From: Muribaculaceae bacterium
GTDB lineage: Bacteria > Bacteroidota > Bacteroidia > Bacteroidales > Muribaculaceae
Assembly (NCBI GenBank): GCA_017553785.1
Contig: JAFZKD010000099.1
Coordinates: forward strand, 1 to 64,000
Length of the DNA stretch: 64,000 nucleotides
Reading direction: 5' to 3'
Below are positions 1 through 64,000 of the stretch, piece after piece. Made by a program: the position numbers and the translations under genes. The notes beneath the pieces were generated by a model. It was not told the DNA's origin. It ran no database searches and saw only the letters and a program-made list of their open reading frames with translations. Within the stretch, counting starts at the first letter, position 1; the number at the start of each line of letters is the position of its first letter.

Positions 1-633
1 ATCAACTTCCGATAATGTCGCATAATATTCGGGAGTGTACCAGCCATGATCATGACCACTCTCATCCAACGTGCCGAAATAGGCTGTATAGAAAAAAGGC
101 TTATACTGTTTGATATAATTCTCGGCTATCGTACAATTCTTATTAATATCAACGTAGCTATCAGGGATATACTCCCAATGGCTGATAGCCAGGGTATCAA
201 TTACGTACTTAACTCCATCCCAGTCGAAGGTACATCCTGTCTCTGCCTCTGGCTGCTGCTCACGTATGATTGAATATATGGTAGGGAAAATGTTGTGATT
301 GTTTACATAAGAAGCAGGAATATCGGGAACCTTGGAATTCCATTTCGTATATCCGTGTACCTCAGTAGGAACTCCCATGAAAATAGAAGCCCAGTTAATA
401 GCTGAAGCTGAAGGTAATACAGCACGCTTATGCAACGTATAGCTACCATTGGCCATCAAAGCACGGATATTTGGGATATCTTGTGCAGACTCAAGATCAT
501 GAGCTGCCCATCCATCGACGCCCACCATCACCACATGTTTAGCCTTAGGTTGTAACTGCTGTTGTTCACCACTACATGAAGTGCCTGTCCATACAAGAAC
601 TGTCAGACAGGAAAGTAAGAAAAACTTTTTCAT
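1..633 (-). CDS. Alkaline phosphatase superfamily / type I phosphodiesterase lipoprotein (3' end outside window)
   Basis: The reverse strand is open from an ATG at 633 to the window edge, 211 codons with no stop, so the C-terminus is missing. The N-terminus is a lipoprotein signal (MKKFFLLSCL, then a Cys at residue 20 in GTSC followed by SGE). The mature part starts with a metal-binding-type strand (VVMVGVDGWAAHD) and continues with PNIRALMANGSYT and a Ser/Thr-rich loop (PSASAINWASIFMG, then HGYTKW). A later DESGHDHGW segment supplies further metal ligands. This layout fits the type I phosphodiesterase/nucleotide pyrophosphatase branch of the alkaline phosphatase superfamily. It probably hydrolyses a phosphate ester or diester in the periplasm or at the surface; the substrate cannot be read from sequence. 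It is divergent from the gene at 739. Confidence 0.8.
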   Translation of the reverse strand, partial: MKKFFLLSCLTVLVWTGTSCSGEQQQLQPKAKHVVMVGVDGWAAHDLESAQDIPNIRALMANGSYTLHKRAVLPSASAINWASIFMGVPTEVHGYTKWNSKVPDIPASYVNNHNIFPTIYSIIREQQPEAETGCTFDWDGVKYVIDTLAISHWEYIPDSYVDINKNCTIAENYIKQYKPFFYTAYFGTLDESGHDHGWYTPEYYATLSEVD

Positions 634-738
634 TGTATCAGGTTTTGAAGTTATTTATCCACAAAAATAAGGGAAAGATGCCATAAAGACAAATATTATT
701 CTTATTTTTGCATCGCTAAACAGTAACAAATTTACACA

Positions 739-1371
739 ATGAGTATATTTTCTAAACTTTTCGGTAAAAAAAATAATGCTTCAGCACAAAGTGCTGAAGA
801 TTTTATGTCGTTGGTGCGTGTATATTTCCAGTCGGTACTGGCAGTAAATCTGGGCATTACGAATATACGTGCTATTCCGGATGTAGCCAACTTCAAGCGA
901 TTATTCAAAATCCCCACCACTGGTGGCAAGTTGGGACAAGGAGAGAAAACGGCATCTAAGAAGATGTTGATTCAGGACTACGGTCTGAGCGAGAATTTCT
1001 TCAAGGAAATCGACAGCTCTATCAAGAAACATGTACGCAATCAGAATCAGGTGCAGTCGTATATGTTTATGTACCAAGGCTTCACCGGTGACCTGATGAT
1101 GATGATCACCAACCTGATGCAGTGGAAGTTGCGTGTACCTTCAATGTTTGGCAGCGTTATCAAAAGTGCTGTGGAAGAAACCGTCCATGACATCTGCACC
1201 AAGCCGGTGTTCAAGAAAGATGACGAGCAAAAGACTGCTATGCAGATTCGTACTTATAAGGAACGCTTGGAATACTCAGAACAATGGATGAGCGAGTTTG
1301 TTTATAAGGTGGTTATGCTGGCAAAGAAAGAAAAACGCAGCAAAAACGAACAGACTGAGAACGGCAAATAA
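739..1371 (+). CDS. Hypothetical protein, 210 aa
   Basis: I do not recognise this family. The protein is soluble, with no signal peptide or membrane segment. It begins MSIFSKLFGKKNN, has a helical middle (SENFFKEIDSSIKKHVRNQN), a Met-rich stretch (GDLMMMITNLMQW) and a very basic tail (KKEKRSKNEQ). A -7 element TATTTTTG lies at 703-710 with no clear -33 box, so the gene probably has its own promoter. The next gene at 1463 also has its own promoter. Coding looks genuine: it is a long open frame with an ATG start just after a promoter-like element and no competing frame. A cytoplasmic role is likely but unknown. Confidence 0.75.
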   Translation: MSIFSKLFGKKNNASAQSAEDFMSLVRVYFQSVLAVNLGITNIRAIPDVANFKRLFKIPTTGGKLGQGEKTASKKMLIQDYGLSENFFKEIDSSIKKHVRNQNQVQSYMFMYQGFTGDLMMMITNLMQWKLRVPSMFGSVIKSAVEETVHDICTKPVFKKDDEQKTAMQIRTYKERLEYSEQWMSEFVYKVVMLAKKEKRSKNEQTENGK

Positions 1372-1411
1372 AAGAAAATGATGTGGTTTAGTCACTTTTT
1401 CTAAACTTTTA

Positions 1412-1442
1412 TTTGGAGAAATAAGAGAAAGTTGTAATTTTG
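1412..1442 (+). promoter_or_regulatory. Promoter for the coiled-coil/zapA/rny cluster
   Basis: TTTG (1412-1415), a 19-nt spacer and TAATTTTG (1435-1442) match the Bacteroidetes housekeeping promoter exactly. The coiled-coil gene starts about 20 nt further on. Confidence 0.75.
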
Positions 1443-1462
1443 TAGCAAATTAGGTGTAGTAA

Positions 1463-1759
1463 ATGACAGACGAAGAGAAAAAACAGCTCAATGACTTCGA
1501 GACAAGTCTCCGCCATCTGATTTATCTGCATGATAAACTGAGACGCGACCATGCCGAACTACAGAAGCTTTTACTTGATAAAGAAGAAGCTTTTTCGAAG
1601 TTACGTTCTGAATATGACAAGTTGAACCAGTCATATGTGGACTTGAAGTCTGCCATGACAATGAGCTTGGATGGTGGTGATGTACGCCAAACCAAACAGC
1701 GATTGTCAAAAATAGTGCGTGAAGTCGATAAATGCATCGCTATGTTGAACCAATCATAA
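1463..1759 (+). CDS. Small coiled-coil protein upstream of zapA
   Basis: A 98-residue acidic/basic helical protein with almost continuous heptad character from residue 5 to 70 (for example KLRRDHAELQKLLLDKEEAF), then a short linker and a second helix (QRLSKIVREVDKCIAML). It has no signal peptide. It lies 12 nt before zapA behind a strong promoter, so it is very likely co-transcribed with it. The size, coiled coil and position suggest a division-associated partner comparable to ZapB, but this is inference from context; I cannot assign it to a named family. Confidence 0.8.
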   Translation: MTDEEKKQLNDFETSLRHLIYLHDKLRRDHAELQKLLLDKEEAFSKLRSEYDKLNQSYVDLKSAMTMSLDGGDVRQTKQRLSKIVREVDKCIAMLNQS

Positions 1760-1771
1760 CACTTGAGATGT

Positions 1772-2062
1772 ATGGACGATGATATGATAAAAATACAGTT
1801 GACCATTGGCAACAATCCCTTCCCTCTCACCATCCGCAGAAGTGATGAAGAGACGGTACGCAAAGCTGCCAGACAGGTTGACAACTTGACAAATGCGTAT
1901 AAGGAGCATTATCCCGAACTACCTGAGGTGCGCATCTTGCAGATGGTAGCTTACCAACTGTCACTAGAAGGACTGAAGGAGAAAGGACGCAACGAAACGA
2001 CCCCTTATGCCGACAAAATGCAAGAACTGGCACAACTGATTGATGACTGCATCAACAGATAA
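1772..2062 (+). CDS. zapA: Cell division protein ZapA
   Basis: ZapA binds FtsZ and bundles its filaments at the division site. The 96-residue protein has the family layout: an N-terminal beta region (IKIQLTIGNNPFPLTI), then DEETVRKAARQVDNL, then a long C-terminal helix (RILQMVAYQLSLEGLKEKG). I chose ATG 1772, giving MDDDMIKIQL; ATG 1784 (MIKIQL) is also possible. An in-frame TTG further upstream is unlikely in this phylum. The gene sits between the small coiled-coil gene and rny, an order I recall as common in Bacteroidetes. Confidence 0.85.
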   Translation: MDDDMIKIQLTIGNNPFPLTIRRSDEETVRKAARQVDNLTNAYKEHYPELPEVRILQMVAYQLSLEGLKEKGRNETTPYADKMQELAQLIDDCINR

Positions 2063-2074
2063 TGGCCATTTGAT

Positions 2075-2155
2075 TTATTAAGGACACACACGCACTGTTG
2101 ACCCGCTTGAGACGCAAGTAGCAAGCTGGTTTTCAGTGCGTTTTATTATATATTT
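2075..2155 (+). ncRNA. ssrS: Probable 6S (SsrS / Bacteroidales-type) RNA core
   Basis: The 106-nt gap between zapA and rny folds into a long imperfect hairpin. ACGCACTG (2090-2097) pairs with CAGTGCGT (2134-2141). After an internal bulge, CC-GCTTG (2102-2109) pairs with CAAGC-GG (2122-2129). A T-rich run follows (TTTTATTATATATTTT). 6S RNA lies just downstream of zapA in many bacteria, and I recall Bacteroidales carrying a short 6S-like RNA here. The stem-bulge-stem form fits 6S RNA, which mimics an open promoter for RNA polymerase. Exact ends are not determined. The alternative is simply a terminator or leader hairpin before rny. Confidence 0.5.
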
Positions 2156-2168
2156 TAATTTAACGACT

Positions 2169-3704
2169 ATGGTAGTAAATATAGTATTCTGCGTGGTAGG
2201 CTTGTTGATAGGTCTTACCATCATGTTCTTCATTCAGAAGGTTATTCTGAAATCGAAGGCTGATACCATACTGAAAGAGGCAAATGCCGAAGCAGAGGTT
2301 ATCAAGAAGAATAAACTGCTGGAGGTAAAGGAGAAATTCCTCAACAAAAAGGCAGAGTTGGAAAAAGAAGTGGCTCAACGCAACCAGAAAATCCAACAAG
2401 TTGAAAACAAACTCAAACAACGTGAAATGGTACTTAACCAGCGTCAGGAAGACTTGCTGCACAAGAAAGCCGAGAACGATGCCATTCGCGACAACCTCAC
2501 CAATCAGTTGGGTGTAATTGAAAAGAAAAAAGAAGAGCTGGACAAACTGCAGCAACAGGAAATCGTGAAACTGGAAGCTATCTCTGGCTTATCAGCGGAG
2601 GAAGCTAAAGAACGTATGATTGAGTCACTGAAAGAAGAAGCAAAGATGCAGGCTCAGTCCTACATCAACGAAATCATGGACGATGCAAAAATGAATGCCA
2701 ACAAAGAGGCAAAACGCATTGTAGTACAGACCATTCAACGTGTTGCAACAGAAACAGCTGTAGAAAACTCTGTGACGGTATTCCATATCGATTCCGATGA
2801 AATTAAAGGACGTATCATTGGTCGCGAAGGACGCAATATCCGTGCTTTGGAAGCTGCTACTGGTGTGGAAATCATCGTAGATGACACACCAGAATCAATC
2901 GTACTCTCAGCCTTTGATCCAGTGCGCCGTGAAATCGCCCGTCTGGCACTTCATCAATTGGTAACCGACGGACGTATCCACCCGGCACGTATTGAAGAAG
3001 TGGTAGCAAAGGTACGCAAGCAGGTAGAAGATGAAATAGTGGAAACTGGTAAGCGCACCACCATTGATTTAGGTATTCATGGCTTGCATCCTGAGATGAT
3101 TCGTATTATCGGTAAGATGAAATATCGTTCATCATACGGTCAGAACTTGTTGCAACATGCACGCGAAACAGCAAATCTATGTGCTGTGATGGCAACAGAG
3201 TTGGGCCTGAACCCCAAGAAAGCACGCCGTGCTGGTTTGCTGCACGATATTGGCAAAGTGCCTGATGACGAGCCAGAATTGCCACACGCACTGTTGGGCA
3301 TGAAGTTAGCTGAAAAGTACAAGGAGAAACCTGATATCTGCAATGCCATTGGTGCTCACCATGATGAAGTGGAGATGACCACCTTGCTTGCTCCTATCGT
3401 TCAGGTTTGTGACGCTATCTCTGGCGCACGTCCTGGTGCTCGTAGGGAAATTGTGGAAGCATACATTAAGCGACTGAATGACTTGGAATCACTGGCAGCT
3501 TCTTATCCCGGCGTAACCAAGACTTATGCTATCCAAGCAGGTCGTGAATTACGTGTGATTGTAGGGGCCGACAAGATTGATGACAAGCAGACAGAAAGTC
3601 TGTCGGGTGAAATCGCTAAGAAGATTCAAGACGAGATGACTTATCCTGGACAGGTGAAGATTACAGTAATACGCGAAACACGTGCTGTAAGCTACGCTAA
3701 GTAA
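2169..3704 (+). CDS. rny: Ribonuclease Y
   Basis: RNase Y is a membrane-anchored endoribonuclease that starts mRNA decay. The 511-residue protein shows the full layout: an N-terminal membrane helix ([17 protein letters not shown], residues about 5-21), a long charged coiled coil (about 30-200), a KH domain containing [19 protein letters not shown], and an HD domain with HARE and the metal pair HDIGK, then GAHHDEVE. The length is normal for the family. I start at ATG 2169 (MVVNIVF) because the upstream in-frame GTG lies inside the preceding RNA hairpin. It follows the zapA cluster on the same strand. Confidence 0.95.
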
Positions 3705-3707
3705 CAA

Positions 3708-3835
3708 TCGGATTGGCTGACGCCCATCCTAACGCCTGCCGCGGGCAGGCTAGCCTCTTGTCGGATTAGATATCCGAAAAACCTGCCGGTTGTCGGATTG
3801 GCTGACGCCCATCCTAGCGCCTGCCGCGGGCAGGC
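3708..3835. repeat. REP-like direct repeat pair with GC-rich palindrome
   Basis: Two 43-nt direct copies, 3708-3750 and 3793-3835, differ at one base. Each begins TCGGATTGGCTGACGCCCAT and ends in the palindrome GCCTGCCGCGGGCAGGC. They are 42 nt apart and lie between the rny stop and the terminator. The palindrome could form a stable hairpin and resembles bacterial REP elements. A related CCTGCC/GGCAGG core occurs in the hairpin at 4247-4282. Confidence 0.8.
3752..3767. repeat. 16-bp copy of the tRNA-Thr 3' end
   Basis: AGCCTCTTGTCGGATT is identical and in the same orientation to 3910-3925, the 3' acceptor and T-arm end of the tRNA-Thr gene. The copies are 158 bp apart. Such duplications can be left by integration at a tRNA 3' end, but no integrase or cargo lies between them. 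Confidence 0.7.
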
Positions 3836-3857
3836 CATCAAACCTTCTTAAAAATCA

Positions 3858-3893
3858 AACTGCCACTTGAAAGCAAGCTTTCAGATGGCAGTT
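3858..3893. terminator. Bidirectional terminator between rny and tRNA-Thr
   Basis: AACTGCCA (3858-3865) pairs with TGGCAGTT (3886-3893), and TGAAAGC (3868-3874) with GCTTTCA (3877-3883). T-rich sequence follows on both strands, so it can serve rny (+) and the tRNA (-). Confidence 0.75.
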
Positions 3894-3909
3894 AATTTTA
3901 GAAGTCTTG

Positions 3910-3983
3910 AGCCTCTTGTCGGATTCGAACCAACGACCCCGAGATTACAAATCACGTGCTCTGGCCAACTGAGCTAAAGAGGC
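3910..3983 (-). tRNA. tRNA-Thr (anticodon TGT)
   Basis: The reverse complement folds as a standard 74-nt tRNA. The acceptor stem pairs GCCTCTT with AAGAGGC and has discriminator T. The D-arm contains AGCTCAGTTGG, the anticodon loop reads TTTGTAA with anticodon TGT, and the T-loop is GGTTCGAATCC. CCA is not encoded. A consensus promoter lies 47-77 nt upstream. In many Bacteroidetes a tRNA-Thr begins a tRNA cluster leading to tuf next to hpf; here it stands alone. Confidence 0.95.
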
Positions 3984-4029
3984 GTCTATCGTTGCGCTAA
4001 GAGATACGGGGCGTTCTCGTTAGCGGGTG

Positions 4030-4060
4030 CAAAGTTACAACCTATTTTTAAACTGGCAAA
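4030..4060 (-). promoter_or_regulatory. Promoter of tRNA-Thr
   Basis: On the minus strand TTTG (4060-4057), a 19-nt spacer and TAACTTTG (4037-4030) match the Bacteroidetes consensus exactly, upstream of the tRNA 5' end at 3983. Confidence 0.8.
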
Positions 4061-4314
4061 TTTTTTCATGCTTTTTTTTCAAAAAAAATATCTACAACTA
4101 GCATTTACACTACACAACACACTATTATTCAGTTAATTAGCCTACCGCCAATGGTGCACTGCATTTTTCGTGCCATCTCTTGCCATGATACTGCCCTATA
4201 CATCATTATATAATATAATATAATGTTATGCTCCTGGCTTTAGCAGCATCCCCTGCCGGCAGCAGTGTGCAGGCAGGGGATGTAATATGTCTTCAATATG
4301 CGAGGTCTGGTGTG
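4061..4314. other. Intergenic AT-rich stretch
   Basis: No credible coding frame is seen here. The stretch holds T and A runs, a TAATATAATATAATG-like simple repeat near 4210-4226, and the inverted repeat at 4247-4282, which is listed separately. Short frames that run through hpf in the opposite direction are shadows. Confidence 0.6.
4247..4282. repeat. Perfect 11-bp inverted repeat downstream of hpf
   Basis: CATCCCCTGCC (4247-4257) pairs with GGCAGGGGATG (4272-4282) around a 14-nt loop. No T-run follows on the minus strand, so it is not a typical intrinsic terminator for hpf. It shares a CCTGCC/GGCAGG core with the REP-like repeats at 3708-3835. Confidence 0.7.
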
Positions 4315-4608
4315 TTACCTGTCGCGACGTCCTTTCTCAAGCTGTCGTTTGAGGGCATCAACACAGTTGTCTATAGCCTCCTCGAAAGTATCGGCAACCT
4401 TATTTGCGAACAGATCCTCACTGCGGGGCACATTGAGTCGCACCGATGCCTCCTTGTTCATTGCAGTCTCGGGCTTCACTACCTTCAGGACAACTTCGGC
4501 ATTGCTGATTTCCTCATTGTACTTACCCAACTTATCAACTTTCTTGTTGATGAAGTCATTCAATTTCTCAGTTGCATCAAAATGGATGGCATTGATTTTA
4601 ATTTCCAT
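4315..4608 (-). CDS. hpf: Ribosome hibernation-promoting factor, HPF/YfiA family
   Basis: This short HPF-type protein (97 aa) binds the 30S decoding region and inactivates ribosomes in slow growth. It has the beta-alpha-beta-beta-beta-alpha pattern: MEIKINAIHFDATEKLNDFI, then KKVDKLGKYN, then AEVVLKVVKPETAMNKEASVRL, then DTFEEAIDNCVDALKRQL and a basic end KGRRDR. The start is ATG 4608 because a perfect AAGGAGGT sits just before it, unusual in this genome. That ribosome site lies inside the 3' end of the Xer gene, whose stop is one base upstream, so the two are translationally linked. Confidence 0.92.
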   Translation of the reverse strand: MEIKINAIHFDATEKLNDFINKKVDKLGKYNEEISNAEVVLKVVKPETAMNKEASVRLNVPRSEDLFANKVADTFEEAIDNCVDALKRQLEKGRRDR

Positions 4609-4609
4609 A

Positions 4610-5509
4610 TTAACCTCCTTTTTTAAGTGCCCGTGGATGGGCGAGTTCATAATTGTGTTGTAATTCACTTAGTGTCACATGGGTATAAACCTGAGTGGCC
4701 GCGAAACTCTCATGTCCCAGCAGTTCCTTGACGCTATTCAGTTGGGCGCCCCGGTTAAGCATGACCGTTGCAAAGGTGTGACGCAGCACGTGAGGGCTCA
4801 GTTTGCCGGTCCCTCCGGCATCTGCCAGAACGTCATGCACGACATGATAGACGAGTGATTTGTACAGGGGCTTCCCCTTGGACGTCACCAGCAGGTTATC
4901 GCACACGGGCCTGACGTTGACACGAAGCGCACGGTAATGGTCAATCCAAAAAGCCAGTTCCTCGCCGAATGGGATAATGCGGTCCTTGTCACGCTTGCCT
5001 CGCACTTTGAGCTCGCGTTTAATGACATTGACTGCGACGTCCTGCAAACCGATGAGTTCACTCAACCGTATGCCCGTCTCATAGAAAAGCATGACGATGA
5101 GCCGGTCCCTCACCTGTGTGAAATCGTCCATGTCGATTTCGCCATCGAGAACGGCATCAACAGTCTTTTCGCGAACAAATTTGGGCAAAGGCTTGGGCAA
5201 CTTGGCGAGATCGACCATCGCCGCCGGATTAACCGAGATCTCACCGCGGCGCATCAGGTACCGATAAAGCGCCCTGATGGCTTGGACCTTGTGACGCAAC
5301 GTGCCAGGGCTGTCCCCCTTTACCGACCGTTTATATAGCCACTCACGTATATCATTAGCGGTTATCGAGGCCAGATCGAGTTGTCTTGTCCCTGCAGTCA
5401 TAGACGCAGCCCACTGCTCAAGATCGCGGCGGTACAGATCCACCGTTCCCGTTGACAGATTGCGTTCAAGACGCAGGTATTGCAAGAAACGTTCTAAGGT
5501 CACGTCCAT
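4610..5509 (-). CDS. xerC: Tyrosine recombinase, XerC/XerD type
   Basis: A 299-residue Xer recombinase. The N-terminal SAM-like domain (MDVTLERFLQYLRLERNLS) is followed by a catalytic domain with all six expected residues: Arg148 (ETGIRLSEL), Lys172 (RGKRDKDR), His240 and Arg243 (SPHVLRHTF), His266 (LLGHES) and Tyr275 (VYTHVT). Such proteins resolve chromosome dimers at dif. I start at ATG 5509; the open frame runs further up but that stretch lies after the promoter and has no family similarity. It forms an operon with hpf, as I recall in many Bacteroidetes. Assignment to XerC rather than XerD is not certain. Confidence 0.88.
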   Translation of the reverse strand: MDVTLERFLQYLRLERNLSTGTVDLYRRDLEQWAASMTAGTRQLDLASITANDIREWLYKRSVKGDSPGTLRHKVQAIRALYRYLMRRGEISVNPAAMVDLAKLPKPLPKFVREKTVDAVLDGEIDMDDFTQVRDRLIVMLFYETGIRLSELIGLQDVAVNVIKRELKVRGKRDKDRIIPFGEELAFWIDHYRALRVNVRPVCDNLLVTSKGKPLYKSLVYHVVHDVLADAGGTGKLSPHVLRHTFATVMLNRGAQLNSVKELLGHESFAATQVYTHVTLSELQHNYELAHPRALKKGG

Positions 5510-5583
5510 ACTCAGACTTACATTCAGTGTGTCCACCTTAGCCGTCCAATACCGCGCCAGCGGCAATGACTGCTAAGCGGTGC

Positions 5584-5615
5584 TAAAGTTAGCAACTATT
5601 TTTATAAAATGCAAA
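5584..5615 (-). promoter_or_regulatory. Promoter of the xerC-hpf operon
   Basis: Minus strand TTTG (5615-5612), a 20-nt spacer and TAACTTTA (5591-5584), one mismatch to TAnnTTTG. It predicts a leader of roughly 70 nt before ATG 5509. Confidence 0.6.
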
Positions 5616-5633
5616 TTTTGTGCCAAAAAAGTG

Positions 5634-5675
5634 CAAAAAAACAGCAGGAACTACTGTTCTTGCTGTTCCTGCTGT
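5634..5675 (-). terminator. Intrinsic terminator of rpsU
   Basis: On the minus strand ACAGCAGGAAC pairs with GTTCCTGCTGT (11 bp, 5675-5641), followed by a T7 run (5640-5634). It lies just after the rpsU stop. Confidence 0.85.
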
Positions 5676-5699
5676 GTATTGTGTATCTACTGGCGGGTA

Positions 5700-5891
5700 T
5701 TACTCCTCACGAGCGCGCAGTTGCTGTACATACTCGGCCTTCATCATCTTCTTACGGTTGATAATTGAGGGCTTCTGAAAAGCTTGACGAGTACGCAGTT
5801 CCTTGATGACACCAGTCTTTTCGGTTTTACGCTTGAATTTCTTGAGGGCGCGTTCGATGTTGTCGCCTTCCTTAACGGGTACAATAATCAT
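5700..5891 (-). CDS. rpsU: 30S ribosomal protein S21 (bS21)
   Basis: A 63-residue basic protein with the S21 signature: MIIVPVKEGDNIERALKKFK, then RKTEKTGVIKELRTRQAF and KPSIINRKKMMKAEYVQ. bS21 sits near the anti-Shine-Dalgarno end of 16S rRNA and affects start selection. No Shine-Dalgarno-like sequence precedes the ATG at 5891; the upstream bases are A/T-rich. A leader of about 185 nt with a strong hairpin separates promoter and gene. It lies upstream of the xerC-hpf operon in the same direction but has its own terminator. Confidence 0.95.
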   Translation of the reverse strand: MIIVPVKEGDNIERALKKFKRKTEKTGVIKELRTRQAFQKPSIINRKKMMKAEYVQQLRAREE

Positions 5892-5956
5892 AATGAATTT
5901 GTTTTGTTTTTTTGATGTTTTATTTGTTTGAAAATGTATTGAATTTCTTCAGTGAT

Positions 5957-5997
5957 TTGTGGCTCTATATGGATTACATATCGCCGGCGAGCCACAA
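5957..5997 (-). other. Structured hairpin in the rpsU leader
   Basis: TTGTGGCTC (5957-5965) and GAGCCACAA (5989-5997) form a 9-bp stem. Inside it ATATG (5967-5971) and CATAT (5977-5981) form a second stem. The hairpin lies about 65 nt upstream of the rpsU start and within the predicted transcript. No T-run follows, so it is not a terminator. Confidence 0.6.
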
Positions 5998-6083
5998 GCC
6001 AAGCGATACTAAATAGGATAATATGTATTGATTATCAGTCTCTTAAAGCAGGTCAACAAGCCCCCTTTCGTTTTAAAGCGCCG

Positions 6084-6114
6084 CAAAGTTACATAAACTT
6101 TTCACATTGACCAA
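6084..6114 (-). promoter_or_regulatory. Promoter of rpsU
   Basis: Minus strand TTGG (6114-6111, close to TTTG), a 19-nt spacer and TAACTTTG (6091-6084). It gives an untranslated leader of about 185 nt before rpsU. Confidence 0.7.
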
Positions 6115-6174
6115 CATTTTTTGATAATATTTTTTGACAATCGGTTATTTAAACGCTTTTACAATGGAAGGATG

Positions 6175-6209
6175 AAAAATTGCGACCATGGGGCCAGCCA
6201 TAGTCGCAA
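6175..6209 (-). terminator. Terminator of the T9SS operon
   Basis: On the minus strand TTGCGAC (6209-6203) pairs with GTCGCAA (6186-6180), with an inner ATGG/CCAT pairing, followed by a TTTTTC run. It lies just after the gldN stop. Confidence 0.75.
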
Positions 6210-6235
6210 AGTCAAGTAAACAATGAAGCCATTGC

Positions 6236-7408
6236 TTATTTCTTGCGGTTGCGGACCGAACGCACGCCAGTGTTGACGGTTTGGGTACTCGTCTTGGGCT
6301 TGCGCTCCTTGATCTTAGTCTTTTTGGTTTTGGATTTGGACTTGCTGGAAGCCTTTTTGTTGTCTTTAGACTTGCTGCCGCGCTTGGTGGTGCGGGCCAC
6401 GGTCTTCTCCTCGGCGGGTTCGGCCGAATCAACCTCAGTTTCGGTACCTTCCTCGCCCTCAGCGACCTCACCCTCGGCTTCGGCACGGGCTTTCTCCTCA
6501 GCCTCGGCGCGGGCTTGCAGTTCCTCCAATGGCGGAACCCACAGGTCCTTGTTAAAACTGCGCAGCCTCTGCTCAATGCTATCCTGGGCATTCTTATAAG
6601 CCACCTCATTTTCAGGATACATTTGCCTGAGTGAGAGATTGCGCAGATTCTTAGTCTTGATGATCTCGCCGGTGTACATGTTCAACTTGAAGAAGTCGTC
6701 AATACTGTAACGAGGCAGGTTGTTGTCATCATCGGTGAACACATATTGCTGTGCCATATAAGGGCGAATGTCGTTAAGCTTCACCCAGAACATGGGATAG
6801 CGTTTCACCTCTCCACTCCAGTCGTCCTCACGATGCATCACGGGACAGAGTGCCTCGACACGGGCTTTCATCTGGTTGCTGCGGGTGTCAAACTCCCATT
6901 TCTCTATAATGTAGTAGCTCAAAACCTGGTTAGAACGGATATCGGCATCTTCAAACTCATATATACGGTTCTTCTCGGTGCTGCCCTTGGCCTCTACCAC
7001 GTCGATGCTGTAGTTGTAGAACAACTGGTCCTTATCCACCAAGTGATCATCGGTGAAAATCTCGTCAGTATATTCGTAGGCCTTGATCTGATTCTTGCAC
7101 AGCAGACGCATGATGATGAAGTAAAGGCTCTCACCGTCCTCATTGGGCAACTCTGGATAGAACAGCGCGGCATTCTTCCCGTTGGAGAAATGCACTTCGC
7201 GGTAGATGACTTTCATCCACTGTAAGTCGGCGTCACTTGGTTCTTTGATCTCATAGAACGACTGTTGTCTGTCGCTGACTGTCGCTGCAGCGCCTTCTTT
7301 CTTATCCTTCTTGCGGGTATCGCTGCCCGTGCGCTTGGTCACTTGGGCATTACTGCCCAGAACAAACGACAGGAGCAACAATGCGATTATCAATCTAAGA
7401 CTTTTCAT
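6236..7408 (-). CDS. gldN: T9SS/gliding protein GldN (PorN)
   Basis: GldN/PorN is a periplasmic part of the type IX secretion machine that works with the GldK ring lipoprotein. The 390-residue protein has a signal peptide (MKSLRLIIALLLLSFVLGSNAQ). A conserved core follows (QSFYEIKEPSDADLQWMKVIYREV, shown here in part; DEDWSG-like region; ANLPRYSIDDFFKL-type segment). The C-terminal tail is a low-complexity run of Glu/Ala, then Lys/Ser/Thr (about residues 305-390, pI very high at the end). ATG 7408 is preferred to the in-frame upstream codon because it begins the signal peptide. It is last in the operon. Confidence 0.9.
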   Translation of the reverse strand: MKSLRLIIALLLLSFVLGSNAQVTKRTGSDTRKKDKKEGAAATVSDRQQSFYEIKEPSDADLQWMKVIYREVHFSNGKNAALFYPELPNEDGESLYFIIMRLLCKNQIKAYEYTDEIFTDDHLVDKDQLFYNYSIDVVEAKGSTEKNRIYEFEDADIRSNQVLSYYIIEKWEFDTRSNQMKARVEALCPVMHREDDWSGEVKRYPMFWVKLNDIRPYMAQQYVFTDDDNNLPRYSIDDFFKLNMYTGEIIKTKNLRNLSLRQMYPENEVAYKNAQDSIEQRLRSFNKDLWVPPLEELQARAEAEEKARAEAEGEVAEGEEGTETEVDSAEPAEEKTVARTTKRGSKSKDNKKASSKSKSKTKKTKIKERKPKTSTQTVNTGVRSVRNRKK

Positions 7409-7440
7409 ATTCTCTTTATTGATGTTGAATGGTTTCACTG

Positions 7441-9024
7441 TTAGTTGATGATGACCTGAATGGGCGCAATCGTTCGTGTAATGCCATCAGGACCAGTGGC
7501 CTTGACATTGGTGATAAAGAATTGCTTGCCATGCTGCAGGCGCTTGATGCGGTCTTTCTGTCGCTCGGTGAACTGCGAACTGTTGCTGGCCTCAGGGTGA
7601 TAATCACCCATGGCGTCCACAAAGCTGCACTCAAACGAGAGCACCTTATAGTCGATATTCAGTATCTCATCATCGATAGCGGCATCGAGTCCACCCGCCG
7701 CAAGAAGCAACGCCTTAGTGATACCGGGTTTGCCACCCTTGTAGCGATTGGGGTTACCGTTGGCATCCTTATAGGAAATGAATGGCATCGGGTCGGGCAA
7801 CTTGCGCACCCTGAAGGTGGTGCTGCCCACATTGGTACGCTGGCCGTCCATCTCGGCAGTCACCGAGATAACACATTCGGCACCCACCTTGGCAGGACGG
7901 GCAATCCATCCCTCACCGCTCTTAGTAAGCGTGCCGTTGGTCATCGTGGCGCTGATGCTGCCCTGAGGCACACCAGGCACAGCAATGCTAATGGGGTTAT
8001 TGATACCGGCATACAGCACGTTCATCATCGTGGCGCTGATAGTGGCCAACGGGTCGATAACGGTGTAACTCGACTTGAATTCACGGCGCGTGGGCGTGCC
8101 GTCACGACCCAGCACCTCAATCCATCCCGAGTAGTCATATTTACCGGCCTTACCAGTTCCAACCTCATAGATACCGTTGGCATTAGCCAGACGTCCGCCG
8201 TTGACATAGACTGTCGGGCGCTGGGTGGTGTCGATAGCGGCGAGCACGATTTGTGCTTTGTATTTGGTGCCACGCATGACAATGCGGGACTCGGGTACAA
8301 CAAAGGCGTTGACCAGGTTAACACGCAGGTCGCCCAAGTCGACATTGGTGAGCATCTGGTTCAAGACCTCACCCTCGGCATAGCGAACGTCGTTCTGCAA
8401 CTTGGTCAACAGAGTGACGGCGGCGATACAAGGCATATTCTCGAACATGGTCTCTTCCCATGTGTGCTTGCTGATGTCATGATTGGCCAACTTGGGCGGC
8501 TTTGTCGAGAGCGCCGTCTCAAGGTTCTTGCGCTTCTCGGAATCTTCAAGGAACGAAGTCACAAACTGGCGGTATTGGTCGATACGGGTCCTGAGCAACT
8601 TGCCCTTGCCACCCGTAGCGGTGAGCATCACCTCGCTGGACGCGTCAAGGTTGTCGCGGTTACGGATGTTGTTCACATCCCCATCGGGTCCGTCAGCAAG
8701 ACGCACCATCTCGAGCTTGAGCGAGTCGATATAATTGAATAACTTGTCGGTCTCTCCCACCACTTGAGTCGCCTTATCCAGCCAAACCTTGCCCTTCTCG
8801 GGGTTCTTCTCGTTGAAGGCCTGAAGCTGGGCATAGAGGGACTGGTTACGCGCCGTAATGGTGCGATTGGAGCGAGTCAAACCGTCCTCCACCTGGCTGA
8901 AACCGTTGAGCACGTCGCTCGACACGTTCAGCGCAAGCATGGCCGTCAAGACGATATACATGAGGTTAATCATCTTCTCTCGCGGCGACATGCGGTTGAC
9001 GCTCTTATTTTTTGAGGTTGCCAT
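7441..9024 (-). CDS. gldM: T9SS/gliding motor protein GldM (PorM)
   Basis: GldM spans the inner membrane with GldL and extends through the periplasm; the pair forms the proton-driven motor of T9SS. The 527-residue protein has a short cytoplasmic start (MATSKNKSVNRMSPREKMIN), one membrane helix (about 18-35, LMYIVLTAMLALNV), a helical region and then several beta domains, as in known GldM structures. The C-terminal domain (KDRIKRLQHGKQFFITNVKA) is present. Its length matches the family. It lies between gldL and gldN with short gaps, so the genes are one operon. Confidence 0.95.
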   Translation of the reverse strand: MATSKNKSVNRMSPREKMINLMYIVLTAMLALNVSSDVLNGFSQVEDGLTRSNRTITARNQSLYAQLQAFNEKNPEKGKVWLDKATQVVGETDKLFNYIDSLKLEMVRLADGPDGDVNNIRNRDNLDASSEVMLTATGGKGKLLRTRIDQYRQFVTSFLEDSEKRKNLETALSTKPPKLANHDISKHTWEETMFENMPCIAAVTLLTKLQNDVRYAEGEVLNQMLTNVDLGDLRVNLVNAFVVPESRIVMRGTKYKAQIVLAAIDTTQRPTVYVNGGRLANANGIYEVGTGKAGKYDYSGWIEVLGRDGTPTRREFKSSYTVIDPLATISATMMNVLYAGINNPISIAVPGVPQGSISATMTNGTLTKSGEGWIARPAKVGAECVISVTAEMDGQRTNVGSTTFRVRKLPDPMPFISYKDANGNPNRYKGGKPGITKALLLAAGGLDAAIDDEILNIDYKVLSFECSFVDAMGDYHPEASNSSQFTERQKDRIKRLQHGKQFFITNVKATGPDGITRTIAPIQVIIN

Positions 9025-9090
9025 CTAATTATTCTCTACTATTCGTATTAAACAATAGGATTGGTTGATAGTGTTGAGTTGGGGCACCTA

Positions 9091-10068
9091 TCACGCGTCC
9101 CGGTCATCGGCACTAGGCTCCATGCCAGGCATGCCGGGCATGGGACGGTACATGTTGACGGTCATCGCCTTGATCATCTTCTCATAGACGCTGTTCAACT
9201 GTTTCATGTAGCGTGCCATCTTCTCGGTCTCGTCGCAGTAGTGGGCACTCTCGGCGGCACTCTTCTCATACATGTCGCGGATGTCCTTCAAGCCACGGTT
9301 CACACGGTCAATATTCTCAAGTTGCGAAGAGATGCTCTTGAGCTGGATCTCATAGATGGTATTCAAGCCGCTGATGTTCTGGTTGAGGGCCTGCATCTGA
9401 TCGACATATCCGGTAGAGCTATTAGTGATATTCTGGCTGTTGTCGGTAATAGCGCGGTAGCTGCCGAGCAGGGTCTCGCTCACCTCGTTCAAGGCGGTCG
9501 TGGTCGCCTGCAACTTCTGCATCTGCTCGCTGATACCTGCCATTTGGCTCAGGTATTGCTGAGTGGCGTCGGTCAACTCGGCCATGCGGGAGAGCTGGTC
9601 ACTGGCGGCTGCCATCTTGGCGATGCTCTCGCTCAATGACAGGGTATCCTCCTCACTCAGATTCACACCCTGAGGCAAGCCAACGGCACTCTTGGCCTCG
9701 CCGGCACTGACGCTAATCTCGCCTTCGTAACCCTCGCCGTTACCGCCATTGCCACCGATGAAGATTCCTCCACCGCTGTTGAAGTCGGGGCGATCCTCGG
9801 GATCCTGACTGGCAAGCACGGGGAACACTTCTTCCCAGTGATATTCCTTCTCTGGCTTGTCAAAGGCCGTGAGAATAAACATGAGCACCTCGGTACCCAT
9901 ACCGATACACAGCAGCGTGTTACCACCGGTCAAGTGCAGGATCTTGAACAGGGCACCCAAAATAACGATGGCAGCACCGATACTGTAGGCGAAGTTGAAA
10001 AAACGCTGTCCGCTGTCGCTCTTCAAGTAGCGGCCGGCTTTCTTTTTATATCTCTTGATTTTACCCAT
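9091..10068 (-). CDS. gldL: T9SS/gliding motor protein GldL (PorL)
   Basis: GldL is the cytoplasmic-membrane stator of the T9SS motor. The 325-residue protein has two membrane helices near the N-terminus (about 24-44, FAYSIGAAIVILGALFKIL, and about 52-70, LLCIGMGTEVLMFILTAF). The second contains the Glu thought to carry protons. A cytoplasmic part follows with a Gly-rich linker (GGGIFIGGNGGNGEG) and a long coiled coil (about 180-300). The extended C-terminal coiled coil is typical of Bacteroidales PorL. It lies between gldK and gldM. Confidence 0.93.
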   Translation of the reverse strand: MGKIKRYKKKAGRYLKSDSGQRFFNFAYSIGAAIVILGALFKILHLTGGNTLLCIGMGTEVLMFILTAFDKPEKEYHWEEVFPVLASQDPEDRPDFNSGGGIFIGGNGGNGEGYEGEISVSAGEAKSAVGLPQGVNLSEEDTLSLSESIAKMAAASDQLSRMAELTDATQQYLSQMAGISEQMQKLQATTTALNEVSETLLGSYRAITDNSQNITNSSTGYVDQMQALNQNISGLNTIYEIQLKSISSQLENIDRVNRGLKDIRDMYEKSAAESAHYCDETEKMARYMKQLNSVYEKMIKAMTVNMYRPMPGMPGMEPSADDRDA

Positions 10069-10127
10069 TTTCTTGAACTAATTAATGAGTGTGATGATAA
10101 TGCTTTTTCTTTTTAAAAATGTTAGGA

Positions 10128-11573
10128 TCAATCTTTGCAGCAGTTCTTGCGGCGACCCTTCACTACGCCCACCTTGGAGCGCACGCAGCGGAATCCGATG
10201 TAACTCCTCTGCTCATTCTGGTATTCCCACATACGCAAGTCGGCGCGAATGTTGTGTACCACGTCCTTCCACGAACCGCCGCGAACAATCTTGCGCGACA
10301 TCTTGTAAGGATCCTCCTGGGCCACATAATAGCGGTACTCGGGGTTGATATCGTCGGTCATGCGGTCGATACTCTCGGTATAGGCTGTTGAGGTCCACTC
10401 GCTCACGTTACCCGCCATGTCATACAGGCCGTAGTCGTTGGGCTCATATGTTCCCACGGGTGCCGAGATGATGTAACCGTCCTTGACATAGTTACCTTCG
10501 TCGGGTTTGAAGTTGGCATAGAAGCAGCCCTCGTCAACAGTCAAAGGAAGATCGCCGTCCCAAGGATACTTGTTCTTATTCTTTCCGGCACGGGCAGCAA
10601 ACTCCCACTCGGCCTCGGTGGGCAAGCGGAAGGGCTCCACATAGATTGCCTGGTCGCCCATCGACTTCTTGAGGAACTCGGTGCGCCAGTGGCAGAAGGC
10701 ATTAGCCTGCTCCCAGCTCACGCCCACTACGGGATAGTTATTGTAATTGCCGTTGGCAAAATACATGCGAACATAAGGCTCCTGATAAGCGTTCTCAAAG
10801 TCGTTGACCCAGCATGTGGTATCAGGATAGATGTTGACGATGTAGGTGTTCACAAAGTCATAGTCACTCTGCAAGGGGCGCGTGATGGTCTGGCGAATGA
10901 TGCGATCCTCGTCATCGATATAGGCGGTATCCTTGCTGATGGTAGGAGCCGTGTAATCCACCTCATGGTCGGTGTTGTAATCGCGGCGGGTGGCGTCAAA
11001 ACGGTGCTTGCGCTTTGCTGCCTCGGTCAGGTTATATACCTCGTAACGGTAGTTCATCTTTGACGCGTCAAGCTCCTTCACGCCACTGATGGGATTGATG
11101 CGGTAAACATAGTTGATGGCACGCTCCTCGTCCTCGCTGGGGTTCTTCCAGGGTATGGGCTTGCTCCAATCGAGATGAGGTTTCGCAAGAGGGTTGCCCT
11201 CCTTGTCCTCTTCCACCTTGAACTCCTCATTGCCTCCATAGTTGGGATCGGCAAGACGTTCACGGATAATAGAATCACGCACCCAATAAACAAACTGCTT
11301 GTACTTGGAGTTGCTCACTTCCATCTCGTCCATCCAGAAGGCGTCAACCGAGATGCCATGTGCTGTGGAGTCGATGCCCCAAATCGAGTCACGCTCGTTG
11401 GGACCCTCGCGCATCGAGCCAACATCAACGAGGACCATGCCAAATGGTGTGGTCTCGTTAAACACGGTAGCTCCGACACCGGTCACTTCACCGCCACCAG
11501 TACCGCCCTTGCGCATCGAGCTGCACGACACAGTCGCCATGACGACTAACAATATCAAAACTAGTTTCTTCAT
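10128..11573 (-). CDS. gldK: T9SS ring lipoprotein GldK (PorK)
   Basis: GldK/PorK forms the large periplasmic ring below the outer membrane together with GldN. The 481-residue protein has a lipoprotein signal (MKKLVLILLVVMATVSCSS) with no acidic run after the Cys, as expected for a periplasm-facing lipoprotein. The body has a formylglycine-generating-enzyme-like (FGE-sulfatase) fold with VGVSWEQANAFCHWR, FRLPTEAEWEFAAR, NVSEWTS and a final RGGSWKDV...IGFRCVR region. In GldK this fold is structural rather than enzymatic. The stop lies 59 nt before gldL. Confidence 0.93.
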   Translation of the reverse strand: MKKLVLILLVVMATVSCSSMRKGGTGGGEVTGVGATVFNETTPFGMVLVDVGSMREGPNERDSIWGIDSTAHGISVDAFWMDEMEVSNSKYKQFVYWVRDSIIRERLADPNYGGNEEFKVEEDKEGNPLAKPHLDWSKPIPWKNPSEDEERAINYVYRINPISGVKELDASKMNYRYEVYNLTEAAKRKHRFDATRRDYNTDHEVDYTAPTISKDTAYIDDEDRIIRQTITRPLQSDYDFVNTYIVNIYPDTTCWVNDFENAYQEPYVRMYFANGNYNNYPVVGVSWEQANAFCHWRTEFLKKSMGDQAIYVEPFRLPTEAEWEFAARAGKNKNKYPWDGDLPLTVDEGCFYANFKPDEGNYVKDGYIISAPVGTYEPNDYGLYDMAGNVSEWTSTAYTESIDRMTDDINPEYRYYVAQEDPYKMSRKIVRGGSWKDVVHNIRADLRMWEYQNEQRSYIGFRCVRSKVGVVKGRRKNCCKD

Positions 11574-11577
11574 ATTC

Positions 11578-12549
11578 TTACATTAAGCGTACGCTTTTTT
11601 GTTTGTTCTTGTTCTTTTCCCTGTTATCCAACTTGACGTTATAAGTCACGAACACCTCATGACTGCCAAACGTCGCCCTGCTGATTTCAGATACCGGATA
11701 GTCGTAGGCATAACCGATATAGGCATCTTTCAGGTGCACGCCGATAAAAGCAGTCGCGGCGTCCTTCCAGCGATAACCCACGCCAATGTTGAACATGCGG
11801 TTATAACGCAAGACGGTAGCCGCTTGGGCCGTCCAAATGTTATTATAGGCGGCAAACATAGCCGAGGGCTGTATTTCAAATAACGTATTATTAATCGGAA
11901 TATTGCCGCCACCGGTAAAATAATAGCCGCGGCTCAGCTGGAATTCATAATAATCGATGGACTCACGCGAAATCTTCAATTCAACTCTAGGAGAGGTCAC
12001 GTGGGTCACCGCAAAACCGGCCCAAAACTTGGGGTTGGAGAAGAAAACACCCACGTTGGCATCAAATGCGGTACCCGATACATTCTGCTTAGGGATGACC
12101 TTGTCGTCACCTTCTTCACCACCCGTGATGGCTTCTCCGCCACGGAAGGTCTGAGAGAAGACACCAGGCTGAACGCCCACGCTGAGGGTGTTCTTGCGAA
12201 TCTTGCGCTTATAGGCGATTTGTGCGCCAATACGGGTATTGGAGTACAAACCGATGCGCTCATACTCGGCCTTGACTCCAACGCCCATGCGCTGTTCCAT
12301 GAGTTTATAGGGCATATCGGCTGTAACATAGAAGTTTACAGGCGCATGCCTGAAGTCCACCCACTGCATGCGACTACCCAGCGTTAGGTGAACCGCATTG
12401 TATTCGCCAGCCGCAGCCGGATTATAATAGGAAGGTCCTGCCCAGAAATGGGAGAATGCCGCGTCGGACTGTGCCATTGCGACACAAGCGACAACACTAA
12501 GTGTCATCACTGTGATCAGGCGTCTTATGTCATATAACTTTGTTACCAT
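11578..12549 (-). CDS. porP: T9SS outer-membrane protein PorP/SprF family
   Basis: PorP/SprF proteins are 14-strand-type outer-membrane barrels that belong to T9SS or anchor its cargo. The 323-residue protein has a signal peptide (ending CVAMAQSD), then the family start HFWAGPSYYNPAAAGEYN and strand-loop repeats such as GVGVKAEYERIGLYSNTRIG, ending with a basic KNKQKSVRLM. It lies 4 nt upstream of gldK, the same order as in the porPKLMN operon of Porphyromonas gingivalis. Confidence 0.93.
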   Translation of the reverse strand: MVTKLYDIRRLITVMTLSVVACVAMAQSDAAFSHFWAGPSYYNPAAAGEYNAVHLTLGSRMQWVDFRHAPVNFYVTADMPYKLMEQRMGVGVKAEYERIGLYSNTRIGAQIAYKRKIRKNTLSVGVQPGVFSQTFRGGEAITGGEEGDDKVIPKQNVSGTAFDANVGVFFSNPKFWAGFAVTHVTSPRVELKISRESIDYYEFQLSRGYYFTGGGNIPINNTLFEIQPSAMFAAYNNIWTAQAATVLRYNRMFNIGVGYRWKDAATAFIGVHLKDAYIGYAYDYPVSEISRATFGSHEVFVTYNVKLDNREKNKNKQKSVRLM

Positions 12550-12558
12550 CTCATCAGT

Positions 12559-13320
12559 TTATTCGAAAAAGAAGGTCACAACCACCATATTGCTTTTGAC
12601 CTTGTCAACGCTCTCAGTGAACCTTAGCCAATAGATATCGTCCTCCTGAAGGTCAGTCCTGTTGCGCTCCAACAGGTCCTTGAGTCCGAAACAGAACTTG
12701 ATCTCGGGACAGAGCTTGAAAAATTGCATGTAAAAGTCACAGCCCATGCCCACAGTCAGCATCAGGTCGTTGCTTTTGAGTCTGGGCAACCCACTGCGGT
12801 CCTTGGCCAAGTCACGGGTATACATCAGTCCTGTTGTGAAGTAGGGGCGCATGTTGTGATAACGCTTCGCGCTCATTTTCAGGTCAACAGGCAAGACAAT
12901 ATAGGTGGACTTGATGTTCTGTTTCTGCTTGTAGGAGTCTGGCTTTTCAGGGTTACCCAGATGGTTTTGATAACGCACCACCTTGTTACCGAAATACAAG
13001 CCCGGAAACACCCTCAGATTAAAGTGCTCGGCAATGCGGTAGTCGGCCAGCACATTCACACTGAAACCCGGTGAATTGGCCGCCACATCGGCATACCACT
13101 CATCACCGTCATTAGTAATTGTACCGTCATTAGTAATTGTACCGTTGTTGGTAAAGGCCAGATTCTGGAAATTCATGCCCACCGAAAATCCATAATGAAA
13201 CATTTTAGCGTCGGCATAGGGACGATTCAGAATCATGTCATTATCCTGGGCATGCGCCGTCGCACACCCCGTCAACAACAGTACCATCACTGCAATATGT
13301 CTCAGCTTAGCCAGGTCCAT
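12559..13320 (-). CDS. PorT-family outer-membrane beta-barrel protein
   Basis: A 253-residue barrel of the PorT/outer-membrane protein beta-barrel 2 type. It has a signal peptide (MVLLLTGCATAHAQD), then alternating strands (FHYGFSVGMNFQNLAF, FNLRVFPGLYFGNKVVRY, STYIVLPVDLKMSA, RPYFTTGLMYTRDL) and a terminal aromatic strand (SNMVVVTFFFE). It is first in the T9SS operon, 9 nt before porP, which supports a T9SS role. In P. gingivalis porT is elsewhere, so I give no firm symbol. A surface loop near residues 60-70 is encoded by a DNA tandem repeat. Confidence 0.82.
   Translation of the reverse strand: MDLAKLRHIAVMVLLLTGCATAHAQDNDMILNRPYADAKMFHYGFSVGMNFQNLAFTNNGTITNDGTITNDGDEWYADVAANSPGFSVNVLADYRIAEHFNLRVFPGLYFGNKVVRYQNHLGNPEKPDSYKQKQNIKSTYIVLPVDLKMSAKRYHNMRPYFTTGLMYTRDLAKDRSGLPRLKSNDLMLTVGMGCDFYMQFFKLCPEIKFCFGLKDLLERNRTDLQEDDIYWLRFTESVDKVKSNMVVVTFFFE
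13106..13141. repeat. 18-bp tandem repeat inside the PorT-like gene
   Basis: Two perfect copies of CCGTCATTAGTAATTGTA (13106-13123, 13124-13141), then a decayed third. On the coding strand they give a repeated TITNDG peptide in an extracellular or periplasmic loop. The unit is a multiple of three, so copy change would keep the frame. Confidence 0.85.
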
Positions 13321-13452
13321 TTATCCATAATAACGCAACTTTCTCCCGCTTATTGCTCAATTCGGTAAAAAACTGTCACAAAACACCCGTCTACAACATG
13401 TCTCGGCGCGGAAATACAATATATTTTTTGAAAAAAGACGTCACCAACGCAC

Positions 13453-13480
13453 AAAAAAAGGGAACCAATCAGCTCCCCTT
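13453..13480 (-). terminator. Terminator of the acyltransferase pair
   Basis: On the minus strand AAGGGGAGC and GTTCCCTTT pair imperfectly around TGATTG and are followed by a T-run (13453-13460). It lies just after the acyltransferase stop at 13517. The rest of 13321-13516 holds no gene. Confidence 0.7.
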
Positions 13481-13516
13481 ATTCATTTTATCAAAATATA
13501 AGAAGAAGCCCTCTTA

Positions 13517-14611
13517 TCAGCTCTTTATCAAGCGGTTAAGCGGGCGAGTGATGAGGCGGTTGACCAACCACGCCAGAAAAACGTCGATGGGGATGATGAA
13601 CCAGAATAACAAATCGGTTCCCGCGCCAAACAGGTCGTTGCTTACCATGTTGACCCAGGTAGTGATGCCGAAATGAGCCAACACCGAGGCCACCAAGTAG
13701 TTATAAATGACCGGGCCAATGCCTTGCAGCATAAAAATCTCGAAACTGATGTCGCCTAGCCACTGCATCGGTCTAGACGCCAATGCCTTGCCGATAAAAC
13801 CCTCGCGCTTATTGTACAGGTAACAGGCCATCAGAATCACAGCCACAGGAAGCCACCAGATAATCGCGTCACTCCACGGCAGCAGGTTAGGATAGGAGCG
13901 GAAACTCATGATCGCTACCGATATCAAAGCCAGGGAAACCAACTCCAGGTCCATGCCGTTCTTACTCTTACCCAGATCAACGATAGGCACTTTCTTCAAC
14001 ATGTCCATCCCCTGGGCAAGGGTCATACCTATCATGAAGTCAATCAGGCGGACTGGCGGGAACACGTACAGTGCCGTACGGCCATAGAAATCGGTATCGG
14101 CCAACACCAAAAAGTCCAAGAGCGCAAGAGCCGCCAGTATCATCAGTTTATATCTCATGCTCAAGGGCATGAACCACTTCGAGAGCAACGGGAAACACAG
14201 GTAGCAGAAAAGCAATGTGCTCAGGAACCACGAGAACTGATTATAGGAGAAATAAACCGAATGCGAGAGCGACCAGCTTTGCAGTAACGCCACATTCACG
14301 GCCAACGTGCCCGGGTTGATTGTCAGTTCGCCAACGGCCCACTTGGCAATCATCCACAACGCCAGCGCCACCCAATGCAACAAGTAGAGTTTCAAGGCAT
14401 GGCGGCCCACAAAACGGCCGTACCCGGCACCGTCAAGACGCTCGAATGAGTATTTTTTCGCCAGCAGGAAGCCGCTAGCCACAAAAAAGAAACTCACACC
14501 GAGCCAAGTCATTTCCTCGAGTCCGGTGACCCCCACATGAAACAGAACAATAATAAGCGCAAAGACAGCGCGCCATCCGTTTATCGTCTTGATTATAGGT
14601 TGATTTGTCAT
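13517..14611 (-). CDS. Acyltransferase family 3 membrane protein
   Basis: A 364-residue integral membrane protein of the acyltransferase 3 family, which moves acyl groups such as acetyl or succinyl onto sugars. The N-terminus has the family motif region (IKTINGWRAVFALIIVLFHVG), then an FFFVASGFLLA helix and RHALKLYLLHW with the His/Tyr positions typical of the family, and about ten membrane helices. A second conserved region, MQWLGDISFEIFMLQG, lies near the C-terminus. It probably decorates the exopolysaccharide made nearby. It overlaps the previous gene by 4 bp (ATGA), so the pair is translationally coupled. Confidence 0.88.
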   Translation of the reverse strand: MTNQPIIKTINGWRAVFALIIVLFHVGVTGLEEMTWLGVSFFFVASGFLLAKKYSFERLDGAGYGRFVGRHALKLYLLHWVALALWMIAKWAVGELTINPGTLAVNVALLQSWSLSHSVYFSYNQFSWFLSTLLFCYLCFPLLSKWFMPLSMRYKLMILAALALLDFLVLADTDFYGRTALYVFPPVRLIDFMIGMTLAQGMDMLKKVPIVDLGKSKNGMDLELVSLALISVAIMSFRSYPNLLPWSDAIIWWLPVAVILMACYLYNKREGFIGKALASRPMQWLGDISFEIFMLQGIGPVIYNYLVASVLAHFGITTWVNMVSNDLFGAGTDLLFWFIIPIDVFLAWLVNRLITRPLNRLIKS

Positions 14612-15651
14612 TGGATTAAACGCTTAATTAACTTGCCGACAGGTTTTGTAAACCAGCAGTTCACACCCCATGCCAGCGGCAACAACACCAGCCACACGCA
14701 CAACGACTTGTACCCATAAATCATGATTCCATAGTGCCCGGCGATAGGCGAAACAATATAATTAAATATGTGAAATGCAACAAATTGAAGCACAAACACC
14801 TCAAAACTGATGTTCCCGAGCCATTGCAGGGGACGCCACAGCAGCATCCGCCCAACAGCGCCTTCCTGGCCTGCCAGAAAAGCCCATGCCAGCAATATCG
14901 CTCCTTGGGGAAGCAGCCATGCCAAAACATCCTCCCATGGCTTGATCCATGTGGTCTTCACACTGATTACGATGGCAACAACGAGAAGCGACAACGACAG
15001 TATCTCGATAAGGGTCGCTGTGGCAAAGGACACCTTGGAATAACGCCCCTTGAGGACGACATACAGGTGATACAGGAACAATCCCACCATAAAGTCCACC
15101 ACATGGGCCAGCGGGCATACAAACACCACTTCACGGCCAAACAAATCCAGGGGAACCAATATCCATCCCAACACCAACACCATCACGGCAAGCAGCAACA
15201 GCTTGTAACGCAACCGCCAGCGGCCAATCCAATGCGCCATGAAAGGATACATGAAATAGCAGAACAACAGCACCGACAGGAACCAAGCCACAGGATTGAG
15301 CCCGTAATGCACGTCATGGGCAGGAGACCACGACTGCACGAGCAAGGCACTCAAGGCGGTCGCCCCCCAATCAACTGTGGTGGTGTGAAAGAACAAGGCA
15401 AGGACGATGAGCGCAGCCAGCGCAAGCCAGTGGAGAGGATACAGCCTGAATGCGTGACCCAGCACAAACTTGCGGTAACCGATGGCAGTGAGTTGTTTGA
15501 ACGGATGACGCATAGCCAACAGGAAAGCGCTGGAAATGAAGAAAAAAGCCACACCCGAATAGGTCCAATTCCATAACTGGCCCAAGCCACTGTGGAACGT
15601 CACCACAACGACCGACATGAGTCCACGCCATGAATTGATGGTCTTAATCAT
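14608..15651 (-). CDS. Acyltransferase family 3 membrane protein (paralogue)
   Basis: A 347-residue paralogue of the next gene in the operon. It has the same features in the same order: MIKTINSWRGLMSVVVVTFH, FFFISSAFLLAM, HAFRLYPLHW and LQWLGNISFEVFVLQ. I start at ATG 15651 because it aligns with the paralogue; the frame is open further upstream through a region that overlaps the divergent promoter. The two share similar membrane topology but clearly differ in sequence, so the duplication is not recent. It probably modifies a cell-surface glycan. Confidence 0.87.
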   Translation of the reverse strand: MIKTINSWRGLMSVVVVTFHSGLGQLWNWTYSGVAFFFISSAFLLAMRHPFKQLTAIGYRKFVLGHAFRLYPLHWLALAALIVLALFFHTTTVDWGATALSALLVQSWSPAHDVHYGLNPVAWFLSVLLFCYFMYPFMAHWIGRWRLRYKLLLLAVMVLVLGWILVPLDLFGREVVFVCPLAHVVDFMVGLFLYHLYVVLKGRYSKVSFATATLIEILSLSLLVVAIVISVKTTWIKPWEDVLAWLLPQGAILLAWAFLAGQEGAVGRMLLWRPLQWLGNISFEVFVLQFVAFHIFNYIVSPIAGHYGIMIYGYKSLCVWLVLLPLAWGVNCWFTKPVGKLIKRLIQ

Positions 15652-15749
15652 CTGTTCAACTTTCCTTTTTTGCCCGTCCATCCCAAGGGGATGCAAGTGC
15701 GAAATTACAAACAAAACTCGAAAGAGCGTACACAAATTCAATTATTTTG

Positions 15750-15757
15750 TATCTTTG
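15750..15757 (+). promoter_or_regulatory. -7 element of the exopolysaccharide operon
   Basis: TATCTTTG fits TAnnTTTG; no good -33 box is seen at the usual distance. It precedes the flippase start by 19 nt and would drive the run of plus-strand genes from 15777 to 23471. Confidence 0.55.
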
Positions 15758-15776
15758 CACCCGCAAAAAGGCAAAA

Positions 15777-17216
15777 ATGGCTATAAGCAACGAGCATAAA
15801 ACCAGTAGTCGAGGGTCCAAATTCGTCAAGGACATCGGTATCTATGCAATAGGCAACATCGGGTCTAAACTCATCACGATCCTGATGTTGACGTTGTACA
15901 CCTATTTTGTAAAGAAATCCGACTTCGGTTATTTTGATCTGTGCATGACGGTGTGCATGCTAATGATTCCCTTTGCCACACTGCAGCTGCGTGACGGCGC
16001 TTTCAGGTTCCTGCTCGACTGCGACAACGACACCCAGCGTCAACGCATTGTCACCTTCGTCTCACGCACCTTATTGATTTCCATCTCCCTGTCGATAATC
16101 ATTGGCGTGCTTTTGTGGGCATTTACCGATATCCAGTACATGGGTTATATTGTGGGGTTGCTTATCGCCTTATCCCTCCAAGAAGTACTTGCCCAGGTTT
16201 TCCGTGGTTTGGGCAACAACAGGGCATTTGTCACCGTGGGCATACTTTCGGCATTAGGAATCGGCATTCTCAGCATCATATTTGTCGCAATACTGGGATG
16301 GGGCATCAAAGGCATCTTCCTGGCCAACATCCTGGCGCGAGTGCTAGCCCTCGTTCTGGTGGAGATGAAGGTGCGGCTCATCACCCGCTACACCCGCTGG
16401 AGCATTAATTCCCGCGAGGTTGGCCGTGACATCGTCCGATACACCCTACCCCTGTTGCCCGGCTCACTGTGCTGGTGGCTCACGGGCAGTAGCGACCGCC
16501 TGTTCATCACCCGCTTCCTGGGTTTAGACGTCAATGGCATCTATGCGGTTGCCATACGCTTCACCGGTATTATCTACACGCTGGCCATTATCTTCTATCA
16601 GGCATGGCAAGAAACCGCCATTCTGCAATACCATAGCCCCGACCGCAACCGGTTCTTTTCCAAGATGTTCAACAGTTACATCTTTTTGCTGGCCATCATC
16701 CTTATCGGCTATACGTTCTTGCTTAAGGTCAATTACAACTGGTTGGTCGCCGAAGAGTATCAGGAAAGCCTCAAATACATCTATCCTTTGGGATTATCGG
16801 CCATTATATTTGCACTTGCCGCATTCTTTGACATGGGCTACCAGTGTGCCAAGGACACGCCCCGCACCTTGCCGGCTATCGTGTTGAGCGCCATCGTCAA
16901 TGTCGTGTTGAACTTCTTGCTTATCAAGCCTTTAGGAGTATATGGCGTAATGCTGACCCAATTGGTCACATATCTGGTGCTTTTCATCTATCGCTGGCAC
17001 GACATGAAACGCTATTTTGTACTCACAATTGACAAGAGCTCGGCGATTCCTGTCCTCATCATGCTGGTCTGTGCCATACCCTTTTATCTGTCATCCAATC
17101 TGTGGCTTGACATTGCGGTGATGTTCGTTGCCCTAGCGGTGATGGCATGGCCCATCCGCCATGTGTTACTCGAGTTAGGACGCACAAAAATCAATAAAAC
17201 CAAAACGACAACATAA
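15777..17216 (+). CDS. Polysaccharide flippase (Wzx / MOP superfamily)
   Basis: A 479-residue membrane protein with about 14 helices that would move lipid-linked repeat units across the inner membrane. It starts KFVKDIGIYAIGNIGSKLIT, typical of Wzx-type proteins (an N-terminal amphipathic stretch then Gly/Asn helix 1). It continues with FDLCMTVCMLMIPFATLQLRDG and LPLLPGSLCWWLTGSSDR. I start at ATG 15777 after the promoter. It opens a same-strand run with Wza, Wzc and Wzy homologues, consistent with a Wzx/Wzy assembly route. Another substrate cannot be ruled out. Confidence 0.88.
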   Translation: MAISNEHKTSSRGSKFVKDIGIYAIGNIGSKLITILMLTLYTYFVKKSDFGYFDLCMTVCMLMIPFATLQLRDGAFRFLLDCDNDTQRQRIVTFVSRTLLISISLSIIIGVLLWAFTDIQYMGYIVGLLIALSLQEVLAQVFRGLGNNRAFVTVGILSALGIGILSIIFVAILGWGIKGIFLANILARVLALVLVEMKVRLITRYTRWSINSREVGRDIVRYTLPLLPGSLCWWLTGSSDRLFITRFLGLDVNGIYAVAIRFTGIIYTLAIIFYQAWQETAILQYHSPDRNRFFSKMFNSYIFLLAIILIGYTFLLKVNYNWLVAEEYQESLKYIYPLGLSAIIFALAAFFDMGYQCAKDTPRTLPAIVLSAIVNVVLNFLLIKPLGVYGVMLTQLVTYLVLFIYRWHDMKRYFVLTIDKSSAIPVLIMLVCAIPFYLSSNLWLDIAVMFVALAVMAWPIRHVLLELGRTKINKTKTTT

Positions 17217-17270
17217 TAATTGCCCACGATTGCCGTTAATTGATAATAAAACAATACTATAACAACCGCT

Positions 17271-18077
17271 ATGAAATCTAGATTTCTGATAATGATGATA
17301 GCAGCGGCCACGTTGTTGTCATGTACCACAAAGAAGGAAAATACCCTCACCTATTTCAAGGACCTGCAAGAGGCACCCAGCGGGATCCTGCCGAACTCTC
17401 AAGGTGAGTATCCGATTAGGATTCAGCCCGATGATGAGTTGGTCATCTCCGTCACATCGGCTGTTCCCGAGGCCACGGCTGTCTATAACCTACCGATGGA
17501 CAACCCCGCTACCCGCGGCAACTTGAGGCAAGCCACACAACCGCGCAGCCAGACCTACATCGTTGACGCTGAAGGCTACATCATGCTGCCTATGTTGGGA
17601 CGTTATCTTGCTAAGGGTAAAACCGTGTCAGAGATTTCCAATGAAATCAGGAACATGATCTCCCAAGACGTGAGAGACCCCTATGTTCGCGTTGACATCG
17701 TCAACTTCTCGGTTGACGTTTTGGGAGAGGTACGCCAACCGCAACGCGTTGTCGCTGGTCATCAGAATTTCACAGTGCTTGACGCCCTGGCACAGTGCGG
17801 AGACCTCACCGAATTTGGCGAACGTAGCCGTGTCTATATCATTCGCACCGAGGAAGGAAAGCGTTCCTATCACAAGATTGACCTCAATAGCAGCGAGGTA
17901 TTCAATTCCCCCTACTTCTACCTGAAACAGAACGACGTGGTCTATGTGGAGCCGAACCAGATCCGCATCGACAACTCCAAGTATAACCAGAACAACGCAT
18001 TTAAGTTGTCGGTCATCTCCACTATCGTCAGTTCGGTATCGGTTGTCGCATCACTCTTAATCGCATTAACCAGATAA
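17271..18077 (+). CDS. Polysaccharide export lipoprotein, Wza family
   Basis: Wza-type proteins form the outer-membrane channel for capsule or exopolysaccharide. The 268-residue protein has a lipoprotein signal (MIAAATLLSCTTKK), the Poly_export domain (YPIRIQPDDELVISVTS, then YIVDAEGYIMLPMLGRYLAKGKTVSEI) and a SLBB-like domain (VDVLGEVRQPQRVVAGHQNFTVLDALAQCGDLTEFGERS). A final hydrophobic segment (VISTIVSSVSVVASLLIAL) is unusual for enterobacterial Wza but common in Bacteroidetes homologues as I recall. It lies 9 nt before the Wzc gene. Confidence 0.9.
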   Translation: MKSRFLIMMIAAATLLSCTTKKENTLTYFKDLQEAPSGILPNSQGEYPIRIQPDDELVISVTSAVPEATAVYNLPMDNPATRGNLRQATQPRSQTYIVDAEGYIMLPMLGRYLAKGKTVSEISNEIRNMISQDVRDPYVRVDIVNFSVDVLGEVRQPQRVVAGHQNFTVLDALAQCGDLTEFGERSRVYIIRTEEGKRSYHKIDLNSSEVFNSPYFYLKQNDVVYVEPNQIRIDNSKYNQNNAFKLSVISTIVSSVSVVASLLIALTR

Positions 18078-18086
18078 TTATCGCTC

Positions 18087-20402
18087 ATGGCAGAAAATAC
18101 TACTATCACCCAGCAAGAGGAACAATCCTTTGATTTTGGCACTCTTTTCGACAAGTATAAAAGATATTGGTGGCTATTTCTGTTGTCACTGCTCGCCTGC
18201 TGCTGTTTGGCATTCTACTATCTGAAAGTCACAAGCCGCGTCTATGATGTTAATGCGGTGGTGCTTGTCGCTCAGGAAGACAACAGTTCCAGTGCCGGCA
18301 CCAACCTGCTCAAGAGCATGAAGCTCATTGGCAGTGGCGGCAAAGTAGAAGACGAGATGATTGTCTTCTCCTCACAGGAATTGTGCACCGAGGTCGCCAG
18401 AAGGCTCAAACTCAACCGCACCTACACCGAGGACCGCGGATGGCTCAAGCCCAAGAAGAGCCACTACAACAGCACGCCCGTCGAAGTTGTTGCCCCCGAG
18501 GAGATGTTCGACACCTTGTCATCAATCCAGTTCAAGATCGACGTCAACAAGCAAGGCCTCGCCAATATCAAGGCAAGGAGTGGTAAAGACAAACTCGCGA
18601 ACATCAAGAACTGCGAGTTGCCTGCCACCATTAAGACCACCTATGGTACATTTGTCGTACGTGCTACCGAGGATTTCAAGGCCAAAAAGCCTTACCACAT
18701 CAAGGCATCGCTCATCGGTTCCCAGTATTGCGGTCAAAGCCTGAACAAGAAAATCAAGGTCAAGCTCATCACCAAGAAAGCCAATGGTATTAACCTGAGC
18801 ATCCAAGAGACCATTAAGGGTCGTGGCCGAGACATCCTGAATACCCTCATTGACTTGTATAACGAGCGGGGACAGGAAGAGAAAGACGAACAAGCCATCA
18901 ACACTGCCAAGTTCATCGATGAGCGCCTTGCCCTCATCTACAAGGGCCTGACCGGTAGCGAAGCCGACATCGAAGCCTTCAGGCGCCGCAACAACATGAT
19001 TAACGTCGAGATGCAGATGAAGAGCGCCATGGCCAAACAAGAGGTCACCGACCGCGCCATCATTAAGCTGGAAACCAACAAGCGACTGCTCAACATGGTC
19101 AAGGAGTTTGTCAGCGACCCGGCCAACAAGCACAGCTACATCCCCTTTGCCGTTGACTCGAGTGCGGCATCAGGTTCCATCAAGGCCTATAATAACCTAC
19201 TCGCCAAGCGTCAAGAATTGGAGCAATCGGCCCAAGGAGACAACCTTGCGCTCAAACGCATTGACGAACAGATCGAAACCATGCACGGCAACATCCTCAA
19301 GGGTGTTGAAAGTTCCATCAAGGGCATTAACATGCAACTGAGCCAGGCCCAGAGCCAAACAAATGCGACAAACAGCGACATGGGCAAGGTGCCCTCTGTG
19401 GAACGTGAGGCCCAAGACCTCTACCGCCAACAGAGCATACAGAATGCCTTGTACACCTTCCTGCTGCAAAAACGTGAGGAGAATTCACTTGTGTTGGCGG
19501 CCACTACACCCAAGGGCAAAGTGGTGGACCATGCTTATGCATCGATCCAGGCCATCAAGCCCGTGAAGTTCAAGATTTACTTCCTCGCCCTACTGGCAGG
19601 TCTGCTCCTGCCGCTGGCACTGTTGTTCCTCAAGGGGCTGTTCACCACCAAGTTCAGCACCCAGGAAGACTTGCAGAACATCAGCAAGGCGCCTGTCGTG
19701 GGTGAGATATGCCACAACCGCCACCGTTCACAGCTTGTGGTCAAGGAGGGCAAGTCATCGTCGATTGTCGAGCTGTTCAGGCTCTTGCGCAACAATATCC
19801 AGTTCATGCTGCCCACCAGCGATGATAAGGTGATGCTTGTCACCAGTTCGATATCGGGCGAGGGCAAATCATTTGTCAGTCTGAACCTCGCCTCCTCATT
19901 CTCGTTGATGGGTAAGCGCGTGGTTCTCGTGGGTATGGATATCCGCAGCCCCAAGCTGGCCCAGATGCTCAACATCAACGACACCCCGGGTGTCACAGCC
20001 TTCCTTGCCAAGCAGAATGTGGCGCTTGACGATATCGTGCAACATTGTCCCGAGTGTGAAAACCTCGACGTCATCGTTGGCGGCACAATTCCGCCCAACC
20101 CGTCGGAGTTATTGCTCACCACCCGCGTCGAGGACCTTATCGACCAGCTCAAGGAGCGATATGACTACGTCATCATCGATTCGGCTCCTATCGCAATGGT
20201 CAGCGACACCTATTCGCTGTCACGATATGCTAACGTTACCGTCTATGTGACACGTTCCAACTACACAAAACGCAGTCTGGTGCGTTACATGAACAACGCC
20301 ATCGCACGTCGCCAACTGCGCAATGTCGCTGTGGTGCTCAACGACAGCAATCCCAAGATGTCGCAAGGCTACGGCTACGGTTACGGTCAGGACAAAGAGT
20401 AA
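18087..20402 (+). CDS. Polysaccharide co-polymerase / tyrosine autokinase, Wzc family
   Basis: Wzc proteins regulate chain length and export by cycles of Tyr phosphorylation. The 771-residue protein has an N-terminal Wzz domain with helix 1 (WWLFLLSLLACCCLAFYYL, about 30-48), a long periplasmic coiled-coil region, a second helix near residue 500 (YFLALLAGLLLPLALLFL) and a BY-kinase domain. Walker A is SSISGEGKS with Lys594, Walker A' is VLVGMDIRSP and Walker B is YVIIDSAPI. The C-terminal tail has a Tyr cluster (GYGYGYGQ, Tyr762, 764, 766), the expected autophosphorylation site. Confidence 0.93.
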   Translation: MAENTTITQQEEQSFDFGTLFDKYKRYWWLFLLSLLACCCLAFYYLKVTSRVYDVNAVVLVAQEDNSSSAGTNLLKSMKLIGSGGKVEDEMIVFSSQELCTEVARRLKLNRTYTEDRGWLKPKKSHYNSTPVEVVAPEEMFDTLSSIQFKIDVNKQGLANIKARSGKDKLANIKNCELPATIKTTYGTFVVRATEDFKAKKPYHIKASLIGSQYCGQSLNKKIKVKLITKKANGINLSIQETIKGRGRDILNTLIDLYNERGQEEKDEQAINTAKFIDERLALIYKGLTGSEADIEAFRRRNNMINVEMQMKSAMAKQEVTDRAIIKLETNKRLLNMVKEFVSDPANKHSYIPFAVDSSAASGSIKAYNNLLAKRQELEQSAQGDNLALKRIDEQIETMHGNILKGVESSIKGINMQLSQAQSQTNATNSDMGKVPSVEREAQDLYRQQSIQNALYTFLLQKREENSLVLAATTPKGKVVDHAYASIQAIKPVKFKIYFLALLAGLLLPLALLFLKGLFTTKFSTQEDLQNISKAPVVGEICHNRHRSQLVVKEGKSSSIVELFRLLRNNIQFMLPTSDDKVMLVTSSISGEGKSFVSLNLASSFSLMGKRVVLVGMDIRSPKLAQMLNINDTPGVTAFLAKQNVALDDIVQHCPECENLDVIVGGTIPPNPSELLLTTRVEDLIDQLKERYDYVIIDSAPIAMVSDTYSLSRYANVTVYVTRSNYTKRSLVRYMNNAIARRQLRNVAVVLNDSNPKMSQGYGYGYGQDKE

Positions 20403-20413
20403 CTCACGCTAAA

Positions 20414-21751
20414 ATGCAGCTCACCAAGTCCATACTCATCGAGCGCGCTCTTATCGGCGTGTTTTGGGTGTTGGGCTCTGTCGGCTTCATCTGCGATGAA
20501 TTTGTGCCAGGGCTGGAATCACTGCGCAGCTACATCATGCTGGCTTGTGACGCCGCCTTGGTGCTACTGGGCCTGATGTGCCTCAAGCACCGTGCCGATA
20601 TCATCTTCATCGTCTCGCTTTTACTGATTGCTCTGACAAGTAGCCTGCTGCTCAATCACTTGCCGCTAGCATTCACAGCCAATGGCATGCGTGTGTTCAT
20701 CGGCATTATGTTCTGCTATCCCATTTTCCGTTACTTCATGGACGAGGAGAACAGGCGAGAGCATTTCATCAAGACTTTTGATAAGCACCTGGAGGTCTTC
20801 CTGTGGCTGCAGGTTCCATGCATCGGCTACCAGTTCCTCCTCTATGGCGCAGACGACCACGGCGGCGGTTCCTTAGGCAACTGGAATTCGGGAACTGTCT
20901 CGATGATGATTTACCTCATCTCATTCTATTTGATGAGGAAACGCATCGATCCAAAGCATTTCATGGGGTCTATCATGAACAACTTCAAGTATGTGTTGTT
21001 GCTCACACCCACCTTCTTCAACGAAACCAAAATCAGTTTCGCGCTGCTGGTGATTTACTTCGTCCTGCTCCTGCCCATAGACAAGCGGCTGTTCACTCGC
21101 GCCCTTTTCATCACGCCGATCCTGTCAATACTCTTCCTTGTAGGCTACACGACCTACCAGATCACTTATAAGGGTGACCTGGCAGGCACCACGGCAGGCA
21201 GTGCCGACATCTTCAGCGAGGAATACCTGATTGAATATATTTTCAGTGACATTGAAGATGCCGAGGATGCGGCAAACTGGAGTTTGAACGAGAGCGAGTC
21301 AGGAATGCCCGATGTTCCCCGCCTCACCAAATTCCTGTTACTGCCCATGTTCGAGGAAGACAATCCCGGACACATACCATTGGGCTTTGGTGTGGGTCAT
21401 TTCAAGGGCGGCACAAAGATGAGTCACTCGGAGTTATTTGATTACTACGAGTGGTATATGCTTGGCACTATTCCCTATCTCATCCACATCTACCTGCAGA
21501 TAGGCATCGTGGGATTATTGTGGTATTTCACATATCTGGTTTCCCTGTTCGTCCGTCGGCCCAAGGGTTGTTCCAAACGCGACTTGAACTTGCAGTTGTT
21601 CTTGCTCCTGCTCATCGGCATGAACTTCTTCTACAGCGATTCGATGCGCGACCCGATTTTCTGCATTGTTCTATACGGACTGGCAGCATTCGCATGGCTA
21701 CCCGACGCATCAGCCGACGAAAAGGCACTCATGACACAAGAAATCGTTTGA
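20414..21751 (+). CDS. O-antigen polymerase/ligase-like membrane protein (Wzy candidate)
   Basis: A 445-residue protein with about ten membrane helices and one large loop (about residues 255-350, rich in acidic residues and containing GFGVGHFKGGTKMSHSELFDY). Such a big periplasmic loop after helix 8-9 is typical of Wzy/WaaL-like enzymes. Sequence identity within this family is weak, so the call rests on topology and on position directly after the Wza and Wzc genes, 11 nt downstream. It would polymerise flipped repeat units in the periplasm. Confidence 0.7.
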   Translation: MQLTKSILIERALIGVFWVLGSVGFICDEFVPGLESLRSYIMLACDAALVLLGLMCLKHRADIIFIVSLLLIALTSSLLLNHLPLAFTANGMRVFIGIMFCYPIFRYFMDEENRREHFIKTFDKHLEVFLWLQVPCIGYQFLLYGADDHGGGSLGNWNSGTVSMMIYLISFYLMRKRIDPKHFMGSIMNNFKYVLLLTPTFFNETKISFALLVIYFVLLLPIDKRLFTRALFITPILSILFLVGYTTYQITYKGDLAGTTAGSADIFSEEYLIEYIFSDIEDAEDAANWSLNESESGMPDVPRLTKFLLLPMFEEDNPGHIPLGFGVGHFKGGTKMSHSELFDYYEWYMLGTIPYLIHIYLQIGIVGLLWYFTYLVSLFVRRPKGCSKRDLNLQLFLLLLIGMNFFYSDSMRDPIFCIVLYGLAAFAWLPDASADEKALMTQEIV

Positions 21752-21776
21752 CTTACTATATAATTAAGCCATCAAC

Positions 21777-23471
21777 ATGAAAAATCAATCATCCATCAAG
21801 GTTGCTGTTCTGGCCATCATCGCAGTGGTGGCTTGTGTTACCCTTGAGGCACGTACAGTCACCGTCAACATCAGTTCCATCCCCAAGAATGCAAACATTG
21901 CATCGGCGCTTAATAACAAGTTCAAAGGCCTGACCTATGATGACACTGCTGTCATCAACTTCGACCGTTCGGGCACCTACACCATTGATGAGGTTGTGTC
22001 ACTGAAATGCAATGTCGTTGTCTCTGGCACAGGGGCCGACAATACCATATTAATCCTTAACAAAGACGATAATAAACCGCTGAAAGGCGCTGACGCCTTC
22101 TTATCCTTTACTGGAAAACTGGGACGTCCTATCACCGTATCCCTGTCCGACTTGAGCATCAAGCTCAAGGAACACAAGGGCATCTGGTGGGAAAATTCAG
22201 CCTTCCATGCCGTTAAGATTTATCATGCCGACAGGATTGACATCCGCAATGTCAATAGCTATATGTCAAATGCGATCATCACTAATTTCGATTTGCGCGT
22301 CTGTTCCAACGTCACTGTCGAGAACTGCATCCTCAGCAACTACAACAACTGCAATGCCAGTGGTATCCTGTGGCTGCGCGGCGATATGCACAATATCAAC
22401 ATTCACCACAATAAGATCTACAAATACGGCAATGACGAGGCCGTTGCGTTCTTTGGCACCACAGTTGATGCCAACAAGAACATGAAAGGCAACATCAGCC
22501 GCACAAACATCCGGGTCACGGACAACGAATTCTACTATAAGCACAACGACAAAGTCATTGATGATTTGTACATGAGCATGTATCTGTCGGTGCTCACTGC
22601 CGAGACTGACCGAAGCCAATACACAAGCAATACCCAGGGCTTTGAAGTCGCCCGGAACAGGTTCGAGGCCGACGACCTGTGCAAACGCTTTGTCTATTTC
22701 CAGTTTTGCGTTGACGACCAGCACAGCGATATCAGTGTCCATGACAATGAATTCGTCAGCAATCCCGTGGAATCCAACGGGAAATTCTACCGCATGGACA
22801 TTGATGTGTGGGACAGTTCCACTCAGCAGGACACTATTGTTGTTCGCGACAACACGATGACCAATTACTACCCCCTCATGAACCCATATAGCGGCACGGG
22901 GTACACCTTCTTGCTCGTACGTGGCGGCAATGTAGTGCTCGACGGCAACAAGATCAATAACCATGTCACGACAGGACCCGACGGCAAACCCTATGGCATC
23001 AACCTGTTGTGGAGCGGTCAAGAAGGCGGATCGGTGACCTTGCGCAACAACGTCTGCAAGGGGCTGGCACGCATCATTACGCTTGAATCGGGCAAAGGGA
23101 TTGGCCATTTCAGCCTCAATGCCAATAACAACTATTTCCAAGGTCGCACCTCCATTTATTGCGCTAAAATCGATCGCTTAGACCTCGATTTCAGGAACAA
23201 CACCTTTGAGAGCAATCACAACTATTTCTTCTTGCAGGACTTCGCCAACAAGGGCACTGTTGTGTTCAATAACAACAAGGTAACCGTCTCATCGGGCTAT
23301 GGTCGGCTAATGGGACATTGGGGTAACGGCAATACCTATTCAATGAAATTTGACAGACTTGAAGTCAAGGGCAATGAATTCCATGGTGTCAAGAACCAAA
23401 GCGAGTTGCTGAAAGATATCACCAATGTGCGCAAGCGCACCGTCAAATCCAACACTTACTACCAAAAGTAA
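21777..23471 (+). CDS. Secreted right-handed beta-helix protein
   Basis: A 564-residue protein with a signal peptide (VAVLAIIAVVACVTLEA). The body has the repeating short-strand pattern of a right-handed beta-helix: IDIRNVNSYMSNAIITNFDL, then VTVENCILSNYNNC, INIHHNKIYKYG, ISVHDNEFVSN, IVVRDNTMTNY and VTLRNNVCKGL, rich in Asn ladders. Proteins of this fold include polysaccharide lyases and epimerases, and some are structural. It is the last gene in the Wzx-Wza-Wzc-Wzy run, so a role in trimming or modifying the exported glycan is a fair inference. No catalytic residues can be identified with confidence. Confidence 0.75.
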   Translation: MKNQSSIKVAVLAIIAVVACVTLEARTVTVNISSIPKNANIASALNNKFKGLTYDDTAVINFDRSGTYTIDEVVSLKCNVVVSGTGADNTILILNKDDNKPLKGADAFLSFTGKLGRPITVSLSDLSIKLKEHKGIWWENSAFHAVKIYHADRIDIRNVNSYMSNAIITNFDLRVCSNVTVENCILSNYNNCNASGILWLRGDMHNINIHHNKIYKYGNDEAVAFFGTTVDANKNMKGNISRTNIRVTDNEFYYKHNDKVIDDLYMSMYLSVLTAETDRSQYTSNTQGFEVARNRFEADDLCKRFVYFQFCVDDQHSDISVHDNEFVSNPVESNGKFYRMDIDVWDSSTQQDTIVVRDNTMTNYYPLMNPYSGTGYTFLLVRGGNVVLDGNKINNHVTTGPDGKPYGINLLWSGQEGGSVTLRNNVCKGLARIITLESGKGIGHFSLNANNNYFQGRTSIYCAKIDRLDLDFRNNTFESNHNYFFLQDFANKGTVVFNNNKVTVSSGYGRLMGHWGNGNTYSMKFDRLEVKGNEFHGVKNQSELLKDITNVRKRTVKSNTYYQK

Positions 23472-24416
23472 TCACTTGAGCAATTTCTTCAGCCTGCGGT
23501 TGTTCACCACGCACCAGTGGCACAACTTGGGAAATCGTAGCAGGAACTGCAAGACAGCATACCGACGCGATAGTTTAAAACGGCTGTCGTGAATGACCTC
23601 GTGGACCCAACGGCGGCTCGTGTCAAGCGGGTGGACATAAAAGGCGAGCCTGTCTATCTTCATGCACAACAAATCCTGGGCTAACGATTCCAGTTTGCCC
23701 CGCTCTTGAAGGTTTTCCTCGATCAGGCCGAAGAAAGCCTCCCAGTTGTCGAGACTCGACAAGCGGTTAGTCGATGACAAAGACGTGGGCACATAATAGT
23801 ATTTCATGGTCGGCTTGTTGTATAAACCCACTCGATTGACATGGGCACTCAGGAAAATGTTCATTAGCACGTCCTCGCTGGGCAATACCCTGCCCCGTGG
23901 CGGGAAAATGTCATCGGTCCATGCATCACGGCGGCACAAGTACTCCCCTTGTGCGATCAGGCATCGACGATCAAACAGGAAATGCAGGAACTCGTCTCCT
24001 GTGAGCACACCCTCCATGGGATGTGTCACCTCATGTGAATCGTCACCAATGACCTTGATTAATGAGCCAAACACCCAATCCAGCTGATTTTCAAGACATT
24101 TGTCGTGCAAAAAGGCTACGGCATCAGGAAACAGCTCGTCATCGGCATCCAGATGAACGATATACTCGGCGCTGGCAGCCTTGATGCCACTGTGACGAGC
24201 CTCGGCAAGTCCCCGGTTTTCTTGATGTACTACCTTGATCCGCCCATCTTGGGCCGCCAGTTCATCAGCTATGGCGCCTGTGTCATCAGTCGAGCCATCA
24301 TCTACTATGACAACCTCAATGTTGTCATAGGTCTGCCCCAACGCACTTGACACGCTTCGCCGCAAAAACGGCGCGGCATTGAAGGCCGGGATAATGACGG
24401 ATATCAGTGACGACAT
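23472..24416 (-). CDS. Glycosyltransferase family 2
   Basis: A 314-residue GT-A enzyme. It begins MSSLISVIIPAFNAAPFLRR, then DNIEVVIVDDGSTDDTGAIA, and has the metal-binding DxD motif in IVHLDADDELFPDA. The later ED region is in VLPSEDVLMNIF. It transfers a sugar from a nucleotide donor onto the growing glycan on the cytoplasmic side. ATG 24416 is chosen because it begins the conserved fold; the open frame runs upstream into the divergent gene. It ends directly next to the beta-helix gene (tail to tail with no gap). Confidence 0.9.
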   Translation of the reverse strand: MSSLISVIIPAFNAAPFLRRSVSSALGQTYDNIEVVIVDDGSTDDTGAIADELAAQDGRIKVVHQENRGLAEARHSGIKAASAEYIVHLDADDELFPDAVAFLHDKCLENQLDWVFGSLIKVIGDDSHEVTHPMEGVLTGDEFLHFLFDRRCLIAQGEYLCRRDAWTDDIFPPRGRVLPSEDVLMNIFLSAHVNRVGLYNKPTMKYYYVPTSLSSTNRLSSLDNWEAFFGLIEENLQERGKLESLAQDLLCMKIDRLAFYVHPLDTSRRWVHEVIHDSRFKLSRRYAVLQFLLRFPKLCHWCVVNNRRLKKLLK

Positions 24417-24433
24417 ATATCGAGTGCTATTTT

Positions 24434-24465
24434 TTTGCAAAGTTACAAAGTTTCTCGTAATTTTG
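24434..24465 (+). promoter_or_regulatory. Promoter of the GT4 gene at 24496, with opposing -7 for GT2
   Basis: Plus strand TTTG (24434-24437), a 20-nt spacer and TAATTTTG (24458-24465). On the minus strand TAACTTTG (24445-24438) overlaps it and can serve the GT2 gene, so the two promoters may compete. Confidence 0.7.
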
Positions 24466-24495
24466 GGGCCGCTAATGGGACAATTTACATCTAGC

Positions 24496-25599
24496 ATGAA
24501 GATTCTTATCATTAACTGCATACTCTCGACTGCCGAGAAAGGGGTCATCCAGCGCAAAGAATCCATCAGCGATTGCATGATCAGCAACTTTGCGCGCGGT
24601 TTTGTCGAGTTGGGACATCAGGTGACGCTCCTGGCATCACAGGAGTTCAAACCCACAGGGCAGGATGAGCAAATCCCCTTCGAGGTCATCTATTTCCCAT
24701 CAAAACTGCCACGGGTATTCAAGCCCACTCTGCTGCCGTGGCCACGCGGCATGCGCTCATGGCTCAAGCGCCATGCCTCCAGTTATGATCTGGTCGTCGC
24801 CAGCGAGTCGTTCCAGATTTCTACACTCATCGCCGCGCGCGTGTGCCCCGAGCGGCTACTCATCTGGCAGGAGATGGACCGTCACCAGCAGTTGATGTTC
24901 AAGATGCCGTCCAAGTTCTGGTACAATACCATCGTGCCCTTGTTCATGCGTAATGTGACCATTGTGCCACGCAGTAAGCCGGCACGCCAGTTCATGACCC
25001 ATTACAGCCGCCATGTGAGTGACGTGATAGTAGATCATGGCACCGATGCCCATACGCTCTACCCCGACGAACTCGTCGAGAAAGCTTTTGTGGTGGTTTC
25101 GCAACTGGTCGAACGGAAGAATGTGGACAGCATTATCAGCAAGTTTGCTCATCTCGTCACCCAAGAGCAGTACAATGATTACCGCCTGGACATCATCGGC
25201 GACGGAGATCAGATGCAGCAGTTAAAGCAGTTGGCCATCACGTTAGGTATACAGGAAAAGGTCATCTTCCATGGTTTCCTGCCCCACAAAAAGCTCGCTG
25301 AGCCGCTCCGGCACGCTATTGCCCTGCTTGTGGACACGACCAACGACCTGAACATGGTGACCATTGCCGAGGCCATCACCAGCGGCACACCGGTTGTCAC
25401 AAATACCAAACCCTCAACCGCTTCGTTTATCGCTGCCAACGGCTTGGGCATCGTGCGCGACGGCTGGGACGAGAACGACCTCATCCAGGCCATCAGCAAC
25501 TATGACGCCATGCATGAGGCTTGTGTCAGGGAGGGGAAGGAGCTGACCAATGTGGCCTGTGCCCGCAAAATGATTGAAATCCAGATTAAAAAATCATAG
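24496..25599 (+). CDS. Glycosyltransferase family 4
   Basis: A 367-residue GT-B enzyme. The N-terminal domain begins MKILIINCILSTAEKGVIQRK; the C-terminal donor-binding domain has VVSQLVERKNVDSII, DYRLDIIGDGDQMQQL, KVIFHGFLPHKKLAEPL and VTIAEAITSGTPVVTNT, containing the family Glu. I start at ATG 24496, after the promoter. It probably adds a sugar during exopolysaccharide repeat synthesis. It is divergent from the GT2 gene and followed by the CotH-like pair. Confidence 0.9.
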   Translation: MKILIINCILSTAEKGVIQRKESISDCMISNFARGFVELGHQVTLLASQEFKPTGQDEQIPFEVIYFPSKLPRVFKPTLLPWPRGMRSWLKRHASSYDLVVASESFQISTLIAARVCPERLLIWQEMDRHQQLMFKMPSKFWYNTIVPLFMRNVTIVPRSKPARQFMTHYSRHVSDVIVDHGTDAHTLYPDELVEKAFVVVSQLVERKNVDSIISKFAHLVTQEQYNDYRLDIIGDGDQMQQLKQLAITLGIQEKVIFHGFLPHKKLAEPLRHAIALLVDTTNDLNMVTIAEAITSGTPVVTNTKPSTASFIAANGLGIVRDGWDENDLIQAISNYDAMHEACVREGKELTNVACARKMIEIQIKKS

Positions 25600-25690
25600 C
25601 TATTTAACACACAAAGAGCGTATTACATGCAATAAACACACAGGTAAAGCGTTTATTATTAGAAACGTAACCCTTAATATCTCCTAAGCT

Positions 25691-27154
25691 ATGATGAAAA
25701 GCAATATTCTGACTATCCTGTTCCTCACCTGCGCAATCCTGTCACAGGCCCAAAGCGGTTTGCGGCCTCGTGGCGACGTGAACTGTGACTGGGAGGTCAA
25801 CATCGGCGACTTGAACGCCCTGGTTGACTCCATCTCAAGCGGAGCGAAGTATCACTCATTCTACAGCTATGCCACCGACGTGAACGGCGACCAGGAAATC
25901 AACATCAGCGACATTAACATGGTGATTGATGCCATCTTGGGCAAGCAACTGCCGCCCATGCCTTCTTACTCTGGCACCCTGCCCGTTCTGTTCATCAATA
26001 CCGATGGTTATCACGACATCGTGAGCAAGGAAGAATATATCTACGCCTTTTGGTGGCTCGACAACATGGGCCTTGAGGGCTATGAGTCCATCGGCTCGCC
26101 CGAGGAGCCGCAGACTATGCAAATCAAGGGTCGCGGCAATGCCACTTGGACGATGCACGACAAGAAGCCATTTCGACTCAAACTCATCAATGCACTCCCA
26201 ATACTGGGAATGCCACCAAGCAAGCACTGGGTGTTGATTAGCGCTGTTGATTACTGGATTGGGCAATTCAATGACGCATTGCCCTTTGAAATCGGACGTC
26301 AGATGGGCATGTCATGGAATCCCGGGCAGACTCCTATCGAGGTGGTACTCAACGGACAATACATCGGCCTGTATCATTTGACAGAGAAAATCAGGGTAGA
26401 TAAAAACCGTGTCAACGTCATCGAGCAAAAAAACAACGAGACAGATGCCACCAAGGTAACAGGTGGCTGGCTACTGGAAATTGACAACTACGAAGAACCT
26501 GAACAAATTGTATTCACCGAAGGCAACGGATGGGTCTTTTGGGCAACACCTCATTCCCCCGAGAAACTGAGCAATATTCAACGGACTTACATGACTGATT
26601 TACTCATGAAAGCCGACAGTGCCATCTACTGCGAAGATAAAAGCAGTACCGAGTGGGAACGTTATATTGATATCGACTCACTTGCTGTTTTCTACATCAT
26701 TCAAGAGATAATGGACAATATCGAGGGCTTCCATGGAAGTTGCTACTTCCACAAGCAGCACGGTGACAGCACGAAACTGATATTTGGCCCTCTCTGGGAC
26801 TTCGGCAGTTCTTTTTCTCGTTACACGTCCACCTATGAGTTCAATCACTTTATCTATGACGATGCTCCTAGTAATCTCCATTTGAGATGGATTGCCGAAA
26901 TAGCCAAATTTCCACGGTTTCATGAATGCGTCCGCCTGCATTGGAAGCATTTCTACAATGACATCTATCCTAAATTAGACCGTTTCTTGGATGAGTTCGG
27001 TGACAAAGTCGAGGCGGCTGGCAACTGCGATCATAACCGCTGGCCCAAGTCGGAATGCGATAATATCAAGAACAGAATCAATTTCACACGCAATCATTTC
27101 TTAAACAAGAAAGTGGCTTGGCTCAATGAGCAATGGAGCGAGACAGGAGATTAA
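25691..27154 (+). CDS. CotH-family protein with N-terminal dockerin-like repeats (copy 1)
   Basis: A 487-residue secreted protein with a signal peptide (ending CAILSQAQ), two calcium-binding EF-hand/dockerin-type repeats (GDVNCDWEVNIGDLNALVD, DVNGDQEINISDINMVIDAIL, about residues 27-95) and a CotH domain. The latter shows MQIKGRGNATW, KKPFRLKL, LNGQYIGLYHLTEKIRVDKN, GGWLLEIDN and GPLWDFGSSF (about residue 366). CotH is a spore-coat protein kinase in Bacillus; many homologues outside spore formers are unstudied. The position between glycosyltransferases suggests a surface role. Its second acidic residue in the WDFD-type motif appears to be Gly. Confidence 0.82.
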   Translation: MMKSNILTILFLTCAILSQAQSGLRPRGDVNCDWEVNIGDLNALVDSISSGAKYHSFYSYATDVNGDQEINISDINMVIDAILGKQLPPMPSYSGTLPVLFINTDGYHDIVSKEEYIYAFWWLDNMGLEGYESIGSPEEPQTMQIKGRGNATWTMHDKKPFRLKLINALPILGMPPSKHWVLISAVDYWIGQFNDALPFEIGRQMGMSWNPGQTPIEVVLNGQYIGLYHLTEKIRVDKNRVNVIEQKNNETDATKVTGGWLLEIDNYEEPEQIVFTEGNGWVFWATPHSPEKLSNIQRTYMTDLLMKADSAIYCEDKSSTEWERYIDIDSLAVFYIIQEIMDNIEGFHGSCYFHKQHGDSTKLIFGPLWDFGSSFSRYTSTYEFNHFIYDDAPSNLHLRWIAEIAKFPRFHECVRLHWKHFYNDIYPKLDRFLDEFGDKVEAAGNCDHNRWPKSECDNIKNRINFTRNHFLNKKVAWLNEQWSETGD

Positions 27155-27174
27155 CCTTATACTACAAATCGACA

Positions 27175-28686
27175 ATGAAAAGCGTCATCACTTCTCTCGT
27201 TTGGCTGATTGCCTGCATGACAGCAATCCACACCAACGCCCAATCGGGGCTGCGGCCGCGAGGGGACGTGAACTGTGACTGGGAAGTCAACATCGCCGAT
27301 GTGAACACGTTGGTTGACTCCATCTTCAGCGGGGCGAAGTATCACTCATTCTACACCTATGACACCGATGTGAATGGCGACAAGGAAATCAACATCGCCG
27401 ACCTAAATATGGTGATTGACGCCGTCTTGGGCAAGCAACTGCCTCCCATGCCCACCTACTCGGGAACGCTACCGGTACTGTTTATCAACACTGAGGGTTT
27501 TCGCGACATCGTGAGCAAAGAGTCCTACCTGCATGCCAAATGGTGGCTTGACAATATGGGGATTGAGGGCTATGAATCCATCGGTTCGCCCGATGAGCCA
27601 TTGGGCATGCAGATCAAAGGACGGGGCAACTACACTTGGAGTTTGAACAAGAAACCGTTCCGCATCAAGCTCGACGAAAAGCAGCCCCTGTTGGGAATGG
27701 ACAGCAATCGGCACTTTTGCCTGCTGGCCCATGCCGACGACAACTTTGGCAAAGCCATGAATGCAGTGGGCTTTGAGTTGAGCCGACGCATCGGGATGGC
27801 TTATACTCCAGAGCATAGACCAGTTGAAGTAGTACTCAATGGACAGTACATCGGCCTGTATTTCCTCACCGAGAAAATCCGCGTTGGGAAAAACCGCGTC
27901 AACATCGAAGAGCAACGTGAAGGTGAGACCGATTCATTGGCAATCACCGGTGGATGGTTGCTGGAAATTGACAATAACCTGGATGTCAACACCATCATCA
28001 TCAATGAACGTGAAGGTGGTCATCCGTGGTATAACAGAATGTGGGTCACCTACCATTACCCCGAGGTGTTATCCAGTCAACAACAGGAATACCTCACCCA
28101 GTTTCTGGAACAAGCCAATGCCGCTATCTACACCGGCAACAAAGTCAGCACCGAGTGGGAGAATTATATCGATATCGATTCATTGGCCTGTTTCTACATC
28201 GTCAACGAGATGATGGATGACATCGAGAGTTTCTCGGGAAGTTGCTTCATGTACAAGCATCGGGGAGACTCGACCAAACTGATTTTTGGCCCGGTATGGG
28301 ACTTCGGCAATTCTTTTCACCGCAAGAATTATTATCCCGACTTGACCAGTTTCAATTATTTCATCTATCAGCAGCCCTGTTACTTTCACAGCCATTGGAT
28401 TGAAGAGATCGCTAAATATCCTCATTTCCAATTGGTTGTCAGGAAGCATTGGCGCAAGTTCTATGACTCCGGTTTCAACGGGCTTGATATCGACACATTC
28501 ATCGACAATCATGTGTCAAACATTCGTCAGGCATGGAACAGCGATGGAAAGCGATGGAAAACCAATAATATCGATAGCAGAGCCGCATATTTCAAATACT
28601 ACCTTCACGGCAAAATCGACTGGCTGCAATCGCAATGGGGCAAACCTGATGACGTTGATCCTGACCCAACTCCGATAGACCGATAA
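27175..28686 (+). CDS. CotH-family protein with N-terminal dockerin-like repeats (copy 2)
   Basis: A 503-residue paralogue of the gene 20 nt upstream, with the same order: signal peptide (ACMTAIHTNAQ), dockerin-like pair (GDVNCDWEVNIADVNTLVD, DVNGDKEINIADLNMVIDAVL), MQIKGRGNYTW, LNGQYIGLYFLTEKIRVGKN, GGWLLEIDN and GPVWDFGNSF (about residue 375). The N-terminal halves are nearly the same at DNA level while the C-terminal halves differ more, suggesting tandem duplication then divergence. ATG 27175 starts the signal peptide; the frame extends upstream into copy 1. The C-terminus ends in a DPDPTP-type tail with no T9SS domain seen. Confidence 0.82.
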   Translation: MKSVITSLVWLIACMTAIHTNAQSGLRPRGDVNCDWEVNIADVNTLVDSIFSGAKYHSFYTYDTDVNGDKEINIADLNMVIDAVLGKQLPPMPTYSGTLPVLFINTEGFRDIVSKESYLHAKWWLDNMGIEGYESIGSPDEPLGMQIKGRGNYTWSLNKKPFRIKLDEKQPLLGMDSNRHFCLLAHADDNFGKAMNAVGFELSRRIGMAYTPEHRPVEVVLNGQYIGLYFLTEKIRVGKNRVNIEEQREGETDSLAITGGWLLEIDNNLDVNTIIINEREGGHPWYNRMWVTYHYPEVLSSQQQEYLTQFLEQANAAIYTGNKVSTEWENYIDIDSLACFYIVNEMMDDIESFSGSCFMYKHRGDSTKLIFGPVWDFGNSFHRKNYYPDLTSFNYFIYQQPCYFHSHWIEEIAKYPHFQLVVRKHWRKFYDSGFNGLDIDTFIDNHVSNIRQAWNSDGKRWKTNNIDSRAAYFKYYLHGKIDWLQSQWGKPDDVDPDPTPIDR

Positions 28687-28687
28687 C

Positions 28688-29782
28688 TCAATGCCTGTTC
28701 TTTCCCGAACTTGACATCGCCAACTGATATTGCTGACGGGTGAGCGTGGCGATGTGGTCCCAATTGTAAGGAGTCAGATCGTAGTGCTGTGCCCCTGCAG
28801 GCGAGGAAAGCAGATGGGAAAGGGACGAGGACAGGACGTCAACATCACCCACGGTGAAATAATCCTGTTCGGGTAATTCCACCTGTCGGGTGCCGGGAAT
28901 ATCGCTGCACACGATGGGCAAGCCAAAGGCCATGGCCTCGAGCAACACCATCGGGAATCCCTCGTTGACCGACGGCAGCACAAAAGCGCGGGCATGGCTG
29001 TAGAGTTGACGCAAATCTTCGCCTGTAGTGAATCCTGTGAAAACCACCTTATTGCCCGTATCAAGCCGATCCAATACCTTGCAGTAGGTGTCGTCATGGT
29101 CGCTGGCACCAGCGATAACAACCTGCTTGACCTGCGGCAAGCGGTTTGCCGCCTCAACGAGGTATTCAAAGCCTTTCTCAGGCGTCAGCCGACCCACTGC
29201 AAGCAGATAGGCTCCAACGGTTATGCCATGTTTTTCAAGGAAGGTGTTTGACTCGCTACGGGTCACGGGATCAATGCCATTGGGTATAAAGACACTTTTG
29301 TCCAGGGCACCGCATTTCTCCATCTGGTACTTGTTGACAAAGATGACACGGTTGCTGTAGTGAAGAGAAATTTTCTCACATTGGCGCAACAGCCAGCGGG
29401 CAGGGGTACTCCACTTGGCGTGCTCATAGTTGGGACTGTGATAAGTGAGCACTACAGGAAGACCGGCCAAGCGCAACAACGGCGCAAACATGCCTGGACC
29501 GATATTGTGGATATGCACCACATCAGGACGATGAAACAGGATGTGCAGCACGCTCAGCAACGTGTGCCACACCGCCTCAAAGCCCTTGACGCGGGTCGAG
29601 GGAAAGTCAACGTACTCGATGTTGGGAAGATTTTGGGAAGACTGTTCTGTGAGATAGGCCTTGCGACGGTAAACACGCACTAGGACGTCCTGCATGCGGG
29701 TATAGATGTGATAGCTATGAGCCTCAACACCGCCCTGGATTCCAGGGAATCCGCGCGTGCCGATTACCGCTACAGTCTTCAT
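28688..29782 (-). CDS. Glycosyltransferase family 4 (DUF1972/rhamnosyltransferase-like)
   Basis: A 364-residue GT-B enzyme. It starts MKTVAVIGTRGFPGIQGGVE, the signature of the DUF1972 subgroup that often carries rhamnosyl- or similar transferases. It continues with VVHIHNIGPGMFAPL, VIFVNKYQMEK, LLAVGRLTPEKGFEYLVEAA, VVFTGFTTGEDL and FVLPSVNEGFPMVLLEAMAFGLPIV (split here; the Glu of the donor site lies in NEGFPMVLLEA). It ends 1 bp from the CotH copy 2 stop, tail to tail. It likely extends the exopolysaccharide repeat unit. Confidence 0.9.
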   Translation of the reverse strand: MKTVAVIGTRGFPGIQGGVEAHSYHIYTRMQDVLVRVYRRKAYLTEQSSQNLPNIEYVDFPSTRVKGFEAVWHTLLSVLHILFHRPDVVHIHNIGPGMFAPLLRLAGLPVVLTYHSPNYEHAKWSTPARWLLRQCEKISLHYSNRVIFVNKYQMEKCGALDKSVFIPNGIDPVTRSESNTFLEKHGITVGAYLLAVGRLTPEKGFEYLVEAANRLPQVKQVVIAGASDHDDTYCKVLDRLDTGNKVVFTGFTTGEDLRQLYSHARAFVLPSVNEGFPMVLLEAMAFGLPIVCSDIPGTRQVELPEQDYFTVGDVDVLSSSLSHLLSSPAGAQHYDLTPYNWDHIATLTRQQYQLAMSSSGKNRH

Positions 29783-29783
29783 G

Positions 29784-29867
29784 AGTTAATAGTGATTAGT
29801 TAATAGAGAATAGTGAATCATGTAACCCCATCATAAGTATCAGAATTCCAACTATTAACTATTAACT
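29784..29867. repeat. Short AT-rich direct and inverted repeats
   Basis: AGTTAATAGT (29784-29793) and AGTTAATAG (29798-29806) are matched by the inverse ACTATTAACT (29851-29860) and CTATTAACT (29859-29867). The pieces can form a long hairpin in the gap between the radical SAM gene and the glycosyltransferase. A related motif (GATTAGTAATTAGAGATTAG) occurs at 39582-39601. Confidence 0.7.
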
Positions 29868-29887
29868 TTTATCTGTTAACTGAATCA

Positions 29888-30895
29888 TCAGTCCCAGCAG
29901 AGGTCCTGACCCTTGCGGATACGCCACTTGTTCTTGAGCACCCACATGATAGGCACCCAGGGACGGCGCACCATGTCGTGACGCTCGGTGACGATAAAGG
30001 TGCAGTTGCGCTTGCAGTTGCGCACTTTCTCCATCGCCTCGCGGGCCTTATCGCTATTCATGATGTTCTCAAAGGTGTCTTCCTTGATATTGCCCAACTT
30101 CCACTCCTCACAACTGCCGTTACATGGGGTGACATTGCCCCACGGGTCAATGAAGAAGAAGTCGCTTAACGCGCCACAGGGCGGACGGTACTCATCGGTG
30201 TCGCCACGCAGGCGGCGGTGGATCGAGCGGTTGAAATAGGCACGGCCATAGTCCTTAAGGCGGTCCTTGAAGCGGCGACGCTTGCTGGTGAGCAACGCCT
30301 TGACAAACAACTCGTGCTGGCGCAGGGCCTCCTCGCTCTCGATCTGGTTATCCTCCTTGTGGAAATACCACGAGTTATGAACTGCCGAATTGCCCAATTC
30401 AACGTCGAGCGCGACACACAGGTCATAGAGATAAAGAAGATCCTTGTAGTTGTCGGGCGAGATGACCACCGAGAAGCCGATGTTCTTGCACTTGGTCTTT
30501 TTCAGCTCCAGCATCGTGCGCAGGGCATGATCAAAGCCGTCCTTGATGCCGCGTTTGGCATCGTTGATCTTTGGCAGACCCTCGACACTCACACGAATCA
30601 GGATGTTAGGATATTTGTTGGCCAGTTCAACGATTTTTTGGGTATTATAACCATTGGTGCTCAGCTCAAGAAGTCGTGATTTGGGATAGAGGATTTCAAA
30701 AATCTTATCGATGTCAGGACGCAATGTCGGCTCTCCGCCCGTGATGTTGATGCGCAACCCCGCAGGCAGTTTCTCATAATAAGAGGCGTCAATTTCTTCA
30801 CTAGGGTTGGTCTGGAACTTCCAAATATTGCACATGTTACACTGCGCATTGCATCTGAAAGTCGTGATCAGACTGCCCTGAATCACATTCTTCAT
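29888..30895 (-). CDS. Radical SAM / SPASM-type protein
   Basis: A 335-residue radical SAM enzyme. The iron-sulfur motif is Cys15-x3-Cys19-x2-Cys22 (RCNAQCNMC), followed by NITGGEPTLRPDI, the SAM-binding GGEP motif. The C-terminal region has more Cys residues (PPCGALSDFFFIDPWGNVTPC, a SPASM-like arrangement, and CKRNC). SPASM proteins often modify peptides or sugars. The start is ATG 30895; a TTG four codons upstream is unlikely. It sits between two glycosyltransferases, so glycan or peptide modification is possible. The substrate is unknown. Confidence 0.85.
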   Translation of the reverse strand: MKNVIQGSLITTFRCNAQCNMCNIWKFQTNPSEEIDASYYEKLPAGLRINITGGEPTLRPDIDKIFEILYPKSRLLELSTNGYNTQKIVELANKYPNILIRVSVEGLPKINDAKRGIKDGFDHALRTMLELKKTKCKNIGFSVVISPDNYKDLLYLYDLCVALDVELGNSAVHNSWYFHKEDNQIESEEALRQHELFVKALLTSKRRRFKDRLKDYGRAYFNRSIHRRLRGDTDEYRPPCGALSDFFFIDPWGNVTPCNGSCEEWKLGNIKEDTFENIMNSDKAREAMEKVRNCKRNCTFIVTERHDMVRRPWVPIMWVLKNKWRIRKGQDLCWD

Positions 30896-30982
30896 TGCTA
30901 TCGTCAATAAGCTTTTACACTTATTTAACTATTATCGGTTCAAAATATTGTGCAAAGATAATAAAAAAACACAAAGGGGGTA

Positions 30983-32188
30983 TCAAAAACAGTAAATATC
31001 GTGCTTTAATGACTGCCAATGTGTCTTGGGACTGAACCGCTCAAGTGCCCTGCGGGCAATCTCGCTGTAGTTCCATTCACGCGCCATCGACATCGTGACG
31101 GCTGTTGCCATGGTATCCTTGTCAAAGGGCTGGAACACCACTCCATTCTCACTATCAATAAGTTCGGGTATGCCACCGATGCTTGACCCTGCGACTGGTG
31201 TGCCTGCACACAACGACTCAACGACACTCAACGGGTTGTTCTCATAGCATTGCGAAGGTATCACATTCAATTTGGCTCCCCTGAGCACATGGACGACGCC
31301 CTGGGCGTCGAGCATCCCCAAGAACTCAATATTGCCGCACGAAGCGAATTTGGCACGCAACTCTTTCTCAAGAGGCCCACCGCCAGCCACCTTGAGGTGG
31401 AACGGCAAATGGGCAGCCGTTTCCAACAGGTCGATAATCCCTTTCTCCCTTGAAAGGCGTCCCACATAGCAGTAGTAGTCTTGACGCGGCGCATTCGGGT
31501 CTTGGTCCGAGTACTGATCCAGTTTCACAGGATCGAGGAAATTGTTCAGCACCTTGATTTTATCGGGATCAAAGCCGCCCGCCTTCATTTTGTCGGCCAT
31601 GAACTCACTGGGGCACAAGAACACATCAGTGTTGCGTTCCAAGCGACGGCGGTTCCACTTCATCGCCTCAAGCCATGCCACGCCACTAGCAGGCAGGGAG
31701 CCTTTCATGCAGCGGTGGGTGAGCACACCCATTTTGCCACCCTTGTGGCATTGTTCACATGGTTTTCCGTCCAGCAGACAGTCATAACGCGGGCATAACA
31801 ACTTATAGTCATGGATGGTCCACACCACACGGATGCCCCGCTTGTGGGCCAGTTCGCCCACCACAGGCGACAAGTAACTGTGTATGTTGTGCAAATGGAC
31901 CACCTGAGGCTTGAACTCATCAAGAACTTTGGTGAATTGTCTGCGCACATCACCCCACCCCAACGTGCGTTTCAGCCCATGCAACAGATTGCCGACGCCA
32001 CCGCCAAAGTTCACCTCGCTGGCAAACGATGACTGATAGCTGGCCGACAAATTCTGAGGGTACTTCATGGCATACACCTCGGCGTCTACCCCGTTCTCAC
32101 GGAGCAGAGCCTCGGTATTGAGGACAACGACACAGTCGCCTCCTCGGGGATAGTAAAACTTATTGACCAAAAGTACTCTTTTTGTCAT
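30983..32188 (-). CDS. Glycosyltransferase family 4
   Basis: A 401-residue GT-B enzyme with MTKRVLLVNKFYYPRGGDCVV at the N-terminus, HLHNIHSYLSPVVGELA, VVWTIHDYKLLCPRYDC and the donor-site region CYENNPLSVVESLCAGTPVAG. A Cys-rich loop (CPRYDCLLDGKPCEQCHKGG) lies between the two domains and may bind zinc, as in several Bacteroidetes homologues. The start is ATG 32188. It is the first gene of the minus-strand group containing the radical SAM gene and likely belongs to the same glycan pathway. Confidence 0.9.
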   Translation of the reverse strand: MTKRVLLVNKFYYPRGGDCVVVLNTEALLRENGVDAEVYAMKYPQNLSASYQSSFASEVNFGGGVGNLLHGLKRTLGWGDVRRQFTKVLDEFKPQVVHLHNIHSYLSPVVGELAHKRGIRVVWTIHDYKLLCPRYDCLLDGKPCEQCHKGGKMGVLTHRCMKGSLPASGVAWLEAMKWNRRRLERNTDVFLCPSEFMADKMKAGGFDPDKIKVLNNFLDPVKLDQYSDQDPNAPRQDYYCYVGRLSREKGIIDLLETAAHLPFHLKVAGGGPLEKELRAKFASCGNIEFLGMLDAQGVVHVLRGAKLNVIPSQCYENNPLSVVESLCAGTPVAGSSIGGIPELIDSENGVVFQPFDKDTMATAVTMSMAREWNYSEIARRALERFSPKTHWQSLKHDIYCF

Positions 32189-32278
32189 AGGCAATTATCA
32201 CTCGCTGATTCTACCTATATAACGTAGCAGCAAGCGGATTATTTTAGATAATCAGTAGCAGAAAACCCAAAAAATGGA

Positions 32279-33382
32279 TCACACGTTGAATCGGAACACG
32301 ACGATGTCGCCATCCTGCATGACATACTCCTTGCCCTCGATGTGCAGTTTGCCGGCTTCCTTGACGGCAGCCTCACTGCCATAGTTGATGTAGTCATCAT
32401 ACTTGATGATCTCGGCACGGATGAAACCACGCTCAAAATCGGTGTGGATGACTCCGGCGCACTGCGGTGCCTTGCTCCCGCGACGGAATGTCCAGGCGCG
32501 CACCTCCTTAGGACCTGCGGTAAGGAAGGTCTCAAGGTTCAACAACGCGTAGGCGGACTTGATGATGCGGTTGACACCGCTCTCTTCCAAACCAATCTCG
32601 GCAAGGAACATCTGGCGTTCCTCATAGTCCTCAAGCTCAGCGATTTCGCTCTCGGTCTGGGCGGCAACAACCAGTATCTGCGCGTCCTCGTCCTTGACAG
32701 CCTCACGCACAGCATCAACATAGGCGTTTCCGTTCACCACGCTCTGGTCATCCACATTGCACACATACATCACCGGCTTGTTGGTCAGCAGGAACAGTTC
32801 ATGGGCGATTTTCTCCTCATCCTTGTTGAGAAGCTCAACAGTTCGCGCGTTGCGGCCCTGCTCAAGGGCTTCCTTGTAACGCTTTAATACCTCATATTGC
32901 GCTTTGGCCTCACGGTCGCCACCGGTTTGAGCCTGTTTCTGCACCTTGTTGATGCGGCTCTCGATGGTCTCCAGATCACGCAGTTGCAACTCCAGGTCGA
33001 TAACCTCCTTGTCACGCACAGGGTCCACTGTGCCGTCAACATGGGTCACATTATCATCGTCAAAGCAGCGTAGCACATGGATGATGGCGTCAGTCTCACG
33101 GATATTTCCCAAGAACTTGTTGCCCAAGCCCTCGCCGCGGCTTGCGCCCTTCACCAGACCCGCGATATCGACAATCTCGACTGTGGTGGGTACGATGCGT
33201 GCGGGATTCACCAGCTTGGCAAGCTCATTCAGGCGCTCATCGGGAACGGTGATCACGCCCACATTAGGCTCGATGGTGCAGAAAGGGAAATTGGCCGACT
33301 GCGCCTTGGCATTCGACAGGCAGTTGAACAGGGTTGATTTTCCCACATTGGGCAACCCCACGATTCCACATTGTAATGACAT
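32279..33382 (-). CDS. ychF: Redox-regulated ATPase YchF (Obg-like)
   Basis: YchF is a conserved P-loop nucleotidase linked to ribosomes and stress responses that prefers ATP over GTP. The 367-residue protein has the G1 loop GLPNVGKS (residues 9-16), the switch motif DIAGLVKGAS, a coiled-coil insertion (about 130-200) and the C-terminal TGS domain (GPKEVRAWTFRRGSKAPQCAG, then the start of the end motif QDGDIVVFRFNV). The usual GTP-specific NKxD is replaced by NVDD (VCNVDDQS). Its own consensus promoter lies upstream. The divergent MFS gene shares this region. Confidence 0.95.
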   Translation of the reverse strand: MSLQCGIVGLPNVGKSTLFNCLSNAKAQSANFPFCTIEPNVGVITVPDERLNELAKLVNPARIVPTTVEIVDIAGLVKGASRGEGLGNKFLGNIRETDAIIHVLRCFDDDNVTHVDGTVDPVRDKEVIDLELQLRDLETIESRINKVQKQAQTGGDREAKAQYEVLKRYKEALEQGRNARTVELLNKDEEKIAHELFLLTNKPVMYVCNVDDQSVVNGNAYVDAVREAVKDEDAQILVVAAQTESEIAELEDYEERQMFLAEIGLEESGVNRIIKSAYALLNLETFLTAGPKEVRAWTFRRGSKAPQCAGVIHTDFERGFIRAEIIKYDDYINYGSEAAVKEAGKLHIEGKEYVMQDGDIVVFRFNV

Positions 33383-33416
33383 AGCTATATCTTGTTTTAA
33401 TTTATATTCTAACCTG

Positions 33417-33448
33417 CAAAATTACACTTTTCTTGCCATACTGCCAAA
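33417..33448 (-). promoter_or_regulatory. Promoter of ychF
   Basis: Minus strand TTTG (33448-33445), a 20-nt spacer and TAATTTTG (33424-33417). It lies beside the LacI-type operator of the divergent MFS gene, 12 bp from its near edge. Confidence 0.75.
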
Positions 33449-33461
33449 CATCAAGAGCCAA

Positions 33462-33475
33462 TGCAATCGGTTGCA
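33462..33475. promoter_or_regulatory. LacI-type operator upstream of the MFS/malQ/pulA operon
   Basis: TGCAATCGGTTGCA with flanking AAT/TT makes AATGCAATCGGTTGCATT (33460-33477), a near-perfect palindrome with a central CG pair, as expected for LacI-family sites. Its centre is 66 bp upstream of the centre of the -7 element at 33531-33538. Confidence 0.75.
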
Positions 33476-33530
33476 TTCTTTTTTTCACGCCAAGACACAT
33501 TATTTATAAATAAATTGAGGGATTTTATGT

Positions 33531-33538
33531 TATTTTTG
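33531..33538 (+). promoter_or_regulatory. -7 element of the MFS/malQ/pulA operon
   Basis: TATTTTTG fits TAnnTTTG. No clear TTTG at the -33 position, as expected where an activator is needed. It lies 57 nt before the MFS start. Confidence 0.6.
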
Positions 33539-33595
33539 TAGGTGCTAACCCAATAAAAAATGAAATTATCACTTAACACTTAAAAATATATCATT

Positions 33596-34936
33596 ATGAA
33601 AACAAAACCGGATTTAAAATTCAACCAACTGTGGAACATCAGCTTTGGTTTCTTTGGAGTGCAAATCGCTTATGCGCTGCAGAGTGCGAACATTAGCCGC
33701 ATCTTTGCGACACTGGGTGCCGACCCCCACAACCTGAGTTACTTTTGGATTCTGCCGCCGCTCATGGGTATGGTCGTACAACCGCTCGTGGGCTACTTCA
33801 GCGACAAGACGTGGCTGGGCCGTTGGGGCCGCCGCATCCCCTACTTGCTGATTGGCGCTCTGGCAGCCGTGATTGTGATGTGTCTACTGCCCAACGCGGG
33901 CTCTTTTGGACTGACCATCGCAGGCGCGATGATTTTTGGTCTGATTGCCCTCATGTTCCTTGACACGAGCATCAATATGGCGATGCAGCCCTTCAAGATG
34001 ATGGTGGGCGATATGGTCAACGAGAAACAGAAAGCCAAAGCCTACTCCATCCAGAGTTTCCTGTGCAATGCGGGTTCGCTGGTGGGCTATATCTTCCCGT
34101 TCCTGTTCACTGCCATCGGTATCGCCAATGTGGCCCCCGAGGGCGTCGTGCCCGATAGCGTGAAGTGGTCATTCTATGTAGGCGCCGCCATCCTTATCCT
34201 GTGCGTCATCTACACCATCAGCCATGTGAAGGAATATACTCCTGCCGAAATGGCCGAGTTCAACGCCGCTGCCAATGCCGAAGGTCAAGGCGAGCAGGCC
34301 GGTACCGAGATGAGTCCCGCACAAAAGAAGCATGCTATCCGCGTGTTCTTTGAAGTGGGCTTGGTACAGTTCTTCTGCTGGGCTGCGTTCATGTATATGT
34401 GGACCTACACCAACGGCACCATTGCCGATACCGTTTGGAATACCACCGACGCGGCAAGCGAGGGATATCAGCAGGCCGGCAACTGGGTCGGTATCCTGTT
34501 TGCGGTTCAGGCCATCGGCAGCGTGCTGTGGGCAGTGGTATTGCCCCGTTTCAAGAACATCAAGGTCGCTTATGCCTTGAGCCTTGTAATTGGTGGCATC
34601 GGCTTTGCCATGGTACCCTTCATCCACAACCAGTACATGCTGTTCGTGCCCTACTTCCTCATCGGCTTCGCATGGGCTGCCATGCTCGCCATGCCGTTTA
34701 CCTTGGTCACTAATGCCTTTGAGGGTAGCAGCCGCATGGGCACCGCCCTTGGCCTGTTCAACTGCACCATCTGCATCCCGCAGATTGTTGCCGCCGCTTT
34801 GGGTGGTGTGCTGCTGGCAAAAGTAATGGGTAGTGTTCAAGGCAACATGCTCCTGCTTGCAGGCATCCTGCTCGTCGTTGGTGCCGCTTGTGTCTTCATT
34901 ATCGAAGATAAAAAACACAAAATGATAGAGAAATAA
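33596..34936 (+). CDS. MFS sugar transporter, SLC45/MalT-like
   Basis: A 446-residue transporter with twelve membrane helices and the SLC45-like start LWNISFGFFGVQIAYALQSANISR. The loop after helix 2 has a YFSDKTWLGRWGRRIPYLLIG motif typical of maltose/sucrose-type MFS proteins. It probably imports maltose or malto-oligosaccharides across the inner membrane. It is first in an operon with malQ and a pullulanase, with a LacI-type operator upstream, so its induction by starch is likely. Confidence 0.88.
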   Translation: MKTKPDLKFNQLWNISFGFFGVQIAYALQSANISRIFATLGADPHNLSYFWILPPLMGMVVQPLVGYFSDKTWLGRWGRRIPYLLIGALAAVIVMCLLPNAGSFGLTIAGAMIFGLIALMFLDTSINMAMQPFKMMVGDMVNEKQKAKAYSIQSFLCNAGSLVGYIFPFLFTAIGIANVAPEGVVPDSVKWSFYVGAAILILCVIYTISHVKEYTPAEMAEFNAAANAEGQGEQAGTEMSPAQKKHAIRVFFEVGLVQFFCWAAFMYMWTYTNGTIADTVWNTTDAASEGYQQAGNWVGILFAVQAIGSVLWAVVLPRFKNIKVAYALSLVIGGIGFAMVPFIHNQYMLFVPYFLIGFAWAAMLAMPFTLVTNAFEGSSRMGTALGLFNCTICIPQIVAAALGGVLLAKVMGSVQGNMLLLAGILLVVGAACVFIIEDKKHKMIEK

Positions 34937-34966
34937 ACAACCAAGAACTTAATACCGACAACAAAA

Positions 34967-37651
34967 ATGAAAGTAAGATTCAATATCGAGTACAGCACCG
35001 TATATGGTGATAACCTAGTTCTCAATATACTGGATAGCACCAGTGGCGAAAAAGTGGCAAGCCATGCCATGAAACCAGCCAATGACAAAGCGTGGAAATG
35101 CGATCTGGATATCCCTGCCAAGGCCGGACACATCGACTATTACTACAGTGTGGACCGCGATGGCAAGGAACAGCGCCACGAGTGGATGGTGGTTCCTCAC
35201 CGTCTGGACCTGAATGCGTCCAAAGCCAATAAATACGTCGTTTTCGACCACTGGAACGACATGCCTGATGACAGTTATCTGTACAGTTCAGCGTTTACCG
35301 ACTGTGTGGCGCTGCGCAAACATCAGATGCCGCCCAAGTGCAAATATTCTTCCATCATCCAGCTGAAAGTGCGCGCGCCGCAACTTCGCACAGGAGAAAC
35401 GCTAGGTATCGTGGGTAACGAGCCCACATTGGGCGATTGGGACGAGAACAAGGCCCTCAAGATGTACGAGCACAACCACAATGAGTGGGTGATTGCGGTC
35501 GATGGCGTTGCGTTCAAGAAGGCTTTCATTGAGTTCAAGTTCATCATCATGGGCGACAAGGGCAAGAACGCCATCTGGGAAACCGGTGACAACCGCACCG
35601 TACTGCTGCCCGTCCTCAGAGAGGGCGAACACATCGTGTATGAACTGCAGCAAGCCTATTTCCCGCTCTATCCCGCCAAGTTGGCAGGCACGGTGGTGCC
35701 CATCTTCTCGCTTCGCAGCGAGGGCAGTTTCGGCGTGGGCGACTTCGGTGACCTCAAACTCATGGTGGACTGGGTGGCCAGCACAGGCCAGCGCGCCCTA
35801 CAGGTGTTGCCCATCAACGACACCACCATCACCCACACCTGGAGCGACAGCTACCCCTATAACAGTATCAGCATCTACGCGTTGCACCCGCAGTACATGG
35901 ATCTGAGACAACTTCCTAAACTCGCCGACAAGAAACGTGCCGCCGAATTTGAGAAACTGCGCAAGGAGCTGAACGCACTGCCCCAAATCGACTATGAGCG
36001 CGTGAACAATGCTAAGCGCGAATACATCTCACTGCTCTTTGAGCAGGAGGGTGCTCAGGTGCTCAAGAGCGACGAGTTCAAGGCGTTCTTCGCCGCCAAT
36101 CAGGACTGGCTGGTGCCTTATGCCGCATTCAGTCACTACCGCAATATGTACGGCACGGCATCCTTCTCGAAATGGCCCGATCACCACATCTTTACCGACG
36201 AGGAGCGCGCCAACATGTCCAATCCCCGAACCAAAGCCTACAAAGAGGTCAGTCTTTGGTACTATGTGCAGTATTACCTCGACAAGCAGATGCGTGACGC
36301 ACACGAATATGCCCAGAACAAGCACGTGATCCTCAAGGGCGACATTCCTATCGGCATCAGCCGCGACAGTGTTGAGGCATGGGTTGAACCCAAGTATTTC
36401 AACCTCAACGGTCAGGCCGGAGCCCCGCCCGACGCATTCTCGACCAACGGACAGAACTGGGGATTCCCGACCTATAACTGGGACGTGATGCTAGCCGACG
36501 GCTGCCAGTGGTGGGTAAAACGCTTCCGCAAGATGGCTCAGTACTTTGACGCCTACCGCATTGACCATGTGCTGGGATTCTTCCGCATTTGGGAAATTCC
36601 CATCAACGCGGTGCATGGCCTCCTCGGCCAGTTCTCACCCTCACTGGGCATGAGCGCACAGGAAATCCGTGGCTATGGCCTGAATTTCCAAGAGCAACTG
36701 ATGACCGAACCGTTCATCGCCGACTGGGTTCTGGACCGCATCTTCGGCAAACTCGCCAATACTGTTCGCCAAAAATACGTGGAACGGGTGCATGACGATA
36801 TCTACCGCATGAAACCCGAGTATGACACCCAACGCAAGATCGAAGCAGCATTCATGGGTAAGGACAGCGAGGAGGACATCTGGTTGCGAGATGGTCTGTA
36901 TGCGCTCATCAGCGACGTGCTGTTTGTGCGTGACCGCAAGAATCCAGCCTTGTTCCACCCGCGCATCTCGGTACAGTTTGATTTTGTTTACGAAGCACTC
37001 TACGACAACGATAAGGCAGCATTCAACAAACTCTATAACGAGTACTACTACCACCGCAACAACGATTTCTGGTACCACGAGGCAATGAAGAAACTGCCCA
37101 TACTGGTGCAGGCCACCCGTATGCTTGTGTGTGCCGAAGATCTGGGCATGGTGCCCGACTGTGTGGCATGGGTCATGAACGAGTTGCGCATCCTGAGCCT
37201 CGAAATCCAGTCGATGCCTAAGGACAACCACATCAAATTCGGCAACCTCAATGCCAATCCCTACCGCAGCGTCGCCACTATCTCGACCCACGATATGCCC
37301 ACAATGAGGCAGTGGTGGGAAGAGGACTGGGAACGCACTCAGGAGTTCTACAACTCCGCGCTCTGGCGTAACGATGCCGCGCCGCATCCGTTGCCCGGTT
37401 GGTTGGCAAACGACATCGTGCGCACCCATCTCAACTGTCCGTCAATGCTGTGCCTTATCTCGTTACAGGATTGGCTCGCCATTGACGAGAATGTACGCCT
37501 GAAAGATGCTGACGCCGAGCGCATCAACATCCCGGCTAATCCACGTCATTATTGGCGCTACCGCATGCACATGACCATTGAACAACTGATGAAGACACAT
37601 GACTTCAACAACCGTGTGAAAGACCTCATCAATCAAAGCGGACGCCAATGA
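34967..37651 (+). CDS. malQ: 4-alpha-glucanotransferase with N-terminal starch-binding domains
   Basis: MalQ (GH77) moves glucan segments between malto-oligosaccharides in the cytoplasm. At 894 residues it is longer than the bacterial MalQ of about 700 because of tandem CBM20-like domains (about 1-110 and 115-240, the second with ETLGIVGNEPTLGDWDENKA). The GH77 part has FSLRSEGSFGVGDFGDL. The nucleophile is Asp533 (AYRIDHVLGF) and the acid/base Glu724 (CAEDLGMVP). No signal peptide, so it acts inside the cell. It lies 30 nt after the MFS gene and overlaps the pullulanase start by 4 bp. Confidence 0.93.
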   Translation: MKVRFNIEYSTVYGDNLVLNILDSTSGEKVASHAMKPANDKAWKCDLDIPAKAGHIDYYYSVDRDGKEQRHEWMVVPHRLDLNASKANKYVVFDHWNDMPDDSYLYSSAFTDCVALRKHQMPPKCKYSSIIQLKVRAPQLRTGETLGIVGNEPTLGDWDENKALKMYEHNHNEWVIAVDGVAFKKAFIEFKFIIMGDKGKNAIWETGDNRTVLLPVLREGEHIVYELQQAYFPLYPAKLAGTVVPIFSLRSEGSFGVGDFGDLKLMVDWVASTGQRALQVLPINDTTITHTWSDSYPYNSISIYALHPQYMDLRQLPKLADKKRAAEFEKLRKELNALPQIDYERVNNAKREYISLLFEQEGAQVLKSDEFKAFFAANQDWLVPYAAFSHYRNMYGTASFSKWPDHHIFTDEERANMSNPRTKAYKEVSLWYYVQYYLDKQMRDAHEYAQNKHVILKGDIPIGISRDSVEAWVEPKYFNLNGQAGAPPDAFSTNGQNWGFPTYNWDVMLADGCQWWVKRFRKMAQYFDAYRIDHVLGFFRIWEIPINAVHGLLGQFSPSLGMSAQEIRGYGLNFQEQLMTEPFIADWVLDRIFGKLANTVRQKYVERVHDDIYRMKPEYDTQRKIEAAFMGKDSEEDIWLRDGLYALISDVLFVRDRKNPALFHPRISVQFDFVYEALYDNDKAAFNKLYNEYYYHRNNDFWYHEAMKKLPILVQATRMLVCAEDLGMVPDCVAWVMNELRILSLEIQSMPKDNHIKFGNLNANPYRSVATISTHDMPTMRQWWEEDWERTQEFYNSALWRNDAAPHPLPGWLANDIVRTHLNCPSMLCLISLQDWLAIDENVRLKDADAERINIPANPRHYWRYRMHMTIEQLMKTHDFNNRVKDLINQSGRQ

Positions 37652-39567
37652 AAAGACTGATCCAACTGGTAGCGATAATCATGGCATTACTCGTACCGCA
37701 TTCCATTAATGCCCGCACTGGGGTTACCTACAGCCCTAGTGCGAGTGGATTCTCAGTAGAGACCAACAGCGATGCCCAGCAAGTGAAGCTACGCATCTAC
37801 AAGGACGGCCTGGGTGGTAAGCCTGTCAAGACCGTCAACATGAAACGCGCCAAAGCGGGCAGCTCGTTGTGGGAAGCGACCGTCAAGGGTGACCTCAAAG
37901 GCAAATTCTACACCTTTGACGTGAAGTACGGCGGCAAATTCCGTGGCGAGAGCGCCGGCATCTGGGCCACCGCAGTGGGAGTGAACGGCAAGCGAGGCGC
38001 TATCGTTGACATGGCGCAACCCAACCCGCTTGGCTGGAATACTGACAAACGGCCCGCCATTGCCGCTAAAGATCTGATTATCTACGAGATGCATCACCGT
38101 GACTTCTCGATTGATGAGTCGGGCGGCTTTACCTACAAGGGTAAATACCTGGCCTTGACCGAGCCTCGCGCTATCAGCCACCTGAAGACTTTGGGTGTGA
38201 ATGCGGTTCACATCCTGCCCTCGTTTGACTATGCTTCGGTCGATGAGACCCGTCTCAACGAGCCGCAGTACAACTGGGGCTATGACCCGGTGAACTACAA
38301 CGTGCCCGAGGGTGGCTACTCGACCGACCCCTTCAAGCCCGAGGTGCGGATCAATGAGTTCAAGCAGATGGTGCAGGCCCTGCACAAGGCTGGCATCAAG
38401 GTCATCTTGGACGTGGTGTATAACCACACATTTAATATCGATGACAGCAATTTCCAGCTGACCCGCCCCGACTATTTCTTCCGTAAAAATACCGACGGCA
38501 CCTACAGCAATGGTAGCGGTTGCGGTAACGAGACGGCCAGTGAGCGCGAAGCCATGCGCCAGTTCATGATCGAGAGCGTGAAGTATTGGGTTGAGGAATA
38601 CCACATTGACGGTTTCCGCTTTGACCTGATGGGTGTGCATGACATCGAGACAATGAACGCCATCCGTGCCGCCCTGCCCAATGACATCTTCATTTATGGC
38701 GAAGGCTGGAGCGCAGGCAGTTGTGCCATCCCTGGCGAACAGTTGGCCATGAAGGCCCACATCACGCAGATGCCTGGCATCGCCGCCTTCAGTGACTGCA
38801 TGCGCGATGGTCTGCGCGGCCCATGGGACAGCGACACCAAAGCGGCCTTTCTGGGTGGAGTCAAGGGCAACGAGGAAAGCCTCAAGTTCGGCATCGTGGG
38901 CGCCATCCGGCACCCGGGCATTGACTACAGCAAGGTGAACTACAGCAAGGAACCATTCGCATTAGAGCCGACACAAATGATCGCCTACGTGAGCTGTCAT
39001 GACGACATGTGCTTGGTAGATCGTCTCAAAGCGAGTGTCAAGGGCATCACAACCGAGGAACTCATCCGTCTTGACCTGCTGGCACAGACCGTGGTAATGA
39101 CCTCACAGGGTGTGCCGTTCATGCTCAGTGGCGAGGAGATGCTGCGTGACAAGAAGGGCGTGCACAACAGCTACAACAGCCCCGACAGTATCAACCATCT
39201 GGATTGGGACAACCTGGAGCGATATCCGCAGGTGATGGAGTATTACAAGAACCTAATCGCCATGCGTAAGGTCCATCCTGCTTTCCACATGGGCAATGCT
39301 GACATGGTGCGCCGCAATCTGGATTTCCTTCCCACCGAGAACTGCCTCGTAGCATTCCACATCAATGGCAAGAATGTTCCTGGTGAACAGTGGGGCGACA
39401 TCTATGTGGCATTCAACGCCCACAAGCGTGCCCGCACCATCGAGATTCCCGAGGGCACATACACCATTGTCTGCCGCAACATCAAGTGTGACCAAGGCGG
39501 CATGGGTATCGTGAAAGGCGGCAAAGTAACCATCCCTGCACAGTCGGCCCTAATCCTCCACAATTGA
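37648..39567 (+). CDS. pulA: Type I pullulanase (GH13)
   Basis: Pullulanase cleaves alpha-1,6 branches of amylopectin and pullulan. The 639-residue protein has a signal peptide (LVAIIMALLVPHSINA), an N-terminal beta domain, and the GH13 barrel. The type I signature YNWGYDP is at 208-214. Catalytic residues are Asp326 (GFRFDLM), Glu352 (GEGWS) and Asp452 (SCHDDM). The signal peptide suggests a periplasmic place, which supports cutting limit dextrins before import. Its ATG overlaps the malQ stop by 4 bp. The C-terminal beta domain is present, so it looks complete. Confidence 0.93.
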   Translation: MKRLIQLVAIIMALLVPHSINARTGVTYSPSASGFSVETNSDAQQVKLRIYKDGLGGKPVKTVNMKRAKAGSSLWEATVKGDLKGKFYTFDVKYGGKFRGESAGIWATAVGVNGKRGAIVDMAQPNPLGWNTDKRPAIAAKDLIIYEMHHRDFSIDESGGFTYKGKYLALTEPRAISHLKTLGVNAVHILPSFDYASVDETRLNEPQYNWGYDPVNYNVPEGGYSTDPFKPEVRINEFKQMVQALHKAGIKVILDVVYNHTFNIDDSNFQLTRPDYFFRKNTDGTYSNGSGCGNETASEREAMRQFMIESVKYWVEEYHIDGFRFDLMGVHDIETMNAIRAALPNDIFIYGEGWSAGSCAIPGEQLAMKAHITQMPGIAAFSDCMRDGLRGPWDSDTKAAFLGGVKGNEESLKFGIVGAIRHPGIDYSKVNYSKEPFALEPTQMIAYVSCHDDMCLVDRLKASVKGITTEELIRLDLLAQTVVMTSQGVPFMLSGEEMLRDKKGVHNSYNSPDSINHLDWDNLERYPQVMEYYKNLIAMRKVHPAFHMGNADMVRRNLDFLPTENCLVAFHINGKNVPGEQWGDIYVAFNAHKRARTIEIPEGTYTIVCRNIKCDQGGMGIVKGGKVTIPAQSALILHN

Positions 39568-39608
39568 CATTGTTGAAGATGGATTAGTAATTAGAGATTA
39601 GTGATCAT

Positions 39609-39644
39609 AAACAAAAAAGAACGCCTCGGCGTTCTTTTTTGTTT
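39609..39644. terminator. Bidirectional terminator between pulA and ddl
   Basis: AAACAAAAAAGAACG (39609-39623) pairs with CGTTCTTTTTTGTTT (39630-39644) around CCTCGG. The T-rich 3' arm suits both directions. The arm overlaps the ddl stop codon (39643-39645). Confidence 0.9.
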
Positions 39645-40644
39645 AAAACTGATTCTCGATGATATCGGTGAGGACATCTTTCAATTCGAGGCCGGCGGCG
39701 CGGACTTGCTGAGGGATGAAACTGGTAACCGTCATGCCGGGGGTCGTGTTGATCTCTAGTAAATTGATTTGGTCACTGCCGTCGGTACGCTTGGTGATGA
39801 TGTAGTCGATGCGGATAATGCCATTGCAGTGCAGGATGTCATAGATTCGTGACGTCTCGGCCTGGAGGGCAGCCGTCAGTTCGTCGCTGATGCGGGCAGG
39901 GGTGATTTCTTCTACCTGGCCATTGTACTTGGCATCATAATCAAAGAACTCGTTTTCGGTGACCACCTCGGTCACAGGAAAGACAACCGATTTATTCTTT
40001 GTTTTGTAGCAACCCACGGTGACCTCGATTCCATCAAGGAAACGCTCAATCATCACGTTGTCACACTGCTTGAAGGCAAACTCCATGGCATCATCCAACT
40101 GACTGCAGTTTTTCACCTTGGTCACGCCGAAGCTGGAACCGTCGGCAGCAGGCTTAACGAAGCAGGGCATTCCCAGATAGGCCTCTACCTTCTCAGCGGT
40201 CCAGTCATGCGCCACACCGCGCCGCACCTGTATGCTGTCAGGCACTGTGCACCCGAAAGCTCGTAGATAATTGTTCAGCGCAAACTTCTGGAACGTGAGG
40301 GCCTCGACCAGCACGTTACAAGTTGAATAAGGCAAATCAATCATGTCGAAATAGCCCTGCAAAACACCATTCTCGCCTGGAGTGCCGTGAATGGTGATAT
40401 AGGCATAATCGAAACGGATTTTCACACCGTCTTTCATAAAGGAAAAGTCGTTCTTGTCGATTTCAGGATGGTTGCCGTCTGGCAAATTCACATGCCAGTC
40501 ATTCTTCCTGAGCACAACGATAAAAACCCTGTAACGCTCATGGTCCATTGCCGAATAAATGCCCTGCGCCGAACGCAGGGAAACCTCATATTCCGAGGAG
40601 TCGCCACCACAAACAATGGCTATAGTTCTTTTAGTCGTATTCAT
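39643..40644 (-). CDS. ddl: D-alanine--D-alanine ligase
   Basis: Ddl joins two D-Ala molecules for peptidoglycan. The 333-residue ATP-grasp enzyme has TIAIVCGGDSSEYEVSLRSA, then GTPGENGVLQGYFD (the G-loop), CFVKPAADGSSFGVTKV, MIERFLDGIEVTVGC and the Mg-binding LLEINTTPGMT. ATG 40644 is chosen because the family fold begins there; the open frame upstream runs through the divergent promoters. It is divergent from murF, which uses its product, so the two are functionally paired. Confidence 0.95.
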   Translation of the reverse strand: MNTTKRTIAIVCGGDSSEYEVSLRSAQGIYSAMDHERYRVFIVVLRKNDWHVNLPDGNHPEIDKNDFSFMKDGVKIRFDYAYITIHGTPGENGVLQGYFDMIDLPYSTCNVLVEALTFQKFALNNYLRAFGCTVPDSIQVRRGVAHDWTAEKVEAYLGMPCFVKPAADGSSFGVTKVKNCSQLDDAMEFAFKQCDNVMIERFLDGIEVTVGCYKTKNKSVVFPVTEVVTENEFFDYDAKYNGQVEEITPARISDELTAALQAETSRIYDILHCNGIIRIDYIITKRTDGSDQINLLEINTTPGMTVTSFIPQQVRAAGLELKDVLTDIIENQF

Positions 40645-40671
40645 TTTTTGCGCACACATTAAAATTCGGTG

Positions 40672-40710
40672 CAAAATTATATAAAATAATCCGCTTTTTA
40701 AGTAACTTTG
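40672..40710. promoter_or_regulatory. Divergent -7 elements for ddl and murF
   Basis: Minus strand TAATTTTG (40679-40672) faces ddl; plus strand TAACTTTG (40703-40710) faces murF. Neither has a strong -33 TTTG. Confidence 0.55.
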
Positions 40711-40732
40711 CGGTAAATAAAAAGAATAAAAC

Positions 40733-42049
40733 ATGGACATCAAAGGACTATACGCTTTTTACCAACAGCATCCTGTCGTCACCACCGACAGCCGTGACTG
40801 CCCCGAGGGTAGCATCTTCATTGCTCTGAAAGGAGACCTGTTCGACGGCAACAAATTTGCCACCCAAGCCCTAGAAAAGGGTTGCGCCCTGGCCGTGGTA
40901 GATGACGAGCAGGTATATAACGACTATCATGGAGATAAGCAGATGATGCTCGTGCCCAATGCGCTGCAGGCATTTAAGGATCTGGCGCGTGAACACCGCC
41001 GCCAGTTCAATATCCCTATCGTTGGCATCACGGGTACCAACGGCAAAACGACTACCAAGGAACTTGTGCGTTCCGTACTCGCCGAGAAGTACAACGTAAT
41101 GGCGACCGAAGGTAACTACAACAATGACGTGGGTGTTCCCAAAACGCTGCTGCGCCTTGCACCTGAGCACGAAATTTCCGTGGTAGAGATGGGTGCCAGC
41201 CACCCTGGTGACATCAAAACTCTCGTCGAGACATCTGAGCCCACCTGCGGTCTGATCACCAACGTGGGCAAGGCACACCTTCAGGGTTTCGGCTCACTGG
41301 AGGGGGTTATCCATACCAAGGGTGAACTGTATGACAACCTAGCGACACGTCCCGACAGTGTCATCTTCATCAATGCCGACAACGAGCACCTGATGGGCAT
41401 CCTGCCCCAGAACGTCAAGGCCGAATGCTACGCCCGGAATGAGGAGAATACTGATGCCTGCGTCTTTGGCCGGATTATCGCCTGTGACCCGTTCCTGCGG
41501 CTGCGTTGGCGGACAAAAGAGAGCAATGACTGGCACGAGGTAACCACCCACCTCATCGGCAGTTACAACCTCGACAATGCACTGGCCGCCGTGACTGTAG
41601 GCCTGCACTTCGGTGTCAGCGCCGAGCAGATTTGCCATGCGATAGAGAACTATGTGCCGTCCAATAACCGCTCACAACTCACCGAGACCGAGCACAACCA
41701 CCTCATCGTGGACGCCTACAACGCCAACCCCACCTCGATGGCTGCCGCACTTGACAATTTCAGCCTGATGCAGGTCAGTCCCAAGATGGCCATTTTGGGA
41801 GAGATGCGCGAATTGGGCGACAGCAGTGCCGAGGAGCATCGCCGCGTCGTGGAACGGTTAGCGTCATGCCCATTTGATGAAGTATGGCTTGTAGGCAAGG
41901 AATTCAAGGACATAGAGTGCCCATACCGCAAGTTTGACGATGTGGAACAAGTCAAGGCCGCCATTACCGAAACCCGTCCCGAGGGACGCTACATCCTCAT
42001 TAAGGGATCCAACGGCATCAAGCTGTTCCAACTCCCCGAATTACTATAA
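40733..42049 (+). CDS. murF: UDP-MurNAc-tripeptide--D-Ala-D-Ala ligase
   Basis: MurF adds the D-Ala-D-Ala dipeptide made by Ddl to the peptidoglycan precursor. The 438-residue Mur ligase has the P-loop ITGTNGKTTTKEL (Lys105), the conserved EGNYNNDVGVPKTLL and VVEMGASHPGD, then TNVGKAHLQGFGS, and the C-terminal domain with DAYNANPTSM and AILGEMRELG. The start is ATG 40733. It is the only cell-wall gene on this strand here and is followed after 40 nt by a starch enzyme gene. Confidence 0.95.
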   Translation: MDIKGLYAFYQQHPVVTTDSRDCPEGSIFIALKGDLFDGNKFATQALEKGCALAVVDDEQVYNDYHGDKQMMLVPNALQAFKDLAREHRRQFNIPIVGITGTNGKTTTKELVRSVLAEKYNVMATEGNYNNDVGVPKTLLRLAPEHEISVVEMGASHPGDIKTLVETSEPTCGLITNVGKAHLQGFGSLEGVIHTKGELYDNLATRPDSVIFINADNEHLMGILPQNVKAECYARNEENTDACVFGRIIACDPFLRLRWRTKESNDWHEVTTHLIGSYNLDNALAAVTVGLHFGVSAEQICHAIENYVPSNNRSQLTETEHNHLIVDAYNANPTSMAAALDNFSLMQVSPKMAILGEMRELGDSSAEEHRRVVERLASCPFDEVWLVGKEFKDIECPYRKFDDVEQVKAAITETRPEGRYILIKGSNGIKLFQLPELL

Positions 42050-42089
42050 AATGAAATCTCACACGAATTAATAACCAAAAACAACTAAA

Positions 42090-43967
42090 ATGACGAAGAA
42101 ACCATTGTTGTTGATTGCTGCGATGATGATTGGAATTTTCACCACCCAAGCAGCGAAGGTCAACATTGACCGCATTGAGCCCACTGACTGGTATGTGGGT
42201 ATTAACACGATTCCCAGTGTGCAACTGATGGTGTATGGCAATGGCATAGGTACGGCCGAGGTGACCACACAATATCCTGGCGTGACTATTGACAGCGTGG
42301 TGAGGATGGACTCCCCAAACTATCTGCTTGTTTATATCGACACCCGCAGGGCACAGCCCGGTACAATGGAACTCAAATTCCAACAGGGCCGCAGCAAGAA
42401 GACCGTCAAGTATCAGCTCAAGACCCGTGAGAAGCGCGGCAATGAGCGCATGGGCTTTACTAATGCCGATGTGCTATATATGCTGATGCCCGACCGCTTT
42501 GCCGACGGCAACCCCGCCAACAACCAGATTGCGGGCATGGAGGCCTATAAGAACGACAGAACCAAACCCAGCCTGCGTCATGGTGGCGACATCGAGGGCA
42601 TCCGCCAACATCTCGACTATTTCACCCAGTTGGGTGTAACCGCCTTGTGGTTCACTCCCGTGCTGGAGAACAATTCGCCCGACAGCCACAACGGCAACGT
42701 CTCGACCTATCATGGCTATGCTACGACCAACTACTATCAGGTGGACCCGCGCTTCGGCTCCAACGAGGAGTACCGTCGCCTGTGTGACGAGGCCCACAGC
42801 CGTGGTCTCAAGGTGGTGATGGACATGATTTTCAACCACTGCGGCGATTATCACCCTTGGCTCAAGGACATGCCCAGCCATGACTGGTTCAACCAACCCG
42901 ATTACAAGAACCATTATCTGCAGACAAGCTATAAACTAACGCCCGTCATGGATCCCTATGCCAGCGAGGTGGACTTGAAAGAGACCGTTGAAGGCTGGTT
43001 TGTGCCCTCAATGCCCGACCTCAACCACCACAATGTGCATGTGATGAACTACTTGATCCAAAACAGCGTCTGGTGGATTGAAACCGTGGGCATCGATGGC
43101 ATCAGGATGGACACCTACCCCTATGCCTACGCCGATGCAATGGCACGCTGGATGAAGGTAATCAATACCGAATATCCCAACTTTAACGTTGTGGGCGAGA
43201 CCTGGGTCGAGAATCCCGCCTATACCGCAGCATGGCAAAAAGGCAACAAGATGGGCAAACCTGAGAGTTTCCTGCCGACAGTGATGGACTTCTCGTTCTA
43301 TGAGAAAATCGATAGCGCCAAGCACGAAGAAACCGACGGATGGTGGCGCGGATATAACCGCGTGTACAACAGTCTGTGCCACGACTACCTCTACCCCAAC
43401 CCGTCGAGCGTGATGGCCTTTATCGAGAATCACGATACAGACCGATTCCTGCGCAACGGCCAGGATGCGCCTGCGTTGAAGCAGGCACTGGCCCTGCTGC
43501 TCACCATTAAGCGCATCCCGCAGCTCTACTACGGAACCGAGGTCCTGATGAACGGCACTAAGGAAGTGACCGACGGAAATGTGCGCAAGGACTTCCCGGG
43601 CGGTTTCCCGGGTGATGCCCACAACGCTTTTACCGCCGAGGGCCGCACACCACAACAGAATGACATGTTCAATTGGCTGAGCGCCTTGTTACATTGGCGC
43701 CAAGGCAACGAAGTCATCACCAAGGGCAAAATGACCCAGTTCATCCCCGTGAACGGGATCTATGTCATCGCCCGCACATTCAAGGGCCGACATGCCGTCA
43801 CCATCATCAACGGCACTACCCATCAACGCCAAATGAAACTTGATCGCTACAAAGAGGTGTTCAGCTCTGCCTCTGTTGCGCGCGACGTGCCTACAGGAAA
43901 GACCATCAGTCTTGCTGAAGGTGCGTTGACGCTCCCGCCCCGAGGCACGCTTGTTTTGGACTTCTGA
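42090..43967 (+). CDS. susA: SusA-type neopullulanase/cyclomaltodextrinase (GH13)
   Basis: This enzyme hydrolyses malto-oligosaccharides or cyclodextrins, like SusA of Bacteroides. The 625-residue protein has a signal peptide (LLLIAAMMIGIFTTQAA), an N-terminal cyclomaltodextrinase-type domain (about 25-115) and a GH13 barrel with DVLYMLMPDRFADGNPANN. Catalytic residues are Asp341 (GIRMDTY), Glu370 (GETW) and Asp449 (ENHDTDR). The C-terminal beta domain ends PPRGTLVLDF. It has no Cys lipobox, so a periplasmic place is likely. No LacI-type operator is visible upstream; it lies 40 nt after murF. Confidence 0.9.
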   Translation: MTKKPLLLIAAMMIGIFTTQAAKVNIDRIEPTDWYVGINTIPSVQLMVYGNGIGTAEVTTQYPGVTIDSVVRMDSPNYLLVYIDTRRAQPGTMELKFQQGRSKKTVKYQLKTREKRGNERMGFTNADVLYMLMPDRFADGNPANNQIAGMEAYKNDRTKPSLRHGGDIEGIRQHLDYFTQLGVTALWFTPVLENNSPDSHNGNVSTYHGYATTNYYQVDPRFGSNEEYRRLCDEAHSRGLKVVMDMIFNHCGDYHPWLKDMPSHDWFNQPDYKNHYLQTSYKLTPVMDPYASEVDLKETVEGWFVPSMPDLNHHNVHVMNYLIQNSVWWIETVGIDGIRMDTYPYAYADAMARWMKVINTEYPNFNVVGETWVENPAYTAAWQKGNKMGKPESFLPTVMDFSFYEKIDSAKHEETDGWWRGYNRVYNSLCHDYLYPNPSSVMAFIENHDTDRFLRNGQDAPALKQALALLLTIKRIPQLYYGTEVLMNGTKEVTDGNVRKDFPGGFPGDAHNAFTAEGRTPQQNDMFNWLSALLHWRQGNEVITKGKMTQFIPVNGIYVIARTFKGRHAVTIINGTTHQRQMKLDRYKEVFSSASVARDVPTGKTISLAEGALTLPPRGTLVLDF

Positions 43968-44044
43968 TTGAGGTTTCAAGGGAATCATTGAGATGACTCC
44001 GAAACGTCTCTTTGGCTGAGTTTCAAAATCTTCTTTCAATTACT

Positions 44045-44075
44045 ATTGCATCTTCAAGGTTTTTTTATATCTTTG
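44045..44075 (+). promoter_or_regulatory. Promoter of the methyltransferase gene
   Basis: ATTG (44045-44048), a 19-nt spacer and TATCTTTG (44068-44075), one mismatch to the consensus. Confidence 0.65.
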
Positions 44076-44106
44076 CAGTGTCTAACATTTGTTATATCTT
44101 TAAACG

Positions 44107-44736
44107 ATGAACAGCATCAGTCGGTATTATCTGCGAGGTCGCCGTCCTAATGGTTTTTGGGGTAGGCGTGCCCTTAATGCGATGAATGGTAAAGACCATG
44201 CCGCGCTCCCTGAATGGGTTCTCGCAGAATTGAACATCGACCCCGAAGCTAGAATCCTTGACGTGGGATGCGGCGGAGGTGCCAACATCGCAAGGATGCT
44301 CATAATGTGCCCTCAAGGCAAGGTGACAGGTATTGACATTTCAGAATTATCCATTGAAGTATCCAAAGACCTGAATTTCCACGCCTTTGTCGATAAACAG
44401 TGCTATCTGGTGGGAGGCAATGCCCTGCAGATGCCACTTGCTCGCGAAACATTCGACCTAGTCACGGCATTTGAGACAATCTACTATTGGGCATCTCTGG
44501 AGTTAGGATTCTTGGAGATTTTCAGGGTTCTGAAGCCGAATGGCAGAATCGTCATCGCCAATGAGATGGATGGACTCCAAGAGAGTGACAGGGATATTGA
44601 GCATGCCACAGCCTGTATGCGCATTTATAACATTGAAGAAATCACTAGTGAGCTGACTGACGCAGGTTTCATCAATATCCAATCACGCCATGACGAGAAA
44701 CGTCGCTTTATCTGCATCACTGCACAGAAACCCTAA
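44107..44736 (+). CDS. Class I SAM-dependent methyltransferase
   Basis: A 209-residue Rossmann-fold methyltransferase. Motif I is ILDVGCGGGANIARML, followed by GKVTGIDISELSIEVS and the DLVTAFETIYYW region, then IFRVLKPNGRIVIANE. It has no signal peptide. It resembles the ubiquinone/menaquinone or small-molecule methyltransferase group (Methyltransf_11/25); the substrate cannot be told. It is a single-gene unit with its own promoter and terminator, so the neighbours say little about its job. Confidence 0.88.
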   Translation: MNSISRYYLRGRRPNGFWGRRALNAMNGKDHAALPEWVLAELNIDPEARILDVGCGGGANIARMLIMCPQGKVTGIDISELSIEVSKDLNFHAFVDKQCYLVGGNALQMPLARETFDLVTAFETIYYWASLELGFLEIFRVLKPNGRIVIANEMDGLQESDRDIEHATACMRIYNIEEITSELTDAGFINIQSRHDEKRRFICITAQKP

Positions 44737-44754
44737 ACGATCATCACAACAAAA

Positions 44755-44803
44755 GGAAAAGGACTTCCTAGCGATGAAAAATGCCAGGAAGTCCTCTTTT
44801 TTC
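44755..44803. terminator. Bidirectional terminator after the methyltransferase
   Basis: AGGACTTCCT (44760-44769) pairs with AGGAAGTCCT (44786-44795), with A-rich sequence before and CTTTTTTC after. It can serve both the methyltransferase (+) and the GH53 gene (-). Confidence 0.85.
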
Positions 44804-44827
44804 TGTGTTACAGGAAGCGACTAGTCC

Positions 44828-46195
44828 CTATTCCACGAAATTCTTGAGCTCATACAAGGCAGGCAACGCCCGTCCTGTTTCGTGGTTCCATAAGCCGGCG
44901 TTATACCAGTTGTCGTTGACGTGCAATTCGCTCCAGTGACTGCCGCCCAAGCCATATTCATTGGCCTCGGGGAACCACCAGAACAAGCCTTTAACCTTGC
45001 TGTAAGGCTTAATGGCATTGATCAGGTCAGCAGTGTACTGACGCTGTCCCTCAGCAGACAACGGCCAGGTTGAGGAGAAGTCAATGTCACCAACATTATA
45101 GTGGTAACTATAGCCAGTCTCCACAATCATGATGTCCTTACTAGGGAAGGAATTGGTCATCAAGTCAATAGCACCTGTCAAAGCCGATAGCGCGCCATGA
45201 TAGTAAGGATAGTAACTCAAGCCGATGATGTCATAGTCCACACTACGGTTCTTCATCTGGGTATAGAAATTGAGCAACACGTTGGTGCGGGGCACACGCT
45301 CGGTGTGCAGTATAATCTTGGCATTAGGGCATTCCTCACGGCACGCTCTTCCGGCAGCCTTGAGCAGGTTAATGAAGCGTGCCCAATTGGCTTCCGGACT
45401 GTTTGTGAAGCACTTCTTGAGTTGAGATTCCGAAGTTCCCACTGGACCCCAAAGCATGCCGTAGCTGATCTCGTTACCCGTCTGTATATAGTCGGGGGCC
45501 GCACCTGCCGCCTTGAGGGCTGCTAGACAGTCGCGGGTGTATTCATACACCTTCTCGACAAGTTGCTCATCGCTCAGGCCAGCCCAAGCTGCAGGAGTGT
45601 ATTGCTTTGCAGGATCGGCCCACGTATCACTATAATGGAAATCAAGCATAAACTGCATTCCCGCTGCCTTGATGCGAGCGCCCAGAACCTTGACGGTGTC
45701 CAGGTTCTGGATTACACCCTGCCCCACTTCCTCGCTGGTCGCGTTCTCAGGATTGACAAACAGGCGCACTCGGGCGGCATTCCATCCCTGCTGCTTGGTC
45801 CAAGCAATCACATCGTTGATCACCTGGCCGCTCACGTCGTAGTAATGCGCCGTTCTGATTCCATAACCTAATGCCTTGAGCTGGTGAGCCTCATACTTGG
45901 TCAACATCGAGATGTCTCCTCCCACCACAGGGCCGTTATAGGGTTCAGGTATCTCGGCTTGGCCCAAGAGGACATCGATCAAAACAGTGACATCTGTAAT
46001 ATTGACCTCGCCGTCGCCATTCATGTCGCCCGAAGCCACATAGCCGCCGTTCAGAACCATATCAATCATGGTGGTCACATCAGTGATATTGACCTCGCCA
46101 TCTCCGTTCAAGTCGCCACGGGTTGCGGCTTTGGCTACTTGAGTTGAGAGACCCAAAGCCAAAACCAGGCAAAACAGCTTTGCGGTTTTTTTCAT
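44828..46195 (-). CDS. Arabinogalactan endo-beta-1,4-galactanase (GH53) with N-terminal dockerin-like repeats
   Basis: GH53 enzymes cut beta-1,4-galactan side chains of pectin. The 455-residue protein has a signal peptide (LALGLSTQVAKAA), two dockerin-like repeats (GDLNGDGEVNITDVTTMID, GDMNGDGEVNITDVTVLID, about 27-77) and the catalytic barrel. The acid/base is Glu242 (QTGNEISYG) and the nucleophile Glu359 (MIVETGYSY). The end motif WFPEANEYGLGGSHW is present. It lies 18 nt after the alpha-amylase gene, so both probably share the amylase promoter; a galactanase in a starch operon is unusual. Confidence 0.9.
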   Translation of the reverse strand: MKKTAKLFCLVLALGLSTQVAKAATRGDLNGDGEVNITDVTTMIDMVLNGGYVASGDMNGDGEVNITDVTVLIDVLLGQAEIPEPYNGPVVGGDISMLTKYEAHQLKALGYGIRTAHYYDVSGQVINDVIAWTKQQGWNAARVRLFVNPENATSEEVGQGVIQNLDTVKVLGARIKAAGMQFMLDFHYSDTWADPAKQYTPAAWAGLSDEQLVEKVYEYTRDCLAALKAAGAAPDYIQTGNEISYGMLWGPVGTSESQLKKCFTNSPEANWARFINLLKAAGRACREECPNAKIILHTERVPRTNVLLNFYTQMKNRSVDYDIIGLSYYPYYHGALSALTGAIDLMTNSFPSKDIMIVETGYSYHYNVGDIDFSSTWPLSAEGQRQYTADLINAIKPYSKVKGLFWWFPEANEYGLGGSHWSELHVNDNWYNAGLWNHETGRALPALYELKNFVE

Positions 46196-46213
46196 ATCGG
46201 TAAAGTATTGAAT

Positions 46214-48271
46214 TTATTGCAGGATTCGATTGATCACGAGATTAATGTCGCCGATGTTGAGTTCGCCATCACCATTGACATCAGCGTTAGCGTTGAAGGT
46301 ATTGGACAGAATCAGGTCGATCAGCTCGCTGATGTCGCCGATGTTCACCTCACCGTCACCATTCACGTCACACGGGTTGATGAAGGAGCTGGTGATATCA
46401 TTGACCTCATATTTGTTGGTCTGGGTCGTCACTTCGTAGAATGATGTCTGGGTGACGTTTGCCACGTCTTCGGTCTGATGGCTACCTGCATCGCTGGCAC
46501 TACCGCCCTGATTGAAGACGAAATTCATGTAGTCGTTCTTGGACTTGATGGTATAGGTCTGATAATAGAACTTGACTCCCTTGATCATCTTTGTCTGACT
46601 GATGGTCTGGCCGGGCCAGTCACCGTTAAACTGGTCATTGGAGGCATCCCATGAGTAGAAGTTAACTCTCGGCCAATTGTTGGGAGCCGCTGTCGGGTCT
46701 TTCAGATAAACGGTGATCTCGTAAGGCTCAAAGTCGTCGGCCGGGCCGATGACGTAGTTGCGTGTGATGACACCGCTCACGCTGCCGTTCTTCAACAAGC
46801 CGGCTTTGAGGGTACAATCCTGAGCGAAAGTGACAGCGGTGCCGCTGGCAACAACGGTGCCATTGGTGGCAGTGGGCTCGCTGCCGTCAAGGGTATAAAC
46901 GATCTTCGCATCGTCATCCTGACTGACCGCGGTGAGCGTCACTGCCTGATTGCCGGCAAGCTGACCACTGGGCTTGCTAGCCCATGCCGTCTCGGTGGTC
47001 TTGCTCAATGCCAGGCGATAGTTCGTGCCGCTGAGCACCTCAACGTAGGAATTGGGGATATTGTAGCTAGTGCTACCCATGGCTGCCAGTGCGGCGCCAT
47101 TAGTTCCCAACGTGCGTTGCACATAGTAGTTATTGACCGAGCTGTTGGCAAGCACCTGGGTGGTGCTCATGTTGTGGATTCCCGCCAGCTGGCGCAAGTA
47201 GATCATCTGCTTAATAGCTTCCTTGTAGTCCATCCAGTGCTTAAGGAAGACGCAAGGGGTGCCGGGCATAATCATCATGAAGGCATTGCCGGCCTCGATG
47301 TTCTTGCGGATGGGGTCATTCTGATTGTTGGCATCACGATATTGCGTGTCATGGTTCTCAATAAAGGTGACCGAAAAGCGACGGTAGTTCGCATCCTGAT
47401 TCAAGGTCTTGCCATTGGAAGAAAGGCTAGTCCACTTGTTGTTATTGACAGCGTCACGCACCACATAGCGGAAGGCAAAGTCGAACGCAGCGCTCTGAGG
47501 CTCGCCATCAACCTTAGTGCCGTCGATCCAGTTCTTGAGAGCCGACACATTGCCATCCCAATACTCACCGACGGAGTAAGTGGGCTGCGCATAGGCGTTA
47601 TACAGTCCCGTGAATGAGGCGGCATAGCCCTTGGTCATGTCGTAACGGAAGCCGGCATAGCCCAGGTCGTCGAGCAACATCTTCAAGTAGGCCTTGACGT
47701 TAGTCTGCACATTCTCGCTCTTGTGGTCCAAGTCACGCATACCGCTCCAGTCCTCGCCGGTGTCATAGTTGCTGCTCAACTGGTAGCCATTGGCATTGGC
47801 CCACGCCAGCGCAGCGCCACCGTCATCGTTACGGCAGATGTCGGTTGACTTGAGCTGATAGGTCACTCCATTGTAGGTCTCAGCAGGAAAATCTACCCAG
47901 TTGGATTGGTTCTTGCGGTGATTGATGACCACATCGGCAATGGTGCCGATGCCCTTGCTCTTGAAGGTTTTGATCATCGAAATGAGCTGCGTCTTGTTGC
48001 CAAACGAGCTGTTGTAGTTGGTGAACCAATACTTGTCATCATAGCCCATCGAAGTGCCGCCGCCACAGTTGCCGCTCTGCGGAATCCACACGAGCTGGAA
48101 GAATTCCGAGAGTTCATCGGCCTGGGCCTCGAGGTTGGTCCAACGAGTGTCGGAGTAGGAATCCCAATAGAATCCCTGCAACATCACGCCTGAATAGTTG
48201 GCTGGCCAGCCCTGTGCCAGCATCAACAACGGCAACATTGCCACAAGTGCTGTAGTAAAAATCTTTTTCAT
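46214..48271 (-). CDS. Secreted alpha-amylase (GH13) with starch-binding and dockerin-like domains
   Basis: A 685-residue enzyme that cuts internal alpha-1,4 bonds of starch. The signal peptide (ALVAMLPLLMLAQ) has no lipobox, unlike lipoprotein SusG. The GH13 domain begins SGVMLQGFYWDSY; catalytic residues are Asp211 (GFRYDMTKGY), Glu236 (SVGEYW) and Asp308 (IENHDTQ). Then come a chitobiase-like domain (KIVYTLDGSEPTATNG), a CBM26-like starch-binding domain (EITVYLKDP to YMNFVFNQGG, about 525-610) and a dockerin-like pair (CDVNGDGEVNIGDISELID, DVNGDGELNIGDINLVI). The promoter has a LacI-type operator. It forms an operon with the GH53 gene. Confidence 0.93.
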   Translation of the reverse strand: MKKIFTTALVAMLPLLMLAQGWPANYSGVMLQGFYWDSYSDTRWTNLEAQADELSEFFQLVWIPQSGNCGGGTSMGYDDKYWFTNYNSSFGNKTQLISMIKTFKSKGIGTIADVVINHRKNQSNWVDFPAETYNGVTYQLKSTDICRNDDGGAALAWANANGYQLSSNYDTGEDWSGMRDLDHKSENVQTNVKAYLKMLLDDLGYAGFRYDMTKGYAASFTGLYNAYAQPTYSVGEYWDGNVSALKNWIDGTKVDGEPQSAAFDFAFRYVVRDAVNNNKWTSLSSNGKTLNQDANYRRFSVTFIENHDTQYRDANNQNDPIRKNIEAGNAFMMIMPGTPCVFLKHWMDYKEAIKQMIYLRQLAGIHNMSTTQVLANSSVNNYYVQRTLGTNGAALAAMGSTSYNIPNSYVEVLSGTNYRLALSKTTETAWASKPSGQLAGNQAVTLTAVSQDDDAKIVYTLDGSEPTATNGTVVASGTAVTFAQDCTLKAGLLKNGSVSGVITRNYVIGPADDFEPYEITVYLKDPTAAPNNWPRVNFYSWDASNDQFNGDWPGQTISQTKMIKGVKFYYQTYTIKSKNDYMNFVFNQGGSASDAGSHQTEDVANVTQTSFYEVTTQTNKYEVNDITSSFINPCDVNGDGEVNIGDISELIDLILSNTFNANADVNGDGELNIGDINLVINRILQ

Positions 48272-48305
48272 AGTCGTTATTGTTATTAGATGATGATATT
48301 TCCCA

Positions 48306-48313
48306 CAAATATA
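48306..48313 (-). promoter_or_regulatory. -7 element of the amylase operon
   Basis: Minus strand TATATTTG fits TAnnTTTG and is identical to the susC element at 57219-57226. No TTTG is seen at -33. Confidence 0.65.
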
Positions 48314-48342
48314 GTCATTTATCCTTATTTTTTATAAGAAAG

Positions 48343-48369
48343 TGAACATTTCTATGAAAAAAATGTTCA
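48343..48369. repeat. 9-bp inverted repeat next to the amylase operator
   Basis: TGAACATTT (48343-48351) and AAATGTTCA (48361-48369) with a 9-nt loop, ending exactly where the LacI-type operator begins. It may bind a second regulator or be chance in AT-rich DNA. Confidence 0.5.
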
Positions 48370-48383
48370 TGCAATCGTTTGCA
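48370..48383. promoter_or_regulatory. LacI-type operator upstream of the amylase
   Basis: TGCAATCGTTTGCA, a palindrome with one mismatch and a central CG. Its centre is 67 bp upstream of the -7 centre at 48306-48313. Confidence 0.75.
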
Positions 48384-48438
48384 GTCGCCTCCATGCCTTA
48401 ATTATCCACTCATATAGACACCTCTGCACTCTGCACTG

Positions 48439-48479
48439 AAAAAGTACAGGCGGCCCATTTATTGAGTCGCCTGTACTTT
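48439..48479 (-). terminator. Terminator of the susCDEF operon
   Basis: AAAGTACAGGCG (48441-48452) pairs with CGCCTGTACTTT (48468-48479). On the minus strand a T-run follows. It lies just after the stop at 48498. Confidence 0.85.
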
Positions 48480-48497
48480 ATATATTTAAATTGTGTG

Positions 48498-49769
48498 TTA
48501 CTTCACAACCTTGGCGGTTGAAGAGGTGCCGTCGGTGTAACGGGTAACAACGATGGTGACACCGTTGGTCTCGTTCATCTCCTGACCCATCACGTTGTAG
48601 TAACGAACATCGCTAACGGTCTTGCCTGCCACGATCTCGTTAACAGCAGAGTTCTCCTTGATGCTAAGCGTCATCTCGTCGAGATTCACGGTCAAGGTGT
48701 ACTTCTTGCCAGAGGGGATCTTGAAGCTGTTTTCGGTGCCAAAGCCAGCCAGCATCATGTCCATGCCCAGCATATCCTCGCTTACCAGATAACCATTCTC
48801 GATGGCACCGATGCGGTTCAGAGCGATACCGCCCCAATCATCAGCAGCCTCGGCAAGCTTAGAGGTGAATGAGAAGTAGCTGTATGCAACGCCATCCTCT
48901 TCGTTGGTGCCGGTCGGGGTAACCTCAGCAACATAGATATTCTTGTCCTCGGTGGTCATGGCAACACCAAGGTTGGGAGCCCAACCGTTACCGTTCATTT
49001 CGCCCAGGATGAAGAGGTCATCGGTGCGGGGATTGGGAAGATCGCCAGAAGGCTCAGCAATAGCGTTCACCTCGTAGGTGGTGCTGTCGAAGGTGATGTG
49101 GATGTTGTACACACCAGCCTGCTCAATGTAGAGCTGATAGTTTTCGGCAGGCCATGCATTGCCCCAGTCGTGGTTCGCCACAACCTTGAACATAACATCG
49201 CCCTCGGGAAGAGTGCAGTAATTCCTGTCAAGAACCCAGAGGCCTTCGTTGTTCTGCTTCATATCGTTGTCGGTGTTGCTGGGGTCCCACTCGGTACCGA
49301 ATACACTGGCAGGCGTACCGGCTACGGTGAAATACTTGAAACCGTCATCGATAATACCCGAACCCTCAATGATAAACTCCATGTTGTCGAGGTCGAAGGT
49401 GAAAGTGAAAGTATTGACTTCCGAACCGCAAGAGAGTTTATAGGCACCATTGCCATTGCCCTGCTTCTGTGTGGACACATAGTTACCGATGGTCACAGTC
49501 TGGTCAGAGCCCGTGGAGGGACCAAAACGGAACTCGTTGTTGAACTGGTCCCATTCGCCAGCGTTTTCGGTCAGGCCGTCAGCAAATACAAACCAGATGG
49601 TTCCACTGAGATCTACAGTGGCGGTGTAGGTGCCGTCACCGTTGTCATTCATCTTCATACCGTCATTCGTCTGCCAGTTTCCGAAGGGAGTACTGCCGAC
49701 GATGTAGATGTCGGCCTGCATGGACATTGCCACTACAGCCATTGCGATAAGCGTAAAGATTTTCTTCAT
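48498..49769 (-). CDS. SusF/SusE-like protein with C-terminal T9SS sorting domain
   Basis: A 423-residue protein with a Sec signal peptide (LIAMAVVAMSMQA) but no Cys lipobox, unlike its neighbours. It has repeated SusE/SusF-type starch-binding-like modules (DIYIVGSTPFGNWQTNDGM, YFTVAGTPASVFGTEWDPS, LFILGEMNGNGWAPNLGVAM). It ends with a domain of T9SS type A form (VSDVRYYNVMGQEM, then GVTIVVTRYTDGTSS, then KVVK). This suggests release or surface attachment by T9SS, whose core operon lies at 6236-13320. The gene is last in the sus operon and sits behind a possible attenuator, so it may be expressed less than susCDEF. Starch binding is inferred, not shown. Confidence 0.82.
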   Translation of the reverse strand: MKKIFTLIAMAVVAMSMQADIYIVGSTPFGNWQTNDGMKMNDNGDGTYTATVDLSGTIWFVFADGLTENAGEWDQFNNEFRFGPSTGSDQTVTIGNYVSTQKQGNGNGAYKLSCGSEVNTFTFTFDLDNMEFIIEGSGIIDDGFKYFTVAGTPASVFGTEWDPSNTDNDMKQNNEGLWVLDRNYCTLPEGDVMFKVVANHDWGNAWPAENYQLYIEQAGVYNIHITFDSTTYEVNAIAEPSGDLPNPRTDDLFILGEMNGNGWAPNLGVAMTTEDKNIYVAEVTPTGTNEEDGVAYSYFSFTSKLAEAADDWGGIALNRIGAIENGYLVSEDMLGMDMMLAGFGTENSFKIPSGKKYTLTVNLDEMTLSIKENSAVNEIVAGKTVSDVRYYNVMGQEMNETNGVTIVVTRYTDGTSSTAKVVK

Positions 49770-49821
49770 AATTGATCAAATATTAAAATGAATAAAAGTT
49801 AACTTTCTTGGTTGATTGAAG

Positions 49822-49876
49822 AAAAAGCGACGGTCACCCCGTGCGCCCAAGAAGTGGACACACGGGATGCAGTCGC
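49822..49876 (-). terminator. Internal terminator or attenuator between susF and the T9SS cargo gene
   Basis: On the minus strand GCGAC (49876-49872) pairs with GTCGC (49831-49827) and CCCGTG (49866-49861) with CACGGG (49843-49838), with a T-rich TTTTTCTTC tail. It would reduce readthrough to the gene at 48498-49769. Confidence 0.6.
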
Positions 49877-49900
49877 GATATCTTCATTCAAGAGCTCCAT

Positions 49901-50992
49901 TTATTGCTCCATGAAGTAGTAGTAACCCAGGATGTCGTTGAACATCACAGTGTAGGTTCCAGGAGTGACTTTGATGTTCGAGCCGTCCTGAACGCCCGCG
50001 CCCACGGGGAAGGTGGCACCACCCCAGTTCACATCCCAACTACCATTGGCAGCGAACTTGAGCTCAGTGCTCTCGGTGATAACGAGATCCTTCACGATCC
50101 AGTCGTGGTTCTCAGACTTGATGTTAATGCCGGTCATCAGGTTATCGGCAGGATTCCAGCCCTGATAAGAGCCGGGCATGCCAATCATACTGAAGATGCC
50201 AGACACCTCACCGTCATACTTCTCGATAGTCACCTTATCGATATCGGTATCGAGCGTGATCTTGTAGTAGCCCGCATCAGTAACGCGGATGTTGCCACCC
50301 TCGCCAGTGTTGCGAACGATCTCGCCGTCAATCATACTGAACTGGTCGCTAGCGTCACCTGGGGTGTGGATGATCTTGAAGGTCTTGCGTGCAGGGATGT
50401 AACCAATGTACTGCAGGATGGTCACCGAACCAGGAGTACCATACATGGGAACCAGAGAAACGCCTACGTCCTCCATGCCATGGTTGTTCCACGAGCCGTC
50501 GCCGAATGCGGCACCAACGAGGTACCACAGGTCAGGAATGGTAACGGGTGTGAGAATCACATGAACCTCGAACGGCTCACTCTCCATCGTCGTGGCAGTG
50601 GTGCCGTCGGTCATCACCCAACGCACGATGGCGGGGATGTCGCGCTGTTGCAGTGCGCGGCCATAGTTGTCCACCACATACTTGTTCAGAGCGGCAGCAT
50701 CCATGAAACCGTCATTGGTAAGAGGATACTCCTCACCATTGAGAATGATGTAGGTTTCAGCATAGTAGTTGGTGTCATTGACACTGGGAATCGACAGGTT
50801 GCACACCTTGACCTCCGTCGTACCCTCGGGCAACTGAGCGTAGTCAATCAGGTCAACGCCTGTTGCACTGGCTGTACCAAAGGTGATTTCCGCACCTTGG
50901 GGATTGCTCTGGGGCTCTGCCCAGTCCTTGTAGTCCTCGCTACAGCTTGCCATCAGCAGAGTCATTGCTGCGATATATAAAAACTTCTTCAT
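49901..50992 (-). CDS. susF: SusF-like starch-binding surface lipoprotein
   Basis: A 363-residue lipoprotein with signal and lipobox (MTLLMASCSEDYKD). The acidic SEDYKD after the Cys fits the Bacteroidetes signal for surface export. After an N-terminal Ig-like region come two SusE/SusF-type starch-binding modules, the last with SMIGMPGSYQGWNPADNLM, KFAANGSWDVNWGGATFP and TYTVMFNDILGYYYFMEQ. It shares this end with the SusE-like neighbour. It binds starch at the surface next to SusC/SusD. It lies 29 nt after the susE-like gene in the operon. Confidence 0.88.
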   Translation of the reverse strand: MKKFLYIAAMTLLMASCSEDYKDWAEPQSNPQGAEITFGTASATGVDLIDYAQLPEGTTEVKVCNLSIPSVNDTNYYAETYIILNGEEYPLTNDGFMDAAALNKYVVDNYGRALQQRDIPAIVRWVMTDGTTATTMESEPFEVHVILTPVTIPDLWYLVGAAFGDGSWNNHGMEDVGVSLVPMYGTPGSVTILQYIGYIPARKTFKIIHTPGDASDQFSMIDGEIVRNTGEGGNIRVTDAGYYKITLDTDIDKVTIEKYDGEVSGIFSMIGMPGSYQGWNPADNLMTGINIKSENHDWIVKDLVITESTELKFAANGSWDVNWGGATFPVGAGVQDGSNIKVTPGTYTVMFNDILGYYYFMEQ

Positions 50993-51021
50993 ATCTTTTT
51001 CTTGTTTTTAGTTGTTTTACT

Positions 51022-52212
51022 CTACTGTGCGATAAAGGTGTAAGTGCCCATAATGTCGTTGAAGAGGATATAGTACTTGCCGGCGGGAACATTGATATTG
51101 TCACCACCAGAGGCACCAAGACCATAGGGGAAGGTCGTGCCACCCCAGTTAACGTCCCAACTACCGTTGGCAGCAAACTTGAGGGGGGTGTCCTCAGCGA
51201 AGGTTTCTTCAACAAACCAGTCGTGGTTGAACTCCAATCCGTTCAGTTCGCTGACGGGAGCCAACGGGTTGTTCTCGGGAGCCCAGCCCTGATAATCACC
51301 GGGCAGAGAGATCATGTTATAGGTGTTGACAGCCTCGGCATACTTCTCGATGGTGATAGAGCCATCACCGCTGATCAAGATGGAGTAGTAACCAGCCTCG
51401 ACAATGCCGATGTTGTGGTTGTCACCATCCTCATCGCTCAAGAAGGTGCCAGGATTTACCACGTTGGTAAAGTTGAGCTGTTCACCCCAATCACCGGCCA
51501 CATGGACGAACTTGAACTGTCCGCCAGCGGGGAAGTAGCCGACATACATACAACCAGCCACGAAGGAGCCGTCAGTGTCATAAGCGGGATACAGCGGGAT
51601 AAGTCCGGTACCGATGTCGCCAGCACCGTTGTTGCTCCATTCCTTGCTGCCGATGCAGTTACCAACCATGTACCAAATATCGTAAACCTCAGAAGTGCTG
51701 ATGAAGTAAGGCTTCACAACAAGGCTCACAGGATTAGAGTAAATGGTCTTAGCGCCGGGAGTGGATGCGCTCAAACGCAGCCAGATAGTCATCTGCTCAG
51801 GTATCACGCTGCTCTCGTCCCACTGCATAATCTTCACCAGTGATTTGGCAATTTCCTCAGCGCCAACTTCTCCGGAGCAAGATGCAAAAATCGACTTGAG
51901 CACATCATAGGTAGGAACAGTGGCACCCGATTCATCAGCTTTAGCATCTGAAACCGAAGTGCTCCAGTCATTGGTGGGAGACACCTCAAACTGGTAGTCC
52001 ACCGCTGCGGGCCAGCCACCGTAATCCGGCTGAGACCATGTGAAAGGAATCGCCTTGGAGTTGAACAGGTCAACATTGGTATTCACAGGGTTGTTGAGCG
52101 TGAATGAGGTGGGCTGCACCAGCGTGGGGTTGGAATCGCGGTCATCCTCGCATGCGGTGAACACAGTCATCATGCACAACAACATCAGTGATGATAAAAA
52201 TATCTTTTTCAT
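51022..52212 (-). CDS. susE: SusE-like starch-binding surface lipoprotein
   Basis: A 396-residue lipoprotein with a signal ending FTACEDDRDS, an acidic stretch that fits surface export. It has an N-terminal SusE/DUF5115-type domain (SFTLNNPVNTNVDLFNSKAI, FTWSQPDYGGWPAAVDYQFEV), then starch-binding modules (LWYMVG-type, and SLPGDYQGWAPENNPL with KFAANGSWDVNWGGTTFPYG). ATG 52212 begins the signal peptide; another ATG four codons upstream is possible. It lies between susD and susF. The last module is nearly the same as in SusF, a sign of duplication. Confidence 0.88.
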   Translation of the reverse strand: MKKIFLSSLMLLCMMTVFTACEDDRDSNPTLVQPTSFTLNNPVNTNVDLFNSKAIPFTWSQPDYGGWPAAVDYQFEVSPTNDWSTSVSDAKADESGATVPTYDVLKSIFASCSGEVGAEEIAKSLVKIMQWDESSVIPEQMTIWLRLSASTPGAKTIYSNPVSLVVKPYFISTSEVYDIWYMVGNCIGSKEWSNNGAGDIGTGLIPLYPAYDTDGSFVAGCMYVGYFPAGGQFKFVHVAGDWGEQLNFTNVVNPGTFLSDEDGDNHNIGIVEAGYYSILISGDGSITIEKYAEAVNTYNMISLPGDYQGWAPENNPLAPVSELNGLEFNHDWFVEETFAEDTPLKFAANGSWDVNWGGTTFPYGLGASGGDNINVPAGKYYILFNDIMGTYTFIAQ

Positions 52213-52252
52213 GTTCTTTGTCATTTTTATAATGTTAGACGTTGCTTCATCA

Positions 52253-53914
52253 TCAATAACCTGGATTCTGCGTCAGTTTGGGATTAGCGATCAGGTCATC
52301 GGTGGGGATGGCAAACACGTTGCGTTCGGCTGAGAAGTTGCGGCCTTCATAGGCACCACCCTTCCATTGCCACTGGTAATCAACATTGAAACCACCAAAC
52401 TTGCCAAAGCGGATCAAGTCAACGCGACGACGGCCCTCGAAGTAGAACTCACGACCCCACTCAGCCAGAATCTGGTCGAGCGACAGGCTGCGCAGTTCAG
52501 CAGCGTGGGCACGACGGCGCAGGGTGTTGACAGCCTCTCTGGCCTCGTCGGGCTGCTGACCCATACGGGTGAGCGCCTCGGCATAGGTCAAGTAAGCCTC
52601 GGCCTTGCGCATATAGAACAGGTGAGAATCGGCAAAGGTAATGCTGCTACCCTTGCTGCCGTCACACTTGAAGTTGTTGAACTTGGCAATGGCATAGCCA
52701 TAGGTGAAGTCGGACTCGTTCTCCACGTTGAGGTGGCGTCCTGCAGTCTCGAACAATGCGCGGTCATCACCAGCGATTTGATAAACCTCGTAGGCGTGAG
52801 CCTCGGGAGCGTCATCGTTGGGGAAGAACAAGCGAATCAGTTCGGGACGAGCGCGGTTACCGCCCCAGGTGTTGTTGGAGTACAGACCATTCACCTCACT
52901 CGCATCATACATGTTGGGATGAACGTCAGCGTCCACGGTAGAGCACATCAAGAAGTTGGTGCCACCCCATGAAGTGGTGCGCAGACCGTCTTGAATAACG
53001 GGGAACAAGGCCTCATAAGCAGCGTCGGTAACTCCGTTGTCGCCCATGAACAGCATCTGGTAAGCAGTGTACTCGCGGTAAGTACCGTCAATACCCTCAT
53101 CGGCATAGCCCTGAGTGTGAAGCTTGTAGGACGAGTCCATGACCTTCTTGGCATACTTGGCGGCATCTTCCCAACGCGGAGTGCCGGTGTACACTTGCCA
53201 GTTCAGATAGAGACGAGCCAACAGCATCCAAGCAGCGGCTTTATCAACACGGCCATAACCAGTCTGACCATATTTCTTGGGGCTGGGATCGTTAAGGATT
53301 TGATCGCCTGATCCGTCACCAACAATGTCAAGAAGTTCGCTCTCAATAAACTCGCACACCTCGGGGCGGGTCTTCTGATCGGGATCATCACCCGAGACTA
53401 TGGTCGAGAAGGGGATGTTGCCGAATGCGTCGGTCAGCAGATAGTACTGGAAGGCGCGCAAGAAGCGGATTTCGGCAGTCATCGTAGCATCGTAATCGGC
53501 AAATTTCTCCATGTACTGGTTACAGAAAGTGATACCGATACACAGTCCATAATAGTATCCGCGCAGCATCGGGTGGCTGGCGTCATAGGTATTGTGGCAA
53601 TACTCGGGGATACCGGTATCACCCCAGCCGCAGATGGCCTCATCGGTGGTCAACTCGTTGGAGTTCCACATCTGGCGGTACTTGTGCTGGAAACCGCCAT
53701 CCAGACCATCGACGTCCACGTTGTCATCGCCTCCGTTGTTGCCCGAAGTGGCGAACACCGAGTAGCACTTGTTGAACATTTGCTCAACACCCACATCGTT
53801 CTTCAGCGAGGGGTCGATAGGCTCGACATCCAGGTCGTTGATACATGATGTCAATCCACCACCCATCAACAGAACTGCAGCAGCACTCAGTATATATTTG
53901 AAAATCTTATTCAT
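52253..53914 (-). CDS. susD: SusD-family starch-binding lipoprotein
   Basis: SusD caps the SusC barrel and captures glycan. The 553-residue lipoprotein has a signal peptide and lipobox (GGGLTSCINDLDVEP), the SusD/RagB TPR-type helices (FLRAFQYYLLTDAFGNIPFS, WMLLARLYLNWQVY) and the C-terminal region with SHLFYMRKAEAYLTYAEALTR (split here by family motifs), LRRRAHAAELRSLSLDQILAEWGREFYFEGRR and a final NPKLTQNPGY. It is complete. It lies 42 nt after susC and is the partner encoded in the same operon. Confidence 0.95.
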   Translation of the reverse strand: MNKIFKYILSAAAVLLMGGGLTSCINDLDVEPIDPSLKNDVGVEQMFNKCYSVFATSGNNGGDDNVDVDGLDGGFQHKYRQMWNSNELTTDEAICGWGDTGIPEYCHNTYDASHPMLRGYYYGLCIGITFCNQYMEKFADYDATMTAEIRFLRAFQYYLLTDAFGNIPFSTIVSGDDPDQKTRPEVCEFIESELLDIVGDGSGDQILNDPSPKKYGQTGYGRVDKAAAWMLLARLYLNWQVYTGTPRWEDAAKYAKKVMDSSYKLHTQGYADEGIDGTYREYTAYQMLFMGDNGVTDAAYEALFPVIQDGLRTTSWGGTNFLMCSTVDADVHPNMYDASEVNGLYSNNTWGGNRARPELIRLFFPNDDAPEAHAYEVYQIAGDDRALFETAGRHLNVENESDFTYGYAIAKFNNFKCDGSKGSSITFADSHLFYMRKAEAYLTYAEALTRMGQQPDEAREAVNTLRRRAHAAELRSLSLDQILAEWGREFYFEGRRRVDLIRFGKFGGFNVDYQWQWKGGAYEGRNFSAERNVFAIPTDDLIANPKLTQNPGY

Positions 53915-53956
53915 AGTGATCTTTCTAATTTTATAATCGTTAATGTGTCAACTCAA

Positions 53957-56900
53957 TTAGAAGTTCAGACTCAAACCGAGGATGAACGAGATGGGACGCG
54001 GGAAGATGTCGCCGCCGATACCACCGAAGATCTCGGGATCGATACCGTCATACTTGGTAATGCAGAACACGTTACTTACAGTGCCGTAAACACGACCGGC
54101 AACGCCCTCGTAGCCACCGTGCTTGAGCAAACCGGCGAAGCTGTAACCCAGTGTGATGTTGTCACACTTGAGGAACGAAGCGTTCTGTACCCAGTAGTCG
54201 GTCATGATAGTGTTGTTGTCATAGGTCTGCCAACCCAGTTCAACCGATTTGATGGGACGGTTGTTCAGGTAGAAGCCCGAAACAGCCTCAAGTACCGATG
54301 CGGTGCTGGTATTGTGGTAGCCCTGCATCACGTTGTTGAACATATAGTTGCCGATGCTGGCACGCAGGCTGAAGCCAAAGTCCCAGTTCTTCCAGTCGAG
54401 GCGCGAAGCCATACCCATGGTCACGGGTGCGTGCGGTGACTTGTAGAAGTACTTGTCCTCTTCGCTGATGACGCCGTCACCGTTGCGGTCGACAACCTGG
54501 CCCTCTATAGGCTTGCCGTTCACGTCATAAACCTGCTGCAGGACATAGAAGCTACTTGCAGGATGTCCCACGGCGTGAGCCTGGACATTACCGTTGATAC
54601 CGATGCCACCAGTCATAACCTTGAAGGACGGGTCTTTATCGAGAAGCTCGGTGATCTTGTTGCTGTTGTAGGTCACGTTGTAGTCGATGGTCCACAACAA
54701 GTCGGTGGTGGAAATGGCTTTCCAGTTCAACGAGAGCTCGATACCAGTGTTGCGCAGCGAACCGATGTTCTTGTAGAACGCGTTCCTGAAGCTGGTCAAA
54801 GCCGAGAGGGCAGTCCAGTTCAACAGATCGGTGGTCTTGCGATAGTACCAGTCGATGCTACCGCTCAGGCGCTGGTTCATGACACCCCAGTCAAGACCGA
54901 TGTTGGTCGTCGTGGTGGTCTCCCACTTGAGCTCGGGGTTATAAACGTTGGGCCTGGCCTTGTCGCCAGTGCCGAGGAGGTCGTAGAACGAACCTACGCT
55001 ACCGTTGCTGATAACGTAGTTATTGAAGTAGTTGTAGTCGCCGATGCCTTCCTGCTGACCGGTCTTACCCCAACCGAGGCGCAGCTTCAGATCGCTGAAG
55101 GGACTGTCCTTCATGAAGTCTTCCTCATTGATCTTCCATGCAAATGCTGCCGACGGGAACATTGCCCAGTGCTTCTTGAAGCGGGACGAACCGTCATAAC
55201 GCAGGGTGAAGGTCATCAGATAGCGGTTGTTATAAGTGTAATTGGCACGGCCAAAGAACGACACGAGGAAGTTCTCGGTACGATAGCCCTCACCATTATT
55301 CTGGCGGTAAACACCGTCACCATAGATCTTACCGGCTTTGGAGTCACCAATATTGTAATTGGCGCTGGGAATCCATATGCCAGGAGCCACGTGCAATGCC
55401 TTCTCGCTATCTTCGTCGGTGAAGAAGAGTGCCGAGTTAGTGGGATAGGTACCCCAAGACTCATTATACTCCTTGCGCCAGTTGTGCTGCCACTCGTAAC
55501 CAGCCATGATGTCGAAGTGGTGCTTGTCGTTGAAGTCCTTGTAATACTGGGCATAGGTACTCAACTGCAGGTTCTCCTTGGACTGGGTGTAGTAGCTGGT
55601 GTTGCCGTAGTAGTTCGAGGTATTGGAGATATTGGCGCTGATGTTGTGGCCATGACCGCCGGTGAAGTCACCACCCAAAGTGAGGTGGAGCCTCAGGTCC
55701 TCGAAACCGTGGATCTTGTAATCAATGTCTGCACTGCCGATGAAGGCGTGTGACCAACCCGTGTTGTCATGGTTGTCGAGCATGGCGACGGGGTTATAAG
55801 GCGCGTTGCCGTTCTTGGTGTAGGGCCAAGCAGGGTCTGCGAGGTTATCCTGCATCCAGTCGAAGTAACCACCCACACCAGCATACTTCGGGTCATTGGA
55901 ATAGATGGGCTGTGTCGGGTCCATGCGCACGGCATTGCCCACAGCGCCGGTATCGGCCCAGCGTGACTTGGTCCATGCCAGTTTACCGTTAAGGTTCAGC
56001 GTCAGGTGGTCATCAAAGAACGAGGGGTTCAGGTTCAAGGCCGTAGTGAGACGCTTGAAGTCCGACGTCTTGAGGATACCTTGCTGATCGGTGTAGCCCA
56101 CCGAAACGCGATAAGGCAGATATTGGCCAACCGAACCGGCAAGCGTAATGTTGTGGTCATGGCTCAGCGCGGTGCGGTAAATCTCATTCTGCCAGTCGGT
56201 GTTGGCGTTGCCCAGTAATGACAGGGCAGTCTCCTCACGGGAGTCGCCGGCAAAGATTTTCTTTACAAATGCACGGTACTCATCACCGTCCATCACATCG
56301 ATGGTTTTTTTCTTCATGCTCCAGGTAACGCTACCATTGTAAGCTACCTGGGGACGCTGGCCGCGACGGCCCTTCTTGGTGGTGATGATGATGACACCGT
56401 TAGAACCACGGCTACCGTAGATAGCGGTGGCAGAGGCGTCCTTCAACACGTTGAAACTCTCAATGTCCTGGGGGTTAACCAGTGACAAGGGGTTGGACAG
56501 ACCGCTGACACCGTTATTATCCATGGCGATGCCATCGATAACGATGAGCGGGTTATTGCTGGCGTTAAGTGACGAACCACCACGGATACGGATGGTGGAG
56601 CCACCACCGGGGGTACCGTCACCACTGGTGACGTTCACACCGGCAATCTTACCGCCGAGCATGTCCTGGGCGCTGACAACGACACCCTTGTTCTTGGCAT
56701 CGGGTTTAAGCGCTGCCACCGAACCGGTCAAGTCGTTTTTCTTCACTACACCATAACCGATGACCACCAGATTCTCAAGCATCTGGGTGCTCTCGGCAAG
56801 GGTAATCACTAATTCGCTGGCTGCGGTGACCTCATGTTCCTCGTAGCCGACAGACGAAATCAGGAGCTTGGCGCCCTGAGGCACACCTTCAAGGGTGAAG

Positions 56901-57091
56901 TAACCGTCAAAGTCGGTTGCAGTACCCATCTGTGTGCCAACGACACGAACACTCGCGCCGATCACAGGCTCGCCGGTAGCATCCTTTACAAGGCCATTCA
57001 CAGTAATCTGTGCATAGCCCCCGAGTGACAGGAGAAGTCCCATCACAAGGGTTAGAATCCTAGACGGAATTCTGATGTTTACCTGCTTCAT
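53957..57091 (-). CDS. susC: SusC-family TonB-dependent outer-membrane transporter
   Basis: SusC imports malto-oligosaccharides using TonB energy. The 1044-residue protein has a signal peptide (LVMGLLLSLGGYAQ), a carboxypeptidase-regulatory-like domain (VNGLVKDATGEPVIGASVRV, about 32-105), the plug with AQDMLGGKIAGVNVTSGD, TIRIRGGSSLNASNNPLIVI and DASATAIYGSRGSNGVIIITT, then the barrel ending in a terminal aromatic strand (PISFILGLSLNF). It heads the operon susC-D-E-F plus the T9SS-tailed gene. The promoter has a LacI-type operator 67 bp upstream of the -7 element. Confidence 0.95.
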   Translation of the reverse strand: MKQVNIRIPSRILTLVMGLLLSLGGYAQITVNGLVKDATGEPVIGASVRVVGTQMGTATDFDGYFTLEGVPQGAKLLISSVGYEEHEVTAASELVITLAESTQMLENLVVIGYGVVKKNDLTGSVAALKPDAKNKGVVVSAQDMLGGKIAGVNVTSGDGTPGGGSTIRIRGGSSLNASNNPLIVIDGIAMDNNGVSGLSNPLSLVNPQDIESFNVLKDASATAIYGSRGSNGVIIITTKKGRRGQRPQVAYNGSVTWSMKKKTIDVMDGDEYRAFVKKIFAGDSREETALSLLGNANTDWQNEIYRTALSHDHNITLAGSVGQYLPYRVSVGYTDQQGILKTSDFKRLTTALNLNPSFFDDHLTLNLNGKLAWTKSRWADTGAVGNAVRMDPTQPIYSNDPKYAGVGGYFDWMQDNLADPAWPYTKNGNAPYNPVAMLDNHDNTGWSHAFIGSADIDYKIHGFEDLRLHLTLGGDFTGGHGHNISANISNTSNYYGNTSYYTQSKENLQLSTYAQYYKDFNDKHHFDIMAGYEWQHNWRKEYNESWGTYPTNSALFFTDEDSEKALHVAPGIWIPSANYNIGDSKAGKIYGDGVYRQNNGEGYRTENFLVSFFGRANYTYNNRYLMTFTLRYDGSSRFKKHWAMFPSAAFAWKINEEDFMKDSPFSDLKLRLGWGKTGQQEGIGDYNYFNNYVISNGSVGSFYDLLGTGDKARPNVYNPELKWETTTTTNIGLDWGVMNQRLSGSIDWYYRKTTDLLNWTALSALTSFRNAFYKNIGSLRNTGIELSLNWKAISTTDLLWTIDYNVTYNSNKITELLDKDPSFKVMTGGIGINGNVQAHAVGHPASSFYVLQQVYDVNGKPIEGQVVDRNGDGVISEEDKYFYKSPHAPVTMGMASRLDWKNWDFGFSLRASIGNYMFNNVMQGYHNTSTASVLEAVSGFYLNNRPIKSVELGWQTYDNNTIMTDYWVQNASFLKCDNITLGYSFAGLLKHGGYEGVAGRVYGTVSNVFCITKYDGIDPEIFGGIGGDIFPRPISFILGLSLNF

Positions 57092-57218
57092 TTTAATTTT
57101 TTTAAAGTTAATATTATATTGGTAATCAATTAATTATTTTCTTAGCCCAAGGGTTCCCGACCGACGCGCTTACCTGAAGACACGCACCAAGTCAAGAAAA
57201 CACACGCCTAAATCATGG

Positions 57219-57226
57219 CAAATATA
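57219..57226 (-). promoter_or_regulatory. -7 element of the susC operon
   Basis: Minus strand TATATTTG fits TAnnTTTG, with no TTTG at -33. It gives a leader of about 120 nt. Confidence 0.65.
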
Positions 57227-57282
57227 AGCAAAATCAAAATAATTTTCTTTAATTTATAATGTTAAAATCTTAATTAATTACA

Positions 57283-57296
57283 TGCAATCGTTTGCG
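57283..57296. promoter_or_regulatory. LacI-type operator between susC and lacI
   Basis: TGCAATCGTTTGCG, a palindrome with two mismatches and a central CG. Its centre is 67 bp upstream of the susC -7 centre. It also covers the -33 TTTG (57291-57294) of the divergent lacI promoter. Confidence 0.75.
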
Positions 57297-57322
57297 CAAT
57301 TCAAAAAATAGCATTATCTTCG
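57291..57322 (+). promoter_or_regulatory. Promoter of the lacI-family gene
   Basis: TTTG (57291-57294), a 20-nt spacer and TATCTTCG (57315-57322), one mismatch to TAnnTTTG. The -33 box lies inside the LacI-type operator, which suggests self-repression. Confidence 0.6.
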
Positions 57323-57403
57323 CCCCCAGCTTTATGTTTTTGAATTTTTATTGATTGATTTCATTGCGTCAACTATCCACATTTTTTACATTTTGAGCCA
57401 ACA

Positions 57404-58435
57404 ATGAACGACAAGCAACAAATGACGATGAAGGATATCGCCCGGGAACTGGGCGTGTCGGTCGCTACGGTATCACGCGCATTGAGTGATAGCCCCAGCA
57501 TATCTCGTGAACGACGACAGGCGATTCAGCAATATGCCCGAGAACACAACTATTTTCCAAATGTCATTGCCGAGCAACTGCGCCACAGCCGCCGCAATTC
57601 ATCACGGGCGATAGGGGTTATCGTACCCGAATTTGTACATTACTATTTCTCGTCGATTCTCGATGGAATCGAATCCGAAGCTTCTTCACGGGGATATCAG
57701 ATCATCGTCGCCAAGAGCAACGAAAGCTATGAACGGGAAGTCCAGATATGTGAGGCCATGCTCAAGAACAAGGTATGCGGTATCATCGTTTCGCAGGCCA
57801 AAGACACCGAGCAGTACGATCATTTCCTGCATTTGGAGGCTTCAGGCGTGCCGTTGGTTTTCTACGACAGAATCTGCCCTGCCATCAATGCCAGCCGCGT
57901 TGTTGTCGATGACTATATGGGCACCTTGAATGCTGTCTCTCACCTGATTACCACTGGCTGCAAACGCATTGCTTTTTATGGCACATCAATGAATCTGGTC
58001 ATCGGCAAGAACCGCTTCAACGGCTACCGTGATGCCCTGTACAAGCATGGGCTGACGCTCGACGAGTCACTGGTGCGCATCTGCGACAACCGGGCCGATG
58101 CCGAGCGCATTACCCCAGCCATGATGCGCATGGAGGACAGGCCCGACGCTTTCTTTGCGGTAAATGACGAGACCGCGATCGGCATCCTCTCGGTGGTCAA
58201 GAGACTGGGATATATCGTCCCCGACGAGGTGAGTATCTGCGGCTTCACCAACGGTTTCCGCGCCACGGTATGCGATCCGATGCTAACAACGGTCGAGCAA
58301 CGCGGCACCCAAGTCGGTAAAGAGGCAGCAGACATTCTGATCGGCCTTGTCGAGGGCACACTGCCTCCCGAACATGCCGAAAAACGTATTGTCAAGACCC
58401 GACTTGTCGTACGCGGCACCACCCGACTCATGTAG
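57404..58435 (+). CDS. LacI-family transcriptional regulator of starch genes
   Basis: A 343-residue LacI/GalR-type regulator. The N-terminal helix-turn-helix (TMKDIARELGVSVATVSRAL, residues about 8-27) and hinge (NVIAEQLRHSRR) are complete, followed by a periplasmic-binding-like ligand domain (GVIVPEFVHYYFSSILDGIE, GCKRIAFYGTS, FFAVNDETAIGIL, VSICGFTNGF). It is divergent from susC. Three matching operators lie upstream of susC, the amylase and the MFS gene, so it likely controls them. The ligand is probably a maltose-type sugar, by context. In Bacteroides the sus locus is controlled by SusR, a different protein type, so this is a different regulatory design. Confidence 0.9.
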   Translation: MNDKQQMTMKDIARELGVSVATVSRALSDSPSISRERRQAIQQYAREHNYFPNVIAEQLRHSRRNSSRAIGVIVPEFVHYYFSSILDGIESEASSRGYQIIVAKSNESYEREVQICEAMLKNKVCGIIVSQAKDTEQYDHFLHLEASGVPLVFYDRICPAINASRVVVDDYMGTLNAVSHLITTGCKRIAFYGTSMNLVIGKNRFNGYRDALYKHGLTLDESLVRICDNRADAERITPAMMRMEDRPDAFFAVNDETAIGILSVVKRLGYIVPDEVSICGFTNGFRATVCDPMLTTVEQRGTQVGKEAADILIGLVEGTLPPEHAEKRIVKTRLVVRGTTRLM

Positions 58436-58571
58436 CCCACCCCACTCTCGCCACAAAAAGCCCAGAAGCCGACTCAACAACAATAAAGTTGTCAAAATTG
58501 TATTAAAAAAGCCACCGAGTCGACAAAGTAAAAGTTTTTAACATAACAGAATTATATAAAATCTTATAAAT

Positions 58572-60041
58572 ATGAGAATGATTGGGAAAAAAATCATTTT
58601 ATGTGCTGTGATGGCAATAACTGCGCTTTGTGCGAGCGCTCAGCCTGAGAGACCCAAATTGGTTGTGGGTATTGTTATTGATCAGATGAGGTGGGATTAC
58701 CTCTACACCTATACTTGGGGAGAGCGTGGATTTAACACGCTGCTTACCGAGGGGTACCGCTGCAGCAATACCATGGTAGACTATGTACCCACCATTACCG
58801 CCATTGGGCATGCCAGCATCTTTTCGGGCACGACGCCTGCTTTTCATGGCATTGCCGGCAACAGCTTCTCCATCAACGGCAAGACCGTCTCGAGCGTACA
58901 AGACGATACTGAGCGCGCCGTCGGAGGCAACGATAAGACACAAGGCAAGTCACCGCGCAACCTCATCGCGACCAACATCGCCGACCAGCTCTATCTAGCA
59001 ACCGACTACAAGAGCCGCACCGTGGGTATCGCCCTCAAAGACCGTGCAGCCATCCTTCCCTCGGGTCATCACCCTGTGGGTGCCTACTGGTTTGACGGCA
59101 ACAGCAAGTCGTTTGTCACCAGCACTTACTACTGCAACAAACTGCCCAAGTGGGTCGCTGATTTCAACAAGCGCCAGCGCGATATACTCGCCAGCGACCT
59201 GTACAACACACCAGCTGGCACAACCATCACCTTCGCCCTCGCCGAGCAGGTCCTCATCAACGAGAAATTAGGACAGGGCGAGGCGACCGACATGCTCACC
59301 ATCAGCGTTTCCAACACCGACATGTGTGCCCATTATACGGGAAGCCATTCGCCTAAGCTGGACTCCATCTACTGGCAGCTTGACAAGGAATTGGCCAACT
59401 TCATCGACTTTTTGGACCGTCGCATCGGCCGTGACAACTACCTGCTGTTCCTCACCGCCGACCATGGCGGCACCCACGGGTGTACTCGAATGGAAGAGCA
59501 CCACCTGCCCAACGGCGCATGGGAAAGCAGCGTGGCCAGAGAAGCAGCCAACAAAATACTCAAGGCGCAATACGGTGTGGAGAATCTCATCAAAAAAGAT
59601 CACGGCTTTACCTTCTATCTCAACCACGTGGCCATTGACTCGGCAGGACTTGACACCCACGAGGTCGCACAATCGGCCTGTCGTGAATTGGCAAAAGCCG
59701 ATGAGATAGAATGGGCCGTTGAGGTCGCCGACATTGACAACTGCCCTATGCCCTCATTCCTCAAGGAGCGCGTCAAATTGGGCTATTATCCCGGGCGCAG
59801 CGGTGACATCTACGTCATCCACCGCACGGGTGTGCAGTTGGGCAAGACCGAATCGGCAGGGTCCAACCATGGCACATGGAGTCAGAGCGACTCCCACATC
59901 CCCCTTATTTTCATGGGATGGCACATCACGCCAGGCGAGACCTCGAGACTCATCCACATGACCGACATCGCAGCAACCGTGTGCGCTTTGCTCCACATCC
60001 AGGCACCTGACGGCTGCATCGGCACTCCTATATTCGAATAA
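58572..60041 (+). CDS. PafA-like alkaline phosphatase
   Basis: A 489-residue secreted enzyme of the alkaline phosphatase superfamily. It has a signal peptide (AVMAITALCASAQ), metal ligand Asp37 (GIVIDQMRWD), the predicted Thr nucleophile Thr76 (VPTITAIGH), Asn97 (HGIAGNSF) and the KxR pair Lys156/Arg158 (ALKDRAA). These positions align with the active site of PafA phosphate monoesterase as I recall it. Further metal ligands are in NTDMCAHYTGSHSP, TADHGGTHG and SNHGTW. It likely releases phosphate from organic esters in the periplasm. It is distinct from the lipoprotein at 1-633. Confidence 0.88.
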   Translation: MRMIGKKIILCAVMAITALCASAQPERPKLVVGIVIDQMRWDYLYTYTWGERGFNTLLTEGYRCSNTMVDYVPTITAIGHASIFSGTTPAFHGIAGNSFSINGKTVSSVQDDTERAVGGNDKTQGKSPRNLIATNIADQLYLATDYKSRTVGIALKDRAAILPSGHHPVGAYWFDGNSKSFVTSTYYCNKLPKWVADFNKRQRDILASDLYNTPAGTTITFALAEQVLINEKLGQGEATDMLTISVSNTDMCAHYTGSHSPKLDSIYWQLDKELANFIDFLDRRIGRDNYLLFLTADHGGTHGCTRMEEHHLPNGAWESSVAREAANKILKAQYGVENLIKKDHGFTFYLNHVAIDSAGLDTHEVAQSACRELAKADEIEWAVEVADIDNCPMPSFLKERVKLGYYPGRSGDIYVIHRTGVQLGKTESAGSNHGTWSQSDSHIPLIFMGWHITPGETSRLIHMTDIAATVCALLHIQAPDGCIGTPIFE

Positions 60042-60182
60042 GACCTACTAAAATACATATTACCATTTTTGTCAATTATTCAATAATATTATTGTAATTT
60101 TGCATCATATTTATATTCAATAGTCGCATAATAGATTTGACAACCATTATTTTTGTAATATTAACTATAAACTTAAACGTGT

Positions 60183-63100
60183 ATGAAAAGAATCTATTCA
60201 CTGCTAGCGAGTCTGCTGCTTGTAAGCATGGCAGCGCTTGCGCAGGTCACTGTCCACGGCACCGTGGTGCAGGCAAGTGACAATGAACCTATCATCGGTG
60301 CGACAGTCACCGTTGTAGGCACTAAGACGGGAACCGCCACCGATCTGGATGGCCACTTCACCGTTACCGTGCCCAACTCTAACAGTCAACTCAACATTTC
60401 CTACATCGGCATGACGTCCGTCACTGTCAAGGCCGAGAACGGCATGGTTGTGGAATTGCACAGCAACACCCAAGACCTTGACGAGGTGGTGGTGGTGGCC
60501 TACGGTACCGCCAAGAAGAGCGAGCTCACCGGTGCTGTGTCACAGGTGACCTCCAAGCAGATTGAGGCCCGTCCCGTGACCACCGTCACCGCGGCTCTGG
60601 AGGGCACCACGACCGGTCTGGTGGTGAACTCCACCTACGGTCAGCCTGGTAACGACGCCTCAGTCCGCATCCGCGGTTTCGCCTCGATTACGGGTAACAA
60701 CTCGCCGCTTTATGTAATCGACGGCGTCCCCTACGGCGGCAACATCAGCGACTTGAACAGTGCCGACATCGAGAGCGTCACCGTGTTGAAGGATGCTACC
60801 TCGTCATCGTTGTATGGTAACCGCGCCGGTAACGGTGTGATCCTGATCAACACCAAGAAGGGCCGCAACGACAAGGTGCGCATCAATGCTTCGGTGATGA
60901 TGGGTACCTACAACCGCGGTATCCCCGAGTATGACCGCATGGACGCCCGCCAGTGGATGAACGCCATGATGCAGAGTTATACCCGCGAGCACTTTGCAGC
61001 CGGCAACAGCGGCACCAATGCCGACGGCACACCCAAGACCATGTCTTGGAGCGAAGCCATGGCCAAGGCCAATAGTGAAATCATCGGTTCTTATCTGCAT
61101 ACAACATCTTCAATCAGCCTGATGACAACCTATTCAACGGTTTCAGCCTGAGGAATGATGCCCAGATCAAGAGCGGCATCGCCAATGACCTAGACTGGTT
61201 CAAGGCGGCCATCCGCAGCGGCTTCCGTCAGGAGTACAACCTGAGTGGTGATGGCGGCAACCAGAAGGCCAACTACTTCTTCAGCGCCGGCTACACCAAG
61301 GAGGACGGTTACACCAAGGAGTCGGGCTTTGAGCGCATGACCGGCCGCGCCAGCGTCAACCTGACCCCCAACAACTGGTTCAAGGCCGGACTATCGGTAG
61401 CTGGATCACACCAGTTCATCCGCTACCACACCGACAGTGAGGGCAGTTACAAGAACGCATTTGGCTACTGCCGCAACATTGCTCCCATCTATCCGATCCA
61501 CCTGCACGAGATGGATGGCACCAAGAGTCCTACCGGCGAGTACATCCTCGATGAGGAGGGCAACAAGATCTACGACAGCGGCGACACCTTCGGCCGCACC
61601 CAGTACTCGGGCCGCCACTACCTGTGGGAGACCGAACTCGACATGGACAAGACCTATCGCAACACTTTGAACCCGATGGGTCACATCACCCTTGTGCTGC
61701 CTTACGGATTTGACATCACCTTGAACGGCGACTTGAACGTGCGCAATTACGAGAACCGCACCTACAACAACGCCATCATCGGTGACGGTATGGGCAACAA
61801 TGCCCGCACAAAGCGCACCATCTTACGCTACAAGAACTACACCTTCCAGCAACTGCTGAACTGGAAGCAGACCTATGGCGACCTCCACTCGCTTGAGGTA
61901 ATGCTCGGTCATGAGAACTACTACTACAAGTACAACTACTTGTATGGCTACAAGGCCAACGAGAGTCTTGCCGGACACATTGACATGATCAACTTCTCAG
62001 ACATCCAGAACCTCTATGACTACGAGGAGAACGACCGCAAGGAGAGTTACCTGGGCCGCATCCGCTACGTCTATGACGGCAAGTATGCTTTGGAGGGCAC
62101 CTTCCGCCGTGACGGTAGTTCACGTTTCCATCCCGACCACCGCTGGGGTAACTTCTACAGCCTCGGTGCCAGTTGGATCTTGAGCCGTGAGAACTTCATC
62201 CGCAAGTATGAGTGGATCAACAACCTGAAACTGCGTGCCGCTTATGGTGAGGCCGCTAATGACCTTTCTTCCGGCTATTACAGTTACATGGCCCTGTATG
62301 ACATCACCGTGAACGGTGGTATGGGTGCACTGGTGAAGAGCCAGTTGACCAACGAGATGCTGACCTGGGAGTCGGTAAGGAACTTTGACTTCGGTCTTGA
62401 AGGCCGTTTGTTCAACCGCTTGAACTTCAGCCTTGAGTACTTTATCAAGGGTTCGCACGACCTGATCTTCGACCTTCGCCAGCCACTGTCGGCAGGTGCC
62501 ACAAGCACCAGCGAAGCCGTTTCAGAGGTACAAATCAACCTGGGTAACATGGTGAACCGTGGTATTGAACTCTCGGCCGACGCCGACATCGTTTACACCC
62601 GTGACTTCCGCTTCAACCTGGGTCTGAACTTATCTTACCTCAAGAACAGGATCACCAAGATGCCGGACATTTACAATGTTGGCGGCGAAAAGGACGAGTA
62701 CAACGCAGGCATGCAGAACGGTCAGTACAACTACCGTGAAGGTAAATCCTTCTACTCATTCTACACCTACACCTATAAGGGTATCGATGACATGACCGGT
62801 CAATCCCTCTATACCTTCAACGACCACGACTTCTATGTACCCGGCATGTTGAAGGCCAACGAGGACATCACCAACCGTGATGCTATCCCCGAGGGCGAGT
62901 ACGTTGTTATCGACGGTGTCCCCTATGTTTACAAGCCCACGACCTATGGTAAGCGTGAGTGGCACGGCAGTGCAGTGCCCAAACTCTTTGGTAGTTTCAT
63001 TCCCACCATCGACTACAAGAACTTTACCCTCACTGGTATTTTCACCTTCCAACTCGGTGGCAAGTGTATCGACTGGACCTATCAGAGTCTGACCTCGATG

Positions 63101-63559
63101 GGCGGTTCTCCCAGTGCCATCCATGCCGACATGACCAACGCTTGGGTGAAGGACCTCGACGGCACCGTTGTCACCTACACCGATGACCAGCTCAACGGCA
63201 TGACCGTAACCAATGCCGATGGAGACTCCTATGTCAACTATCCCGCTAACCGTCTCGACCCCAACGGCACTCCCGCCGTTTATTCGGCCGACAACAGTTT
63301 CAACACTGCAGCCAGCAGCCGTTACATCACGTCGTCCAACTACTTCATTGTGAAGAATATCGGTCTGACCTATCGTCTGCCGCGCACCATCCTGAATAAG
63401 ATCGGTTTCACCAACATCGCGCTTATCGCTACGGTAGAGAACCTCTACACCAAGACAGCCCGCAAGGGTATGAACCCCCAGCAGAACTATAGCGGTTATG
63501 TGGGCGACTACTTGGTTACTCCTCGTGTTTACTCGTTCGGTGTGAAACTTGGTTTCTAA
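60183..63559 (+). pseudogene. SusC-family TonB-dependent transporter, frameshifted
   Basis: The reading frame from ATG 60183 codes a signal peptide (LLLVSMAALAQ), a regulatory-like domain (VTVHGTVVQASDNEPIIGATVTVV), the plug (TALEGTTTGLVVNS, DVESVTVLKDATSSSLYGNRAGNGVI) and then leaves frame near 61100-61130 to stop at 61151. Homology resumes in another frame at YNIFNQPDDNLFNGFSLRND (about 61107) and continues to 63559 with a complete barrel ending in SFGVKLGF. Joined, the protein would be about 1,125 residues, a full SusC. A one-base loss explains the break. The SusD-like gene follows 41 nt downstream. Confidence 0.85.
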
Positions 63560-63600
63560 TGGCACTACTTATTGTTACATTTTTAAATTAGAATACAATT

Positions 63601-64000
63601 ATGAAGATTTTCAAATATTTCCTGATTGCAGGTATTGCCGCCCTGGGGCTGTCTTCGTGTTCAAGCGATTATCTGGACACCGCACCAACTGCCGAGACCG
63701 GTGCAGCGACTGCATTCGAGACCACCGAGAATGTCAAACTGGCCGTCAACGGTTGTGCCCGTGTGATGATGAACCAATATCTGGGCACTCAGGGTATGTG
63801 TGGTGAAGGCTGCATCAAGATGTGGTTTGGTAACTACCCTGGCCAGGATTTCTATGTGAACCTGCCCGGTTGGGCGACGTTGATCAACCAGAACAACCAC
63901 GACACCCCCACCAGTCAGTACACCTACTATCCCTGGTTTTACTATTACAAGCTCATCAGCAACGCCAATAGTATCATCCTGAATGTAGACAATGCCAAGG
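63601..64000 (+). CDS. SusD-family lipoprotein (3' end outside window)
   Basis: The frame from ATG 63601 is open for 133 codons to the window end. It encodes a lipoprotein signal (IAALGLSSCSSDYLDTAP) with an acidic residue pattern for surface export, and the start of the SusD helical fold (ETTENVKLAVNGCARVMM, then FYYYKLISNANSIILN). It pairs with the frameshifted SusC directly upstream, so it belongs to a second glycan-uptake locus whose enzymes must lie further downstream. The substrate cannot be told. Confidence 0.88.
   Translation, partial: MKIFKYFLIAGIAALGLSSCSSDYLDTAPTAETGAATAFETTENVKLAVNGCARVMMNQYLGTQGMCGEGCIKMWFGNYPGQDFYVNLPGWATLINQNNHDTPTSQYTYYPWFYYYKLISNANSIILNVDNAK

Follow-up and report, generated by a model that had tools for sequence, protein, structure and literature searches.

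Operators at a fixed distance upstream of starch gene promoters suggest activation by a LacI-family regulator in Muribaculaceae and related Bacteroidales

In Bacteroides thetaiotaomicron, SusR activates susA and susBCDEFG upon maltose or starch, and the LacI-family regulators reconstructed for that species (KdgR, UxaR, UxmR and UxuR) serve sugar acids, in the part of the source used here (PMC3878776). SusR sits in the membrane, has a periplasmic sensor and uses direct-repeat motifs, whereas the starch locus described here, from a Muribaculaceae bacterium (GCA_017553785.1; the window analysed is the 64,000-nucleotide stretch at positions 1 to 64,000 of contig JAFZKD010000099.1), carries a 343-aa protein of the LacI fold that is paired with a palindromic operator and whose Pfam matches, spanning residues 8-340, are all LacI-type. 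In B. fragilis, OsuR was reportedly described in 2006 as a maltose-responsive activator of the starch operon osuABCD. The initial annotation of the window had set its LacI-type control against SusR; this contrast is right, but a LacI-type regulator accompanied by an MFS transporter has already been predicted in B. fragilis and B. uniformis for starch loci without a SusR homologue, in the sections consulted (PMC11633381), so the type of regulator is not new. Compared by description, these loci and ours are alike in the LacI-type regulator, the MFS transporter and the lack of a SusR homologue, while the regulon here also includes unlinked amylases and an enolase. The portions of the literature on OsuR-type loci that we consulted describe neither an operator nor a spacing rule.

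Members of the LacI family mostly repress. Cra/FruR and PckR are dual regulators that repress some genes and activate others, and for PckR the sign has been predicted from the position of the site, as given in the excerpts used (PMC4052901). Both act in the central metabolism of Proteobacteria and have no tie to the -33/-7 promoter of Bacteroidota, unlike the regulator here. The latter has the domains of the LacI/GalR family (an N-terminal LacI HTH, PF00356, 59.7 bits with a cut-off of 27; a periplasmic-binding-like sensor, PF13377, 113.1 bits with a cut-off of 26.5) and is the single PF00356 match found in its genome, which is ~80% complete, so that a second LacI protein could be missed. Its best sequence match among solved structures is CcpA of Firmicutes (E=1.1e-37), deposited as a glucose-resistance amylase regulator, and the cre-type operator of CcpA has a central CG, similar to the operator here. 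Against the NCBIfam model of CcpA, however, it scores 158.8 bits with a cut-off of 442.35, and none of the 20 families listed from the curated NCBIfam models (CcpA, MalI, GalR, CytR and others) reaches its cut-off. The predicted operator, TGCAAnCGnTTGCA, is an even palindrome, as are most LacI motifs in the sections consulted (PMC4052901). In a midpoint-rooted tree of 70 proteins the regulators of the window's genus group with those of Prevotellaceae, far from nine other Muribaculaceae proteins, which suggests transfer of the gene.

According to the initial annotation, three palindromes precede the -7 elements of the MFS/malQ/pulA, amylase/GH53 and susC operons by 66, 67 and 67 bp. All three lie where it put them (Table 1), and the distances are exact when taken from the operator centre to the centre of a TAnnTTTG element with the operator upstream, as they are throughout this work. 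Its reading of the -33 regions holds as well: no TTTG is present at gaps of 17-22 bp in any of the three target promoters, and the divergent lacI promoter has a -33 TTTG that is covered by operator 3. On the side of operator 1 that faces ychF, an off-rule TAnnTTTG is present at 48 bp. When up to three mismatches are allowed, the window contains no excess of the palindrome (23 matches, 29 expected), which would fit a chance alignment of a common palindrome with a common -7 string; the remainder of the genome and its relatives speak against such an alignment, as set out below.

Table 1 Features of the starch locus in the window, with predicted operators and promoter elements
Feature	Coordinates	Strand	Basis or distance
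Operator 1, TGCAATCGGTTGCA	33462..33475	no strand	sequence scan, palindrome
Predicted -7 element of MFS operon, TATTTTTG	33531..33538	+	66 bp from operator 1
MFS transporter (PF07690), promoter-proximal gene of target operon	33596..34936	+	Pfam
malQ, GH77 4-alpha-glucanotransferase with CBM20	34967..37651	+	Pfam
Pullulanase-like GH13 (pulA)	37648..39567	+	Pfam
GH53 with dockerin type I domain	44828..46195	-	Pfam
Alpha-amylase carrying a dockerin type I domain; CBM26 match under cut-off	46214..48271	-	Pfam
Predicted -7 element of amylase/GH53 operon, TATATTTG	48306..48313	-	67 bp from operator 2
Operator 2, TGCAATCGTTTGCA	48370..48383	no strand	sequence scan, palindrome
X25-domain protein, CBM20 match under cut-off; last gene of presumed sus operon	48498..49769	-	Pfam
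SusF/SusE-like protein	49901..50992	-	Pfam
SusE/SusF-like protein	51022..52224	-	Pfam
SusD-like protein	52253..53914	-	Pfam
SusC-like TonB-dependent receptor	53957..57091	-	Pfam
Predicted susC -7 element, TATATTTG	57219..57226	-	67 bp from operator 3
Operator 3, TGCAATCGTTTGCG, between susC and lacI	57283..57296	no strand	sequence scan, palindrome
TTTG inside operator 3, predicted -33 of lacI	57291..57294	+	sequence
Predicted lacI -7 element, TATCTTCG, one mismatch to TAnnTTTG	57315..57322	+	29 bp from operator 3; 20 bp after TTTG
LacI/GalR-family regulator, 343 aa	57404..58435	+	Pfam

Some further features of these genes deserve mention. Between operator and -7, the window (33490-33515) and the orthologous MFS promoters of the genus contain a ACATTATTTATAATAA-like sequence, recognised by eye, which may be the site of a second factor or an AT-rich polymerase contact. 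Dockerin type I domains are found on starch enzymes of the window genome (window 44828-48271; L016 3142-6354; L017 4139-7357), a hint of an amylosome-like assembly. GH53 is a galactanase family; GH53 genes share the starch operator in several genera (window 44828-46195; L049 1088-2197; L135 1330-2502), which makes their substrate of interest.

A scan of the whole genome for the palindrome, proposed in the initial annotation, extended the spacing to four further sites, again measured to predicted -7 elements. Allowing one mismatch to TGCAANCGNTTGCA yields 16 palindromic places, compared with 6 for a control pattern, so some of the single-mismatch places are background. Fifteen of the 16 were examined and seven have TAnnTTTG at 66/67 bp, comprising all four exact palindromes and 3 of the 11 with a mismatch; the spacing is absent at the remaining eight, and an off-rule element stands at 72 bp from the C83 site. 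Even with a 6-fold inflated rate for the element, 7/15 would be reached by chance with P ~1e-11, and the 4/12 outside the window with P ~2e-6. The four additional sites are found on contigs other than that of the window, where they precede two dockerin alpha-amylases with CBM26, a 1694-aa CBM26/X25 starch-binding protein and an enolase. Duplication of one promoter was considered as the origin of the regulon and rejected, since in the stretch of 55-56 bp that separates operator and -7 the seven promoters resemble one another no more closely than shuffled DNA does (identity 0.326 and 0.324, respectively); the spacing has therefore not been inherited in this way.

The rule extends to the genus. 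When 101 genomes were searched with a permitted spacing of 52-82 bp, true matches were obtained in 80 and the control pattern gave a single match. Among the matches listed, 131 of 150 rows fall at 64-67 bp, although the rows are not independent because a palindrome matches in either direction and related genomes have promoters in common. A close orthologue of the regulator is present in 95/101 genomes, including all 48 of high quality. At each of the 39 genus lacI loci examined the operator is flanked on one side by a -7 element at 64-67 bp, and 38 of these loci contain a SusC-like gene. The enolase is a weaker target than the others of the genus, its site being kept at 64-68 bp, with up to three mismatches, in 14 of the 29 loci, out of 30, that could be read. 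At family level the pattern occurs in 21/26 genomes of the window's genus and in 2/221 others.

Beyond the family, a scan of named genomes, which required 52-82 bp on one side, returned at least 118 stretches; 86 Bacteroidota loci were kept (mostly Prevotella and relatives, with Hallella, Bacteroides, Mediterranea, some Sodaliphilus-type loci and others), and 32 from other phyla or unnamed bacteria were left out. Among the matches listed, a -7 element stands 64-68 bp from 76 of the 90 exact operators in these loci, and 20 of the 90 have one at this distance on both sides. The requirement of 52-82 bp on a single side produces neither the sharpness of the peak nor the elements found on the other side. 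Together with the control in the genus, the spacing peaks in genus and phylum and the probability calculated for the window's own genome, this refutes a chance alignment, which we consider scarcely credible. The genes concerned are those of starch use: 75 non-lacI target proteins with spacings of 63-68 bp were collected, the own genome included, 70 of them from Bacteroidota, and among the matches listed 63 of the 70 resemble one of eight proteins of the window's starch region (SusC 21, GH77 14, amylase 10, cyclomaltodextrinase 7, X25 6, GH53 3, MFS 2). Seven, the enolase among them, have no such match. Pfam assignments for 16 targets agree with a role in starch use; apart from the enolase, the exceptions are a protein with leucine-rich repeats (spacing 63 bp) and one from Pedobacter that has no match.

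At the level of the order, the 64-67 bp spacing was found in 9/26 genomes with the LacI regulator and 2/269 without it (P ~4e-9), while other spacings showed no association with its presence (P=0.29). These figures bear on the possibility that a different DNA-binding protein uses the operators and that the LacI gene merely adjoins them. We infer the link of regulator to operators, which leaves room for this reading, yet the co-occurrence of regulator and spacing across an order, the operator at lacI itself in 39/39 genus loci and the lone PF00356 match in the genome make it very improbable. The rule weakens outside the core clade: among 25 loci of distant orthologues (L188-L212), the distances next to lacI are 64-68 bp in five, 76-78 in five, 55 in one and neither in 14. 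The 131 order-level rows include 63 at 64-68, 16 at 53-56 and 22 at 76-79 bp, and outside the main peak a Rayleigh test (n=60, three periods tried) gave p=0.009 at 11, 0.04 at 10.5 and 0.24 at 10, so that helical phasing of the allowed positions is suggestive only. Of 15 rows inspected in the 75-79 class, 9 contain another CG centre displaced 12 bp downstream, which puts it near 65 bp, and these (G376, G574, G398, G382, G486, G578, G531, G524, G341) look like two stacked, overlapping palindromes. An operator 76 bp from TAnnTTTG, about one helical turn further, was also seen at L274, L275, L277 and L279; the genes that follow the element after several hundred bases have, by eye, N-termini like those of xylulokinase and xylose isomerase in three of the genomes, and the fourth has an unrelated gene in this place.

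Activator-dependent promoters are expected to have weak -33 elements. TTTG at -33, with gaps of 19-20 bp, occurs in 2/159 targets and 12/98 controls (P=2.5e-4), in promoters that had been chosen by their -7 match; four of an initial 102 controls, from non-Bacteroidota or unnamed records, were left out. The deficit persists after collapsing at 70% identity (2/128 and 12/95, P=1.2e-3). In the genus alone, too small or uniform a sample, the strict test gave 1/43 and 12/102 (P=0.11), and looser ones gave P=0.04 (TTTG at 18-21 bp) and P=0.01 (TTG at 19-20 bp).

We propose that the LacI-family protein is a starch, probably malto-oligosaccharide, regulator that would bind TGCAAnCGnTTGCA at about -74 relative to the expected start, ~66 bp ahead of the -7 element, and from there activate the promoters of susC-F, MFS-malQ-pulA, amylase/GH53, the unlinked amylases, the starch-binding protein and the enolase. 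It presumably touches RNA polymerase, with the alpha C-terminal domain as the probable partner, in the manner of class I activators, and this contact could replace the -33 contact that the targets do without; a fixed site upstream of the promoter elements, as in the class I type, is what we find at the predicted promoters. The initial annotation had claimed activation from a position near -75. The geometry is strongly supported and extends further than it claimed, and activation is the best explanation, favoured by the fixed spacing in unrelated promoters, the missing -33, the equal spacing on two sides and the single LacI match. Taken together, we hold activation of the starch genes from about -74, combined with self-repression in the genus, to be probable on the basis of the sequence comparisons.

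A repressor could be placed in the same way. A LacI protein bound near -74 might touch RNA polymerase and block initiation until the sugar releases it; this too needs a fixed spacing, so the spacing data fit equally, and besides the habit of the family there is a precedent in GalR, which represses galP1 by contact from a fixed upstream distance. Promoters lacking a -33 TTTG are, however, unlikely to be strong unaided, and operators shared by two divergent promoters at equal distance also count against such a repressor, which we regard as unlikely. Less likely still is indirect repression, by looping or by blocking another activator bound between operator and -7. The ACATTATTTATAATAA-like sequence of the genus MFS promoters could be the site of such a factor, but a search of 116 targets outside the genus lacI loci revealed no second dyad common to them upstream of the -7. 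Looping would not need a precision of 2-3 bp, and at 343 aa the regulator is shorter than E. coli LacI (360 aa), whose tail makes tetramers.

On its divergent side operator 3 overlaps the predicted -33 of lacI, so that bound protein would repress its own gene. The self-repression claimed for the window fits the genus, in which it is probable: the lacI -7 is at 29 bp in 36 of the 39 loci, so that the TTTG of the operator forms the -33, and at 59 bp in three genomes. In the window and in all 29 loci of the subclade nearest to it (L159-L187), the lacI -7 reads TAnnTTCG instead of TAnnTTTG. The claim does not generalise, however. Among the matches listed from named Bacteroidota genomes, the distance to the lacI -7 is 64-68 bp for 21 of 25 operators next to lacI, which predicts self-activation outside the genus. 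Family f22 has it at 28-29 bp in all three loci, and its regulators are placed away from those of the genus in the 70-protein tree, which suggests that the 29-bp arrangement arose twice; the direction of the change is unsure, given the midpoint rooting. On balance, and with some reserve, we lean towards a broader model in which a class I-like LacI activator operates across many Bacteroidales from a site ~66 bp from the -7 that replaces the -33, one palindrome may drive two divergent promoters, and some lineages (the window's genus, probably Sodaliphilus, and, separately, f22) would have relocated the lacI promoter to 29 instead of 66 bp, thereby passing from self-activation to self-repression.

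The spacing rule was not found described in the CC-licensed PMC literature searched, where absence proves little; within that literature, the rule, its breadth and the lineage-specific rewiring of autoregulation are new. An operator followed at 64-68 bp by TAnnTTTG without a -33 predicts unlinked members of the starch regulon in poorly culturable rumen and gut Bacteroidales, and provides a testable model for activators at the unusual promoter of Bacteroidota. It also suggests that a single operator can be rewired between self-activation and self-repression.
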